DNA from: Latrodectus hesperus
Taxonomy: Eukaryota > Arthropoda > Arachnida > Araneae > Theridiidae
Reading direction: 5' to 3'
NCBI GenBank assembly: GCA_037975125.1
Contig: CM075860.1
Coordinates: 44,799,804 to 44,863,803 of the forward strand
Length of the DNA: 64,000 nt
Shown: positions 1 to 64,000 of the stretch, in pieces
Layout: each line of letters opens with the position of its first letter
Numbering within the stretch: position 1 is the stretch's first letter
Program-made: the position numbers and the translations under genes
The notes under the pieces: generated by a model
What the model was told of the DNA's origin: nothing
Databases searched by the model: none
What the model saw: only the letters and a program-made list of their open reading frames with translations

Positions 1-724
1 TAATTAGCTACAATTTTTTAAAAATTTATAGTATCATTAAAAATCTACCACGCCATTTTAATTCATTTTCACTATAAACATTAGATCAAAGTGTAACCCC
101 TAGTTGTGCTTATGCCAACACTTAAAAATTTTGAATTATCGGTCTGATTACTGTAGTTTGCTGTGTCAACCCTCAGAAAATTGATTTTAAGCTAGTTATT
201 CATTTTTATTAATATATTTAAGCAAATTAAACCTTTTTCTAAATTATTTTCATGTAATTTAATATTTTAAACCATTTTATACCTTAAATAATATATTTTA
301 CCATATAATTTAAATAATTTTAGCGTTTTTTAGTCTTTGCCACCCATTTTCATATGTAATAACTCTTTTTTATGACTTTTTGAGCCTGGATGTTTGTTTA
401 ACCTTTAATAACTTTTTCCGAGGAATACGCCTGACCACTTTTTAAGATTGTATCCCACCTAATTTAAGTCCAAATTGAATTTTTTAACATTTAATCTTAT
501 TAAACAGTATAATTTATACTTCTTAAGCAATATAAACATTAATAAACACTTAATTTCTATTTTATTACTCATTTTCTAGTTGGTCACCATATGGTCATAT
601 AGTGTGTAACTTCTAAAGTTTTTGTAATAATAACTTCGTTTTAACGCTAATATCTATAACTTATTGTACTAAATATATAATATAATTTACTTCATTATAG
701 TTGAATAGGAATAAAATTTTCTAA
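1..724 (+). other. 5' UTR (3' part) of LINE unit U1
   Basis: AT-rich leader without a credible ORF. It is visibly homologous to 56610-57483 of U11: both share CCACGCCATTTTAATTCA, a run containing AACCCCTAG, and TTATGCCAAC, in the same order, and both lead to an ORF1 ATG. This shows it is element leader and not unique host DNA. Any internal promoter would be further upstream. Confidence 0.7.
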
Positions 725-1888
725 ATGGCTTCCTTAAATGAATCTAGCCCCAAAAAATCTATATCAACCCCAAATCTTCTGAACCTTCAAGAGCACCCAA
801 AACTTCCAGATCACTCTCCTAGTGCTAACTCTGAATTGGATGTAGATAATCTAAATACTGAGCGTTCAATTCCATCTTCTAAGCTCTATGAATTACGGGA
901 TTTAGTAAATACTACTAAAAATAATAAATATCATCTTCCAAAAGAAATAAGGTCAAAATGCAATCAACTTATTCAAGATCTGCTAAATTTAAACCTCCCA
1001 ATAGGCAACCAAATAATCACAGCACAATCTTCACAACAAAGCTTGAATTTAAATGTTAATTTACAAAATTTACAAGCTAACATCATTCCAAATTTAATTT
1101 CCAAAATCGATGATTTAAGCAACAAGCTAGACGATAAAAATACTCAAATTGCTCATACAGATCCTAAAACACAAACAAAACTTTACAGTGATGCTGTCAA
1201 ACAAAACAAATCCTTAATCATCAAAAAATCAAAAGATCAGGATACACCCACTTTGTTAAGAAACATTGAAACCTCTATTCGTCCTGTAGCAATTTACAAC
1301 AGGAATACAGTCGTAGAAATCAAATGTAAAAATACTGAAGACATTAACTCTCTTAAAAAAACACTAATTGAAAATAAATTAACAGTTGAAGATAAAAAAA
1401 TTCAATTACAAAGAATAATAATCCTCAATATAGCAGAGAAATTTCCAAAGGAAAAAATTATCAATACTATAAAAGAAGATTTAAACATAACGAATGACGA
1501 TGAAAATATCAAAATTATTCATCATAGGAAAACACTAAGCAAATTTAATCTTTATAATTTAGTAATAGACATCCCAAAGGCACTTTCCAGAATTTTGCTC
1601 TCCAAAAAATTCCTGATAATTGGCCTAGCCAAATTCAAAATAGATAAATATAGAACAATTCGCCGCTGTCAGGGCTGTCAAGATTTTACCCATCATATAA
1701 ATGATTGTCCAACAAAAAAAATTTATTGTGCAAAATGTGCAAGATGTCACCAAACAGAAAAATGCAATGCCTCCAAATTCTTCTGCATTAATTGCATAGA
1801 GGCAAACAGAGATGGATTTAATTATCCAATAGAACATGCAGCGTTTGATAAAAATTGCCCCTCCTATCAATATTATTGCCAAAATTAA
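725..1888 (+). CDS. LINE ORF1, Gag-like nucleic-acid-binding protein (U1)
   Basis: 387 aa from an ATG at 725. It is the ORF1 of an R1/LOA-type LINE, expected to bind the element RNA and form the retrotransposition particle. The N-terminal 120 residues are polar and low in complexity, with a predicted helical stretch (NIIPNLISKIDDLSNKLDD). Three zinc knuckles lie near the C-terminus: CQGCQDFTHHINDC, CAKCARCHQTEKC and CINCIEAN followed by a spaced H and C. The stop TAA overlaps the ORF2 ATG as TAATG (1886-1890). The ORF appears intact. Confidence 0.85.
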   Translation: MASLNESSPKKSISTPNLLNLQEHPKLPDHSPSANSELDVDNLNTERSIPSSKLYELRDLVNTTKNNKYHLPKEIRSKCNQLIQDLLNLNLPIGNQIITAQSSQQSLNLNVNLQNLQANIIPNLISKIDDLSNKLDDKNTQIAHTDPKTQTKLYSDAVKQNKSLIIKKSKDQDTPTLLRNIETSIRPVAIYNRNTVVEIKCKNTEDINSLKKTLIENKLTVEDKKIQLQRIIILNIAEKFPKEKIINTIKEDLNITNDDENIKIIHHRKTLSKFNLYNLVIDIPKALSRILLSKKFLIIGLAKFKIDKYRTIRRCQGCQDFTHHINDCPTKKIYCAKCARCHQTEKCNASKFFCINCIEANRDGFNYPIEHAAFDKNCPSYQYYCQN

Positions 1889-4800
1889 TGTTGAAAAATA
1901 TGGCAAATTCCATCTCACTATCTTCAGACTCAACAAATACAAACTTACTAAATCTACATTTTTCAGAACTTAAAATCTTGCAAATTAATTTACAGAAAAG
2001 TAAATCGGCGCAAGCCCAATTACTTCAAACAATATCAAATAAAAACTACCACATTATTCTTACCCAAGAACCATATATCTTCAAAAAAGAACTTAGAGGT
2101 ATTCCACTTTCATTCAAATCTTATTATAACAAACAATCCCAAAATGCTAAATGCTTAACAATAATTAATGCACCCATAAACCCAATCTCCGTAATAACTG
2201 AAGATGAAATTATAGTCTTATGGTTAAATCTACAACCCCATCCCATTTTAATAATAAATGTTTATGCCTCCCCTTCAGGTGATATTAAACATACCATTTC
2301 AAAAATAAATCCACTTTTAGAAAAATTTAAAGACTGTCTAATTCTCTTAGCAGGCGACTTTAATGCCCAAAGTAATCTATGGAACTACCAATCAATAAAT
2401 AGCAGAGGTATACTCCTAGAAAACTTTATATCTTCCAACAATCTTAACTTAATAAATACTTTAAATTGTCAACCAACTTTTTCAGGCCCAAATGGATCAG
2501 GTTGGCCTGATTTAACTCTTTCAAATGACTTACTCTTCCCATACATACAAAACTGGAATGTTCTAGAAAACTTAACATGTTCTGACCATAATTATATTGA
2601 ATACGAAATTAAAAAATCTAGTCAAATTTATATTAATAAACGTTTTAACTGCAATAAAAATAAAACAAAATTTATCAAACACATAAAACAAAATTCAACA
2701 CAATTATTACAAAAAATAACCTCATGTAAAACAACTTCAGATTTAGACAACTTAACTGATAACTTAATAGGAATTTGCAAACAAAGTGCAGAAACAACTC
2801 TATCTTTCAGAAACCCAAATAAACCATTTAAATTAAAATGGTGGAATTCAAGTTTAAAAATTTTAAAAAATAAAACCAAAGCGTTACGTAGACGATTTAA
2901 AAAGTCACAAAACCAAGAAGAAAAGAAAAAATATATCATTGAATATAAAAAATCCCTAGCAACATATAAAAAAGAACTATTACAAGCAAAACTAAAAAGT
3001 TGGCAAATTTTCTGTTCAAACACCCAATCAGCATATGGCATACTAGGAAAAATAGCTAGTAATAAAATATTTTCACCAACTTCATTTATCCCTCTATCTT
3101 CAACGCAACTAAATTCAAATATTTCAAACAATATTTTCTCAGACCTTCTAAATTTTTCTTTTCCGGATGATCAAACAAATGCTTCAATAATCCCTTTAAC
3201 AACAAATACAAACCTAGACCCACCAATAACAAATATAGAACTAAAACATATGTCAAACATTTAAATAAAAATAAAGCACCTGGTACGGACGGAATTGATA
3301 ATGGTATTATTAAACTTATTTACGAGGCAATTCCAAAAATATTATTAAACTACTACAATCTTTGTTTGAAGTTGCAATACTTTCCAAAAGCATTTAAAAT
3401 AGGACAGATAATCTTCTTTTTGAAAAAGGATAAACCTCCAGACTCACCATCATCATACAGGCCAATTTGCCTTTTATCCGCACTTGGGAAAGTTTTGGAA
3501 AGAATAATTACTAATCGACTAAAATATTATCTTAATAAATATAATTACTTAAGTAACACTCAATATGGTTTTCGCTCAAATATCTCGACGGAACATGCAT
3601 TATTACAAATAAAGGAATCAATAAATAATAATAAATCTAAAGATAAATATACGGCTCTAATAAGCCTAGATATACAAAAAGCTTTCGACTCTCTATGGTG
3701 GCCGGGATTAAAAAACGCACTTAATGAACTAAAAATTCCAAGCAACCTTTTAAACATATTCTTTAACTTCTTATCTGATAGGCAATTAACTATTATACAT
3801 GATAATCTAACTATAACTAAAGCTCAATCTAGAGGGTGCCCACAGGGCTCAGTAAGCGGACCGATTCTTTGGAATCTTTATTATGATATTGTAAATAAAT
3901 ATAATTGGCCTCAACATACTAGAATAGTGACGTTTGCGGACGATACACTTTTTATTGTATCAGGTGAGACAAAGGAAAAACTCAAAACAAACAGCAATGA
4001 AACTTTGGCAATTTATGCACAACTCTGCGATAAATTAAAATTAACTGTATCACCATCAAAATCTAAAGTATTAATACTCCCAAAAAAATCTCATCATTTA
4101 AAGTATAATCCAAAAATAACTTTCAAAAATCAAAGTCTGAGACATACAAAAATTTTAAATTATTTGGGAATACAAATAGATAAAAAGCTCTCTTTTCTGG
4201 AACACATACGCTCTCTAAAGCCAAAACTAATTAGAATAGCACAAAGATTAAAATCCATGTCCACGTTAAACTGGGGTCTTAAAGGAAAAATAATTAAAAT
4301 TATTTATAAAACTGTTATTGAAAGAATAATCTTATACGGCGCAACCTTTTGGCTAGAACCAATTACTCAAAGAAAATGCAAACAACTTAAAACAATTGAA
4401 AGATACTTTACCCTTTTATTAACAAACAGTTTCCAAACAACATCAACTATGGCGCTGGAGCTGCTGGCAGGCATTCTTCCTCTGCCTCTTCAGGCAGAAA
4501 TGGAATTATTAAAATCAAACCTACTACAACATGGAAAAGAAATTAAAATTGACGATCTTCTCATCCCATCAAAAGTGGACAGAAAACCAAAAAAGGAATT
4601 GACTCACCCAGCAGATTGGCTCAAAGCCCTCCACATCTATACTAATCAAAAGCAAAATTCACAATATAAACCAAAAATTACTCCATGGAATTTTTATACT
4701 GACGGCTCTAAAACAGACGAAAAGGTTGGAGCAGCGGTTATAACATTCAAATACAATATTCTTCAAAATTCCCAACTTATTAAATTACATAAACTAAATT

Positions 4801-5567
4801 CCATTTATCAAGCAGAATCCTTTGCAATTAAATTCACCATTCTTCAAATACTGCAATATCAACAATTTCCGGCAACAATTTGGACCGACAGTAAATCAGC
4901 ATTACAAGCAATTCAAAATCCCTTTCCAGATTCATCTATCATCGCTGATATTCAAAAATTAATAAGAGAAAATCAAAATTGCTTAATCCAATTCTGCTGG
5001 GTGAGGGCTCACCAAGGAAATCAGGGGAACGAATTAGCAGACATCAAAGCAAAAGAAGCTGCAGAACTCCCGGAAAGCCAAATCACAAATATACCATGGT
5101 CCAGGGCACCGATTAAACTACTACTAAAGAAACAACAACTACAAAAATGGCAACATCAATGGTCATCAGCTGCAACAGGACGTTACCTTCATCATCTCAT
5201 CCCAACAGTTTCAACAGATGTCTGCTATGACGTTCCCCAAATAAATTTCTTCATCACAAATCATGGACCTTTTCCCGAATACTACAAAAAAATCGGAAAA
5301 GCGTCTTCAAATCTTTGCATCTGTAATTCACCAGGTACCGGCCTTCATTATATCCTAGACTGCCCATACACAAGTAAATTCCATCTTAAAAAATCCCACG
5401 TCCAAACTGACTCAAACTTCATAAATTACTGCATCAAGAACAACTACAGAAGGAGAGTGCTAATTCAACTCGGAATCTTTTTAATGTCCAGGGACTTGAC
5501 TCTCTGTCTGGATCCGACTTCTTCATCAAATCTAATGGACCTAGATTCCTCATCGGACTCAGATTAG
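1888..5567 (+). pseudogene. LINE ORF2 polyprotein (EN-RT-RNase H-CCHC), one frameshift (U1)
   Basis: ORF2 starts at the ATG that overlaps the ORF1 stop. Endonuclease motifs: LQINLQKSKSAQ, TQEPY, GDFNAQ near residue 155, and CSDH. RT motifs: LISLDIQKAFDSLWW, GCPQGSVSGP and FADDTLF. RNase H: YTDGSK, QAESFA, WTDSKSA and NELAD. A C-terminal CICN...H....C finger follows. The frame changes near 3250-3256, where a one-base loss turns the linker before the KAPGTDG motif into a stop at 3264; the downstream frame (visible as a separate ORF from 3366) is then open to 5567. This copy therefore cannot give a full polyprotein without recoding. Confidence 0.85.
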
Positions 5568-5817
5568 AATTTCTACATTAATTTTTCTATAAATTCTTTG
5601 TAAATAATGTAAATATTTTATACTTTTTTCTTTTGTTTAGATATTGTATTAATTTTTTTTAAATTGTTATTATACTTCTTTATCAACTACTCTTATAATC
5701 ACCAAGTTTGTTAATTATGTTACTTAAAAAAAAATATGTAATTATATTTCTTTATTAACTATTCTCTTAATAACCAAGTTTGCCAATTATGTTATTCAAA
5801 AAAAAAAGTATGTAACT
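5568..5817 (+). other. U1 3' UTR, AT-rich part
   Basis: Very AT-rich spacer with a short duplicated segment: ACCAAGTTTG and TATGTTA recur at about 5701-5740 and 5773-5805, spaced by roughly 70 bp. I see no ORF in it. Confidence 0.5.
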
Positions 5818-5873
5818 GAACTGTGATGCATTGATCTACTGCGTAGATCAATGCAGGCCTTATGAGCCCCACC
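5818..5873 (+). promoter_or_regulatory. Conserved 3' UTR RNA hairpin of A-family (U1 copy)
   Basis: Invariant GAACTGTGAT, then arms GCATTGATCTAC and GTAGATCAATGC around a TGC loop, then CAGGCCTTATGAGCCCCACC. The same frame recurs in U2, U3 (twice), U4, U5, U6, U7 and U9 with different but still complementary arms, so an RNA structure is being kept. Recognition by the element's own RT is a likely role by analogy with other LINE 3' hairpins; this is inferred. Confidence 0.75.
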
Positions 5874-5901
5874 ATATGTAAATAAATCAATAAAATAAAC
5901 C

Positions 5902-6036
5902 GGGTTGCGGTTCTCGCGTGGCACTCCTGACCCCCGTGGGGTGCTGACGGCTCTTCTGACGTGGTGGGAGCATAACCCGTTAACCCTTGGTATAGTTCGG
6001 GGTTCCCACTCGTCTATAATTTCTGTCTAGAGCAAC
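5902..6036 (+). promoter_or_regulatory. A-family 3' terminal structured module (U1 copy)
   Basis: Starts at GGGTTGCGGTTCTC a few bases after AATAAA and runs to TGTCTAGAGCAAC. Paired segments include GCACTCC with GGGGTGC, TGGGA with TCCCA, and TTGCTC-like with GAGCAA. There is no poly(A) or microsatellite tail; the next base begins U2. Confidence 0.75.
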
Positions 6037-6227
6037 TAACAAAGTCTCTTCGAATCCCCTCTCCTAAATCAAACTCTCAAATCAAACAAACTTGAAAATT
6101 CGTTCCTTCGCAATAAACTAAAGTGGATTTTGCTTGTTAAATTCGATTTCAATCGACAAACAAATTTCTAGTCTTTTATCAATCTCACCAACATCCCTAA
6201 CAATCTCATCATAGCCTTTTCTTCCCA
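6037..6227 (+). other. U2 leader (5' UTR, perhaps truncated)
   Basis: 191 bp between the U1 terminus and the U2 ORF1 ATG. It is much shorter than the roughly 1.7-1.9 kb leaders of U8 and U11 and richer in C (repeated TCAAATC/CTAAATC runs). It may be a 5'-truncated leader or a different leader type. I see no ORF in it. Confidence 0.5.
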
Positions 6228-7451
6228 ATGGATGATCAGATCCTTAATCCGCTTAGAAAATCATTATCATCTCCAAATCTCTCAAAGAACTTATCAATTC
6301 AACAGCCAGAAAAAGCCAGAGATACCCATAATGTAGATAAAATCAAGGAAATCCTAAAGGAATTAACAAAAATCATTACTTTGAAAAATAAAGATAAATC
6401 TTACCTTCCTCGAGATTCTCGCACCAAAGCATTAGATCTTATTGCATCTCTGCAAATTATAACATTTACAAATCAAGTCCAACAAGAACAAACTCAAGAA
6501 AAAGATTCCTTATCTAAAGAGATCAAAAATTTACAGAATGAAATAATTCCAAACTTGATTTCCAAAATTGATTCTCTGAATAAATCAATATCTTCAAGCA
6601 GCTCTCAAATCACAGAAAATTTAACCCCTCCAAAACTATATAGTGATATAGTCAAAGCTGAAAATTCAATTATCATAAAAAAAACGAATAACTTAAAACC
6701 CTTAGAAAAACTAAGGACAATAGAAACCGAAATATGTCCAAAAGGCATATATAACCGCAATGGACACATAGAAATCAAATGTAAAAACCAGGAAGATCTA
6801 TTGAAACTAAAAAGAACCCTGACGGATAAAAATATCCCTATTGAAAATAAAAGGATTCAGACAAGAAGAATAATTATTTTGAACACTACAGCAAATATAA
6901 CTGAACAAAAAATTCTCACGGCATTAGCAGACAAAATTAGTATTTCGGATATCTCAAATCAAGTAAAAATACTAAACCGTCGCAAAACTTTAAGTCCTTA
7001 CAATCTATACAATTACATTTTGGAAGTGCCAAGACAATTAGTCCATAAGATCTTAGAAAAAAATTTTCTCTACATTGGTCTAGCTAAATTTAGATTGGAC
7101 TTCTTCAATCCAATTCCAAGGTGCCAAAAATGTCAAAACTTCAGACATAAAACTTCAGACTGCAAATGCACTAATTTCTACTGCGCCAAATGTGGCAACC
7201 GCCACCAAACAGAAAAATGTACTTCTAAAAACTACAAATGCATAAATTGTGTGGAAGCCAATCATAACGGTGCTAATTTCCAAATAGACCATCCTTCTTA
7301 CGACCCAAATTGTCCAGCATTTAGAGAATACGTTTATGAAAATGATAATGATTACCCTCAAAACTCGCACCAAAACTACCCACCACTCTCAAATCCTCCT
7401 AGCTTCCCTCAAAGCCAATTTCAAGCACCACACTTCCAACCACATTTCTAA
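6228..7451 (+). CDS. LINE ORF1, Gag-like zinc-knuckle protein (U2)
   Basis: 407 aa from the ATG at 6228. A polar N-terminus contains a short coiled-coil-like stretch (NEIIPNLISKIDSLNKS). A mid region resembles the RNA-binding folds of LINE ORF1 proteins. Three zinc knuckles follow: CQKCQNFRHKTSDC, CAKCGNRHQTEKC and CINCVEANHNG with a later H and C. The tail is rich in P, Q, F and H and is not shared by the U1 protein. The stop and the ORF2 ATG abut (TAAATG, 7449-7454), which suits termination-reinitiation. The ORF is open throughout. Confidence 0.85.
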   Translation: MDDQILNPLRKSLSSPNLSKNLSIQQPEKARDTHNVDKIKEILKELTKIITLKNKDKSYLPRDSRTKALDLIASLQIITFTNQVQQEQTQEKDSLSKEIKNLQNEIIPNLISKIDSLNKSISSSSSQITENLTPPKLYSDIVKAENSIIIKKTNNLKPLEKLRTIETEICPKGIYNRNGHIEIKCKNQEDLLKLKRTLTDKNIPIENKRIQTRRIIILNTTANITEQKILTALADKISISDISNQVKILNRRKTLSPYNLYNYILEVPRQLVHKILEKNFLYIGLAKFRLDFFNPIPRCQKCQNFRHKTSDCKCTNFYCAKCGNRHQTEKCTSKNYKCINCVEANHNGANFQIDHPSYDPNCPAFREYVYENDNDYPQNSHQNYPPLSNPPSFPQSQFQAPHFQPHF

Positions 7452-10400
7452 ATGTCTTACCAACAGCATTATTCAAATTCATCAGCATCTAATATAACCA
7501 ACGTCCCAAACCTTTCAACTTATAACTTTTCAACACTTAACTTTCTACAGATTAACCTACAAAGGAGCAAGTCAGCCCAATCTGCATTAATTAAAACAAT
7601 CCAAGATAATAAATTTGACATTATCCTAACCCAAGAGCCATATGTCTACCATAACGAGATAAGAGGAATCCCACTTAAATGGAAAAATTACCATTGCAAA
7701 AACTCAGAAACTCCGAAATGTTCGACAATCCTAACAGCACCTTTAAATCCAATCGCTTTGTTAACGGATCCAGATCTAATAATTCTTTTTTTCAACTTAA
7801 ACCCAAGCCCATTATTACTAATAAATGTTTATGCAGCACCTCAAAAACCATTAAATAGTATTCTTGACAAATTATCTCCATACCTACAATCCTATAAAAA
7901 TACAGCAATCCTTATCAGCGGAGACTTCAACTCACAAAACATATTATGGAAATACCCCTCAAACAATCAAAGAGGACATCAATTAGAATCATTCATAACT
8001 TCAGAAAATTTAAATCTTATCAATATAAACAATGAAACCCCAACTTTTGTTGGCCCAAACGGCTCAGGCTTTCCTGATCTTACTTTTACTAACGATCAAC
8101 TACTACCAAATCTAATAAACTGGCAAGTCTTAGACGAAGAATCTTGCTCGGATCACCGATACATAAGCTTCCAAATTAGTGATTCTAACTCCATTCAATT
8201 TAACAGACGTTATAACTCAAATCATAATAGTTCAAAATTTATAAAATTAATGCGTTCAAACTCATACAAATTAGCTCAAGATTTAGAACTTTGCATAACT
8301 CATCAAGATTTAGAAGACTACACCAAGAATTTTATCCAAATATGCAAATCAAGTGCAGAAAAATCATTCAAATTAAAAAAACCTAAAAAACAATTCCAAT
8401 TAAGGTGGTGGAACAAAAATTTGCAATTACAAAAAAATAAAACTCGCGCACTTCGTCGACGCATAAAATCAACACAAGATCCAAACTTAAAAAAAGAATT
8501 CGTACAAAAATATAAAAAATCTCTGGCCCTTTACAAGAAAGAAATCATAATCAGTAAGCTCAATAGCTGGAAACAGTTTTGCACTAACGCTAAATCACCC
8601 TTTGGAGTATTGACCAAATTAGCCACGAAAAAACTCTTTATTCCAACTTCTTTTGTCCCCCTATCTTCCTCCCCACATTCCCCAAATATTACAAACACAA
8701 TCTTCAAAGACCTTTTAGAAGCCTCTTTTCCCCCAAACCCACCATTGCAAGAAATAGTCCAACCAACAACAATAATTTAGAACCCCCTTTTTCAAATACG
8801 GAACTGGAAATAGTTATAAAAAATCTAAACAACTCGAAAGCACCGGGTATAGACGGTCTGGATAACAAAATAATTAAATTAATCTTTATAGCCATCCCAA
8901 AATTACTCCTAAAATTCTTCAACATTTGCTTCTCCAAATCTTACTTCCCAACCTCATTTAAAGAAGGGCAAGTAATCTTCTTTCATAAAAAAAATAAAAA
9001 TCCAACCTCCTACCGACCTATTTGCCTCTTGTCTGCCATAGGAAAAGTACTAGAACGCCTCCTAATAAATAGGTTAAAACACTTCTTAGAAATCAATAAA
9101 GTTTTAAGTAAAAATCAATACGGCTTCCGATCCAACATCTCAACCGAACATGCTCTGCTAACATTAAAAAATCAAATCTCAGAAAATAAAGACAAAGACT
9201 TGTACATGGCAATAGTGAGTCTGGATATAGAGAAAGCCTTTGATTCAGTCTATTGGCCAAAATTAAAAACGGCTCTAAATAATCTAAATCTCCCAACTAA
9301 TATTCTCCTTACTTTTTTCAACTTCTTATCAGAAAGAAAATTCACGGTGATTCACGATAACACGAATTTGTCAATCCCTCATGTTCGAGGTTGTCCACAA
9401 GGTTCGGTCAGTGGACCAATCTTGTGGAACATCTACTATAACATTATCTCAAATTATAATTGGCCAAACCACTCAAAAATTTTAACATTCGCTGATGACA
9501 CCCTTTTTGTCATAACAGGAAAAACAAAAGAATCCTTGAAATTAAACTGTAACCATACCCTTAATATTTTTTCAAATCTTTGTTCAGATCTAAAATTAAA
9601 TCTAGCCCCTCATAAATCTAAAATACTTATATTAGGTAAAAAATCTCACTCACTAAAATATAACCCCAGGATAACCATTAATAACACTAGCATAAATCAT
9701 GTGAAAGTTTTAACATTTCTTGGCATACAAATTGATAAAAAATTATCGTTTCTCCCACACATCAGATCTTTAAAAAATAAAATAGTATCTACAACACAAA
9801 TAATTAAATCAATGACTAATCTAAATTGGGGCCTGAGAGGCAAACTCCTAAAAATTATATACCAAACTATTACGTTGAGACAAATTCTCTACGGTATCCC
9901 ATTTTGGATATTCCCTTTAACCACAAGAAAAATTAAACAGCTACAAATATTGGAACGATTCTTCTTGACGTTAATAACCAAACCTTACAGAACAACTCCT
10001 ACAGCCGGCCTCGAAATATTAGCAGGCGTGCCTCCTCTCCAAATTCAGGCTAAAGCAGAAGCCACGAAATCCCTTATAATCCAGCACCAACAAGCATATC
10101 AACTGGACACTGTTTTCATCCCATCATCCTCTTGTGATCTTCGTCCCCACAAAGATCAAACTCATCCGGCTTCATGGCGTTCAAACATCTACATCTTCAA
10201 TCTCACCCCAAACAACTCCCAGCAATCCTCCCAACCACAGACCAACTACAATATTTACACTGACGGATCAAAGACAGCAGACAAGATAGGAGCAGCCATG
10301 GTAGTGTATCTTAACTCTCAACTTATCCACCATCAACTATTTCATCTAAACAAATTTAACTCCATCTTCCAGGCGGAGGCCTTTGCCATCCTCAAATCAA

Positions 10401-11131
10401 TACATTTTCTAATAGAAAACAATATTCAAACGGCCTCTATATGGTCGGACTGCAAATCAGTGCTGACAGCTATCTTAAATCCCTACCCAAAAAGCAATTT
10501 AATCCACCAAATTCAAACTCTAATCAGTTCTAATTCCAACTTCTCCATCTACCTATTTTGGACCAAAGCGCATCAGGGAACACTGGGGAATGAAGTGGCG
10601 GACGAGAAAGCCAAAGAAGCGGCCAACCTCTCCGATGATAAAACAATACCACTGCCCTGGTCTAAGGCTTCCATAAAATCACAGATAAAACAACAAACCA
10701 TCAAAGAATGGCAACTGTATTGGAATTCATCCACAACAGGTCGTTACATCTATGACTTATTCCCGACAGTCTCCTTGGACGTTTGCCACGACATTCCCCA
10801 GTTAAACTACTTAATAACAAACCATGGCCCTTTTCCTGCCTACTTTCATCGGATAAAGAAATCATCAACAGACAACTGCATCTGTGGAAAAAGGGGAACA
10901 AGCCTTCACTATATTTTTGAATGTCCAGAAACAATCCGTTACCATTTGAAAAAACCCTCTAACCTATCACAAGTGGACTTTATAAAATTCTGCCTTAAAT
11001 GTCCTTACCGCAAGAAAAAATTGATCGAACTGATTGACTTCCTATCAAGTAAAGACTTATCTCTTTGTCAAGACCCAACGACTCCATCATCAGCAGAAGT
11101 GGCAACCTACAGTGACAGTGAAGAAGATTAA
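7452..11131 (+). pseudogene. LINE ORF2 polyprotein, one frameshift (U2)
   Basis: The endonuclease part is open from 7452 to 8780 (LQINLQRSKSAQ, TQEPY, GDFNSQ, CSDH). The frame then shifts by one base in a CAAC/AAT run near 8765-8777, and the rest is open to 11131: SLDIEKAFDSVYW, GCPQGSVSGPILWN and FADDTLF of RT; YTDGSK, QAEAFA, WSDCKS and NEVADEKA of RNase H; and the CICG...H....C finger. The linker also lacks a few residues before the SYRPICLLS motif compared with sister units. The N- and C-halves are otherwise well preserved, so the break is probably recent. Confidence 0.85.
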
Positions 11132-11493
11132 AAAAAATATATTCTAACATTTCAAAATCTTATCTGGAACTTAACTCAACAACAATTCTTTCAAACTGTC
11201 ATAATTACAGTAATCTCTAAAAATTTATTAATTTATAATGTTTTTTACAATAACCAATATCCCATAATTTCACTTTATTTTGTATATATTGTAAATAGCT
11301 ATATCTATTTCTTTTCAACTCTATTAGTACATTACTATTATAACTCTCATATTGTTAATTCCTTAGTATTTACTTGTCAAATGCTTTTAGAAATGTTTCT
11401 CACTTACCTTCATTTATGCTTTTATTTTTTTCTTTATTTTTCTTTGTCTTATCAAATTGCTATTCTTTTATATAAATACCATTTATTGTACAA
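11132..11493 (+). other. U2 3' UTR, AT-rich part
   Basis: AT-rich spacer between the ORF2 stop and the conserved hairpin. It has no ORF and no repeat that I can define. Confidence 0.5.
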
Positions 11494-11549
11494 GAACTGT
11501 GATACAGAGGTCTACTGCGTAGACCACTGTAGGCTTCTATAGCCCCACC
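11494..11549 (+). promoter_or_regulatory. Conserved 3' UTR RNA hairpin (U2 copy)
   Basis: GAACTGTGAT, arms TACAGAGGTCTAC and GTAGACCACTGTA around TGC (one A/A mismatch), then AGGCTTCTATAGCCCCACC. The arm sequence differs from U1 but the pairing is kept. Confidence 0.75.
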
Positions 11550-11583
11550 AATGTAAAAGTTTTTCTTTCAAATAAAAACAGTC

Positions 11584-11726
11584 GGGTTGCGGTTCTCGGG
11601 AGGGGTGCTCCTGCCTCACCGTGGGGGTGTTCCTTGCTCTGGTCGGACGATAGGGGGATTTTAACCTGTTAACCCAAGGTAAAGATCAGGGTCCCCTTAC
11701 GTCATTATCCTCATGTCTAGAGCAAC
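11584..11726 (+). promoter_or_regulatory. A-family 3' terminal structured module (U2 copy)
   Basis: GGGTTGCGGTTCTCGGG to TGTCTAGAGCAAC. GACG..AGGGGGA pairs with TCCCCTTACGTC, and CCTG pairs with CAGG inside it. AATAAA precedes it. Confidence 0.75.
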
Positions 11727-14570
11727 TCAAAATTAGAAAATTTAACTGATAAACTTATGGAATTATGCAAACAAAGCGCGGAAGAAAATTTAACTTTTAG
11801 AAATCCAAACAAAAAATTTAAATTAAATTGGTGGAACTCCAATCTTAGAAATCTAAAAAGCAAGACTAACGCATTTAGAAGAAGGTTCAAAAATACACAA
11901 AACCAAGAGGAAAGAAAATACTTCATAATTCAATATAAAAAATCACTAGCAATTTACAAAAAAGAACTTTTATCTGCGAAACTAAAAAGCTGGCAATCTT
12001 TCTGCACGAAATCTAATTCAGCCTATGGAATATTACAAAAAATTGCAACCAATAAATTATTCAACCCAACCTCATTTATTCCCCTAATTTCCACCCAACA
12101 AAATTCAAACATCTCAAACTCAATCTTCTCAGATTTACTGAACTTCTCCTTTCCAACTGACCCCACAAACATAGAAATAACTCCTAAAACTCTAAATAAA
12201 AATTTAGATCCTCCGTTTACTAACACTGAAATTAAGACTACAATAAAAAACCTTAACAACTCAAAAGCACCAGGAATAGACAGTATTGATAATGGCTTAA
12301 TCAAACTAATTTATAAAGCAATTCCAAAAATTATACAAAATTATTTCAACTTATGTTTAAAATTACACCACTTTCCAAAAGCCTTTAAAATCGGACAAAT
12401 AATCTTCTTTCTCAAAAAAGACCAACCCCCAAATATTCCAAATTCTTATCGTCCTATTTGTCTGCTATCAGCAATGGGGAAAATCTTGGAACGTCTGCTA
12501 ACAAACAGAATAAAATTCTATATAGAAAATAACAAAATCTTAAATAATGCCCAATATGGATTCAGATCAGGTACATCAACTGAACACGCACTTCTCAAAA
12601 TTAAAGAACAAATAAATATTAATAAATCAATAAATAATTATACAGCCCTAATAAGTATGGATATAAGCAAAGCATTTGACTCGCTCTGGTGGCCGGGCAT
12701 AAAAACTACATTAAATAATATAAACCTCCCCAATAACATACTAAAATGTTTCTTTAATTTTCTCTCAGACAGAGAACTAGTAGTTTATCATGATAATGTC
12801 AATATACATAAAAAACAAACAAGGGGCTGCCCGCAGGGATCGGTCAGTGGTCCTATATTGTGGAACTTATATTATAACGAAGTAAATGCTTTCAAATGGC
12901 CATCTCATACTACAATAATCTCTTTCGCGGATGATACTTTGTTTGTAGTGTCAGGCAAAACTAAAGAAAGTCTTAAACTTAATTGTAATGAAACTCTTTC
13001 TATTTATTCACAACTATGTAACAAGCTTAAACTTATAATTTCTCCAACAAAATCAAAAGTACTAATCCTAGGAAAGAAAACACACACGCTTAAATACAAT
13101 CCTAAAATTGTTTTTAACGGCCAAAGTCTAAAACACACAAAACTTCTAAAATATCTAGGAATTTATATAGATCCAAAATTATCTTTTCTACAACACATTA
13201 GACAAATAAAACCTAAAATAATCAACATTGTACAAAAATTAAAATCAATGACTTCTTTAAATTGGGGCATTAAAGGGAAACTAATTAAAATAATATATAA
13301 TACAATTATCATAAAAATTATTCTCTATGGTGCGGCATTCTGGAATGAACATCCAAATCAACGAAAATCAAAACAACTATTAAGTTTAGAAAGGTACTTC
13401 TCCCTATTAATTACCAAATGCTTTCAAACAACATCCACCTCGGGACTGGAGCTACTGGCTGGTATTCCACCACTTCCTTTATTGGCTGACTATGAGAACT
13501 TAAAATCCAGACTCTTCCTCCACAATATCGAAATTAAAATAAATGACCTAAATATACCACCTAATATTGATAAAAGACCAAAAAAAGAAGCAATACATCC
13601 AGCAAATTGGCAAAAAGGACTAAAAATCTTTCTTAACCCAAATTCCATTTCATTTCAACCAAAACCAACAAATTGGACTATTTACACTGATGGATCAAAA
13701 TTGAACGATAATATAGGTGCAGCCTACCTCATCTTCTACAACAATATCCTACAAGACACAAAGTTAATACGTTTACATAAATTCAACACAGTTTTTCAGG
13801 CTGAAGCATTGGCGATTAAATTGGCAATTCAACACACAATACAAGAAAACCTACATCATATAACTATCTGGACAGATAGCAAATCTACATTACAATCATT
13901 ACGAAACCCCTTTCCAGAATCAACAATCATCCAAGACATCCAGAACCTAATCTTAAAAAACCAAAATTTCCAAATTCAACTATGTTGGATCAAGGCCCAC
14001 CAGGGAGTATTGGGAAATGAATTAGCGGACCAAAAGGCGAAAGAGGCAACAGATCTACACGAAAACGACACTACAAGAATTCCCTGGTCAAAATCTCCGT
14101 TAAAGCGCCTCCTAAAAAATCACATTCTCTCTCTATGGCAACAGAAATGGACGGATGAAACAACAGGAAGACATATCTACCAACTTTTCCCAAATGTATC
14201 AACAGAAATATGTTACGAAATTCCACAAATAAACTTTTTCATATCCAACCACGGTCCATTTCCCACGTACTACAAACGAATCCACAAAGCATCAACAGAC
14301 CTCTGTTCCTGCGGACAGATAGGTACAAATCTCCACTATCTACTAAATTGTCCAATAACAAAGGATCTTCATATTAAAAAATCTCCCAACCAATCAGACC
14401 TACAATTCCTAAAATATTGCATCTCCGAAAAAAACAGAAGAAACAAACTAATCAAAATCGGCTCCCTGCTAATGGACCAAGGCCTGAAAATCTGCAAGGA
14501 CCAAACCCAAAGATCAGATGAAACTTTAACAACCATAAATTCTGACTCAGACTCAGATACTGATCTCTAA
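11727..14570 (+). pseudogene. LINE ORF2 fragment: RT, RNase H and CCHC (U3)
   Basis: Open from the truncation point to the stop at 14570 (first ATG 11757). It keeps the linker (FKLNWWNSNLRNLKSKT), RT with LISMDISKAFDSLWW, GCPQGSVSGPILWN and FADDTLFV, RNase H with YTDGSK, QAEALA, WTDSKST and NELADQKA, and a CSCG...H....C finger. No stop or frameshift is present, but the endonuclease domain has been lost, so it cannot retrotranspose on its own. Closest in the window to U1 and U11. Confidence 0.87.
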
Positions 14571-14841
14571 TAAAAATAACTCTTTTAGTGCCAAACAACC
14601 AAATCTGGACTTGAACTCCTCAACAACCTATATATATAGACTCTTCAACTACCTTTCCAGGACTGAGTTCTCCATCCTTGTATATATTGTATATTTTTTA
14701 TTATTCTTTAAATTTATAAATGTAAACTTAATTAATTAACTAATTATATAATCTTTGCTTAATCTTTTTAATATTTAATTCTTTTTTATTTCTATTATTA
14801 TAGTTTAATACCATGTAATCATTTTTATTAATAACATAAAA

Positions 14842-14897
14842 GAACTGTGATGTACTGCTTCACTATGTGAAGTAGTACAGGCCTTATGTGCCCCACC
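14842..14897 (+). promoter_or_regulatory. Conserved 3' UTR RNA hairpin, first of two (U3)
   Basis: GAACTGTGAT, arms GTACTGCTTCAC and GTGAAGTAGTAC around TAT, then CAGGCCTTATGTGCCCCACC. One internal mismatch. A second copy follows 126 bp downstream. Confidence 0.75.
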
Positions 14898-14967
14898 ACT
14901 GTTTGTTACTTTAATTATATTCTTTTCCTTTCTATTTTAATCCTTATAATGTAATTTTATCTGTAAA

Positions 14968-15023
14968 GAACTGTGATGTACTGCTTTACTGTGTAGAGCA
15001 GTACAGGCCTTATGTGCCCCACC
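14968..15023 (+). promoter_or_regulatory. Conserved 3' UTR RNA hairpin, second of two (U3)
   Basis: Arms TGTACTGCTTTAC and GTAGAGCAGTACA around TGT, with one G-U pair. The flanks are the same as in the first copy, so this is a local tandem duplication of the hairpin with about 70 bp of spacer. Confidence 0.75.
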
Positions 15024-15050
15024 ACTGTATATTTGGATAAATAAAAAACC

Positions 15051-15189
15051 GGGTTGCGGTTCTCGGGGGGGCGCCCCTGGGGCAACTTGGGGGTGTTTCT
15101 AGCTCTGATAGACGTAAAGGGAACTACACCTGCTAACCTAAGGTATAGATCAGGGTTCCCTTTCGTTCACTTAATCTGTCTAGAGCAAC
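15051..15189 (+). promoter_or_regulatory. A-family 3' terminal structured module (U3 copy)
   Basis: GGGTTGCGGTTCTCGGG to TGTCTAGAGCAAC. GACGTAAAGGGAA pairs with TTCCCTTTCGTT, and ACCTG with CAGGG. AATAAA lies just upstream. Confidence 0.75.
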
Positions 15190-15595
15190 TTATTTAAAAC
15201 ATTATAATATTATTTAACAAAATTATACTCATGAATGTTTATATAACTTAAAAGAAACTTATATTGTAACTATTATTCTATTTATATTATTATATTATTA
15301 TATTTAAAAATGTTTATTAATATTAAGTTATCCAAATTATTTATTGTTAACATAAAAAATATGATGTATCTGAACTGTGATGTAGTAATCTATTGCATAG
15401 ATTACTACAGGCCTAAGAGCCCCACCAATGTAAAAATTGTCAATAAACAAGTCAGGTTGCGGTTCTCATGCTGGGCGTTCCATGGGTTTCCATGGGGTGC
15501 TTTTTGCTCTAAATGATGTATGGGAATAAAACCTGTTAACCATTGGTACAGATCAGGGTTCCCATCATCAAATAATCATTCCTGTCTAGAGCAAC
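15190..15595 (+). mobile_element. A-family LINE unit U4, 3' UTR only (406 bp)
   Basis: Sits between two complete copies of TGTCTAGAGCAAC (15177-15189 and 15583-15595). It holds only AT-rich 3' UTR, one conserved hairpin (15372-15426; arms TGTAGTAATCTAT and ATAGATTACTACA, perfectly paired around TGC) and a terminal module (15454-15595; GATGTATGGGAA with TTCCCATCATC). The 68-aa ORF at 15310-15516 crosses these structures and is very unlikely to be a gene. Confidence 0.85.
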
Positions 15596-17038
15596 TCAAT
15601 AAATTATCTGGGTGTTACAATAGATAACAAATTATCTTTTTTAAACCATATCAGGAACATAAAATCAAAAACAATCCCAATAGGCCAAAAACTCCAATCA
15701 ATGATTGGCAGAGACTGGGGCCTCAAAAGCAAAATACAAAAAATCTTATACTTAACAATAATCCAAAGAATAATCCTTTATGCAGCCTCCTTCTGGATTC
15801 AACCATTGAATTCAAGAAAAATTCGACAATTACTCAGCATTCAACGTTTCTTTCTTCTCCAAATCACAAGAAGCTTCCGAACAGTTTCTACTGCAGCTCT
15901 ATGTACCCTCACTGGTCTTCCACCTCTCCATATTCAAGCAGAACATGAAGCAAATAAAGCAACCATCCTTCAACTTAACTACCCTACAAAAATAGAAACC
16001 ACATTATTTTTTCCAGAAAGTATTGAATCAAAGATTCACAAGGATATAATGCACCCAGCCCTAAGAAATGAAGAATTAAATATTCTAAACATAGTAAAAT
16101 CATCTCAAACATCACCTCAAAAAGAACTCCTAAATTCAATCCCAAATTACTACACAGATGGTTCAAGAATGAACAGCAACACAGGAGCAGCCTTCATCCT
16201 TCAAATCAACAATTCAACCATAGCAACAGAACAATTCCTTTTACACCCTTTAAACTCAGTATTTCAAGCGGAAGCATATGCTATCCAACAAGCAATAGAA
16301 CATGCATTATCAAATAACTTCCAAAAAATTATCATCTGGTCTGACAGTAAATCGGTACTTCAAGCAATAGGCAACCCAGTACACAGATCTCCTCTGATCT
16401 ATAATATTCAAAACTGCATAATTCAAAACTCAAAGAAAATTAAAATTATTCTTGCATGGACAAGAGCGCACGTGGGCACAACTGGTAATGAACAGGCTGA
16501 CGAGGCAGCAAAAAAGGCAACAGAACTCTCAGAAACTAATATTTGTAAACTTAAATGGGCCCAATCATCAATTAAATATAAAATCAAACAATCATTATTA
16601 CAATCCTGGCAACAATATTGGCAATTGGCTCACCAAGGAAGATTTACATTTAAATTACTCCCTATAGTCTCAAACCAACTTCTCTCAGGTAATCCCTATT
16701 TAAATTACTACTACACTAATCACGCCCCAACTCCAGAATATTTCTTCAAAATTGAAAAGGCTCGTGGAGATTTGTGCATCTGTAATCAAAAAGGCACTCT
16801 ACTCCATTACCTCACAGAGTGTCCCTTAACCCACCATCATCACTTGAAACAGGCCCCATCTCAAGAAAACCACCAGTTCCTACAATTCTGTATCAAAAAC
16901 ACCTACAGAAGGAAAATCCTGATAAAAATAGCAATGTTCATCACAGAAAAAGGACTAGAGCTCTGTAAAAACCCGCTAACCTCTTGCTCAGAAGACCAGT
17001 CAATCTCATCCTCTTCAACAAACTCAGTTTCTTTCTAA
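15596..17038 (+). pseudogene. LINE ORF2 fragment: RT C-terminus, RNase H, CCHC (U5)
   Basis: Open in one frame from the unit start (first ATG 15701). It reads NYLGVTIDNKLSFL, the region just after the RT active site, then RNase H (YTDGSR, QAEAYA, WSDSKSV, NEQADEAAKKA) and a CICNQKGTLLHYLTEC finger. The palm and endonuclease are missing. RNase H catalytic residues D, E, D and D are present. The protein is the most diverged A-type sequence here. Confidence 0.85.
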
Positions 17039-17099
17039 CCACCAGCAAAGACTCTCTCAACAACAAAGTACTCTTTCTTTTAAATGGTTCTCACTTCCA

Positions 17100-18060
17100 G
17101 AGGAAAGCCATTCCATTCCAATTAATATGCTTCTAAAATGACAATAATGGCAAACTCACTTTCCCAGTTGTAACTCATTTCAGTATATCTTGATTTTCAA
17201 GACTGTATTCTGCAAATATTTCCACTTTAAATCGTATAATCAATGTCACATCCATTGCTCGAATAATTAACTTACAATAAATATTCACTACCTAATTTTA
17301 ATCTCTAATTTATAAATGTATCCATTAAAACTGTGTAACTATTCTATGTAAATTTTTCATATGCTTTATATTCTAAACAATTGTCTTTTATCAGTTTATG
17401 TTGTTGACTTGCACTGGATACAAACTAATATTAAACCCTATACCTTTAATATTTTAATATTTTTAATAATTAATTATTCCATAAGTCATAATTATTAAAT
17501 TATTTAACTTATTTTAATTTCAATGTTAATTCTTATACTTTTGATGTCTCTGCAATCTCTTTTTGGAATGATATACTTGTTTGAACCAAATATCACTTTA
17601 ATATTCTAACTTTTCAACAGCTAAAATTTCTGTCTGTCACTTAACAAAACAACACTACTTTTTTCCTCTGTCCAAAACAATGCAAACAAATTTCAGGTTA
17701 TTAGTATTGCTATAAAGTTTAAGTGTTCTAAAAAATTAGTTGTCTTAAGAACCATATTATTGTTAACATGGTGTATTTTGTAAAACTAACATCTTGTATA
17801 GACAAATTCACACCCTCAATTTGTAACTTATTTTAGTACTCCATATTAAGCAGTGCATCCAATGTTCACATCCTTTGCTAGTATAATTAACTCACTGTAA
17901 ATATTCATTATCAAACTTTTAATTACTATTTTATAAATGTATCTATCAAACAGTGTAACTGCTACATGCTAAATCCATTTTTGCTTTTATATTCTGAACA
18001 ATTGTATCATCTCAATTTATATGTTACCCTGTACTGGATATATGTATTTTGTTATCTTAT
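17100..18060 (+). repeat. Diverged direct duplication within U5 3' UTR (spacing about 620 bp)
   Basis: The region around 17230-17430 (CACATCCATTGCT, AATTAACTTAC, ATAAATGTATC, CAGTTTATGTT) recurs at about 17850-18050 (CACATCCTTTGCT, AATTAACTCAC, ATAAATGTATC, CAATTTATATGTT) in the same order. The copies have clearly drifted. It explains part of the long 3' UTR. Confidence 0.65.
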
Positions 18061-18763
18061 TGTAATACAGTTTTGGTTGTAAATATCAACTCTCCCTACA
18101 AATTTACCCTAAACCTAATACCCCTATCCAATAACCTTGTTAATTTTAAATCTATCCAACTAAAATAGTTACAATTTACCAGTTTTGTAAGTCTACATAA
18201 ATTAAATCTATTAACTACCACCTTTTAATCAAGACAACTTCTTAAACTGTCTAGAGTTACTTTTTACATATAATATTACTAGTTATATCCAAATGTATAA
18301 ATTGTTACTCTTCTATTGCAATTACTTATTACCCTATGACAGACTTATTATTTGACTACTGTTGCTGTGTAACAATTCTTGAATATTTTTCTTTGTATAT
18401 TCTATATATATATATACTTTTTTCTCTTTTTCTTTTTACTTTTTTAGGAATAGTAATCTTAGTTTTGTATTACCAGTATTTGTCTTATTATCTCCATTAT
18501 TCCAAAATGTCTATAAATATTAACTAATTTTTCTTACCATTTTAAACCTCGTTTACTCAAATTGTAACCTTGTGACTTGTAAATCTTACCCAAATATTAT
18601 CAGTTCTCACCAATTATTAACTGTACTTATGAATCAAAATTGTAAAATATTGCTCACATATCAAGGTAAATAATTTCATACTGAATTGTAGACCGAAATT
18701 GTTTATTTCAGTTATAACTGTGTAAACTTGTAAACCAATAATTGTTAAATTAAAACTGTAACA
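18060..18763 (+). other. U5 3' UTR, distal AT-rich part
   Basis: About 700 bp of AT-rich DNA before the conserved hairpin. The 63-aa ORF at 18336 is composed of hydrophobic low-complexity sequence and is not supported as a gene. Confidence 0.5.
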
Positions 18764-18819
18764 GAACTGTGATGTGCAGTCCTGCTGCGTCAGGACTGTG
18801 CAGGCTTGAAAGCCCCACC
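18764..18819 (+). promoter_or_regulatory. Conserved 3' UTR RNA hairpin (U5 copy)
   Basis: GAACTGTGAT; arms TGCAGTCCTG and CAGGACTGTGCA around CTGCGT; then CAGGCTTGAAAGCCCCACC. The GC-rich arms differ at most positions from the other copies yet still pair. Confidence 0.72.
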
Positions 18820-18849
18820 TATGTAAATTTTAATTTCAATAAAGTAGCC

Positions 18850-18982
18850 AGGTTGCGGTTCTCGGGGGACGCCCGTGCCCTAGGGAGGGTGTTCTTTGTT
18901 CTAGGTCGATGGAGGGACATATCTGATAACCAACGGTATAGTGCAGAGTCCCTCCACGCCTCATTATTCTGTCTAGAGCAAC
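18850..18982 (+). promoter_or_regulatory. A-family 3' terminal structured module (U5 copy)
   Basis: GGTTGCGGTTCTCGGGG to TGTCTAGAGCAAC. GATGGAGGGAC pairs with GTCCCTCCACGCC; TTGTTCTAG pairs with CTAGAGCAA through one G-U. AATAAA precedes it. Confidence 0.75.
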
Positions 18983-19332
18983 TTTTAGAAGTACCAAGAC
19001 CCTTAACTAAAAAACTTCTCTCAAAAAAATTCATATATATAGAGCTTGCCAAATTCAAAATAGACTTGTTCAGAATTTCATACCGTTGCCAAAAATGCCA
19101 ATCATTCAATCATCAAACAAAAGAATGTACTTTCAGAAATCATTACTGCGCCAAATGCAGCAAATGCCATCCAACGGAAAAATGTCAAACAGACTTCTTT
19201 AAATGCATTAATTGCATTGAAGCCAACTGTAATGGAGCCGATTTTCAGGACAACCATCCGGCCTACGCACTAAATTGTCCAGCATACCAACTTTATCAAG
19301 AACAACAATATTACCATTCATTTGATTACTAA
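18983..19332 (+). pseudogene. LINE ORF1 C-terminal fragment with zinc knuckles (U6)
   Basis: Reads LEVPRPLTKKLLSKKFIYIELAKFKIDLFR, then CQKCQSFNHQTKEC, CAKCSKCHPTEKC and CINCIEANCNG with a later H and C. It is the last 116 residues or so of ORF1. The N-terminus is lost by truncation. A longer ORF that starts at 18769 only runs in through the terminal module of U5 and is not a real gene. The stop (19330-19332) is followed by the ORF2 ATG at 19335. Confidence 0.82.
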
Positions 19333-19334
19333 TT

Positions 19335-22300
19335 ATGGCAAATACAAACTTATTTAAGAATTTCACACTCACAAACACAACACATAACACAAATCTAATA
19401 GATATCAATGTAAATGAGCTCAATTTTCTGCAAATTAATCTACAACACAGTAAATCAGCTCTAACGCAACTACTAGAAACAATCAAAAATAACCAAAGTC
19501 ATATTATACTTATACAAGAACCTTATCTATATCAAAAAACCATAAAAGGTACTCCACTCTCACTAAAAACATATTATAATAATAATTCAGGCACGGCCAA
19601 ATGTGCAATCTTTATTAATGCACCTTTTAACCCAATCCAACTAATAACAGAGGATGATATAGTGGTAATCTTAATAAATCTTCTACCTAAACCACTAATT
19701 ATTATAAATGTATATGCTTCCCCTTCAGGCAACTTAGATAACACATTACAAAAAATAAAAATTTATCTAGATAAATTTTCTCAAAACCATCATATACTTT
19801 TATGTGGTGACTTTAATGCTCAAAACCAACTTTGGAATTATACATCTAATAACAGTCGTGGTCAATTAATGGAAACTTTTATCACAAGCAACAACCTTAA
19901 TCTAATAAACACTTTGAATTGTCCCCCAACTTTTACGGGACCTAATGGTAATGGTTGGCCCGATCTGACCATAACAAATAATAGTTTGTATCCACTAATT
20001 CAAAACTGGACAGTACAAGACCATATAACTTGCTCAGATCACAATAATATTACATTCTCTATTAAGGAAAAATCAACTATTTTCTTTAACAAAAGATTTA
20101 ATAGTAAGATTAATAAAACAAAATACCTTAAACTAATTAAAAGTGATTTAAAACCTTACTACAGTCAACTAAAAGAATGTCATAGTACAGATTCTTTGGA
20201 CAATATAACAGAACAAATACTAAATAAATGTAAACATAATGCAGAGTTAACCTTCCCACTAAGAAACCCAACAAAGCAATTTAAACTTAATTGGTGGTCC
20301 CCAAATCTACGTCAATTAAAAAATAAGACTAGGGCACATAGACGAAGATTTAAAATGACACAAGACCCAATACTGCGAAAACAATTTCTACTACAATACA
20401 AACAATCATTAGCCAAATACAAAAAAGAAATTTTAATCAGTAAACTTAACAGCTGGCAAACATTTTGTACAAAATCAAAAACAACTTATGGAATCCTTGA
20501 AAAAATAGCGACTAACAAACTGTTCAAACCAACAACTTTCATACCCATAAATCAAGTACAAAATAATCAAAATATCTCTGAAAAGATCTTCACAGACTTA
20601 CTTCACTCTTCTTTCCCATCTCAAACAGATGATCAAATTCCAAACCCTCATACCCCAAAAACAACTTGCACAACAGCAGATCCACAATTTACAATTACAG
20701 AACTCCAAACAATTATTAAGTCCCTAAATAATTCCAAAGCCCCGGGCTTAGACGGTTTAGACAACAGCATAATAAAATTAATTTTTAGAGCACACCCAAA
20801 ACTTATTCTTCTTCTTTTCAATACATGCCTAAACCTAAATTACTTTCCAAAGATATTTAAAATTGGCCAAGTGATTTTTTTTCTTAAGAAAAATCGTCAA
20901 CCAAACGACCCTAAATCTTATCGACCTATATGTTTATTATCGGCTTTAGGGAAGGTTTTTGAAAAATTAATCACTAACAGACTTAAATTTTATCTTGAAA
21001 ATGCTAAATTTTTAAGTGATACGCAGTTTGGTTTCCGTTCAAAACTCTCTACAGAAAATGCCTTACTCAAAATTACCGAACTCACAACAATTAATAAACA
21101 ACAAGATAAATATACGGCTTTAATAAGCCTGGATATACAAAAAGCGTTTGATAATCTTTGGTGGCCGGGGTTAAGAGCTACTCTAAATACCTTAAACCTC
21201 CCATTAAACTTACTTAAAACATTTTATAATTTTTTAGAAAATAGGAAGTTAGTTATTATCCATGATAACATAAATATTCAAAAATCACACACCAGAGGCT
21301 GTCCGCAAGGCTCAGTAAGCGGTCCCATTCTATGGAACGTTTATTTTAATAAAATTAGCAATCACCAATGGCCTAACCATACAAATATAATAACTTTTGC
21401 GGACGATACTTTATTTATCATATCAGGCGAAACAAAGGAAAAATTAAAACTTAATTGCAATGCAACACTGGAAATATTCTCAACTCTTTGTAAAGAACTC
21501 AAATTAAATGTGTCTCCCACTAAATCAAAAATTATGATTCTAGGTAAAAAGAAACAAACTTTAAAATATAATCCAAAGATAACTTTAAATAACATCAGTT
21601 TGAAACATACAAAAGTCCTCAATTATTTCGGAATCCAAATAGATGCAAAATTTTCATTTCTCTATCATATTCGTTCTCTAAAGCCGCGTCTCTTAAAAAT
21701 AGCTCAAAATTTTAAATCAATGATTAATTTTACATGGGGTCTGAAAGGAAAGATAATGAAGACATTATATCAAACAATAATCCAACGAATAATTTTATAT
21801 GGTGCTATAATATGGTATGATCAACCAACAATTAGGAAAAACCGTCAACTTAACACAATAGAAAGAATGTTCACTCTTCTAATAACAAGAAGTTTTAAAA
21901 CCATGTCTACAGCAAGTCTTGAAATCCTGTCAGGAGTACCTCCGCTTCCACTACTGGCGGAACAAGAAAAATTAAGATCAGCTCTAATCCAACATCATCA
22001 TTCAATGTCAATTGAGAACATTCTATTTATGCCAAATTCCATTGAAAATACTCCCCATAAAGATTTAATTCACCCAGCCAATTGGTCTAAAGGTATCAAA
22101 ATTTATCTACCGAAAAACCAAACATTTCAAACCACACCACCGGAATCAACAACATGGAACTTCTACACCGATGGTTCCAAAATGGATGACAGTGTTGGAG
22201 CGGCCTTCGTCTCTTATCATAATAATAATCTCCAATCAACAGAAATTTATCGTCTACATAAATTAAATTCAATATTTCAAGCCGAAGCCTTCGCAATCTT

Positions 22301-23042
22301 AAAATCTTTAGAACTTATAATTACATCCAATTACCTTCCTGCCACAATATGGTCCGATTGTAAATCAGTTTTAGCAGCACTGCAAAATTCATATCCCAAA
22401 TCTTCAATCATTTCTCAAATTCTATTACAACACAACAGCAACAAACATATATTCTTAAATTGGTTAAAGGCCCACCAGGGCAACGAAGGCAATGAGCTAG
22501 CAGATGCAAAAGCTAAAGAAGGTGCTTCTCTTCCAATTTCTGAAATCACATCTCTACCCTGGTCCAAGGCAGCAGTCAAGCAATTATTAAAAAAAAGGAC
22601 TCTACAAAAATGGCAACAAGATTGGAACAACAATACAACAGGACGTTACCTCAATTCAATAAAACCAACAGTCTCCATCTCAACCTGTCTTGACCAACCG
22701 CAACTAAATTTCTTTATCACTAACCACGGACCTTTCCCCACCTATTACAAAAGAATCAAAAAAGCTAAAACTGATAAATGCATCTGCGGATCCATTGGCA
22801 CAAATCTCCATTATCTAACAGAATGTTCATTAACTCAAAAATTTCATCTTAAAAAATCAAATTCTCAATCAGTTCAACAGTTTCTCAATTTCTGCACTGC
22901 AAACCAAACAAGAAGACAACTAATCATAGCAATAGGCTCGTTACTAATGGACAAAAACCTGGACATCTGTGGCGACCAAAATCAACCAGTCAACACTGCA
23001 CCAAATGATACATCAGATGTGGACTCCTCAGATGAAGATTAA
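19335..23042 (+). CDS. LINE ORF2 polyprotein, intact: endonuclease, RT, RNase H (U6)
   Basis: 1235 aa, the only A-family ORF2 in the window without a break or truncation. APE-type endonuclease with LQINLQHSK (about 32-40), QEPYLY, CGDFNAQ (about 157) and CSDHNN. RT with LISLDIQKAFDNLWW (about 595), GCPQGSVSGPILWN and FADDTLFI (about 688). RNase H with YTDGSK (about 945), QAEAFA, WSDCKSV and NELADAKA. A CICGSIGTNLHYLTEC finger lies near residue 1149, with an acidic C-terminus. It would nick DNA and copy element RNA in the nucleus. ORF1 of the same unit is truncated, so it would need ORF1 from elsewhere. Confidence 0.9.
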   Translation: MANTNLFKNFTLTNTTHNTNLIDINVNELNFLQINLQHSKSALTQLLETIKNNQSHIILIQEPYLYQKTIKGTPLSLKTYYNNNSGTAKCAIFINAPFNPIQLITEDDIVVILINLLPKPLIIINVYASPSGNLDNTLQKIKIYLDKFSQNHHILLCGDFNAQNQLWNYTSNNSRGQLMETFITSNNLNLINTLNCPPTFTGPNGNGWPDLTITNNSLYPLIQNWTVQDHITCSDHNNITFSIKEKSTIFFNKRFNSKINKTKYLKLIKSDLKPYYSQLKECHSTDSLDNITEQILNKCKHNAELTFPLRNPTKQFKLNWWSPNLRQLKNKTRAHRRRFKMTQDPILRKQFLLQYKQSLAKYKKEILISKLNSWQTFCTKSKTTYGILEKIATNKLFKPTTFIPINQVQNNQNISEKIFTDLLHSSFPSQTDDQIPNPHTPKTTCTTADPQFTITELQTIIKSLNNSKAPGLDGLDNSIIKLIFRAHPKLILLLFNTCLNLNYFPKIFKIGQVIFFLKKNRQPNDPKSYRPICLLSALGKVFEKLITNRLKFYLENAKFLSDTQFGFRSKLSTENALLKITELTTINKQQDKYTALISLDIQKAFDNLWWPGLRATLNTLNLPLNLLKTFYNFLENRKLVIIHDNINIQKSHTRGCPQGSVSGPILWNVYFNKISNHQWPNHTNIITFADDTLFIISGETKEKLKLNCNATLEIFSTLCKELKLNVSPTKSKIMILGKKKQTLKYNPKITLNNISLKHTKVLNYFGIQIDAKFSFLYHIRSLKPRLLKIAQNFKSMINFTWGLKGKIMKTLYQTIIQRIILYGAIIWYDQPTIRKNRQLNTIERMFTLLITRSFKTMSTASLEILSGVPPLPLLAEQEKLRSALIQHHHSMSIENILFMPNSIENTPHKDLIHPANWSKGIKIYLPKNQTFQTTPPESTTWNFYTDGSKMDDSVGAAFVSYHNNNLQSTEIYRLHKLNSIFQAEAFAILKSLELIITSNYLPATIWSDCKSVLAALQNSYPKSSIISQILLQHNSNKHIFLNWLKAHQGNEGNELADAKAKEGASLPISEITSLPWSKAAVKQLLKKRTLQKWQQDWNNNTTGRYLNSIKPTVSISTCLDQPQLNFFITNHGPFPTYYKRIKKAKTDKCICGSIGTNLHYLTECSLTQKFHLKKSNSQSVQQFLNFCTANQTRRQLIIAIGSLLMDKNLDICGDQNQPVNTAPNDTSDVDSSDED

Positions 23043-23599
23043 AAACTGAAAATTAACATAAATACCAAATATAACAGACTTGCATTTCTAGGTCTTATGG
23101 ATCTGAACTTTAGAATTGCTCTCTTCAATTGGAGCCATCTGAACTATTACTATGTATCTTAAGTAACTTAATGTTTTGTATTACGAAGTAGTCTTTTTAA
23201 GTATTCTTTAGTTTTTTAGTAATAATCTTTATAAAACTTGTTTAAGGTTCATTTATAGCTTATTTACTAATGTCTAAAGTTGCATCATCAAATCATAAAC
23301 TAGTATTATTTCGCACAAGATTTTCATACCATAATCATGTTTTTCTTTAATAACTTCAACTTGTATATAGCATCATATTATTATTTTTTCATAATTTAGT
23401 TAATAATGTTAACTACAATAATCTCATTTTCCTTAGAATCTCATTGTATTTTATTCCATGTCATCATAAATTGCAACATTGTATATATCATCAAGTCTTT
23501 ATTATATTATCAAAGTTTTTTCTAAATGTTAACTACTACTCCTAATTCTACTTAAAATCTCATTGTAATTATTTTCTATATTATTATATAAATGTAAAA
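23043..23599 (+). other. U6 3' UTR, AT-rich part
   Basis: AT-rich spacer with two loosely similar stretches containing TTAGAATCTCATTGTA and TAAAATCTCATTGTAA (about 23430 and 23560). I see no ORF. Confidence 0.5.
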
Positions 23600-23654
23600 G
23601 AACTGTGATGTAGTGGGCTACTGCGTAGTCCACTACAGGCCTTAGCGCCCCACC
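23600..23654 (+). promoter_or_regulatory. Conserved 3' UTR RNA hairpin (U6 copy)
   Basis: GAACTGTGAT; arms TGTAGTGGGCTAC and GTAGTCCACTACA around TGC with one G-U pair; CAGGCCTTAGCGCCCCACC. Confidence 0.75.
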
Positions 23655-23688
23655 TCTGTATTTCTCTAATTTTATCAATAAAAAAGTC

Positions 23689-23760
23689 GGGTTGCGGTTC
23701 TGGGCGGGCGCCCCTGGGTTCTCCTGGGGGTGTTTGTTGCTCTTTTACAGATGTAGGGGG
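23689..23760 (+). promoter_or_regulatory. A-family 3' terminal module, interrupted (U6 copy)
   Basis: GGGTTGCGGTTCTGGGCGGG through GATGTAGGGGG, then the (GGTT)n end of LINE B1. The 3' half of the module, including the 13-bp terminus, is absent. Confidence 0.7.
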
Positions 23761-26700
23761 GTTGGTTGGTTGGGTTTAATGGCGCAAGGTCCAAAAACGG
23801 ACATTCTGCGCCAAGAATAAAGTTTAGAAGTAGATGTTTTATTTTATTTATTTTTTTTATTTATTCTTATTATTTTATTTTATTTATTAATTTATTTTAA
23901 AAACCCAAGCAACATTAAAATTTTAAAAATCAAAAATCATTGTATATATATATTAAAATCAAATCACACATAAAAGCAAAATCAAAATATATATACTTTT
24001 AAAATTTAAAAATGTAAATTAAATATAATGTATAAAACCTATTGCCCTCAAAAAGGCAAATAGGTTCCTGTGGGGTGGTTCCCCAAGCAAATCAAATAAG
24101 GTTAAAATATCACAATTAAAAAAGTGTAAACGATATTGGTTAAAATATGAACATTGAAATTAAAATATGATAAACAGTGAATGGTTCATCACACGTTTCA
24201 CACCATGGATTTAATTCGTTTAGAAACAAATGTCTATGTGTGAAACGTGTGTGTCCGATACGAAGGCGGGATAATCTTAAATCAGCACTTCGTATCGGTA
24301 AAACTTTTAATGAGGTGATGAATGGAAATATGGCACGCAATTTATTATTGACCTGCATGTTCCAAGACTCCTGCCAAAGATCTTGAGTAAATTTTTTAAC
24401 ACACCTTCTCACATCCAACAAAGGAATGGATGGAAGAGATGGGCCGGATGCAGATTTAGCAGCTGCATCAGCCCTCTCATTGCCATCGAGACCTACATGA
24501 CTTGGGATCCAGCAGAAAATTATTTCATATCCCTTGCCAGCAAGGGAATCTAATGCTCGGAAAATTCTAGACACAGCAGGATGACAATCAAAACTACTGT
24601 TCCGCAAAGCTTCCAACACACTCAAACTGTCAGTGTAAACACAGTATTTAAAGCTATCACTTGTATTCATCTGCTGAAGAGCTTGATATAAAGCAGTTGC
24701 TTCAGCAGAGAAGATGGAACAGGATGGATGGAGGCTGTAGCTCAGAGTTTTGTTTTCAGTAACTACAGCACATCCAACATGTCCTGCAGATTTTGATCCA
24801 TCTGTGAAAATTGGTGTGTACGTAGTGTACTGACAGCGATGTGAGGCATACATCTGCTGGAAAACAGTAGTTGTTGTATCTGATTTTCTAAAACGAGCAA
24901 AAGGATTTATGATTTTAATCTGTGGATCATACCAAGGTGGATGAGAAAAATACTCAGTTTTGTCAAAACGGACATCATATAGGTCAGATAGTAATAGATT
25001 AGATTTTGTTCGTGTGAGAAAAGGTGGAATGCTGTATGCACGAGCGTCATACAGCCTCATTAGTGCAGGTGTAGTAGGCCTGGAACGTAATGGATGATGA
25101 GGGTCAGACATGATTTTTGCATAATAACTGAGAGACAGCTGCATTCGTCTCAGGTCTAAAGGCAGTTGATGACATATTGCATATAGACTCTGGACGGGTG
25201 ATGTGCGGAATGCGCCTGAACATATTCTCAAAGCAGAGTGATGTATTGTATCCAATCTGCGTAAAACGGAAGACTTAGCAGATCCATACACAGAACACCC
25301 ATAGTCAATACGAGATAAAATTAATGACTGGTAGACACGAAGTAGTGCCGTGCGATCAGCACCCCAAGATGTATTAGAAAGCACCTTGAGGATATTAAGC
25401 GATCGCTCGCATTTCTTCCGCAAATGAAGAACATGCGGAAGAAAATTCAACTTTCGGTCAAAAATTATTCCCAGAAACTTTATCTCGTTGACAACAGGGA
25501 TAGGTGTATTATTTATATAGATAGTGGGATCATTATGTAGGCTAGTCTTCCTGCAGAAATGGACACAATTATTCTTGCTAGGAGACAGCGTGTGGCCATT
25601 CTCAGCACACCATGCAGCAAGTTTATTAACTGATGTTTGTAGTTGTCTCTCAATTAAACGCATGTTAGAACCCTCACATGAGATTTGCAGGTCATCAACA
25701 TAAAGCGTGCCATATACAGGAGGTGAAATTTGATGAAGGATGCAACTTATGTACAAGTTAAAAAGTGTGACACTTAAAATAGAGCCTTGGGGTACACCCT
25801 CGGCTTGAATAAAAGTATTGGAATATATTGTTCCAATACGTACTTTAAAAAACGGGAGCGTAGAAAATTTTTTAGGAATATCGGAAGATTACCCCGAAAG
25901 CCAAAATCATATAATGTACGGAGAATTCCGTATCGCCATGTACGGTCATATGCCTTCTCGATGTCAAAGAAAATGGAAACCAGATGGTTCCTCAGCACAA
26001 AAGCGTTGCGGATTTGGGTTTCCAAGTAAGTAATATTATCAAGAGTGGATCTTCCTTTACGGAAGCCACTCTGATTTATATGAATGCATTTATTTATTTC
26101 TAGGACATATACGAGACGGGCGTTGATCATACGTTCGAGAGTCTTACATAAGCAACTCGTCAGAGCTATTGGTCGATAACTCGAAGGAACAGAAGGATCC
26201 TTACCAGCCTTAAGGATTGGGATCACTATTGCTTCGCTCCAAGGTGATGGAAATGTGTTTTCTGTCCAGATCCTATTAAACAAAATTAATAAGTTCGATA
26301 GGGAATCTGGACTTAAATTTCGAAGCATTTGATAGCTGATTCCATCAGGTCCTGGACTGGTATTATTGGCCTGCTGTAATGCTCTCTTCAATTCCAACAT
26401 CCGAAATTCACAGTTGTAAGGCAAAGCTTGTCCATGGATGAAACGAATTGGTGTTCGCTCAGCACGACTCTTTGTCCTTAAGAACGAAGGACTATAAGAG
26501 TCGTTGCTCGAGACGCTAGCAAAGGATTCACTAAGGACGTTAGCAATGTCCTTAGGAGAAGAGTGTACAGCAGCTCCGGACTTTAGAATAGGAATAGAGA
26601 ATTCCCTATACATTCCATTGGCTGCTTTTACTCTTCTCCACAGCTGTTTACTGGATGTGGAAGAAGTTATTGATGATACATAGCGGGACCAAGATTCCTT

Positions 26701-26888
26701 CTGACTTCGACGACGAGCTCTCCGAGCTAATGCTTTTGCTCTCTTATAGGCGATAAGATTCTCCGTTGTGGGGTACCTTCTGAATAGCCCCCATAACTTC
26801 CTCTGTTTCTTATAGGTGTTTTGACATTCATCATTCCACCAAGGTTTGCAACGCCTGTGTGGTATAGAGGAACATTTAGGTATGGATG
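23761..26888 (-). mobile_element. B-family LINE copy B1 (I-like), 5'-truncated
   Basis: Minus-strand element whose 3' end (three TTGG repeats on the + strand, then the GGCGCA hairpin) lies at 23761 inside the U6 terminal module. It breaks off at 26888 within the EN-RT linker, directly against the 3' tail of B2. Motifs YVDDLQIS and FTDGSK identify it as an I-like LINE with RNase H. Confidence 0.85.
24140..26888 (-). pseudogene. B-family ORF2 fragment: RT and RNase H, frameshifted (B1)
   Basis: Reading from 26888 downward: linker RRCKPWWNDECQNTYKKQRK, RT with FFDIEKAYDRTWR, a one-base loss near 25850 that ends the first frame in FKPRVYPKALF, then YVDDLQISCEGSN, RNase H (FTDGSKSAGHVGCA, SAEATAL, YTDSLSV, NERADAAAK) and a CETCDEPFTVYHILIS finger. 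A further small indel near 24150 replaces the usual C-terminal 45 residues with MFIF. The endonuclease is absent. The sequence is clearly dead. Confidence 0.85.
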
Positions 26889-29547
26889 CTGGTTGGTTGG
26901 TTGGTTGGTTGGGTTTTATGGCGCAAGGTCCAAAGATGGACATGCTGCGCCAAGAATAAATTTTTCGGAGAATATATTTTATATTATTTACTTTTTTTAT
27001 TTTATTTATAAATATGTATTTCTTTTGAAAACCCAAGCAACATTAAAATTTTAAAAAACAAAAATTAGTGTAGAAATTATTTTAAAATCCATATATAATA
27101 GAACATAAAATTAAATAAATCAAATATATATAAATTTTAAAATATATAAATATAAATTTAGTAATTATATAAAATTTAAAAAACCTATTGCTCTTAAATA
27201 AGCAAATAGGTTTCTGTGGGGTGGTTCCCCCAGCAAATCAAACAAAGTTAAAAGGTTTGTTTTAAAAAATTTAAAACGGTAGACGTTAAAAGTGGAACAT
27301 GATATTAAAATATGATAAACAGTGAATGGTTCATCACACGTTTCACACCAAGGATTTAATTCATTTAGAAACAAATGTCTATGTGTGAAACGTGTGTGTC
27401 CGATACGAAGGCGAGTTAATCTAACATCAGCCCTTCGTAACGGTAAAACTGATAATGAGGTGAGGGATGGAAAAATGGTATGTAATTTGTTGACGACCTG
27501 CAAGTTCCATGATTCCTGCCAAAGACCATATATAAAACTTTTTATAACCTTTCTCACATCTGAGAGAGGAACCGATGGTAAAATTGGATCTGACGCAGCC
27601 TTTGCAGCTGCATCTGCTCTCTCATTGCCTTCAAGACCCATGTGGCTTGGTATCCAACAAAATACAATTTTTTTCCCTTGCCAGCAAGGGAATCCAATGC
27701 TTTAAAAATTTTGGACACAACAGGATGACAGGTAACACTATTGTTTTTCAAGGCTTCAATAATACTCATGCTGTCAGTATAGATACAAAATTGATGATAG
27801 TCTTCTGTATTCACGTGCTGAAGCGCATAATAAATAGCTGTAGCTTCAGCAGTAAAGATGGAGCAGGACGAATGTAGGCTGTAACTAAAATCTGCATTAT
27901 TGATACAAACTCCACAGCCCACATGTCCTGCGGTTTTAGATCCATCCGTGAATACAGGTTTGTATGATTGATTCTGACAGCGATGAGAATAGTATAGCTG
28001 TTGAAAAACAATAGGTGTTGTGTCCGACTTTTTAAACTGAGCAAAGGTATTTAAAAAGGTATTTGTTGGTTCATACCAAGGTGGATAGAGAAATTGATGA
28101 ATTGACTCCATCCGAACATCACATAGGTCTGTGAGCCAAAGATGTGATTTGGCTCTTGTGAGAAAAGGTTGGATGCTCAATGGTCGAGCATCATAAAGTC
28201 TTTTCAAAGAGGCATTAGGAACCATAGAACGTAATGGATGATCAGGGGTCGACATGATCTTAGTATAATAATTGAGAGACTGCTGCATACGTCGCAGGTC
28301 TAAAGGCAAATGTTGGCATATTGCATAAAGACTCTGGACGGGTGATGTGCGGAATGCGCCTGAACATATTCTCAGAGCAGAATGATGGACAGTGTCCAGT
28401 CTGCGTAAAACAGAAGACCTAGCAGATCCGTAAACAACACAACCGTAGTCTATGCGAGATAAAATTAATGATTGGTAAACTCGGAGGAGTGACGTGCGAT
28501 CAGCACCCCAAGATGTGTTTGAAAGCACCTTGAGGATATTAAGCGATCGCTCGCACTTCTTCCGCAGATATAATATATGCGGAAGAAAGGTTAATTTACG
28601 ATCAAATATCACTCCGAGGAATTTTACCTCACTGACCACTGGTATAGGTGTGTTGTTTATATGAATAACGGGATCATTGTGGAGGCTAGTCTTCCTGCAG
28701 AAATGGACACAATTGCTCTTGCTAGGAGATAGTGTATGGCCATTCTCAGCACACCATGCAGCAATTTTATTTACAGATGTTTGTAATTGTCTCTCAATTA
28801 AATTCATGTTGGACCCTTCACAAGATATTTGCAGGTCATCAACATACAAAGTACCATGTACAGAAGGTGAAAGTTGATGAAGTATGGTACTGATATGAAT
28901 ATTAAAAAGTGTGACACTTAAAATACTTCCCTGAGGAACACCTTCAGGTTGGTTAAAAGTATTGGACAAAGACGTACCAATACGAACTTTAAAACCACGG
29001 GAGCGTAAAAAGTTTTGTATAAATATCGGCAAATTACCCCTAAAGCCAAAATCATACATCCTACGGAGAATTCCATAACGGCACGTACGGTCATATGCCT
29101 TCTCTATGTCAAAGAAAATGGAAACGAGATGATTCCTTCGCACAAATGTATTGCGAATCTGCGTTTCCAGGTATGTAATATTATCAAGAGTGGATCTTCC
29201 TTTACGGAAGCCACTCTGATTGATATGAATACATTTATTTGTTTCTAAGACATGTACGAGACGGGCGTTGACCATACGTTCGAGAGTCTTACATAAGCAA
29301 CTCGTCAGAGCTATTGGTCGATAATTTGAAGGAACAGAAGGATCCTTACCAGCCTTAAGGATCGGAATCACTACTGCTTCGCTCCAAAGTGATGGAAATT
29401 TATTTTCAGTCCAGATCCTATTGAACAGGTAAAGTAAGTTCAACAGGGAATCTGGACTTAAATTACGAAGCATTTGATAGCTGATTCCATCAGGTCCTGG
29501 GCTAGTATCATTGGCCTGCTGTAAAGCTCTCTTCAATTCCAACATCC
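26889..29547 (-). mobile_element. B-family LINE copy B2 (I-like), 5'-truncated
   Basis: Minus-strand element with four TTGG repeats at 26889-26908 (its 3' end). It ends at about 29547 in the RT N-terminus, where A-unit U7 sequence starts. Its neighbour on the 3' side is B1 and not A sequence, so its original target cannot be read directly. Confidence 0.83.
27165..29547 (-). pseudogene. B-family ORF2 fragment: RT and RNase H, A7-run frameshift (B2)
   Basis: Begins MLELKRALQQANDTSPGPDG (just before the RT), then NYRPIALTS, FFDIEKAYDRT, GVPQGSILSVTLFN, YVDDLQIS, and RNase H (FTDGSKTAGHVGCG, TAEATAI, YTDSMSI). The frame breaks at a run of seven A (27668-27674 on the minus strand) inside LAGKGKK; the NERADAAAK part and the C-terminal CETCDEPFTVYHILIS finger are in the -1 frame, down to 27165. 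B5 carries exactly the same break. Confidence 0.85.
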
Positions 29548-30496
29548 AAGAAGACGTTTTAAATCAACTACAAATACAGAGATTAAACAAACCTTTATCA
29601 TAAAATATAAAAAATCGCTAGCTGAGTATAAAAAAGAAATCCTAACAAATAAACTAAACAGTTGGAAACACTTTTGCACAAATTCAAAAACCCCTTTTGG
29701 CGTTTTAACAAAAATAGCCACTAATAAAATTTTTAATCCAGCTTCTTTTGTACCATTTCATACAACACAAATTTCACAAAACCTAGCGAATTCCATCTTT
29801 GAAGACTTAATTGATAAATCCTTTCCAAAAAATCCAAATACCCCAGAAATAATCCAACCAACTACAAATAATCATTATCAAGACTTTTACAAAGAAGGAA
29901 TTGGAAACAACTATCAAAAAACTTAATAACTCAAAAGCTCCCGGTTTAGACGGGCTAGATAACAAAATAGTTAAACTAATCTTTATAGCTTTATCAAATT
30001 TTCTCCTAAATTTCTATAATAAATGCCTAAATCTCTATCATTTTCCTACAGCATTCAAGAAAGGCCAAATTATTTTCTTCATTAAAAAAGGAAAAGATCC
30101 AAAAGATCCTTTATCCTACAGACCAATCTGCTTTCTCTCTGCTCTAGGCAAAGTCCTAGAAAGACTATTAACAAACAGATTAAAACACCAATTAGAAATT
30201 AAAAAATTCTTAAGTACCAATCAATACGGGTTCCGTTCTAATTTATCTACGGAACATGCCCTACTAAAAATTAAAAACCAATTAGAAATAAATAAATCAA
30301 ATTATCTATATACCGCCTTGGTCAGTTTAGATATAGAAAAGGCCTTCGATTCGCTTTATTGGCCAAAGCTCAAATCAACATTAAATAACTTAAACCTACC
30401 AAAAAATATCCTACTTTCATTCTTTAATTTTCTATCAGATAGATCAATCACTTTCATTCACGATAACACTAATATAACTAATCCCCACCTAAGAGG
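29548..30496 (+). pseudogene. LINE ORF2 5' fragment up to RT, frameshifted (U7)
   Basis: Frame 2 from 29549 reads RRRFKSTTNTEIKQTFIIKY and goes on to IIQPTTNNHY; near 29885 the frame shifts by one base. From there LETTIKKLNNSKAPGLDGL, SYRPICFLSALGK, LVSLDIEKAFDSLYW and TNPHLRG are open up to the B3 insertion point. The remainder of the RT and all of RNase H lie beyond B3 at 36144-37884. Confidence 0.83.
30483..30496 (+). repeat. Target-site duplication of B3, left copy
   Basis: CCCCACCTAAGAGG, repeated at 36130-36143 on the other side of B3. The 14-bp repeat lies in the U7 RT coding sequence. The number of leading C residues is slightly ambiguous because the B tail ends in CAACC. Confidence 0.9.
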
Positions 30497-31029
30497 CCCC
30501 TCAGGGGGTTTACCTTCTTTAGGTAAACACGGGTGTCACAATCCCGAGGTACCCTAGTGATCTGTCCTCTTCTTTCTTTTCTTCTCTCCTCTACTCTTCT
30601 GCTTTTTCTTCCTCTTCTCCCTCAGTGTGGTTGCCTCGTAAGAGGTTGAGGGCTCCCCTTGAGTAGCTTTCGCCGCTCTGTTGCTATTAGCTACTCTTGG
30701 GGACTAAATCACCCACGTGTTTGCCGTGCGTGGAGACCCGTGTCCCTGGAAAGGAGGGTCCTGGTAATTGAGGCCCCCAGAGACCAATACATTACTTTGG
30801 CCTCTGCTTCAGGTAAACGGGAGGTGTGTTGTGGTCCTCAGCACATCAATCGGCTTTATGGATCAAGCGATCGGTACATCTACTGGGTGACTCGTTAAGG
30901 GTGGAGGCCACTTCAGGGATGTACTGTGAGCGTATAGGACCTGGCTAGCACTGGTGCAGCTGGTCTGCATCCCCTTGTTGGACTCGGTGGTGGGTGGTGC
31001 CGTCAGGTCCCGAATATTCCATCTTAAAT
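30497..31029 (+). other. B3 5' UTR with terminal hairpins
   Basis: The first 11 bases (CCCCTCAGGGG) can fold back on themselves. They are followed by a second hairpin, GGTTTACC with GGTAAACA around a TTCTTT loop. The rest is GC-richer than the A units and has a pyrimidine-rich tract (CTCTTCTTTC type, 30560-30625). An internal promoter is expected for this LINE class but no defined box is recognised. Confidence 0.65.
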
Positions 31030-32169
31030 ATGGAAACATTACTATTCTCATCTCTCCCACGGGAGCATACTTTTAAGTTAATAAAGGCAAGATTTTACAT
31101 TGTGAAAAGGAAGGAGGGTACCTTTGATAATGTATCCCCTTTCCTAATTCAAAAAGGTATTAGTGGCAATATCGGAGAAGTAAAGAGCATTCGGAAACTT
31201 CGTTCTGGTGATTTGATGGTAGAAGTTACTTCAGAAACGCAAGCAAATCTCATAAGCGGCATGAACATGCTAGCTAACCTTGAGGTGTCCGTCGAACCTC
31301 ATATGAACCTTAACTTCTCACGTGGTGTGGTATCCGCCAAGGATTTGCTAAATACGCCAACGGACGAGATCTTAGAAAATCTCATAGATCAAAAGGTCTG
31401 TGCTGTAAAACGCATCACTATCAGACGAGATGGGCAGTTTATTAATACTAAACATCTCGTACTGACATTTGCGACGCCAGACCTACCGCAGCATATTAAA
31501 GCTGCGTATATGCATCTATCCGTTAGGCCGTTCATTCCAAATCCTTTGCGTTGTTTCCAGTGCCAGACATTTGGACACTCCAAAGCGGCTTGTCGGGGCA
31601 AACTGACTTGCGCTCGCTGCGCAGCAGTTGGCCACGACAGCTCATCTTGTACTGCAAAGGAGAGGTGTGTCAACTGTAAAGGTGACCACCCCTCCTACGC
31701 TAGAAGTTGTCCTATCTGGATACTGGAAAAAGAAATCACAACCACTAAAGTTAAAAATAATTGTTCATACCCAGAGGCAAGACGTGCTGTCACAGCACGT
31801 ACACCTCAAGCAGGAGTTAGCTATGCATCTGTCGCCGCCAAGGTCACCAGAACAGCTAGTACACAAACCGATGCTCTTTCACTTCCACTAGTCAAATTAC
31901 CCCTTACATCTGATAAAAGCCAAAAATCAACCTCTACAACTATTCAACGTAGAAAAGCTCCGATGGCTAAGTCTAAAGCCATGAAGGCCTTAAAATTAAA
32001 ATCTGCAAAAGAGGGCAAAATTAGGCCCTCTATATCCACCCGTAAAGCCTTAAACCTGGAGGCTGATGCTGTTTCCTTACATCCCTCGGACGAAGATTTA
32101 TCGCTCGAGGAGATGTCGGATGACATGCCTTCCAGCTCCGGGAAAGGAGCTTTTCAAATTGAACAATAA
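31030..32169 (+). CDS. B-family ORF1, Gag-like zinc-knuckle protein (B3)
   Basis: 379 aa if started at the ATG at 31030 (METLLFSSLPREH); the frame is open about 12 codons further up but without an ATG. A central domain (about residues 50-170) resembles the RNA-binding region of I-clade ORF1 proteins. Three knuckles follow: CFQCQTFGHSKAAC, CARCAAVGHDSSSC and CVNCKGDHPSYARSC. The C-terminal 130 residues are K-, S- and T-rich and then acidic (PSDEDLSLEEMSDD). The stop TAA (32167-32169) lies inside the open ORF2 frame. B4 carries a close homologue. Confidence 0.88.
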   Translation: METLLFSSLPREHTFKLIKARFYIVKRKEGTFDNVSPFLIQKGISGNIGEVKSIRKLRSGDLMVEVTSETQANLISGMNMLANLEVSVEPHMNLNFSRGVVSAKDLLNTPTDEILENLIDQKVCAVKRITIRRDGQFINTKHLVLTFATPDLPQHIKAAYMHLSVRPFIPNPLRCFQCQTFGHSKAACRGKLTCARCAAVGHDSSSCTAKERCVNCKGDHPSYARSCPIWILEKEITTTKVKNNCSYPEARRAVTARTPQAGVSYASVAAKVTRTASTQTDALSLPLVKLPLTSDKSQKSTSTTIQRRKAPMAKSKAMKALKLKSAKEGKIRPSISTRKALNLEADAVSLHPSDEDLSLEEMSDDMPSSSGKGAFQIEQ

Positions 32170-35100
32170 CTTCCTTTGTTTCTTGGAACTGCCATGGTTT
32201 GCGTTCTCATCATGATGACATCAAGTCCATAATTTCAGCCTACAACCCCGCATGTGTTGCACTTCAGGAAACATTCCTGAAGTCCAGCAATAACATTTCC
32301 ATGCGTGGGTTTAGAAGCTTTAGAAAAGACTGTGGTGACGATGGTGCAGTGTCTGGAGGTGTTTGTATATTAACATCTAATACTTTTCCCAGCACTGCCC
32401 ACCCATTGAATACTACTCTACAGGCTGTTGCTGTGAGAATTCACACATCATGTTTGTTGACAGTCTGTAGTTTGTATTTGCCACCACACGATGTCATCCG
32501 CCAAGAGGAACTCGATGCATTAATAGATCAGCTGCCAACACCATTTCTGTTGTTAGGTGACTTTAACGGCCATAGTTCTTTGTGGGGAAATGTTGATACT
32601 AATTCTCGCGGTCGGCAGATAGAGCGGTTTATTTCAGATAATAGTCTCTGTCTGCTTAATACCGACGAGAAGACATATTTCCATGTACCCACAAGAACGT
32701 TTCATTCTCTCGATCTGGCCATTTGTTCACCATCTCTTCTGCCATTGTTAAATTTAAATGTAGGAAATGATCTGCATAGCAGCGATCATTTTCCTCTCGT
32801 CATCTCCCAGACTGGAGGTAGTAGTGTAAGACAACGCTTACCTACTTACGTGTACAGTCGGGCAGATTGGACGTTATTTACACAATTGGCAGTTGTTGAT
32901 AATGAAATGGTTATGATCGATGATATTGATAATGCCGTATCTAAAGTCACTGAAACAATTATAAATGCAGCTGATGCATCAATACCAAAGTGTTCCTCTA
33001 TACCACACAGGCGTTGCAAACCTTGGTGGAATGATGAATGTCAGAACACCTATAAGAAACAGAGGAAGTTATGGGGGCTCTTCAGAAGATACCCCACAAC
33101 GGAGAATCTTATCGCCTATAAGAGAGCAAAAGCATTAGCTCGCAGAGCTCGTCGTCGAAATCAGAAGGAATCTTGGTCCCGCTATGTATCATCAATAACT
33201 TCTTCCACATCCAGTAAACAGTTGTGGAGAAGAGTGAAAGCAGCCAATGGAATATATAGAGAATTTTCAATTCCTATTTTGAAATCCGGAGCTGCTATAT
33301 ACTCTTCTCCTAAGGACATCGCTAACGTCCTTGGTGAAACCTTTGCTAGCGTCTCAAGCAACGACTCTTATAGTCCTTCGTTCTTAAGGACAAAGAGTCG
33401 TGCTGAGCGAACACCAATTCGTTTCAACCATGGACAAGCCTTGCCTTACAACTGTGAATTTCGGATGTTGGAATTGAAGAGAGCATTACAGCAGGCCCAT
33501 GATACTAGCCCAGGACCAGATGGAATCAGCTATCAAATGCTTCGTCATTTAAGTCCAGATTCCTTGTTGAACATACTTTATCTATTCAATAGGATCTGGA
33601 CTGAAAATAAATTTCCATCACTTTGGAGCGAAGCAATAGTGATTCCAATCCTTAAGGCTGGTAAGGATCCTTCTGTTCCTTCAAGTTATCGACCAATAGC
33701 TCTGACGAGTTGCTTGTGTAAGACTCTCGAACGTATGGTCAATGCCCGCCTCATCTATGTCTTAGAAATAAATAAATATATCCATATCAATCAGAGTGGC
33801 TTCCGTAAAGGAAGGTCCACTCTTGATAATATTACATACCTGGAAACGCAGATCCGCAATGCATTTGTGCGGAGGAATCATCTCGTTTCCATTTTTTTTG
33901 ACATAGAGAAGGCTTATGACCGTACGTCGCGTTATGGAATTCTCCGTAGGATGTACGATTTTGGCTTTAGGGGTAATTTGCCGATATTTATACAAAACTT
34001 TTTACGCTCCCGTGGTTTTAAAGTTCGGATAGGAACATTTTATTCTGATCATTTTAATCAATCTGAGGGTGTACCTCAAGGTTGTATATTGAGTGTCACC
34101 CTTTTTATCCTTCATATTAGCAGCATACTCCATAAATTATCACCTTCTGTATATGGTACATTGTATGTTGATGACTTGCAGATATCTTGTGAAGGGTCTA
34201 ACATGAATTTAATTGAGAGACAATTACAAACATCTGTTAATAAAATTGCTGCATGGTGTGCTGAGAATGGCCATACACTATCTCCTAGCAAGAGCAAATG
34301 TGTCCATTTCTGCAGGAAGACTAGCCTCCACAATGATCCCGTTATTCGTATAAACAACACACCTATACCAGTGGTCAGTGAGGTAAAATTCCTCGGAGTG
34401 ATATTTGACCGTAAATTAACCTTTCTTCCGCATATATTATATCTGCGGAAGAAGTGCGAGCGATCGCTCAATATCCTCAAGGTGCTTTCAAATACATCTT
34501 GGGGTGCTGATCGCACGTCACTCCTCCGAGTTTACCAATCACTAATTTTATCTCGCATAGACTACGGTTGTGTTGTTTATGGATCTGCTAGGTCTTCTGT
34601 TTTACACAGATTGGACACTGTCCATCATTCTGCTCTGAGAATATGTACAGGCGCATTCCGCACATCACCCGTCCAGAGTCTATATGCAATTTGCCAACAA
34701 CTGCCCTTAGACCTGAGACGAATGCAGCAGTCTCTCAATTATTATGCTAAGATCATGTCTGACCCTCATCATCCATCACGTGCCATGATTCCTACATCTG
34801 CCCTTAAAAGACTTTATAATGCTCGTCCAAGGAGCATTCCACCTTTTCTCATTAGAATAAAATCCCATCTCATATTGTCTGACCTGCATGACGTTCGAAT
34901 AACTGCCACAAATCGAACTTCACATCCACCCTGGTATGAGCCACAATGTAGAATAATCAATCCCTTTGCAGAATTCAAAAAATCCGACACATCTCCTATT
35001 GTTTTCCATCAGCTCTATTCTTCTCATCGCTGTCAGTTTGATTCTTATCAACCTATATTTACAGATGGTTCAAAATCTGCAGGACATGTTGGCTGTGGAG

Positions 35101-35846
35101 TTTATATTGATAATATAGCTCTTAGTTACAGCCTTAATATGTCCTGCTCCATCTTCACTGCTGAAGCAACTGCTATACTAAGTGCGCTTCAGTATGTGGG
35201 TAGTAAAGAATCACATAAATTTTGTATTTACACTGACAGCATGAGTGTATTAGAAGCTGTGGAGAATATTAATGTCAACTTTCACCCTGTTGTGTCGGAG
35301 ATTTTTTGCACATTAGACTCTCTGAAGTGCAAGGGATTTGATATTATCATTTGTTGGATCCCAGGACACGTAGGTCTTGATGGTAACGAGAGGGCTGATG
35401 CAGCTGCAAAGTCTGCATCTACTCCACTTCAGCCTTCCGTTCCACTTTGTGATGCGAGAAAAGGTGTGAAAAGTTTTGTACATAAACTTTGGCAGGAATC
35501 ATGGAGAATGCAAGTCAGCAACAAATTGTATGCCATAACTTCATCTCTCATTTCATTTCCAGTTTTAGCTTTACGGAGTGCGGATGTTAAATTAACCCGC
35601 CTTCGTATTGGACACACACGTTTCACTCATAAGCATTTATTCCTAAATGAATTAAAACCTTGGTGTGAAACGTGTGATGAACCATACACTGTGTTTCATA
35701 TTTTAATTTCATGTTCTGATTTTAACCAACATCGTTTTAAATTTTTTAAAACTGATCTTTTAACGATGCGGGATTTGCTGGGCGAACCACCGCATCAAAA
35801 TATTTTTGCTTTTTTAAGAAGCATTGGTTTTATAGATTATATATAA
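32163..35846 (+). CDS. B-family ORF2 polyprotein: endonuclease, RT, RNase H; non-AUG start (B3)
   Basis: The frame opens after TGA at 32160 and reads TITSFVSWNCHGLRSHHDD, continuing for 1215 more codons from the TTG at 32199. Endonuclease: WNCHGLR, LQETFL, LLGDFNGHSSLWG (about 120) and SSDHFPLVI. RT: FFDIEKAYDRTSR, GVPQGCILSVTLF and YVDDLQIS (about 655). RNase H: FTDGSKSAGHVGCG (about 955), TAEATAI, YTDSMSV and NERADAAAKSA. A CETCDEPYTVFHILISC finger follows. No ATG occurs in frame before 32301, which is downstream of the catalytic N and E, so initiation must be non-AUG or depend on ORF1 translation. An ATG with a strong context (GCCATGG, 32194) is out of frame. Confidence 0.88.
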   Translation, partial: TITSFVSWNCHGLRSHHDDIKSIISAYNPACVALQETFLKSSNNISMRGFRSFRKDCGDDGAVSGGVCILTSNTFPSTAHPLNTTLQAVAVRIHTSCLLTVCSLYLPPHDVIRQEELDALIDQLPTPFLLLGDFNGHSSLWGNVDTNSRGRQIERFISDNSLCLLNTDEKTYFHVPTRTFHSLDLAICSPSLLPLLNLNVGNDLHSSDHFPLVISQTGGSSVRQRLPTYVYSRADWTLFTQLAVVDNEMVMIDDIDNAVSKVTETIINAADASIPKCSSIPHRRCKPWWNDECQNTYKKQRKLWGLFRRYPTTENLIAYKRAKALARRARRRNQKESWSRYVSSITSSTSSKQLWRRVKAANGIYREFSIPILKSGAAIYSSPKDIANVLGETFASVSSNDSYSPSFLRTKSRAERTPIRFNHGQALPYNCEFRMLELKRALQQAHDTSPGPDGISYQMLRHLSPDSLLNILYLFNRIWTENKFPSLWSEAIVIPILKAGKDPSVPSSYRPIALTSCLCKTLERMVNARLIYVLEINKYIHINQSGFRKGRSTLDNITYLETQIRNAFVRRNHLVSIFFDIEKAYDRTSRYGILRRMYDFGFRGNLPIFIQNFLRSRGFKVRIGTFYSDHFNQSEGVPQGCILSVTLFILHISSILHKLSPSVYGTLYVDDLQISCEGSNMNLIERQLQTSVNKIAAWCAENGHTLSPSKSKCVHFCRKTSLHNDPVIRINNTPIPVVSEVKFLGVIFDRKLTFLPHILYLRKKCERSLNILKVLSNTSWGADRTSLLRVYQSLILSRIDYGCVVYGSARSSVLHRLDTVHHSALRICTGAFRTSPVQSLYAICQQLPLDLRRMQQSLNYYAKIMSDPHHPSRAMIPTSALKRLYNARPRSIPPFLIRIKSHLILSDLHDVRITATNRTSHPPWYEPQCRIINPFAEFKKSDTSPIVFHQLYSSHRCQFDSYQPIFTDGSKSAGHVGCGVYIDNIALSYSLNMSCSIFTAEATAILSALQYVGSKESHKFCIYTDSMSVLEAVENINVNFHPVVSEIFCTLDSLKCKGFDIIICWIPGHVGLDGNERADAAAKSASTPLQPSVPLCDARKGVKSFVHKLWQESWRMQVSNKLYAITSSLISFPVLALRSADVKLTRLRIGHTRFTHKHLFLNELKPWCETCDEPYTVFHILISCSDFNQHRFKFFKTDLLTMRDLLGEPPHQNIFAFLRSIGFIDYI

Positions 35847-36129
35847 TTTTAAATTAAAGATTTTTAATTATATACATATATCATTTTACAAATTTAGTCT
35901 TCTTTATCTTATATGTTTTAGATATAATTTAACCATTTATATGTTGGGTGTTTGTCTATTTTTTATGTTAATTATCTTATAAATATTACTAATATTTTTA
36001 AAGAAATTTTAAAAGTTGATTGGTTTCAAAAAAAAAAAAATTAAAAATTATAATATAAAAAAAATATTCTGGCGCAGCTTGTCCTTATTTGGACCTTGCG
36101 CCATAAAACTCAACCAACCAACCAACCAA
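35847..36129 (+). other. B3 3' UTR with terminal hairpin and (AACC)n tail
   Basis: AT-rich 3' UTR. The last 65 bases hold GGCGCAGC...GTCC paired with GGACCTTGCGCC, then ATAAAACTC and about five AACC repeats. The same hairpin and tail end every B copy. Confidence 0.8.
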
Positions 36130-36143
36130 CCCCACCTAAGAGG
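36130..36143 (+). repeat. Target-site duplication of B3, right copy
   Basis: CCCCACCTAAGAGG, identical to 30483-30496. Confidence 0.9.
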
Positions 36144-37884
36144 CTGTCCGCAAGGTTCCGTGAGCGGACCAATCCTTTGGAATATCTACTACAACGTAAT
36201 TTCAAATTATGATTGGCCATCACACACAATAATTATAACTTTTGCAGACGATACCCTTTTTCTAATTTCTGGTAATACCAAAGAAAAACTTAAAAACAAT
36301 TGTAATCAAACACTCAAAATTTTCTCTAACCTTTGCGACAACCTCAAATTAAATATTGCCCCACAAAAGTCAAAAATCCTCATATTAGGAAAGAAAACAC
36401 ATACTTTAAAATTTAACCCAAAGATCTCTATTAACAATAAAAGTATCAAACATGTTAAAATTCTAACCTATTTAGGAATCCAAATTGATAACAAACTATC
36501 CTTCTTACCCCATATTAGATCCCTAAAACAAAAAATAGTTCAAACAATACAGAAAATTAAAACGATGTCTAAAATGAATTGGGGCTTAAGGGGAAAAATT
36601 CTAAAAATAATTTATCAAACAATAATTGTAAGACAGATCCTCTATGGTATTCCTTTTTGGATAGAACCATTAACCAAACGAAAAATAAATCAATTACAAT
36701 CAATAGAAAGATTCTTTTTACTACTAATTTCCAAATCATTCAAAACAGCACCTACTGCTGGTCTAGAAGTTTTAACTGGCCTTCCCCCACTTTTTCTTCA
36801 AGCAGAATACGAAGCCAATAAATCCAAAGCCATACAACATGGACTAGAAATTCACCTAGAAAATCTACATATTCCACCTAATGCCTGTGACAGCCACCCA
36901 CATAAGGACTCTACTCATCCGGCTTCTTGGTTCAATGGTAACAACATTTACAATATCCAAAAGAACAACAAAATTCTTCAACTCCCTCCACAAACAACTT
37001 GGAACATCTTCACCGATGGCTCCAAATCAGGTGACAAAATTGGTGCGGCCATGGTAATTTATCAAAATTCAACCTTAATCACTTCTCAAGTTTTTCGTCT
37101 CAACAAATTAAATTCAATATTCCAAGCGGAAGCATATGCAATACAATCAGCAATCAACTATACCCAGGAACACAATCTTCAAGCAGCAACAATATGGACC
37201 GACAGCAATTCTGTTTTAACAGCATTACTAAATCCGCTTCCCAAAAGTAACCAAATTCACCAAATTCAACATTCCTTAAAATTTTTCACCTCCAATCAAA
37301 TTTTCTTATGCTGGACAAAGGCCCATCAGGGCACTACAGGTAATGAAAAAGCAGATGAAAAGGCAAAGGAAGCGGCAAATTTGCCTGAAGAAGAAGCAAT
37401 CTCTCTCCCTTGGTCAAGAGCATCTCTAAAGTTTCAACTCAAACAAATCATCATAAATAAATGGCAAAATTACTGGAATTCATCTACAACAGGTCGAACC
37501 ACATACTCCATTTTTCCCAATGTTTCTTTCAATGTTTGCTACGACTCCCCTCAAATAAATTGTCATCTTACCAACCATGGCCCATTTCCATCATATTATT
37601 TCAAAATTAAAAAAGCAACAACGAACGTTTGTGCCTGCGGCTCCATAGGAAACAACTTTCACCACATTTTAAACTGCCCATTAACCTCTGCATATCATCT
37701 CAAGAAACCTCCAAACCTTTCTGAAATAGACTTTCTAAAATTCATCATAAATTGTCCCCATAGGAAAAAGAAATTGATAGAATTAACAACCTTCCTCTTC
37801 AATCAAGATCTTTCAATTTGCCAATCCCCAAGATCCACGGAAACTCAAGAAGATGATGGAATGTCTGACGATGGTGACTGGTGA
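36144..37884 (+). pseudogene. LINE ORF2 3' fragment: RT palm, RNase H, CCHC (U7)
   Basis: Continues the U7 ORF2 after B3: HLRGCPQGSVSGPILWN, FADDTLFLI, then RNase H (FTDGSKSGDKIGAA, QAEAYA, WTDSNSV, NEKADEKAKEA) and CACGSIGNNFHHILNC. Open to the stop at 37884. The apparent start at 36016 is chimeric, made of B3 tail read in frame (FWRSLSLFGPCAIKLNQPT). Without B3 and the upstream frameshift this would be the C-terminal half of a normal A ORF2. Confidence 0.85.
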
Positions 37885-38119
37885 TGCTGACTGTTGATGG
37901 TGACTGAATAAAACTTTTAAAACTTTCAAATAGATTTGAAAAACTTTATATTACGTTAAAACTATTAAAAGACTTAAAACTCCACTGCAAACTAAAAAAC
38001 TTCTCTTATAATCTTCTTTTTACGTAATTTGTATATATTACTTTTATTATATTCTTTTGTTTAATTTTACTTTTTATACTTTGTTTAAAATAATCTGTCA
38101 TAAAACATATTTGTAACCT

Positions 38120-38175
38120 GAACTGTGATACAGTGGTCTACTGCGTAGACCACTGTAGGCTTCTATAGCCCCACC
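38120..38175 (+). promoter_or_regulatory. Conserved 3' UTR RNA hairpin (U7 copy)
   Basis: GAACTGTGAT; perfectly paired 13-base arms TACAGTGGTCTAC and GTAGACCACTGTA around TGC; AGGCTTCTATAGCCCCACC. Confidence 0.77.
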
Positions 38176-38204
38176 TATGTAAAATCTATTAATAAAAATC
38201 GCTT

Positions 38205-38346
38205 GGTTGCGGTTCTCGGGGGGGGCACTCTTGGGATCTCCTAGGGGTGTGCCTTGCTCTGGTCTGACGATGAGAGGATTTCAACCTGTTAACCTCTGGT
38301 AAAGTTCAGGGTCCTCTCACGTCATTATTTCCCTGTCTAGAGCAAC
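38205..38346 (+). promoter_or_regulatory. A-family 3' terminal structured module (U7 copy)
   Basis: GGTTGCGGTTCTCGGGG to TGTCTAGAGCAAC. GACGATGAGAGGA pairs with TCCTCTCACGTC, and ACCTG with CAGGG. AATAAA precedes it. Confidence 0.77.
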
Positions 38347-38966
38347 AGAACCGTAACTGTCAGCATTGATTGAGGTTGTGTTTTTTACTGCTCCCGGAAA
38401 ATTAAGTGATAATACTGATTTTTAACGAAATTTTAAATTATTTTAATAGAAAAAGATATATTTTTAATGTTTTAACTGAATAGGATTTTAAATAAATATA
38501 AATAATATATATCTTAAATTTTTTACGGAATTTTAAAGTTGGTGAAATTGTATCAACATGGCGGCCAAATTGAGGCGTTTTCTATTTGTGTGAAAATATT
38601 CCTAAACAACGGAAATTGTGTGAAGAAAATAAAATAAATAAATTATCAACGAAAGTGTTTCGTCAAGAGAAAGAAATTGGTGCAATTAGTGAGAGAAATT
38701 TGTGTCTTCAAATTGGAATATTTACCTGTGAGTGTTTTTAGCCCAGCAATAGTGAATATATATTTGTGAACCAAACCTGGATTATATTGTGAAAAACGTA
38801 ATTCTCTCCCTGGACAACAAGGAAAATAAAAGTGATATATAAATGGATTGGTTGGAGATCGGATATACCGAAAAACAAGTAAGCAAAACAGTTGGTGTTT
38901 AATAATAAAAACGCTTAAATATTTAAATAGTATAAGTAATGTGATCAGTTGGAGATTAGAAATTAA
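38347..38966 (+). other. U8 leader, first part (5' UTR), with a YY1/Pho-like ATGGCGGCC
   Basis: Follows the U7 terminus directly. It contains TACTGCTCCCGGAAAATTAA near its start, similar to ACTACAGCTCCCAAATTATT at the start of the U11 leader. ATGGCGGCC at 38558-38566 matches the YY1/Pho core. The last eight bases, GAAATTAA (38959-38966), are duplicated after the E-pair at 42369. That this is LINE leader and not host DNA is inferred from position and these weak similarities. Confidence 0.55.
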
Positions 38967-40160
38967 GGTAAAAGTTACCAGATGGGTACGAGATTGGCGC
39001 GATTTCAAATTTTGGCACCAAGCGCTCTACAGCTCTGTCGCCAACCTAAATTACGTCACTACGCGCGATAAATGTCAACCAATAACGATTGCGTTCGAAC
39101 TTCAGCTTTGAAATCACGCGTTTTTTGAATTCCAAATATTAAAAAGTTGAATATTTCATTACAATTAAATACTGTAGAAGTTTTAAAATTCGAATAAATA
39201 GAAAGGAAGTTTTTATCACTTGATTTTAAATATACCGAGCAATGGCGCCCACCTTAAAAAAACATCAGTGTAGCGCTACCTACTGCAGTGCCAACCGGGC
39301 AGTAAAACTAAATTTCGAACGTTAACAAATTTCACTTTTTGTTTAAACTCGAATTTTAAATATACCGAGCAATGGCGCCCACCTTAAAAAAAACATCAGT
39401 GTAGCGCTACCTACTGCAGTGCCAACCGGGCAGTAAAACTAAATTTCGAACGTTAACAAATTTCAGTTTTTGTTTAAACTCGAATTTTAATATACCGAGC
39501 AATCGCGCCCACCTTAAAAAAACATCAGTGTAGCGCTACCTACTGCAGTGCCAACCGGGCAGTAAAACTAAATTTCGAACGTTAACAAATTTCACTTTTT
39601 GTTTAAACTCGAATTTTAAGTATACCGAGCAATGGCGCCCACCTTAAAAAAAACATCAGTGTAGCGCTACCTACTGCAGTGCCAACCGGGCAGTAAAACT
39701 AAATTTCGAACGTTAACAAATTTCACATTTTGTTTAAACTGGAATTTTAATATACCGAGCAATGGCACCCACATAAAAAAATATCACTACGCGGCACATT
39801 CTAACACTAACATGCAATACACACAACTTAAAAATTCATATACTTACTTTCTTACTACCATCACGCTCTAAATAAAAAAAAAACGTAAGTTCAAAACATT
39901 CTCATCCATAGTTAATTATCGTTAACAACACACAAACTCCAAAATTCGAATATTGAAACTCAATTATTATATATTATTCTAAAATAGTTTCAAAGGTTAC
40001 ATACAAAACGCGCATGTCACGCGATCACGTTACCCAATAAACAAAAAGTAGGTCATACATACGTAATCCGAACCGTTAAACCAGTTTGACGAACTTATCG
40101 CACCACTTTATCGCCTGCTTGGCGCATTTTACCCTTCGTACCCATCTCTTCACTTTAGCG
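38967..40160 (+). mobile_element. Element E copy 1, TIR DNA element with internal 130-bp repeats
   Basis: 1194 bp. The ends form an ungapped imperfect 25-bp inverted repeat (19 of 25 match), including a perfect AGATGGGTACGA. There is no ORF of coding size, so it is non-autonomous. Left flank GAAATTAA; right flank GACTTTTA. The 8-bp flanks match those of E copy 2 in crossed order. I do not recognise the superfamily; 8-bp duplications fit hAT-, P- or MULE-like groups but the termini do not settle it. Confidence 0.75.
39231..39797 (+). repeat. Tandem 130-bp repeats within E copy 1 (about 4.4 units)
   Basis: TATACCGAGCAATGGCGCCC recurs at 39231, 39361, 39491, 39621 and 39751 (the last diverged and partial), a steady 130-bp period. 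Each unit contains TAGCGCTACCTACTGCAGTG and TTCGAACGTTAAC. Confidence 0.92.
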
Positions 40161-41177
40161 GACTTTTATTCTAACATTGATTCCGTTGCAGAAATTTTAA
40201 TAAAAGTGTTTATAAGAAATAGTTAATTTCTATGAAGTTTATGAAACTAAAAATTGCTAAAATAACGCTTAACGAAATTTAGTTTAATCTCAACTAAGTT
40301 TCTATCATAATAATTTAAGTTGTTAAAATACTTGAAATATTTTATTTGAAAGTTTATTTGTGCTTCGTTTTAAATAATCTAAAACAGAATTATATATATG
40401 TTTTATAAAAAAAATCAAATTAATTTTTCTTGTCGTATATCAAACTTTTTAATTTAATAGCCATCAGAAATTAATATGAATATATTCAGATAATAGCATG
40501 ATTCTGTCAGGAAATGCAATTTATTTTAATTGCAGTTTTTTCATTAGGATTATTTTGTTATGACTTTAATCAATGGCAATGTTTGATTCAGTAATTTGGA
40601 GGTGGGATATTTAGTACTCTAATGATATATTCACAGAGTCATGCAGCATAATTCTTAAGGTTAAATATTTATTTAAATTTGAAATTAAAAGTTATTATAA
40701 GGCCCTATATATTTCATGTGTGTGCTTAAGCTCATAAGAACATTACTTATCTGAGCTAGGAATTTTATAATATTAATAACATAAAATATTTCACTTGATC
40801 CTGATTTTGCAATTCTTTAATTTATCGTATCATTTAATCTGTAAAATTTTTCTAATGTCGTGCTAATATTTTTACTAATATTTTTCCTATCTACTCATTT
40901 TACATCGCGCAATAAGATATCTTTTTGCAATGGTTTAGACATTTTTATAATTATTAATTTAAATTTCGTTTTATAAAAAAATTCTAAACAAAAAAGAGAA
41001 AACATTAAAAAAAATATATAATATTGGTGTAAGCAAGGCAAAAGTCTTAAGATTCAAAAGATTGTTTATAATTTAGAAACCTATCAATTTATGAAATTTT
41101 TAAAAATTTAAATCGTACCTGTAGATATTAATTGTAACAAAAGAAATAAAAATTTTATGGGTAATAAATGACTTTTA
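40161..41177. other. Middle segment between the two E copies
   Basis: 1017 bp of AT-rich sequence without an ORF, bounded on both sides by the same 8 bp, GACTTTTA (40161-40168 and 41170-41177). It has no visible similarity to A, B or E. It looks like the former chromosomal or circular surroundings of an E insertion. Confidence 0.75.
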
Positions 41178-42368
41178 GGTAAAAGTTACCAGATGGGTAC
41201 GAGATTGGCGCGATTTCAAATTTTGGCACCAAGCGCTCTACAGCTCTGTCGCCAATCTAAATTACGTCACTACGCGCGATAAATGTCAACCAATAACGAT
41301 CGCGTTCGAACTTCAGCTTTGAAATCACGCGTTTTTTGAATTCCAAATATTAAAAAGTTGAATATTTCATTACAATTAAATACTGTAGAAGTTTTAAAAT
41401 TCGAATAAATAGAAAGGAAGTTTTTATCACTTGATTTTAAATATACCGAGCAATGGCGCCCACCTTAAAAAAACATCAGTGTAGCGCTACCTACTGCAGT
41501 GCCAACCGGGCAGTAAAACTAAATTTCGAACGTTAACAAATTTCACTTTTTGTTTAAACTCGAATTTTAAATATACCGAGCAATGGCGCCCACCTTAAAA
41601 AAACATCAGTGTAATGCTACCTACTGCAGTGCCAACCGGGCAGTAAAACTAAATTTCGAACGTTAACAAATTTCAGTTTTTGTTTAAACTCGAATTTTAA
41701 TATACCGAGCAATCGCGCCCACCTTAAAAAAACATCAGTGTAGCGCTACCTACTGCAGTGCCAACCGGGCAGTAAAACTAAATTTCGAACGTTAACAAAT
41801 TTCACTTTTTGTTTAAACTCGAATTTTAAGTATACCGAGCAATGGCGCCCACCTTAAAAAAACATCAGTGTAGCGCTACCTACTGCAGTGCCAACCGGGC
41901 AGTAAAACTAAATTTCGAACGTTAACAAATTTCACATTTTGTTTAAACTGGAATTTTAATATACCGAGCAATGGCACCCACATAAAAAAATATCACTACG
42001 CGGCACATTCTAACACTAACATGCAATACACACAACTTAAAAATTCATATACTTACTTTCTTACTACCATCACGCTCTAAATAAAAAAAAACGTAAGTTC
42101 AAAACATTCTCATCCATAGTTAATTATCGTTAACAACACACAAACTCCAAAATTCGAATATTGAAACTCAATTATTATATATTATTCTAAAATAGTTTCA
42201 AAGGTTACATACAAAACGCGCATGTCACGCGATCACGTTACCCAATAAACAAAAAGTAGGTCATACATACGTAATCTGAACCGTTAAACCAGTTTGACGA
42301 ACTTATCGCACCACTTTATCGCCTGCTTGGCGCATTTTACCCTTCGTACCCATCTCTTCACTTTAGCG
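41178..42368 (+). mobile_element. Element E copy 2, direct repeat of copy 1
   Basis: 1191 bp and nearly identical to copy 1 (a few single-base changes and poly-A length differences). Left flank GACTTTTA, right flank GAAATTAA. It has the same TIRs, including AGATGGGTACGA and CGTACCCATCT. The close identity implies that the second copy arose recently. Confidence 0.78.
41442..42008 (+). repeat. Tandem 130-bp repeats within E copy 2 (about 4.4 units)
   Basis: Repeat starts at 41442, 41572, 41701, 41831 and 41960. The second unit reads TAATGCTACC where the others have TAGCGCTACC. Confidence 0.92.
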
Positions 42369-43453
42369 GAAATTAATAATTATATAAATAGCATTACGGA
42401 ATAAATAAAGAAAATAAATATCTATATTTAAGTGACTCTTTATAGAGAATCATAAAAGCTGAAAACTGAAGTTTCAAAAAATCACTTAAAGAAAAATACT
42501 AATAGTTTAAATATTGGTTCCCGGAATTACAGTACCATTGAATTTTAAAATTGGGATTTTAATAATGAATCTTGAAATTTAGATTTTAACAAATTATTTA
42601 AAAATTTTATTAAAAGATAATAGATTTTAAGCTTTTTAAAGTCAAATGTTATTTTATTGATATAACTCATATTTTTAATAGAAAATATTGTATAATTTTA
42701 GATGGAACTAATATAGTAATATTTTAAAAGTTTTAATATATTGAAAGCATAATATAGCTTTTAATAACTTTTATAAAAATTTTTAATGGAAAATAATGTT
42801 TTATGTTTTAAAAATTTTTAAATTGAATATTTAGTTTTTAATAAATTGACTATATTAAAGATTTTAGAAATTTAGATTTTAATATTGTAATATTTTATTG
42901 AGGTAAATGGTAGAGGATCTGTCTGAGACTATCTAATAGATAATAATAAGTGCAAATCCCTGAGGGCAGAAATTCTGAAATAATTTACATAATAAATTGC
43001 AGTGAAACTATCTAATGTAAAAGAATACTTAAATTAAATACAAGCAACTGTAGTGGAATAGAAATCTTTTTAATAACACCTAGCGCTGGGGGAAGTGGAA
43101 TAATCACTTAAATAGTAAGAGAAAACGTTTTAAAATATAATTGTAAATAAACAATCTTCGAAGAGAGAGATACGCCCACAAATTATATAAAGTGAGGTCC
43201 TTGGAAAGTGAGTGTCCTGCTGAGGCAACAATTAAAATTATTGTTTTTAAAGTGTGAAAAGAAATTTAAATTTTATTCAATCTATTTATATGGAAAATGG
43301 TGTTTTAATAATCAGGTATTAACGTTTTAATATACTGTGTTTTTTAGAATTTTAATTAATTTTAATACTTTTATATACATGTTATTTTGTGGGTTTTAAT
43401 TCGTTTTAAGGATAATAATAGGATATTGATTTATAAATTTCGGAATATAAAAA
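42369..43453 (+). other. U8 leader, second part (5' UTR)
   Basis: AT-rich leader from the GAAATTAA duplication to the ORF1 ATG, with no credible ORF. Repeated AATTTTAAA-type runs make it low in complexity. Confidence 0.5.
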
Positions 43454-43644
43454 ATGAATTCTAGACCGAATTCGCCAAATAGAAAATCACCTTCCCCTTT
43501 GGATTTAAATGTAAGGGAACCTGATGACGGGGACACGGAACAGATACCAACGGAGGAAAATTTCATACAGGAAACCCTGAAAGAACTAAAAAATATAATA
43601 GAAACCAAAAGAAATGATAAATACCATCTGCCGAAAGAGCCTAG
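43454..43644 (+). pseudogene. LINE ORF1 N-terminal fragment (U8), cut by B4
   Basis: ATG at 43454, reading MNSRPNSPNRKSPSPLDLN and, further on, YHLPKEPR, the usual A-family ORF1 N-terminus (compare YHLPKEIR in U1). It is cut by B4 at codon 63 or so. The longer ORF to 43774 reads on into the B4 tail and is chimeric. Confidence 0.8.
43631..43644 (+). repeat. Target-site duplication of B4, left copy
   Basis: CCGAAAGAGCCTAG, repeated at 49242-49255. Confidence 0.92.
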
Positions 43645-43894
43645 GTTGGTTGGTTGGTTGGTTGGGTTTTATGGCGCAAGGTCCAAAAACGGACATGCTG
43701 CGCCAAGAATAAAGTTTAGAAGTATTTATTTTATTTTTTATTTATTTTTTATTTTATTTATTAATTTACTTTGAAAACCCAAGCAACATTAAAATTTTTA
43801 AAAAACAAAAATCAGTGTATACATATATTAAAATAAAATTACATATAAAAGGAAAATCAAAATATATATACTTTTAAAATTTAAGAAATGTAAA

Positions 43895-46800
43895 TTAAAT
43901 ATAATGTATAAAACCTATTGCCCTCAAAAAGGCAAATAGGTTCTTGTGGGGTGGTTCCCCAAGTAAATCATATAGGGTTAAAATATCACAGTTAAAAAAG
44001 TGTAAACGAAATTGGTTAAAATATTTGCATGAAATTAAAATATGATAAACAGTGAATGGTTCATCACACGTTTCACACCAAGGATTTAATTCGCTTAGAA
44101 ACAGATGTCTATGTGTGAAACGTGTGTGTCCGATACGAAGGCGGGTTAGTCTTACATCAGCACTTCGTATCGGTAAAACTGTTAATGAGGTGATGTATGG
44201 AAATATGGCACGCAATTTATTATTGACCTGCATGTTCCATGACTCCTGCCAAAGATCTTTTGTAAATTTTTTAACATACCTTTTCACATCGAACAAAGGA
44301 ATGGATGGAAGAGACGGGCCGGATGCAGATTTAGCAGCTGCATCAGCCCTCTCATTGCCATCAAGACCTACGTGACTTGGGACCCAGCAGAGAATTATGT
44401 CGTATCCCTTGCCAGCAAGGGAATCCAATGCTCGGAAAATTCCAGACACAACAGGATGGCAGTCAAAACTACTGTTCCGCAAAGCTTCCAACACACTCAA
44501 ACTGTCAGTGTACATACAGTATTTACGACTTTCACATATATTCATCTGCTGAAGAGCTTGATAAAAAGCAGTTGCTTCAGCAGAGAAGATGGAACAGGAC
44601 GGATGGAGGCTGTAGCTAAGAGTTTTGTTTTCAATAACTACAGCACATCCAACATGTCCTGCAGATTTTGATCCATCTGTGAAAACTGGTGTGTACGTGG
44701 AGTACTGACAGCGATGTGAGGCATATAGCTGCTGGAAAACAGTAGTTGCCGTGTCTGATTTTCTATAACGAGCAAAAGGATTGATGATTTGAATCTGTGG
44801 ATCATACCAAGGTGGATGTAGAAGAAAGTCCGTTTTTTCGAAACGGACATCACATAGGTCTGAAAATAATATGTTGGACTTTGTCCGAGTGAGAAAAGGT
44901 GGAATGCTGTATGAACGTGCGTCATACAGCCTTATAAGTGCAGGTGTAGTAGTCATGGAACGTAATGGATGATGAGGGTCAGACATGATTTTTGCATAAT
45001 AACTGAGAGACAGCTGCATTCGTCTCAGGTCTAAAGGCAGTTGATGACATATTGCATATAGACTCTGGACGGGTGATGTGCGGAATGCGCCTGAACATAT
45101 TCTCAAAGCAGAGTGATGTATTGTATCCAATCTGCGTAAAACGGAAGACCTAGCAGATCCATACACAGAACACCCATAGTCAATACGAGATAAAATTAAT
45201 GACTGGTAGACACGAAGTAGTGCTGTGCGATCAGCACCCCAAGATGTATTAGAAAGCACCTTGAGGATATTAAGCGATCGCTCGCACTTCTTCCGCAAAT
45301 GAAGAATATGCGGAAGAAAATTTAACTTTCGGTCAAATGATATACCCAAAAATTTTATCTCGTTGACAACAGGAATAGGTGTATTGTTTATATATATAGT
45401 AGGATCATTATGTAGGCTAGTCTTCCTGCAGAAATGGACACATTTACTCTTGCCAGGAGACAGCGTGTGGCCATTCTCAGCACACCATGCAGCAAGTTTA
45501 TTAACTGATGTTTGTAGTTGTCTCTCAATTAAACGCATATTTGAACCCTCACATGATATTTGCAGGTCATCAACGTAAAGCGTGCCATAAACAGGAGGTG
45601 AAATTTGATGAAGAATGCAACTGATGTAAAGGTTAAAAAGTGTGACACTTAAAATAGAGCCTTGGGGTACACCCTCGGCTTGAATAAAAGTATTGGACAT
45701 AACAGAACCAATACGAACTTTAAAACCACGGGAGCATAAGAAATTTTCTATAAATATTGGCAAATTACCCCTAAAGCCAAAATCATACATCCTACGGAGA
45801 ATTCCATAACGCCACGTACGGTCATAAGCCTTCTCTATGTCGAAGAAAATGGAAACGAGATGATTCCTCCGCACAAAGGCATTGCGGATCTGCGTTTCCA
45901 GATAAGTAATATTATCAAGAGTGGATCTTCCTTTACGGAAGCCACTCTGATTGATATGGATAAAGTTATTTGTTTCTAAGACATAGATGAGACGGGCGTT
46001 GACCATACGTTCGAGAGTCTTACATAAGCAACTCGTCAGAGCAATTGGTCGATAACTTGAAGGAACAGAAGGATCCTTACCAGCCTTAAGGATCGGAATC
46101 ACTATTGCTTCGCTCCAAAGTGATGGAAATTTATTTTCAGTCCAGATCCTATTGAACAGATAAAGTAAGTTCAACAGGGAGTCTGGACTTAAATGGCGAA
46201 GCATTAGATAGCTGATTCCATCTGGTCCTGGGCTAGTATCATGGGCCTGCTGTAATGCTCTCTTCAATTCCAACATCCGAAATTCACAGTTGTAAGGCAA
46301 AGCTTGTCGATGGTTGAAACGAATTGGTGTTCGCTCAGCACGACTCTTTGTCCTTAAGAACGAAGGACTATAAGAGTCGTTGCTTGAGACGCTAGCAAAG
46401 GTTTCACCAAGGACGTTAGCGATGTCCTTAGGAGAAGAGTATATAGCAGCTCCGGATTTCAAAATAGGAATTGAAAATTCTCTATATATTCCATTGGCTG
46501 CTTTCACTCTTCTCCACAACTGTTTACTGGATGTGGAAGAAGTTATTGATGATACATAGCGGGACCAAGATTCCTTCTGACTTCGACGACGAGCTCTGCG
46601 AGCTAATGCTTTTGCTCTCTTATAGGCGATAAGATTCTCCGTTGTGGGGTATCTTCTGAAGAGCCCCCATAACTTCCTCTGTTTCTTATAGGTGTTTTGA
46701 CATTCATTATTCCACCAAGGTTTGCAACGCCTGTGTGGTATAGAGGAACACTTTGGTATTGATGCATCAGCTGCATTTATAATTGTTTCAGTGACTTTAG

Positions 46801-47578
46801 ATACGGCATTATCAATATCATCGATCATAACCATTTCATTATCAACAACTGCCAATTGTGTAAATAACGTCCAATCTGCCCGACTGTACACGTAAGTAGG
46901 TAAGCGTTGTCTTACACTACTACCTCCAGTCTGGGAGATGACGAGAGGAAAATGATCGCTGTTATGCAGATCATTTCCTACATTTAAATTTAACAATGGC
47001 AGAAGAGATGGAGAACAAATGGCCAGATCGAGAGAATGAAACGTTCTTGTGGGTACATGGAAATAAGTCTTCTCGTCGGTATTAAGCAGACAGAGACTAT
47101 TATCTGAAATAAACCGCTCTATCTGCCCACCGCGAGAATTTGTATCATCACTTCCCCACAAAGAACTATGGCCGTTAAAGTCACCTAACAACAGAAATGG
47201 TGTTGGCAGCTGATCTATTAATGCATCGAGTTCCTCTTGGCGGATGACATCGTGTGGTGGCAAATACAAACTACAGACTGTCAACAAGCATGATGTATGA
47301 ATTCTCACAGCTACAGCCTGTAGTGTAGTATTTAAATGTTGGGCAGTGCTGGGATAGTTGTTGGATGTTAATATGCAAACACCTCCAGACACTGCACCAT
47401 CGTCACCACAGTCTTTTCTAAAGCTTTTAAACCCACGCATGGAAAAGTTATTGCTGGACTTCAGGAAAGTTTCCTGAAGTGCAACACATGCGGGGTTGTA
47501 GGCTGAAATTATAGACTTGATGTCATCATGATGAGAACGCAAACCATGGCAGTTCCAAGAAACAAAGGAAGTTATTGT
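43895..47578 (-). CDS. B-family ORF2 polyprotein: endonuclease, RT, RNase H; non-AUG start (B4)
   Basis: Open from upstream of SFVSWNCHGLRSHHDD to 43895, with 1215 codons counted from the TTG at 47542. Endonuclease: LQETFL, GDFNGHSSLWG and NSDHFPLVI. RT: SYRPIALTS, FFDIEKAYDRTWR, GVPQGSILSVTLFN and YVDDLQIS. RNase H: FTDGSKSAGHVGCA, SAEATAF, YTDSLSV and NERADAAAKSA. A CETCDEPFTVYHILISC finger follows. No in-frame ATG precedes the endonuclease core. In this copy the ORF2 frame overlaps the end of ORF1 (in -1 relation) for about 16 codons. All catalytic residues that I can identify are present. Confidence 0.88.
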   Translation of the reverse strand, partial: TITSFVSWNCHGLRSHHDDIKSIISAYNPACVALQETFLKSSNNFSMRGFKSFRKDCGDDGAVSGGVCILTSNNYPSTAQHLNTTLQAVAVRIHTSCLLTVCSLYLPPHDVIRQEELDALIDQLPTPFLLLGDFNGHSSLWGSDDTNSRGGQIERFISDNSLCLLNTDEKTYFHVPTRTFHSLDLAICSPSLLPLLNLNVGNDLHNSDHFPLVISQTGGSSVRQRLPTYVYSRADWTLFTQLAVVDNEMVMIDDIDNAVSKVTETIINAADASIPKCSSIPHRRCKPWWNNECQNTYKKQRKLWGLFRRYPTTENLIAYKRAKALARRARRRSQKESWSRYVSSITSSTSSKQLWRRVKAANGIYREFSIPILKSGAAIYSSPKDIANVLGETFASVSSNDSYSPSFLRTKSRAERTPIRFNHRQALPYNCEFRMLELKRALQQAHDTSPGPDGISYLMLRHLSPDSLLNLLYLFNRIWTENKFPSLWSEAIVIPILKAGKDPSVPSSYRPIALTSCLCKTLERMVNARLIYVLETNNFIHINQSGFRKGRSTLDNITYLETQIRNAFVRRNHLVSIFFDIEKAYDRTWRYGILRRMYDFGFRGNLPIFIENFLCSRGFKVRIGSVMSNTFIQAEGVPQGSILSVTLFNLYISCILHQISPPVYGTLYVDDLQISCEGSNMRLIERQLQTSVNKLAAWCAENGHTLSPGKSKCVHFCRKTSLHNDPTIYINNTPIPVVNEIKFLGISFDRKLNFLPHILHLRKKCERSLNILKVLSNTSWGADRTALLRVYQSLILSRIDYGCSVYGSARSSVLRRLDTIHHSALRICSGAFRTSPVQSLYAICHQLPLDLRRMQLSLSYYAKIMSDPHHPLRSMTTTPALIRLYDARSYSIPPFLTRTKSNILFSDLCDVRFEKTDFLLHPPWYDPQIQIINPFARYRKSDTATTVFQQLYASHRCQYSTYTPVFTDGSKSAGHVGCAVVIENKTLSYSLHPSCSIFSAEATAFYQALQQMNICESRKYCMYTDSLSVLEALRNSSFDCHPVVSGIFRALDSLAGKGYDIILCWVPSHVGLDGNERADAAAKSASGPSLPSIPLFDVKRYVKKFTKDLWQESWNMQVNNKLRAIFPYITSLTVLPIRSADVRLTRLRIGHTRFTHRHLFLSELNPWCETCDEPFTVYHILISCKYFNQFRLHFFNCDILTLYDLLGEPPHKNLFAFLRAIGFIHYI

Positions 47579-48708
47579 TGAGTTTGAAAAGCTCCTTTCC
47601 CGGAGCTGGAAGGCATGTCATCTGACATCTCCTCGAGTGATAGGTCTTCGTCCGAGGGATGCAGATATACGGCGTCAGCCTCCAGGTTTAAGGCTTTACG
47701 GGTGGATATGGAGGGCCTAACAATGCCCTCTTTTGCTGATTTTAGTTTTAAAGCCTTTACGGCTTTAGATTTAGCAATCGGAGCTTTTCTACGAATAGTC
47801 GATGTGGATGTTGATTTTGGCTTTTGTACAGATGTAGGGGGTAATTTAACAATCGGGAGTGAGATAGCATCCGTTTGTGTACTAGTCGATCTGGTGACCT
47901 TGGCAGCAACAGTCGCATAGCTGATTCCTACTTGAGGTGTTCGAGCTGTAACAGCCCGTCTCGCCTCAGGATATGAACAGTTATTTTTAACTTTCGTGGT
48001 TGTGATCTCCTTCTCCAGTATCCAGATAGGACAACTTCTAGCGTAGGAGGGGTGGTCACCTTTACAGTTGACACACCTCTCCTTTGCAATACAGGACGAA
48101 CTGTCGTGGCCAACTGCTGCGCAGCGAGCGCAAGTCAGTTTGCCTCTGCATGCCGCTTTAGAATGACCAAATCTCTGGCACTGGAAACAACGCAAAGGAT
48201 TTGGAATGAATGGCCTAACGGAGAGATGCATATACGCAGCATTAATATGCTGCGGTAGGTCTGGCGTCGCAAATGTCAGGATCAGATGTTTAGTGTTAAT
48301 AACTTTATCATCTCTCCTGACAGTAATGCGTTTTACAGCGCAGACCTTTTGTTCTTTAAGATTTTCTAGTATCTCATCCGTAGGCGTGTTAAGCAAATCC
48401 TTCGCGGATATCACACCACGAGAAAAGTTAAGGTTTGTATGAGGCGAGACAGACACCTCAAGGGTAGCTAGCATATTCATATTAGCAATCGAGGTTGCTT
48501 GTGTTTGTGATGCGACTTCTACCATTAGGTCGCCAGAACGTAATTTTCTGATGCTCTTCACGTCACCGATCGTGCCTGCAATAGCTTTTTGAATGAGGAA
48601 AGGGGATACTGTATCAAAAGTACCCTCTTTCCTTTTGATTACATAAAACTTTGCATTTAGTAAAGATAAAGTATGCTCCCGTGGGAGAATTGAAATATTC
48701 ATTTCCAT
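47572..48708 (-). CDS. B-family ORF1, Gag-like zinc-knuckle protein (B4)
   Basis: 378 aa from the ATG at 48708 (MEMNISILPREH). Knuckles CFQCQRFGHSKAAC, CARCAAVGHDSSSC and CVNCKGDHPSYARSC, a K/S/T-rich C-terminus and an acidic PSDEDLSLEEMSDD near the end. The stop TAA overlaps the ORF2 frame. About as long as, and colinear with, B3 ORF1. It is expected to bind element RNA in a cytoplasmic RNP. Confidence 0.87.
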   Translation of the reverse strand: MEMNISILPREHTLSLLNAKFYVIKRKEGTFDTVSPFLIQKAIAGTIGDVKSIRKLRSGDLMVEVASQTQATSIANMNMLATLEVSVSPHTNLNFSRGVISAKDLLNTPTDEILENLKEQKVCAVKRITVRRDDKVINTKHLILTFATPDLPQHINAAYMHLSVRPFIPNPLRCFQCQRFGHSKAACRGKLTCARCAAVGHDSSSCIAKERCVNCKGDHPSYARSCPIWILEKEITTTKVKNNCSYPEARRAVTARTPQVGISYATVAAKVTRSTSTQTDAISLPIVKLPPTSVQKPKSTSTSTIRRKAPIAKSKAVKALKLKSAKEGIVRPSISTRKALNLEADAVYLHPSDEDLSLEEMSDDMPSSSGKGAFQTQQ

Positions 48709-49241
48709 ATTTAAAATGGAAAATTCGGGACCTGACGGCACCACCCACCACCGAGTCCAACAAGGGGATGCAGACCAGCTGCACCAGTGCTAGTCAGGTC
48801 CTATACGCTCACAGTACATCCCTGAAGTGGCCTCCACCCTTAACGAGTCACCCAGTAGATGTACCGATCGCTTGATCCATAAAGCCGATTGATGTGCTGA
48901 GGACCACAACACACCTCCCGTTTACCTGAAGCAGAGGCCAAAGCAATGTGTTGGTCTCTGGAGGCCTCAATTACCAGGATCCTCCTTTCCAGGGACACGG
49001 GTCTCCACGCACGGCAAACACGTGGGTGATTTAGTCCTCAAGAGTAGCTAATAGCAACAGAGCGGCGAAAGCTACTCAAGGGGAGCCCTCAACCTCTTGC
49101 GAGGCAACCACACTGAGGGAGAAGAGGAAGAAAAAGCAGAAGATTAGAGGAGAGAGGAAAAGAAAGAAGAGGACAGATCACTGGGGTACCTCGGGATTGT
49201 GACACCCGTGTTTACCTAAAGAAGGTAAACCCCCTGAGGGG
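48709..49241 (-). other. B4 5' UTR with terminal hairpins
   Basis: Homologous to 30497-31029 of B3. It has the same CCCCTCAGGGG self-complementary start and GGTTTACC/GGTAAACA hairpin, and the same pyrimidine-rich tract. Confidence 0.7.
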
Positions 49242-49255
49242 CCGAAAGAGCCTAG
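49242..49255 (+). repeat. Target-site duplication of B4, right copy
   Basis: CCGAAAGAGCCTAG, identical to 43631-43644. Confidence 0.92.
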
Positions 49256-50180
49256 AACTAAAGCTATAAATCTAATAATAACTTTACAAAACTACCCCTG
49301 GCCTCAAATAAATCAGCAATCACAGCAATCATCACCTATAATATCAGAAATACAAAACCTACAGCAAAAAAATTATCCCAGAGTTAACAAATAAAATTAA
49401 TACACTAACCCAGTCGTTGCAGAGTTTTGAATTAAACAGAGATATTAGGGCAAACGAAAATGTAAAATCCTATAGTGATATAATCAAAACAGATAACTCA
49501 TTGATAATTAAAAAATCCAAAATACCAAAACCGTGGGAAGAACTAAAAAAAATAGAAACCGAGATCCAGCCCAAGGGAATATATAATCGGCATAACTACG
49601 TAGAAATAAAATGTAAAAATAAAGAAGATACCATTAAATTAAAAGAACAACTATTGGAAACTGAAACACCGGTTGAAGAGAAAAAATCCAAACCAAGAAA
49701 ATTATAATATTAAATGTACCAAATTCAATTACTAAAGAAAAAATATTAACTGCAATTTCAGAAAAACTTCAAACAGATATTACAGAAGAACAAGTCAAAA
49801 TACTTCAACATAGAAAAACCTTAAGTCAATTCAACCTATATAATTATATATTAGAGATCCCAGACAATATCGCATTTAAGCTTCTGGAAAAAAATCTGAT
49901 ATTTATAGGACTTGCGAAATATAGAATTAGTATATTTAAACCCATCTTCAGATGTCACAAATGCCAAAATTTTACTCATTTGACTAAGGATTGCAAATGC
50001 AAAAATAGCTACTGTGCTAAATGCGGCAAAACTCATGAAACGGATAAGTGTAATTCGAATAAAATGGGATGCATAAATTGTATTGAAGCAAACAGCAACG
50101 GTTCAAACTTCCAAATAGATCACCCGGCATATGATCTAAGATGCCCAGCCTATAAAGAGTACCTAAAAACAACAGTTTAA
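49256..50180 (+). pseudogene. LINE ORF1 C-terminal part, two homopolymer frameshifts (U8)
   Basis: Continues U8 ORF1 after B4. The frame changes at a run of A near 49365 (one base too many; the reading then ends in QQKNYPRVNK) and again at an A run near 49685 (one too few; ends in KSKPRKL). The last part is open to 50180 and carries CHKCQNFTHLTKDC, CAKCGKTHETDKC and CINCIEANSNG with a later H and C. The two indels are opposite in sign, so only the segment between them is out of frame. Confidence 0.82.
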
Positions 50181-50230
50181 AGCTAATAATAATTATAATT
50201 AATACTAACAGAATAAAAATAAATAATAAT

Positions 50231-53200
50231 ATGCAAAGTAAGAGTAATACAGAAAAATACAAATTAACTATAGATGAATCTAACCCAAATTTAACAAAAA
50301 TCAACTTCAATAAACTCAAATTCCTTCAGGTTAATTTACAAAAAAGTAAATCAGCTCAATTACAACTAACCAAAACCGTAACAGATAATAAATACGATAT
50401 TATTCTAGTGCAGGAACCCCATGTAATACAACAAAAAATTAGAGGGATACCAACAAAATGGAAAATATATTATGATAAAAATTCAGATTACCCAAAGTGC
50501 GCAACCATAATCACAGCTCCGATTAATCCACTATTAATTTCGACACAACCAGACTTAATTACAGTTTATTTAGATCTAAAACCAAATCCAATTTTACTAA
50601 TAAATATCTATGCTGCTCCCCTTCAAAATTTAAACAACTTACTGAATAAAATAGCCACAGAATTAAATAAATATAAAAACATAGCAACCTTAATAGCAGG
50701 AGACTTCAACTCGCAAAATATCATCTGGAATTACCCTACAAATAATTACAGAGGAAATATATTGGAGGCCTTCATATCAACGCATAACTTAAATATCGTA
50801 AATATAAATAATAATATTCCTACTTTTGTAGGACCGAATGGTGTGGGATATCCAGATCTAACTTTAATAAATGATAAACTGCTACAATATATTACTAATT
50901 GGAACGTACTCGAAGAAGAATCCTGCTCTGACCACAAATATATAAGTTATGAATTAAATAACAACAATACAATATGCTTCAATAGAAGATACAACACAAA
51001 TAAAAACAGGAATAAATTTAAAAAAGCCTTAGTTGAAATAGCAGATATTCTTTCACCTAAATTAGCTAGTTGTAGAACAAACCAAGAATTAGATACATTA
51101 ACAGATCAATTAATAAGTAAATGTAAAAACAATGCAGAAAAATATTTCCCAATTAAAAAACCAGATAAACCAAACCAAATAAAATGGTGGTGTACCGAAC
51201 TACAGATACTGAAAAACAAAACAAAAGCATTACGTAGAAGGTTTAAAAAAACAATAGAAACAGAGACTAAAACTTTATATATCATTGAATATAAAAAATC
51301 TGTAGCTAAATACAAAAAGGAAATAATTAAAAATAAACTAAGTAGCTGGAAAAAATTCTGTTCCGATTATAACAACCCCTATGGAATACTAACGAAATTA
51401 ACAACTAACAAACACATTAATCCCACAACTTATGTCCCTCTAACAACTAACCAGATATCAATAAACCCAGCAAATAATATATTCCAAGACCTTATGAAAC
51501 ATTCATTTCTAGACAATCTACAAGATCCCGAAGATATTAGTCCAATAACTAAAAATGATGCACAGGACCCAATGTTCACAAAAATTGAAATAAAGATTGT
51601 TATTAAAAATTTAAATGGCTCAAGGGCTCCCGGCATGGATGGAATCGATAACAAAATAATAAAAATGATGAACCAAGCAATGCCAAACTTTATACTGGAC
51701 TATTTTAACAAATGCTTAAAGCTGTGTTACTTTCCAAGGGCTTTCAAAGAGGGACAGGTGATTTTCTTCATCAAAAAAGGCAAAGACCCGAAGGACCCCA
51801 CATCATAAAGACCTATTTGTCTCCTCCCGGCACTGGGAAAAGTACTTGAAAGACTTATCACAAACAGGCTAAAATACCATCTGGAAACAAAGAAATATTT
51901 CAGAGATAACCAATTTGGATTCCGATCAAAATTGTCTACCGAACACGCTTTAATAAGAATCAAAAAATTAATAGAAGAAAATAAAAATAAAGACCTATAC
52001 ACTGCACTTATAAGCTTAGACATTAGGAAAGCCTTTGATTCCGTCTATTGGCCCAAACTAAAAACGGAGCTAAATGGCCTAGATATTCCTTTCAACATTT
52101 TATCTACCTTTTATAGTTTTTTGTCAGACAGGAAAATAACAGTTTTACATGATAACACAGCAATCACTAAACCACATGTCAGAGGATGCCCTCAGGGGTC
52201 TATAAGCGGACCTATTTTCTGGAACATTTATTTCAACAAAATCTCAAACTATAAATGGCCTGAACATTCAAAAATTACCACTTTTGCAGATGACACTTTA
52301 TTTGTAATATCTGGAAATACTAAAGAACAAATTAAAAACAATAGCAACCAAACTCTGGAACTATTTAACAGCCTTTGTAAAGATCTTTTTATTACAATAG
52401 CACCAAACAAATCTAAAGTTCTGTTAATAGGAAAAAAAAGTAAAGCCCTTAAATATAACCCTAGAATTGCAATGAATAACATAAGCTTAACTCATGTCAA
52501 AACACTTCTTTACCTGGGATCCCACATCGATAATAAATTATCCTTCTTGCCACATATTAGTACGATCAAACAAAAAGTAATTAAAACAGCTCAAAAAATA
52601 AAAGAAATGGTTTCCATAAACTGGGGGATAAAAGGAAAAATTATAAAAATAATATATCAAACAATAATACTCAGACAGGTCCTCTATGGAGTCTCCTTCT
52701 GGTTAGAACCTATTAATGTTAGAAAAATTAAACAACTTCAATCTATAGAAAGATATTTTCTCCTGCTGGTCACAAAGGCCTATAAAACTACGCCAACTGC
52801 TAGCTTAGAAATCTTATCCGGTACCCCGCCAATCCAGCTCCTGGCCGAATTGGAATCTGATAAAGCCAAAATACTACAACACAGACAGAAAGTTAAAATA
52901 GATGATGTATATATCCAGGGGGAGAGTTGTGAAGATCACCCGAATAAAGACGAAACACACCCGGTGACTTGGTCACGAAATCATCACCTATACTACCATC
53001 AGGGCAAAAAGGAACTAACCCATTCTCCTCCTCAGTCCCTTTGGAACATATATACGGATGGATCCAAGATTGAAAATAGCACTGGGGCAGCAATGGTGGT
53101 ATACAACAAAACAACTACAATAGCTTCCTTTAAATATAAATTAAATCCATACAATACCGTTTTCCAAGCAGAAGCCCTGGCTATACTAAAAGCAATAGAA

Positions 53201-53923
53201 TACATAAAGCAGGAAAAATTAACAACAACAAACATATGGTCTGACAGCAACTCGGTTATATTAGCTCTACAGAATCCTTATCCTAAAAATTACCAAATTA
53301 AAGAAATTCAATCATCGCTGAAAACGACACCAAACAGGATCAATATAATTTGAACAAAAGCACACGTAGGAAATATGGGGAACGAGGCAGCAGACCGGCT
53401 AGCTAAGGAAGCTACCAAACTATCCAATCAGGAAGCAGAAAATTTACCTATACCAAAATCCTTTATAAAATTCAAATTGCATCAAATACTAATTAAAAAT
53501 TGGCAAAACTACTGGAATTCAATAGAGACTGGCAGAACAACTTATAAATTCTTCCCTACAGTGGATACAGATAAATGCTCGGATAATCCATATATAAACT
53601 ACTTATTAACCAACCACGGCCCGTTCCCCATATACTACGCCAAAATAAACAAAGCCAAAACAAATATATGTATCTGTGGAGAAACCGGTACAGCTGCCCA
53701 CTATCTGCTCCAGTGCCCACAAACAACAAATTATCATCTCAAAAAACCTCAAACAATGACAGAAGTAGACTTCATAAAATATTGTATTACCTGCCCACAC
53801 CGGAAAAAGAAAATCAACGAACTGACTGAATTCTTAATAAACATGGATTTAAAATTATGCAGGGATCCATCCGTAAGGGCTGAGGAAAACGAAGACTTTA
53901 CAAGTGAAGAGGAATGGAGCTGA
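50231..53923 (+). pseudogene. LINE ORF2 polyprotein with two in-frame stops (U8)
   Basis: A single reading frame of about 1230 codons with two nonsense codons: TAA at 51806-51808 in place of Y in SYRPICLL, and TGA at about 53351 in place of W before TKAH of RNase H. Otherwise it has all parts: LQVNLQKSKSAQ, VQEPH, GDFNSQ and CSDH; SLDIRKAFDSVYW, GCPQGSISGP and FADDTLFV; YTDGSK, QAEALA, WSDSNSV and NEAADRLAKEA; and CICGETGTAAHYLLQC. There is no frameshift. It groups with U2, U7 and U9. Confidence 0.87.
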
Positions 53924-54283
53924 AACAACAAAATCTTGTAGGAACTCTTGGTACCACGCCTCTGCCTTTTAAAACTTTGACTTTTACTCAAGGATTTTTA
54001 ATGGATTATTTTAAAGAAATCGTAGAGTTTTAAGATTATAAGTTATACACTTTTTAAGAGATTTTATTTTGGTTTTACATAATTCTGATGTTTTATTGTC
54101 ATTATTGATTTAATTGATTTTAAAATTGTAATAATTTTAATTGTTAAATAGTTATAATATTTTAATTGTTTTAACAAACTGTAATGGATCCTTAGGGATT
54201 GGAACCTGCTCTATTAATGCATACTGTGTTATGTCTGAGTAGATGAATTGTAATCTAATTAATGAATTAATAAAGAAATAGCT
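53924..54283 (+). other. U8 3' UTR without the conserved hairpin
   Basis: AT-rich, with several TTTTAA runs. GAACTGTGAT and its paired arms, present in every other unit that reaches this region, are absent. AATAAA is still present shortly before the terminal module. Confidence 0.65.
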
Positions 54284-54425
54284 GGGTTGCGGTTCTCGGT
54301 GGGGGGCGCCCCTGGGTCTCCTGGGGGTGTTTCTTGCTCTGGAATTAACGATGGGGGATACAACCCGAAAACCAAAGGTTTAGAACGGGGTCCCCCCACG
54401 TTCATTGTTTTATGTCTAGAGCAAC
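54284..54425 (+). promoter_or_regulatory. A-family 3' terminal structured module (U8 copy)
   Basis: GGGTTGCGGTTCTCGG to TGTCTAGAGCAAC. AACGATGGGGGA pairs with TCCCCCCACGTT; CGCCCC pairs with GGGGTG; TTGCTCTGG pairs with CTAGAGCAA with a mismatch. Confidence 0.77.
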
Positions 54426-54910
54426 CCAAAATCCCCTGGTCCAAAGCAGCAGTTAAATCAATCATCAAGCAATCAACAACAACAAAATGGCAACAACTCT
54501 GGAATTCCGCACAAACAGGCCGCCATATTTACACCTTCTTTCCAAATGTTTCATCAGAGATCTGCCACGACATTCCCCAATTAAATTTTATTATAACCAA
54601 CCATGGCCCGTTTCCAACTTATTTCTTCAGAATCAACAAATCAACTTCAGACCTTTGCATCTGTGGCAACACTGGATCAAGCTATCATTATATTTTTGAC
54701 TGTCCAGAAACTCGCATCTACCATCTTAAAAAACCCACTAATATCTCGCAAATAGAATTTCTTAAATTCAGCCTAAAATGTCATCATCGGAAAAAGTTAC
54801 TTATCAACCTAATGAACTTCCTTATAAAAAAGGACCTATCTCTCTGCAAACACCCGATTTCATCAGTACCAACAGAAGAGTTAGTCTCTAGTGACAGTGA
54901 TAGTGATTAA
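54426..54910 (+). pseudogene. LINE ORF2 C-terminal fragment (U9)
   Basis: Reads PKIPWSKAAVKSIIKQ and onward through NHGPFPTYFFRINKS and the CICGNTGSSYHYIFDC finger to an acidic SSDSDSD end. The RNase H active site is upstream of the truncation and missing. A longer ORF starting at 54287 includes the U8 terminal module read in frame and is not real. Confidence 0.83.
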
Positions 54911-54946
54911 ACATCCACTCTCATCAAATAAATGTGATTTATTCTC

Positions 54947-55120
54947 GACAAGTGACTCTCACAGAACCTACAACAGTAACAACTCTATTTGATCAACGTG
55001 CTTTTGTTCCCGACAAGTGACTCTCACAGAACTTCCAACAGTAACTACTCTCCTAAGATCAATGTGCTTTTGTCCTCGATAAGTGACTCTCACAGAACCT
55101 CCAAAGCAACTGTTCAATGT
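54947..55120 (+). repeat. Three tandem 65-66 bp repeats in U9 3' UTR
   Basis: GA(C/T)AAGTGACTCTCACAGAAC starts at 54947, 55012 and 55078, followed each time by C/T-rich sequence with CAGTAAC or AGCAAC and GTGCTTTTGT. Found in no other unit here. Confidence 0.85.
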
Positions 55121-55256
55121 TCCACCCTCCATTTTATTCATCTGTATATATTTTCTAGCTTAGTTTAGTTTTAGTTAGTTTAGTTAGTTTAGTTATTAAA
55201 AATTTTTCTTTTTTCTGTATTATACTATGTAAATAAATTAGTCATATACTGTAATA

Positions 55257-55311
55257 GAACTGTGATACAGTGGCCCACTGCGTGGACCACTGTAGGCTTT
55301 AAAGCCCCACC
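55257..55311 (+). promoter_or_regulatory. Conserved 3' UTR RNA hairpin (U9 copy)
   Basis: GAACTGTGAT; arms TACAGTGGCCCAC and GTGGACCACTGTA around TGC (one C-A mismatch); AGGCTTTAAAGCCCCACC. Confidence 0.75.
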
Positions 55312-55341
55312 ATCTGTAAATTCTTTTTAAATAAAAAAGTC

Positions 55342-55484
55342 GGTTTGCGGTTCTCGGGGGGGGCGCTCCTGGGTTCCCTGGGGGTGTTCCTTGCTCTGGT
55401 TCGATGATGGGAGGATACCAAACCTGTTAACCTTTGGTAAAGTCCAGGGTCCTCCCACATCAATATGTCTATGTCTAGAGCAAC
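55342..55484 (+). promoter_or_regulatory. A-family 3' terminal structured module (U9 copy)
   Basis: GGTTTGCGGTTCTCGGGG (one change in GGGTTGCGG) to TGTCTAGAGCAAC. GATGATGGGAGGA pairs with TCCTCCCACATC. Confidence 0.76.
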
Positions 55485-55548
55485 CCTTACCTGATAACCA
55501 ATAGGTACAGTACAGGGCTCTCTCCTCTCGTTGTCTGTCTAGAGCAAC
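55485..55548 (+). mobile_element. A-family LINE unit U10, 64-bp terminal remnant
   Basis: Lies between two copies of TGTCTAGAGCAAC (55472-55484 and 55536-55548). It matches only the last part of the terminal module (ACCTGATAACC, GGTAC, CAGGG, CTCTC). It is the shortest unit and shows that truncation can remove all but about 64 bp while the 3' end stays exact. Confidence 0.82.
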
Positions 55549-57483
55549 CCAGTGTTTACTACAGCTCCCAAATTATTGTTTAAACCAAATTCTTCAGCTA
55601 AATTTATTTCATTCCTAAACTATAAACATCCCAGCTTCAAATTAATACCAATTTTATCACCTAACTCGCAATAATTAAAAAATTATAGACAATTTAAATC
55701 AGTGTTGTTTAGTGCAGTGGCCATTAATGGCGGACGCCTGTTAGGGCTAACTGAAATTACATCAAAATAACCAAAAAATTACTCCTGGATAAATTTCATG
55801 GACTAATAAACTCTCCAGCAACATCCTAGCATCGAAACAACACCATCTGCATCCATTAAGTGGCTCCGGATCCGAGGTTGGTCATCTTTAATTTTGCTTC
55901 ACTGCTCCATAGAGTTAACATTAAATCCATCTTAATATATTTTTTTAAAATTTTTTCTAAAACGTTAATTAAATTAAAACCACTCTATTTCTATCATAAA
56001 ATATCTATATTTTGCTCCGCCATAGTTTGTTAAACTCAAAAATTCCTTAAATTTAAATTATTAAGCTTTATTTTCGTAATATGTAAAATTTTGTCTAAGT
56101 GAAAATTTTTTAAGAATTTTTTAAATTTTTTCTATTAGTATTTTATTCTTAAAACCACTTCAATTCATAAGTCAATAGTCTAAATTTATCTCCGCCATAG
56201 TTTTTTAATCAATTAATCAGCTATTTTTGGAGTAATAATCTTACTTTTTCAAAATTTTAAAATTTTTCAAATTATTCAAACTTTGGGAATTTTTTAAATT
56301 TTTTCTACTAGCCCTACACTCTTTAAACCACACTCATTTTGAAGAGCTTCAAAAAATCTTTTCTCCGCCACCAATTTCATTAAAATAGTCCAATTACTTC
56401 AGATTTTATAGACATAAATGCAAATTTTTACTTCAATGGCGGACAGCTTTTTTCTGAATTTTTCAATGTAAACATTGACTTTGTTGTATTTTTAATAATA
56501 CTAATTATTCTCTCCTTGTTATAAAATATTTTTTCTTATATAATTTGAACATTTTTATACAGATTAAAAGTGGTTTCATTCGTCTATCTTAATTCATTAA
56601 TTTTCTACAATTTTTCAAAATTTTATTGTATCATAATAAATTTACCACGCCATTTTAATTCAGTTTCATTGTAAACATTTGAACTAAGTGCAACCCCTAG
56701 CCCTGCTTATGCCAACCTTTAATGTTTTGAATATTGAGTTCCACTGATCGATCCCTGCTGAGCCAACCTCAAAATTTTTGAATATTTAGCTTATTTAACT
56801 AAATAAACCGATTTTTTGAGTTTCTATCATAAAATTTTAATATTCTACAACCTACCTATAACAAATACTTTATTTTTACACTAAAAATTCTAATAATTAA
56901 ACCAATATTACAAATTAATTAAATAAAATTCCCTCTGCCACCCAAATCTCAAGCTCTAAGCAATATAATAAACCCACCATAAAGTCAAAGTGCCTATATT
57001 AATTCTTCCGTATTATTATTCTTAAAAAATTAACCCTGACCAACTTTTGGACATTTACCATGTGGTTCTGTTAATTATTATTATATAAAACTTGCATTAG
57101 CACTTTTTGAGACAAAAGCCTCATTAAATTATAATTCCCTGCATTGCTCCTTTGTTTAACTTTTACAACTTTTTTATAAGGAATATTTTTATCAACTTTT
57201 CAAGATTGTATTCCTTACCAAATTATCTAAAAAACTAAAATCTTGCTTTTAAATACTCTTTTAAATTATCTTTAATACTAGTTTAAATTAAAATAATTAC
57301 TAAAATACTCAATAACACAATTATAACTTTTTCTTGAGTTGGTCACCCTATGGACAGGCATATCGTAACTTCAAAACTATAAAACCTATCCTTTCCATTC
57401 CAACACTAAATAGCATAAAATATTTAAAATATAATATAATTGCTCCCCATTAATATAACAAAATTTCCAAAACCCCTTACATA
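55549..57483 (+). promoter_or_regulatory. U11 leader (5' UTR) with about 174-bp repeats and CCGCCAT boxes
   Basis: AT-rich. CTCCGCCA recurs at 56015, 56190 and 56363, each preceded by similar AAACCAC...T-rich sequence, giving a diverged tandem repeat of about 174 bp. ATGGCGGAC occurs in the other orientation at about 55727 and 56436. CCGCCAT is the YY1/Pho core, a factor known to bind the leader of human L1. The last 850 bp match the leader of U1. A promoter role is inferred. Confidence 0.6.
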
Positions 57484-58638
57484 ATGGATACTAATTTAGT
57501 AACATCACCTATAAAATCAATTTCAACACCGAATTTATCAAACCTACAGCACTCAACTAATGAAAATGATACTTCAAATGACAAAACTGTCGATGAATCA
57601 ACAACACAAAATAAAACTATAAAAAATCCAATTGCTTATAAAAAGCTACTAGATTTACAAGATCTGTTGAACACCAAAAGAGATTGAACCACATTACCTT
57701 CCAAAGGAAATCAGAATTAAAGGCATTGAAATTTTACAGGATTTATTCAAAATGTACTGGCCAGAAGTAAATCCAAAAGACATAAATTCTACCGATCAAA
57801 TTACAAAAGATCTCAACGATAACCTTCAAAATTTACAAAATAATGTTATACCAACCCTAATCTCAAAAATTGATAATCTCAATCATAAACTGGACAACAA
57901 GGAATCTATTCAAAACTCAAATGAAAACAATGCAGAAACAAAACTTTACAGCGAAGTCCTGAAACAAAAAAACACAATTATAGTTAAAAAATCAACAGAA
58001 AATGATGCTACAACTCTTCAAAACATAAACACAAATCTAAGACCTGTAGCTATTAAAAACAGGAATAGGATCATAGAAATAAATTGCAAAAACATCGAAG
58101 ATGCTAACACACTTAAAAGAACACTCCAAGATAATAAATTTAAAATAGAAGATACAAAAATTCCACAACAAAGAATTATAATCTTAAACATTACAGAAAA
58201 TTTTTCCAAAGAAAAAATTATTTCCACATTAAAAGAAGATTTAAATCTCACTGATGAAGAAAACTTACTGAAAATAATACACTTTCGAAAAACAATAACA
58301 AGCTTTCTAATTTGATTCTAGATGTACCCAAATCATTAGCGAAAATGATCTTATCAAAAAAATACCTAATTATAGGTTTAGCAAAATTCAAAATTGACCA
58401 ATATAAGACAATTCGAAGATGTCAACTATGTCAAGACTTTAGTCACACAACACCAAACTGCCCAACGAAGAAAATTTACTGTGCTAAGTGCGCAAAATGT
58501 CATGAAACCAAAAATTGCAAATCCACTAAACTGTTTTGTATCAACTGCATAGAGGAAAATAGGAATGGTGCAAATTATAATATAGAACATGCTGCCTACA
58601 ATTATAATTGTCAATCTTATCATAATTATTACCAATAA
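57484..58638 (+). pseudogene. LINE ORF1 with two frameshifts (U11)
   Basis: ATG at 57484 (MDTNLVTSPIKSISTPNLSN, close to U1 ORF1). The frame ends at 57687 after LLNTKRD through a small indel, resumes with HYLPKEIR, runs to 58315, and shifts again where the usual FNLYN has lost bases. The last frame, overlapping by a few bases, carries CQLCQDFSHTTPNC, CAKCAKCHETKNC and CINCIEENRNG with a later H and C, to the stop at 58638. Not functional. Confidence 0.83.
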
Positions 58639-58654
58639 TAAACACAAATTAAAA

Positions 58655-60064
58655 ATGGCAAATACACAAACAAATAACAATTTTAAAGTACTTCCAAATA
58701 ATCTAAATTCTAACTTGCTAAATATTAACATTACTGAAATTAAAGTTTTACAAATTAATCTTCAAAAAAGTAAATCGGCGCAAGCGCAACTTTTACATAC
58801 GATTGCTAATGATTAATACCACATAATCCAAACACAGGAACCGTACATATACAACAAAGATTTAAGGGGAATTCCACTATCTTTTAAAACATTTTATAAT
58901 CAACACTCTCAGAAAGCTAAATGCCTTACAATTATTAATGCCCCTCTAAATCCAATTTCAATCTTAATAGAAGATAATATAACTATTATATGGCTAAATC
59001 TTTTACCGCACCCACTACTGTTAATCAACATCTACGCACCCCCAAATGATAATATAAATTTAGTTCTAGATAAAATAAAAACATACTTAATCAAATATAA
59101 AGACAGCCTAATTCTAATAACGGGTGATTTTAACGCCCAAAACACCATTTGGAATTATCTAACAATAAATACTAGAGGTATTATAACCGAAAATTTCATT
59201 TCCTCAAATAACCTTAACTTAATAAACACACTAAATTGCCCACCAACATTTACTGGCCCCAATGGCATAGGGTGGCCAGATTTAACAATTACAAATGACC
59301 AACTTTTCCCTTATGTACAAAACTGGTCAGTCTTAGACAATTTAACTTGCTCTGATCATAACTACATAGAATTCAAAATAACAAAACCAAGTTTTATTAG
59401 TTTTAACAAACGCTTTAATAGTAATAAAAATAGATCAAAATTTATGAAACAAATAAAAACCCACAAAAATCATCTAAATAACCTAATTAACTCTTGTAAG
59501 ACGACAACAGAATTAGATAAGCTAACTAATGAATTAATTAACATATGCAAAGAAAGCGCTGAAAAAACTCTTTCATTTAGAGACCCAAACAAAAAATTCA
59601 CTCTCAATTGGTGGAATGATAATCTTAAAATCTTAAAAAACAAAACAAAAGCATTAAGAAGACGATTTAAATCAACACAAAATCAGGAAGAAAAAAATCA
59701 TTATATAAAACAATTTAAAAAATCACAAGCGATTTATAAAAAAGAAATCCTTTTGGCTAAATTAAATAGTTGGCAGAACTACTGCACTAAAACAAACTCG
59801 GCATATGGCATTCTAAGCAAAATTGCTACGAAAAAAATTTTTAAACCTACAACATTTATACCGCTAATCTCAACACAACAAAATTGTAATATTTCAAACT
59901 CAATCTTTACAGAACTTTTAAACTATTCTTTTCCTGACGACCCCACAAATATTCCCATTGAGCCACATACAACAAACAATAAATTAGATCCACCTTTTAC
60001 AACTACTGAATTAAAATATACAATCAAACAATTAAACAAGTCAAAAGCACCTGGCCTGGATGGC
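58655..60064 (+). pseudogene. LINE ORF2 N-terminal part, one stop, cut by B5 (U11)
   Basis: ATG at 58655 (MANTQTNNNFKVLPNN). An in-frame TAA at 58814-58816 interrupts the endonuclease after TIAND; the same frame is then open for more than 400 codons: TQEPYIYNKDLRGIP, GDFNAQNTIWN, CSDHNYIEF, FTLNWWNDNLKILKNKT and NKSKAPGLDG, where B5 begins. The RT palm and RNase H are not in this window. The C-terminal residues of the ORF that runs to 60217 are read from the B5 tail. Confidence 0.84.
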
Positions 60065-63000
60065 TGGTTGGTTGGGTTTTATGGCGCAAGGTCCAAAGAT
60101 GAACAAGCTGCGCCAAGAATAAATTTTTCGGAGAATATATTTTATATTATTTACTTTTTTTATTTTATTTATAAATATGTATTTCTTTTGAAAACCCAAG
60201 CAACATTAAAATTTTAAAAAAAAATTAGTGTAGAAATTATTTTAAAATCCATATATAATAGAACATAAAATAAAATAAATAAAATATATATAAATTTTAA
60301 AATGTATAAATATAAATTTAGTAATTATATAAAATTTAAAAAACCTATTGCTCTTAAATAAGCAAATAGGTTTCTGTGGGGTGGTTCCCCCGGCAAATCA
60401 AACATAGTTAAAAGGTTTGTTTTAAAAAATTTAAAACGGTAGACGTTAAAAATGGAACATGATATTAAAATATGATAAATAGTAAATGGTTCATCACACG
60501 TTTCACACCATGGATTTACTTCATTTAAAAATAAATGTCTATGTGTGAAACGTGTGTGTCCGATACGAAGGCGAGTTAATCTTACATCAGCCCTTCGTAA
60601 CGGTAAAACTGATAATGAGGTGAGGGATGGAAAAATGGTATGTAATTTGTTGACGACCTGCAAGTTCCATGATTCCTGCCAAAGACCATATATAAAACTT
60701 TTTATAACCTTTCTCACATCTGAGAGAGGAACCGATGGTAAAATTGGATCTGACGCAGCCTTTGCAGCTGCATCTGCTCTCTCATTGCCTTCAAGACCCA
60801 TGTGGCTTGGTATCCAACAAAATACAATTTTTTTCCCTTGCCAGCAAGGGAATCCAATGCTTTAAAAATTTTGGACACAACAGGATGACAGGTAACTCTA
60901 TTGTTTTTCAAGGCTTCAATAATACTCATGCTGTCAGTATAGATACAAAATTGATGATAGTCTTCTGTATTCACGTGCTGAAGCGCATAATAAATAGCTG
61001 TAGCTTCAGCAGTAAAGATGGAGCACGACGAATGTAGGCTGTAACTAAAATCTGCATTATTGATAAAAACTCCACAGCCCACATGTCCTGCGGTTTTAGA
61101 TCCATCCGTGAATACAGGTTTGTATGATTGATTCTGACAGCGATGAGAATAGTATAGCTGTTGAAAAACAATAGGTGTTGTGTCCGACTTTTTAAACTGA
61201 GCAAAGGTATTTAAAAAGGTATTTGTTGGTTCATACCAAGGTGGATAGAGAAATTGATGAATTGACTCTATCCGAACATCACATAGGTCTGTGAGCCAAA
61301 GATGTGATTTGGCTCTTGTGAGAAAAGGTTGGATGCTCAATGGTCGAGCATCATAAAGTCTTTTTAAAGAGGCATTAGGAACCATAGAACGTATTGGATG
61401 ATCAGGGGTCGACATGATCTTAGTATAATAATTGAGAGACTGCTGCATACGTCGCAGGTCTAAAGGCAAATGTTGGCATATTGCATAAAGACTCTGGACG
61501 GGTGATGTGCGGAATGCGCCTGAACATATTCTCAGAGCAGAATGATGGATAGTGTCCAGTCTGCGTAAAACAGAAGACCTAGCGGATCCGTAAACAACAC
61601 AACCGTAGTCTATGCGGGATAAAATAAGTGATTGGTAAACTCGGAGGAGTGACGTGCGATCAGCACCCCAAGATGTGTTTGAAAGCACCTTGAGGATATT
61701 AAGCGATCGCTCGCACTTCTTCCGCAGATATAATATATGCGGAAGAAAGGTTAATTTACGATCAAATATCACTCCGAGGAATTTTACCTCACTGACCACT
61801 GGTATAGGTGTGTTGTTTATATGAATAACGGGATCATTGTGGAGGCTAGTCTTCCTGCAAAAATGGACACAATTGCTCTTGCTACGAGATAGTGTATGGC
61901 CATTCTCAGCACACCATGCAGCAATTTTATTTACAGATGTTTGTAATTGTCTCTCAATTAAATTCATGTTGGACCCTTCACAAGATATTTGCAGGTCATC
62001 AACATACAAAGTACCATGTACAGGAGGTGAAAGTTGATGAAGTATGGTACTGATATGAATATTAAAAAGTGTTACACTTAAAATACTTCCCTGAGGAACA
62101 CCTTCAGGTTGGTTAAAAGTATTGGACAAAGACGTACCAATACGAAGTTTAAAACCACGGGAGCTTAAAAAGTTTTGTATAAATATCGGCAAATTACCCC
62201 TAAAGCCAAAATCATACATCCTACGGAGAATTCCATAACGCCACGTACGGTCATATGCCTTCTCGATGTCAAAGAAAATGGAAACGAGATGATTCCTTCG
62301 CACAAATGTATTGCGAATCTGCGTTTCCAGGTATATAATATTATCAAGAGTGGATCTTCCTTTACGGAAGCCACTCTGATTGATATGAATACATTTATTT
62401 GTTTCTAAGACATGTACGAGACGGGCGTTGACCATACGTTCGAGAGTCTTACACAAGCAACTCGTCAGAGCTATTGGTCGATAATTTGAAGGAACAGAAG
62501 GATCCTTACCAGCCTTAAGGATCGGAATCACTACTGCTTCGCTCCAAAGTGATGGAAATTTGTTTTCAGTCCAGATCCTATTGAACAATAACAACAAGTT
62601 CAACAGAGAATCTGGACTTAAATTACGAAGCATTTGATAGCTGATTCCATCAGGTCCTGGGCTAGTATCATTGGCCTGCTGTAAAGCTCTCTTCAATTCC
62701 AACATCCGAAATTCACAGTTGTAAGGCAAAGCTTGTCCATGGTTGAAACGAATTGGTGTTCGCTCAGCACGACTCTTTGTCCTTAAGAACGAAGAACTAT
62801 AAGAGTCGTTGCTTGAGACGCTAGCAAAGGTTTCACCAAGGACATTAGCGATGTTCTTAGGAGAAGAGTGTACAGCAGCACCGGATTTTAAAATAGGAAT
62901 AGAGAATTCCTTATACATTCCATTGGCTGCTTTCACTCTTCTCCACAACTGTTTACTGGATGTGGAAGAAGTAATTGAGGATATATAGCGAGACCAGGAT

Positions 63001-64000
63001 TCCTTCTGACTTCGACGACGAGCTCTGCGAGCTAATGCTTTTGCACTCTTAAAGGCGATAAGATTCTCCGTTGTGGGGTATCTTCTGAATAGCCCCCATA
63101 ACTTCCTCTGTTTCTTATAGGTGTTTTGACATTCATCATTCCACCAAGGTTTGCAGCGCCTATGTGGTATTGGGAAACTCTTTGGTATTGATGCATCAGC
63201 TGCATTCTTAATTGTTTGTGTGACTTCAAAAACGGCAATATCAATGTCTTCGATCGAAACCATTGCATCTTCAATAACTGCCAATTGTGTAAATAACGTC
63301 CAATCTGCCCGACTGTACACGTAAGTAGGTAGGCGTTGTCCTACACTACTACCTCCAGTCTGGGAGATGACGAGAGGAAAATGATCGCTATTGTGCAGAT
63401 CATTTCCTACAATTAAATTTAACAATGGCAGAAGAGATGGAGAACAAATGGCCAGATCGAGAGAATGAAATGTTCTTGTGGGTACATGGAAATAAGTCTT
63501 CTCGTCGGTATTAAGCAGACAGAGACTGTTGTCTGAAATAAACCGCTCTATCTGCCGACCGCGAGAGTTAGTATCATCATTTCCCCACAAAGAACTATGG
63601 CCGTTAAAGTCACCTAACAGCAGAAATGGCGTTGGCAGCTGATCTACTAATGCATCGAGTTCCTCTTGGCGGATGACATCGTGTGGTGGCAAATATAAAC
63701 TACAGACTGTCAACGAGCATGAAGTATGAATTCTTATAGCAACAGCCTGTAGAGTAGTATTCAATGGATGGGCAGTGCTGGGAAAAGTATTAGGTGTTAA
63801 TATACAAACACCTCCAGACACTGCACCATCGTCACCACAGTCCTTTCTAAAGCTTCTAAACCCACGCATGGAAAAGTTATTGCTAGACTTCAGGAATGTT
63901 TCCTGAAGTGCAACACATGCGGGGTTGTAGGCTGAAATTATAGACTTGATGTCATCATGATGAGAACGCAAACCATGGCAGTTCCAAGAAACAAAGGAAG
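60065..64000 (-). mobile_element. B-family LINE copy B5 (I-like), runs off the window
   Basis: The 3' end, with two TTGG repeats on the + strand, lies at about 60065 in U11. ORF2 extends to the right edge; ORF1 and the 5' UTR would be beyond it, so length and target duplication cannot be checked. It is very close to B2 wherever both exist. Confidence 0.88.
60325..64000 (-). pseudogene. B-family ORF2: endonuclease, RT, RNase H, A7-run frameshift (B5)
   Basis: Reads (from the right edge) SFVSWNCHGLRSHHDD, LQETFL, GDFNGHSSLWG and NSDHFPLVI; RT with NYRPIALTS, FFDIEKAYDRTWR, GVPQGSILSVTLFN and YVDDLQIS; RNase H with FTDGSKTAGHVGCG, TAEATAI and YTDSMSI. At 60828-60834 (seven A on the coding strand) the frame shifts; the NERADAAAKAA and CETCDEPFTIYHILISC parts continue in the -1 frame to 60325. 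No other break is seen. In the zero frame the site reads GGA AAA AAA TTG. Confidence 0.87.

Follow-up and report, generated by a model that had tools for sequence, protein, structure and literature searches.

Canonical R1 elements insert at the R1 site of the 28S rRNA gene in sense orientation and make a target duplication of 14 bp, and they are known to occur in tandem; for Drosophila, R1 arrays and double insertions that reflect repeated hits on one preferred site were reportedly described by McGurk and Barbash in 2018. Members of the R2 clade (R2, R8 and R9) also have rDNA targets, and the R2 endonuclease is of another type. The 3′ UTRs of some R2 elements are similar to 28S sequence, a likeness proposed to steady target binding (PMC5035012). 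TRAS and SART, R1-clade LINEs of telomeric repeats, are site-specific, with several lineages per host (PMC10088271). HeT-A, TART and TAHRE form head-to-tail arrays with 5′ truncation at Drosophila telomeres, and terminal LINE-related arrays in a fungus gnat are likewise head-to-tail and 5′-truncated (PMC12051294).

The window analyzed here is a 64,000-nucleotide stretch of the Latrodectus hesperus genome at 44.8 Mb on the 84.1-Mb scaffold C11. It contains eleven LINE units, referred to here as A, head to tail and all on the plus strand, and resembles the Drosophila and fungus gnat arrays in this order and in its 5′ truncation. The original prediction of nine complete 3′ ends was confirmed by exact match: the terminal 13-mer, TGTCTAGAGCAAC, has exactly nine plus-strand copies, ending at 6036, 11726, 15189, 15595, 18982, 38346, 54425, 55484 and 55548, and none on the minus strand. 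With up to three mismatches there are 25 matches in the window against 12.7 expected, and none of 100 shuffles reached 25. The roughly 15 bases preceding the 13-mer differ among lineages and the 13-mer itself is common to them; a partial repeat of 4-6 of its bases lies just upstream in 3 of 56 ends. The window is part of a longer array. Among the matches listed (100 of 109 places), at least 17 same-strand 13-mers lie from C11:44,758,562 to 44,899,050, spanning about 140 kb, and at least one of them adjoins 28S sequence.

The units, all on the plus strand, begin at many different points of the element. A1 (1..6036) has a leader, ORF1 (725-1888), an ORF2 that is frameshifted once, near 3244, and a 3′ UTR; its start presumably lies some 1.1 kb beyond the left edge of the window, following a 13-mer at C11:44,798,693. 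A2 (6037..11726) consists of a short leader, ORF1 (6201-7451), ORF2 (7452-11131), in which the frame shifts near 8740, and a 3′ UTR. A3 (11727..15189) begins within ORF2, in the endonuclease/linker region, and keeps RT and RNase H open ahead of its 3′ UTR, in which a 5′ hairpin is repeated from 14841. A4 (15190..15595) is a 406-bp unit of 3′ UTR only, and A5 (15596..18982) begins in the RT region and continues through RNase H into a 1.9-kb 3′ UTR. A6 (18983..23743) begins in ORF1, has 1238 open codons in ORF2 (19326-23042), and is interrupted in its 3′ UTR. A7 is in two parts, 29548..30497, which begins in the endonuclease/linker, and 36131..38346, which carries the 3′ UTR and terminus. A8 is also split: its first part (38347..43645) has the start of ORF1 behind a 5.1-kb leader, which includes a 2.2-kb duplication containing 130-bp tandem repeats, and its second (49242..54425) has the remaining ORF1, an ORF2 with two in-frame stops, and the 3′ UTR. 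The first bases of A8, AGAACCGTAAC, resemble a locus elsewhere (L026). A9 (54426..55484) begins at RNase H and includes the 3′ UTR, A10 (55485..55548) is a 64-bp 3′ end, and A11 (55549..60063) has a near-complete leader, ORF1 and the start of ORF2.

That eleven units share one orientation thus stands, but they are not an uninterrupted series: another LINE, B, breaks up the array with five copies, and the A6-A7 join is missing, the A6 3′ UTR being cut and two B copies lying between these units. B is an ordinary LINE, with 15-bp duplications and both orientations. A minus-strand, 5′-truncated copy with a (CAAC)n 3′ tail lies in the A6 3′ UTR (23744..26889), followed by another 5′-truncated minus-strand copy (26890..29547) that is 98% identical to the one starting at 60064. 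Long copies lie inside A7 (30498..36130, plus strand, 15-bp duplication CCCCACCTAAGAGGC) and inside A8 (43646..49241, minus strand, 15-bp duplication GCCGAAAGAGCCTAG), and the minus-strand copy inside A11 (60064..64000) continues past the window. On the right side of the window's array, the last unit read is cut by B within the 13-mer. The earlier statement that no host DNA separates the units holds directly at five of nine joins (A3, A5, A6, A9 and A10), where homology to the interior of other units begins within five bases. It is less direct at A4, where homology begins 94 nt after the join, and at A2, A8 and A11, which start with leaders that have no alignable relative inside the window; the 5′ ends of A8 and A11 are backed by loci outside it.

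A had been taken for a single LINE family, a description that we reject because the ORF2 pieces of eight units (all except A4, A10 and A11) share only 40-64% pairwise protein identity; N-terminal ORF2 pieces reach 68% between A1 and A11 and 71% between A1 and A3. By sequence, A is thus best described as several diverged lineages with a common 13-base end. In a quick RT tree made up mostly of unnamed hits, the six A units included form one clade. ORF2 has an N-terminal APE-type endonuclease followed by RT and RNase H, and the nearest solved structures of the endonuclease are TRAS1 and R1, which are the sole matches of the N-terminal ORF2 piece of A8 at E ≤0.001. The earlier pointer to site-specific R1-group LINEs was therefore apt. 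The best named protein relative among 7990 candidates scored, from Sarcoptes scabiei (30% identity), shows only that A is an animal-like LINE. No A relatives were found in viral_contigs or genome_contigs, a two-part A end pattern had 0 matches in both, and an Rfam search of the window gave 0 hits.

The 13-mer is host sequence, from one exact spot of the 28S rRNA gene at about Rfam LSU position 1240; the copy ending A2 (11714..11726, plus strand), for example, equals the 28S target. An empty site at C1:88.26 Mb (locus L001), within a 180-base 28S fragment and with 28S on both sides, reads GTCCTGC, TGTCTAGAGCAAC, CAACACC antisense to 28S rRNA. Genome-wide, the 13-mer followed by CAACACC occurs at nine places: the empty site, five array ends that enter 28S at the same base (C4, C11:78.6M, C159, C321 and C556), two places on C17, where CAACACCT and then B sequence come after A, and one on C16 that was not read. 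Compared with the 28S flank of one array end (L013), those of the other four are 98.3-100% identical over 345-1403 bp; the five are partly dependent, as C321 and C556 have a common join and a 660-bp unit. On the other side, upstream 28S followed by the 13-mer occurs at four places, the empty site and three with A next: ORF2 sequence at C11:44,795,319 and C159, and at C937 a leader 71% identical to A11 from base 504. The 28S piece at C11:44,795,319 is 4.5 kb left of the window, with about 3 kb between them not read. Both left boundaries on C4 lack the 13-mer, with A immediately after GTCCTGC. Thus, the same target is the point of contact with 28S for five array 3′ ends and five left boundaries, and an empty copy of it exists. 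The 13-mer lies on the 28S side at three of the five left boundaries and is absent at two, with no single insertion read on both sides. Insertion of A thus often seems to be accompanied by a 13-bp duplication, which is not constant because both C4 boundaries lack the 13-mer.

Outside the window, 46 13-mers were read, including loci that are copies of each other; A lies within 2 kb downstream in 33, 28S in 6 and B in 2, and of the remaining five, four are not A ends and one is a 52-bp unit. Among the loci read, no A end runs into unrelated DNA, A, 28S or B following instead, and in several A homology resumes only 100-640 bases past the 13-mer; two inverted copies have an A end and then B sequence.

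Taken together, A very probably comprises 28S-specific LINE lineages that lie antisense to rRNA, carry an R1/TRAS-type endonuclease, and stack by restoring their site. Read in the sense of the element, the site is GTCCTGC^TGTCTAGAGCAAC^CAACACC, and TGTCTAGAGCAAC comes immediately after the element 3′ ends. The A endonuclease would nick the rRNA-sense strand after TCTAGACA, and this nick would prime a new strand templated by the structured 3′ RNA of the element. A cut of the second strand 13 bp away would then duplicate the 13-mer. Because each insertion restores the target, the next element, complete or 5′-truncated, could insert alongside, giving a head-to-tail array. The idea that elements insert repeatedly at their own terminus was thus right in form, but that terminus is a 13-bp piece of 28S, that is, the target site.

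Less firmly, the 28S-proximal (5′) end of the array is the most likely entry point for new units. Two loci, L037 and L038, have left flanks 99.5% identical over 1.5 kb and different A units past the 13-mer. In the window, there are two disabling mutations in 18.0 kb on the left versus eight in 10.6 kb on the right (p=0.007), and all B insertions lie right of 23.7 kb (p=0.02-0.04), both with splits chosen post hoc. A test of the mean position of damage gave p=0.004 with all ten events and p=0.011 with the two A8 ORF1 shifts merged; damage and position showed no significant rank correlation (p=0.36). Events were counted per unit from the best-scoring reference alone, leaving out an A1 ORF1 frameshift that appeared only against the A2 reference, further A3, A8 and A11 events seen only with poorer references, and an A7 frameshift created by joining its two parts.

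The last ~220 nt of A form a covarying RNA fold, located in A2, for example, at 11493..11726, and in other units at 5817-6036, 14967-15189, 15371-15595, 18763-18982, 38119-38346, 54201-54425 and 55256-55484, with a further plus-strand copy, like all of these, cut at 23599. The core of this fold resembles the 28S target, and a conserved piece of it, GGTGTTnnTTGCTCT, is similar to the rRNA-sense strand where it spans the insertion point. It is conceivable, if unlikely, that this RNA pairs with the other strand of the target and that targeting is partly RNA-guided; diverged lineages would then accumulate as a directional record of insertion because every insertion restores the site.

The main rival to target duplication is a 28S-specific LINE with TGTCTAGAGCAAC at the very end of its RNA, as a target copy able to anneal to the primer; arrays would grow as later RNAs are copied, starting at their last base, onto the 5′ end of the preceding element, and no target would be duplicated. 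We consider this unlikely, with evidence on both sides. The two C4 left boundaries without the 13-mer are in its favor, as is the potential pairing of the terminal AGAGCAA of the 13-mer with an internal, conserved TTGCTCT in most lineages and also in A8, a unit outside the fold model. It does not predict the 13-mer that sits between 28S and A at three left boundaries, and the terminal helix has no two-sided changes in the fold comparison. The 13-mer may belong to the element RNA, as the AGAGCAA/TTGCTCT pairing would fit an element-encoded end. Unequal crossing-over or segmental duplication, rather than repeated insertion, is a much poorer explanation for the array. Six of 41 distinct downstream sequences are A joins present at two or three loci each, the two arrays on C17 have the look of inverted copies, and we accept duplication for some later-copied stretches. 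As the source of the basic array we reject it, because the compared units, at 40-64% protein identity and with different start points, are separate insertions.

Two readings that tie the array to chromosome structure are least credible of all. A telomeric array as in Drosophila, in which elements attach to a receding chromosome end, would account for the head-to-tail order, exact 3′ ends and varied 5′ starts, the younger appearance of the left side, and the strong strand bias of A (GC skew -0.23 vs -0.06 in B). Yet the window is mid-scaffold, at 44.8 of 84.1 Mb, and 28S lies at array ends and left boundaries, and on these grounds we reject chromosome-end extension, which had been suspected originally. 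Moreover, one scaffold has arrays in both orientations among the matches listed, and four G-quadruplex-like motifs lie on the sense strand and none on the other, against the Drosophila pattern. Equally implausible is a centromeric or otherwise chromosome-structural array with incidental 28S contact, like Zepp, a LINE array of green algae. The position near the middle of a large scaffold and the clustering of 13-mers in few places (among the matches listed) would suit it, but the 13-mer is exact 28S sequence and five read-through array ends enter 28S at the same base.

As 28S-inserting lineages, the A elements resemble R1 in being rDNA-specific LINEs with an R1-type endonuclease and in an apparent short target duplication (13 bp at three of five boundaries). 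They differ from canonical R1 in using another 28S site, antisense to rRNA, in having an RNase H domain, which to our knowledge typical R1 elements lack, and in stacking several lineages in one array. The R1 and R2 sites lie further 3′ in 28S than the A site. As in the tandem R1 insertions of Drosophila, a duplicated target would permit insertion beside an older copy; here the units come from long-diverged lineages, and on C11, among the matches listed, same-strand 13-mers extend over 140 kb and are interspersed with at least one 28S piece. With the R2 clade A shares rDNA targets but not the endonuclease, which in A is N-terminal and APE-type. Like TRAS and SART, A is site-specific and has several lineages in one host, and TRAS1 is among the nearest solved structures, but the target of A is 28S rDNA rather than TTAGG, of which the window has no array. 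Unlike the HeT-A, TART and TAHRE and fungus gnat arrays, the A array lies away from the scaffold end, has no poly(A) at its joins and is 28S-flanked. We know of no described R element with this 28S position and orientation, and the site, the antisense orientation and the multi-lineage stacking may be novelties.

What was suspected to be a telomere system is thus a clear case of ribosomal-gene targeting. In every array, competing lineages have left a layered record of their use of one site, which makes target choice and insertion order testable. The conserved 3′ RNA with its target-like core bears on how site-specific LINEs locate their site, a question relevant to retroelement-based gene insertion.

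A search of the window recovered nine copies of the 13-mer TGTCTAGAGCAAC on the + strand, at the positions originally predicted, and none on the - strand. The 13-mer forms the 3' close of LINE units with ORF1 and ORF2, the latter encoding APE-type endonuclease, RT and RNase H domains. Eleven such units (A1-A11) were counted in the window: A1 starts outside it, A2, A8 and A11 in the leader, A6 in ORF1, A3 and A7 in the endonuclease/linker, A5 in the RT, A9 in the RNase H, and A4 and A10 in the 3' UTR. At five of the nine joins, homology to the interior of other A units begins no more than 5 bases past the 13-mer. In A3, the first 3' UTR hairpin is present as a second copy (window 14841-14942), and at window 23743-29548 the A6 3' UTR, two copies of B (a second LINE) and the start of A7 adjoin one another, lacking the duplications that would be expected; A6 has lost its terminus.

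A search for the 13-mer through the 2912 contigs (1.64 Gb) of the host assembly gave 68 + 41 exact matches, versus 3 + 1 for the reversed pattern; among the matches listed (100 of 109 places), clusters lie on C4, C11, C17 and several small contigs. At C1:88.26 Mb, a 28S rRNA fragment holds an uninterrupted 13-mer; written antisense to the rRNA, this empty site is GTCCTGC-TGTCTAGAGCAAC-CAACACC. In five loci (L008, L012, L013, L016 and L027), the end of an array consists of an A unit, the 13-mer and 28S, in this order; L013 and L016 share the same join and unit length, and are thus probably copies of one locus. The 28S part of L013 is preceded by a 5.8S gene, and just upstream of this pair lies a further LINE-like ORF (L013 1246-4698, + strand), 29% identical to A ORF2. 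Four other single 13-mer matches that were read (L002-L005) had no A sequence past the 13-mer, and a model of the A 3' fold found no such fold there. A lies antisense to the rRNA at its target, near what corresponds to position 1240 in Rfam's LSU model (an estimate that ignores gaps), a site and orientation that, to our knowledge, are unfamiliar from described R elements. A is therefore an rDNA-specific LINE group inserting at one 28S site.

The original prediction had offered either extension of chromosome ends or repeated insertion of the element at its own terminus. The telomeric reading was not supported: the window, at C11:44,799,804-44,863,803, is mid-scaffold (C11 is 84.1 Mb long), arrays are flanked by 28S, and arrays of both orientations occur within one scaffold, on C11 as on C17. 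The simplest account of the A arrays is site-specific 28S insertion with a site-restoring duplication. A would insert into 28S and duplicate 13 bp, which would restore the target site, allowing the next element to insert beside the first, repeatedly; such stacking would yield units lying head to tail, their 3' ends exact and their 5' ends varied.

Boundaries were read on both flanks of the site. The 13-mer followed by CAACACC occurs at nine places genome-wide, eight of which were read: the empty site on C1, the five array ends into 28S, and two places on C17 that continue from A into CAACACCT and from there into B. The ninth is on C16. Upstream 28S followed by the 13-mer occurs at four places, one being the empty site; the 13-mer is followed by 5'-truncated A ORF2 at C11:44,795,319 and C159:22,947, and at C937:56,577 by a leader matching that of A11 at 71% from base 504. 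The C11 28S piece sits 4.5 kb left of the window; the reading covered the first 1.5 kb of this interval, which is A. At two left boundaries on C4, 28S stops at GTCCTGC and A comes next with the 13-mer absent, A being full length in L029 and truncated in the leader in L032. The 13-mer is thus present at three of five left boundaries and absent at two, in data that are one-sided, each insertion being read on a single side only.

Among 55 13-mers, from the window and from the fetched loci after removal of one duplicate, A sequence lies within 2 kb downstream of 41, eight of which are window units, self-matching. 28S comes next in six, including the empty site, and B in two, these two places being inverted copies; neither A, 28S nor B follows in the remaining six, namely L002-L005 and two units that, at 52 and 64 bp, fall below the length needed for scoring. 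In L006, L007, L013/L016, L026, L027, L028 and L039, recognisable A begins 14-640 bases past the 13-mer, so the first bases there are probably leader or UTR. Two opposite-orientation arrays on C17 (5.90-5.92 Mb and 6.24-6.27 Mb) have matching joins, which would reflect either a duplication with inversion or an artefact of assembly.

Partial 13-mer repeats of 4-6 bases stand directly before the 13-mer at 3 of 56 ends, which fits synthesis beginning at that border. Array growth seems to occur at the 5', 28S-proximal side. L037 and L038 match at 99.5% across 1.5 kb of left flank, and their A units past the 13-mer differ. In the window, the 18.0 kb before the first B contain 2 disabling mutations, versus 8 in the 10.6 kb to its right (p=0.007). 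B insertions are confined to the right of this 18.0-kb part (p=0.02-0.04). Both tests were picked post hoc on data already seen. Since, in addition, the rank correlation of damage with position was non-significant (p=0.36), we treat the direction of growth as a lead.

The last ~220 nt of A have a conserved predicted fold, with a consensus energy of -113 versus -54 +/- 4 in 100 column shuffles and 21 pairs with two-sided changes, a number equalled in 0 of 500 shuffles. A8, though excluded from the fold model, scores 113 bits, and 38 other loci, including several copies of one another, gave 38 matches, 33 ending exactly at the 13-mer. In the terminal helix, AGAGCAA of the 13-mer pairs with an internal TTGCTCT, with no two-sided changes in this helix. 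The internal core resembles the rRNA-sense GGTGTTGGTTGCTCT, which spans the insertion point; its mean best match across 41 distinct UTRs (11.2 of 15) exceeds that of every other 15-mer tested within a 180-base stretch of 28S surrounding the site (average 8.8, sd 0.5). As matches range from 8 to 14 of 15 per UTR, and the best one lies elsewhere in the UTR in 6 of 44, this likeness is a lead rather than proof, and core conservation may be partly due to the fold itself. Comparable 28S-like stretches occur in some R2 3' UTRs, where they have been proposed to stabilise target binding (PMC5035012).

The A8 start, AGAACCGTAAC, is related to those of L026 (CCC followed by AGAACCGTAACC) and L029 (TGAACCGCC), and A8 is therefore taken as complete, with a leader of 5.1 kb; A11 begins ~30 nt inside the full-length start. 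By eye, AGAACCGTAACC of L026 and the invariant 3' UTR motif GGTTGCGGTTCT (window 11585-11596) are reverse complements, with one U-G pair, so that, judging from sequence, the 5' end of the element RNA could pair with the 3' UTR; A8 has AGAACCGTAACT (window 38347-38358) where L026 has AGAACCGTAACC. The A8 leader contains 130-bp tandem repeats in two arrays (window 39223-39786 and 41434-41995) within a 2.2-kb duplication, and the A7-A8 join and A8 leader start are found again on C69 (L010). ATGGCGG motifs near the A8 and A11 5' ends (window 38558, 55727 and 56436) are reminiscent of the YY1-type sites found in LINE promoters; the opposite strand carries three ATGGCGG motifs as well.

B serves as an internal control. 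It ends in (CAAC)n, occurs in both orientations and, in the two copies with both flanks available, shows target duplications of 15 bp, and the A joins are wholly unlike its insertions. An A-related LINE in L037/L038 (~1-1131), ~40% identical to A at the ORF2 C-terminus, ends in ...CTTCCTGTTTT and abuts 28S at a point 382 bp away from the A site, likewise in antisense orientation. This LINE probably represents a sister family that has a 28S target of its own, its contact with 28S counting as one case because both loci are copies. TRAS1 and R1 are nearest to the A endonuclease among solved structures, and for A8 are the only matches there at E <=0.001. Among 7990 candidates scored, the nearest protein match of A is an unnamed protein (39%), and the best match with a name belongs to Sarcoptes scabiei (30%). 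The units had been read as one family, a view their proteins do not bear out: across eight units, ORF2 pieces share 40-64% pairwise identity, and N-terminal pieces reach at most 68% (A1-A11) and 71% (A1-A3). In a quick tree, six A units formed one clade against 120 database matches. Long-separated lineages thus have a 13-base end in common.
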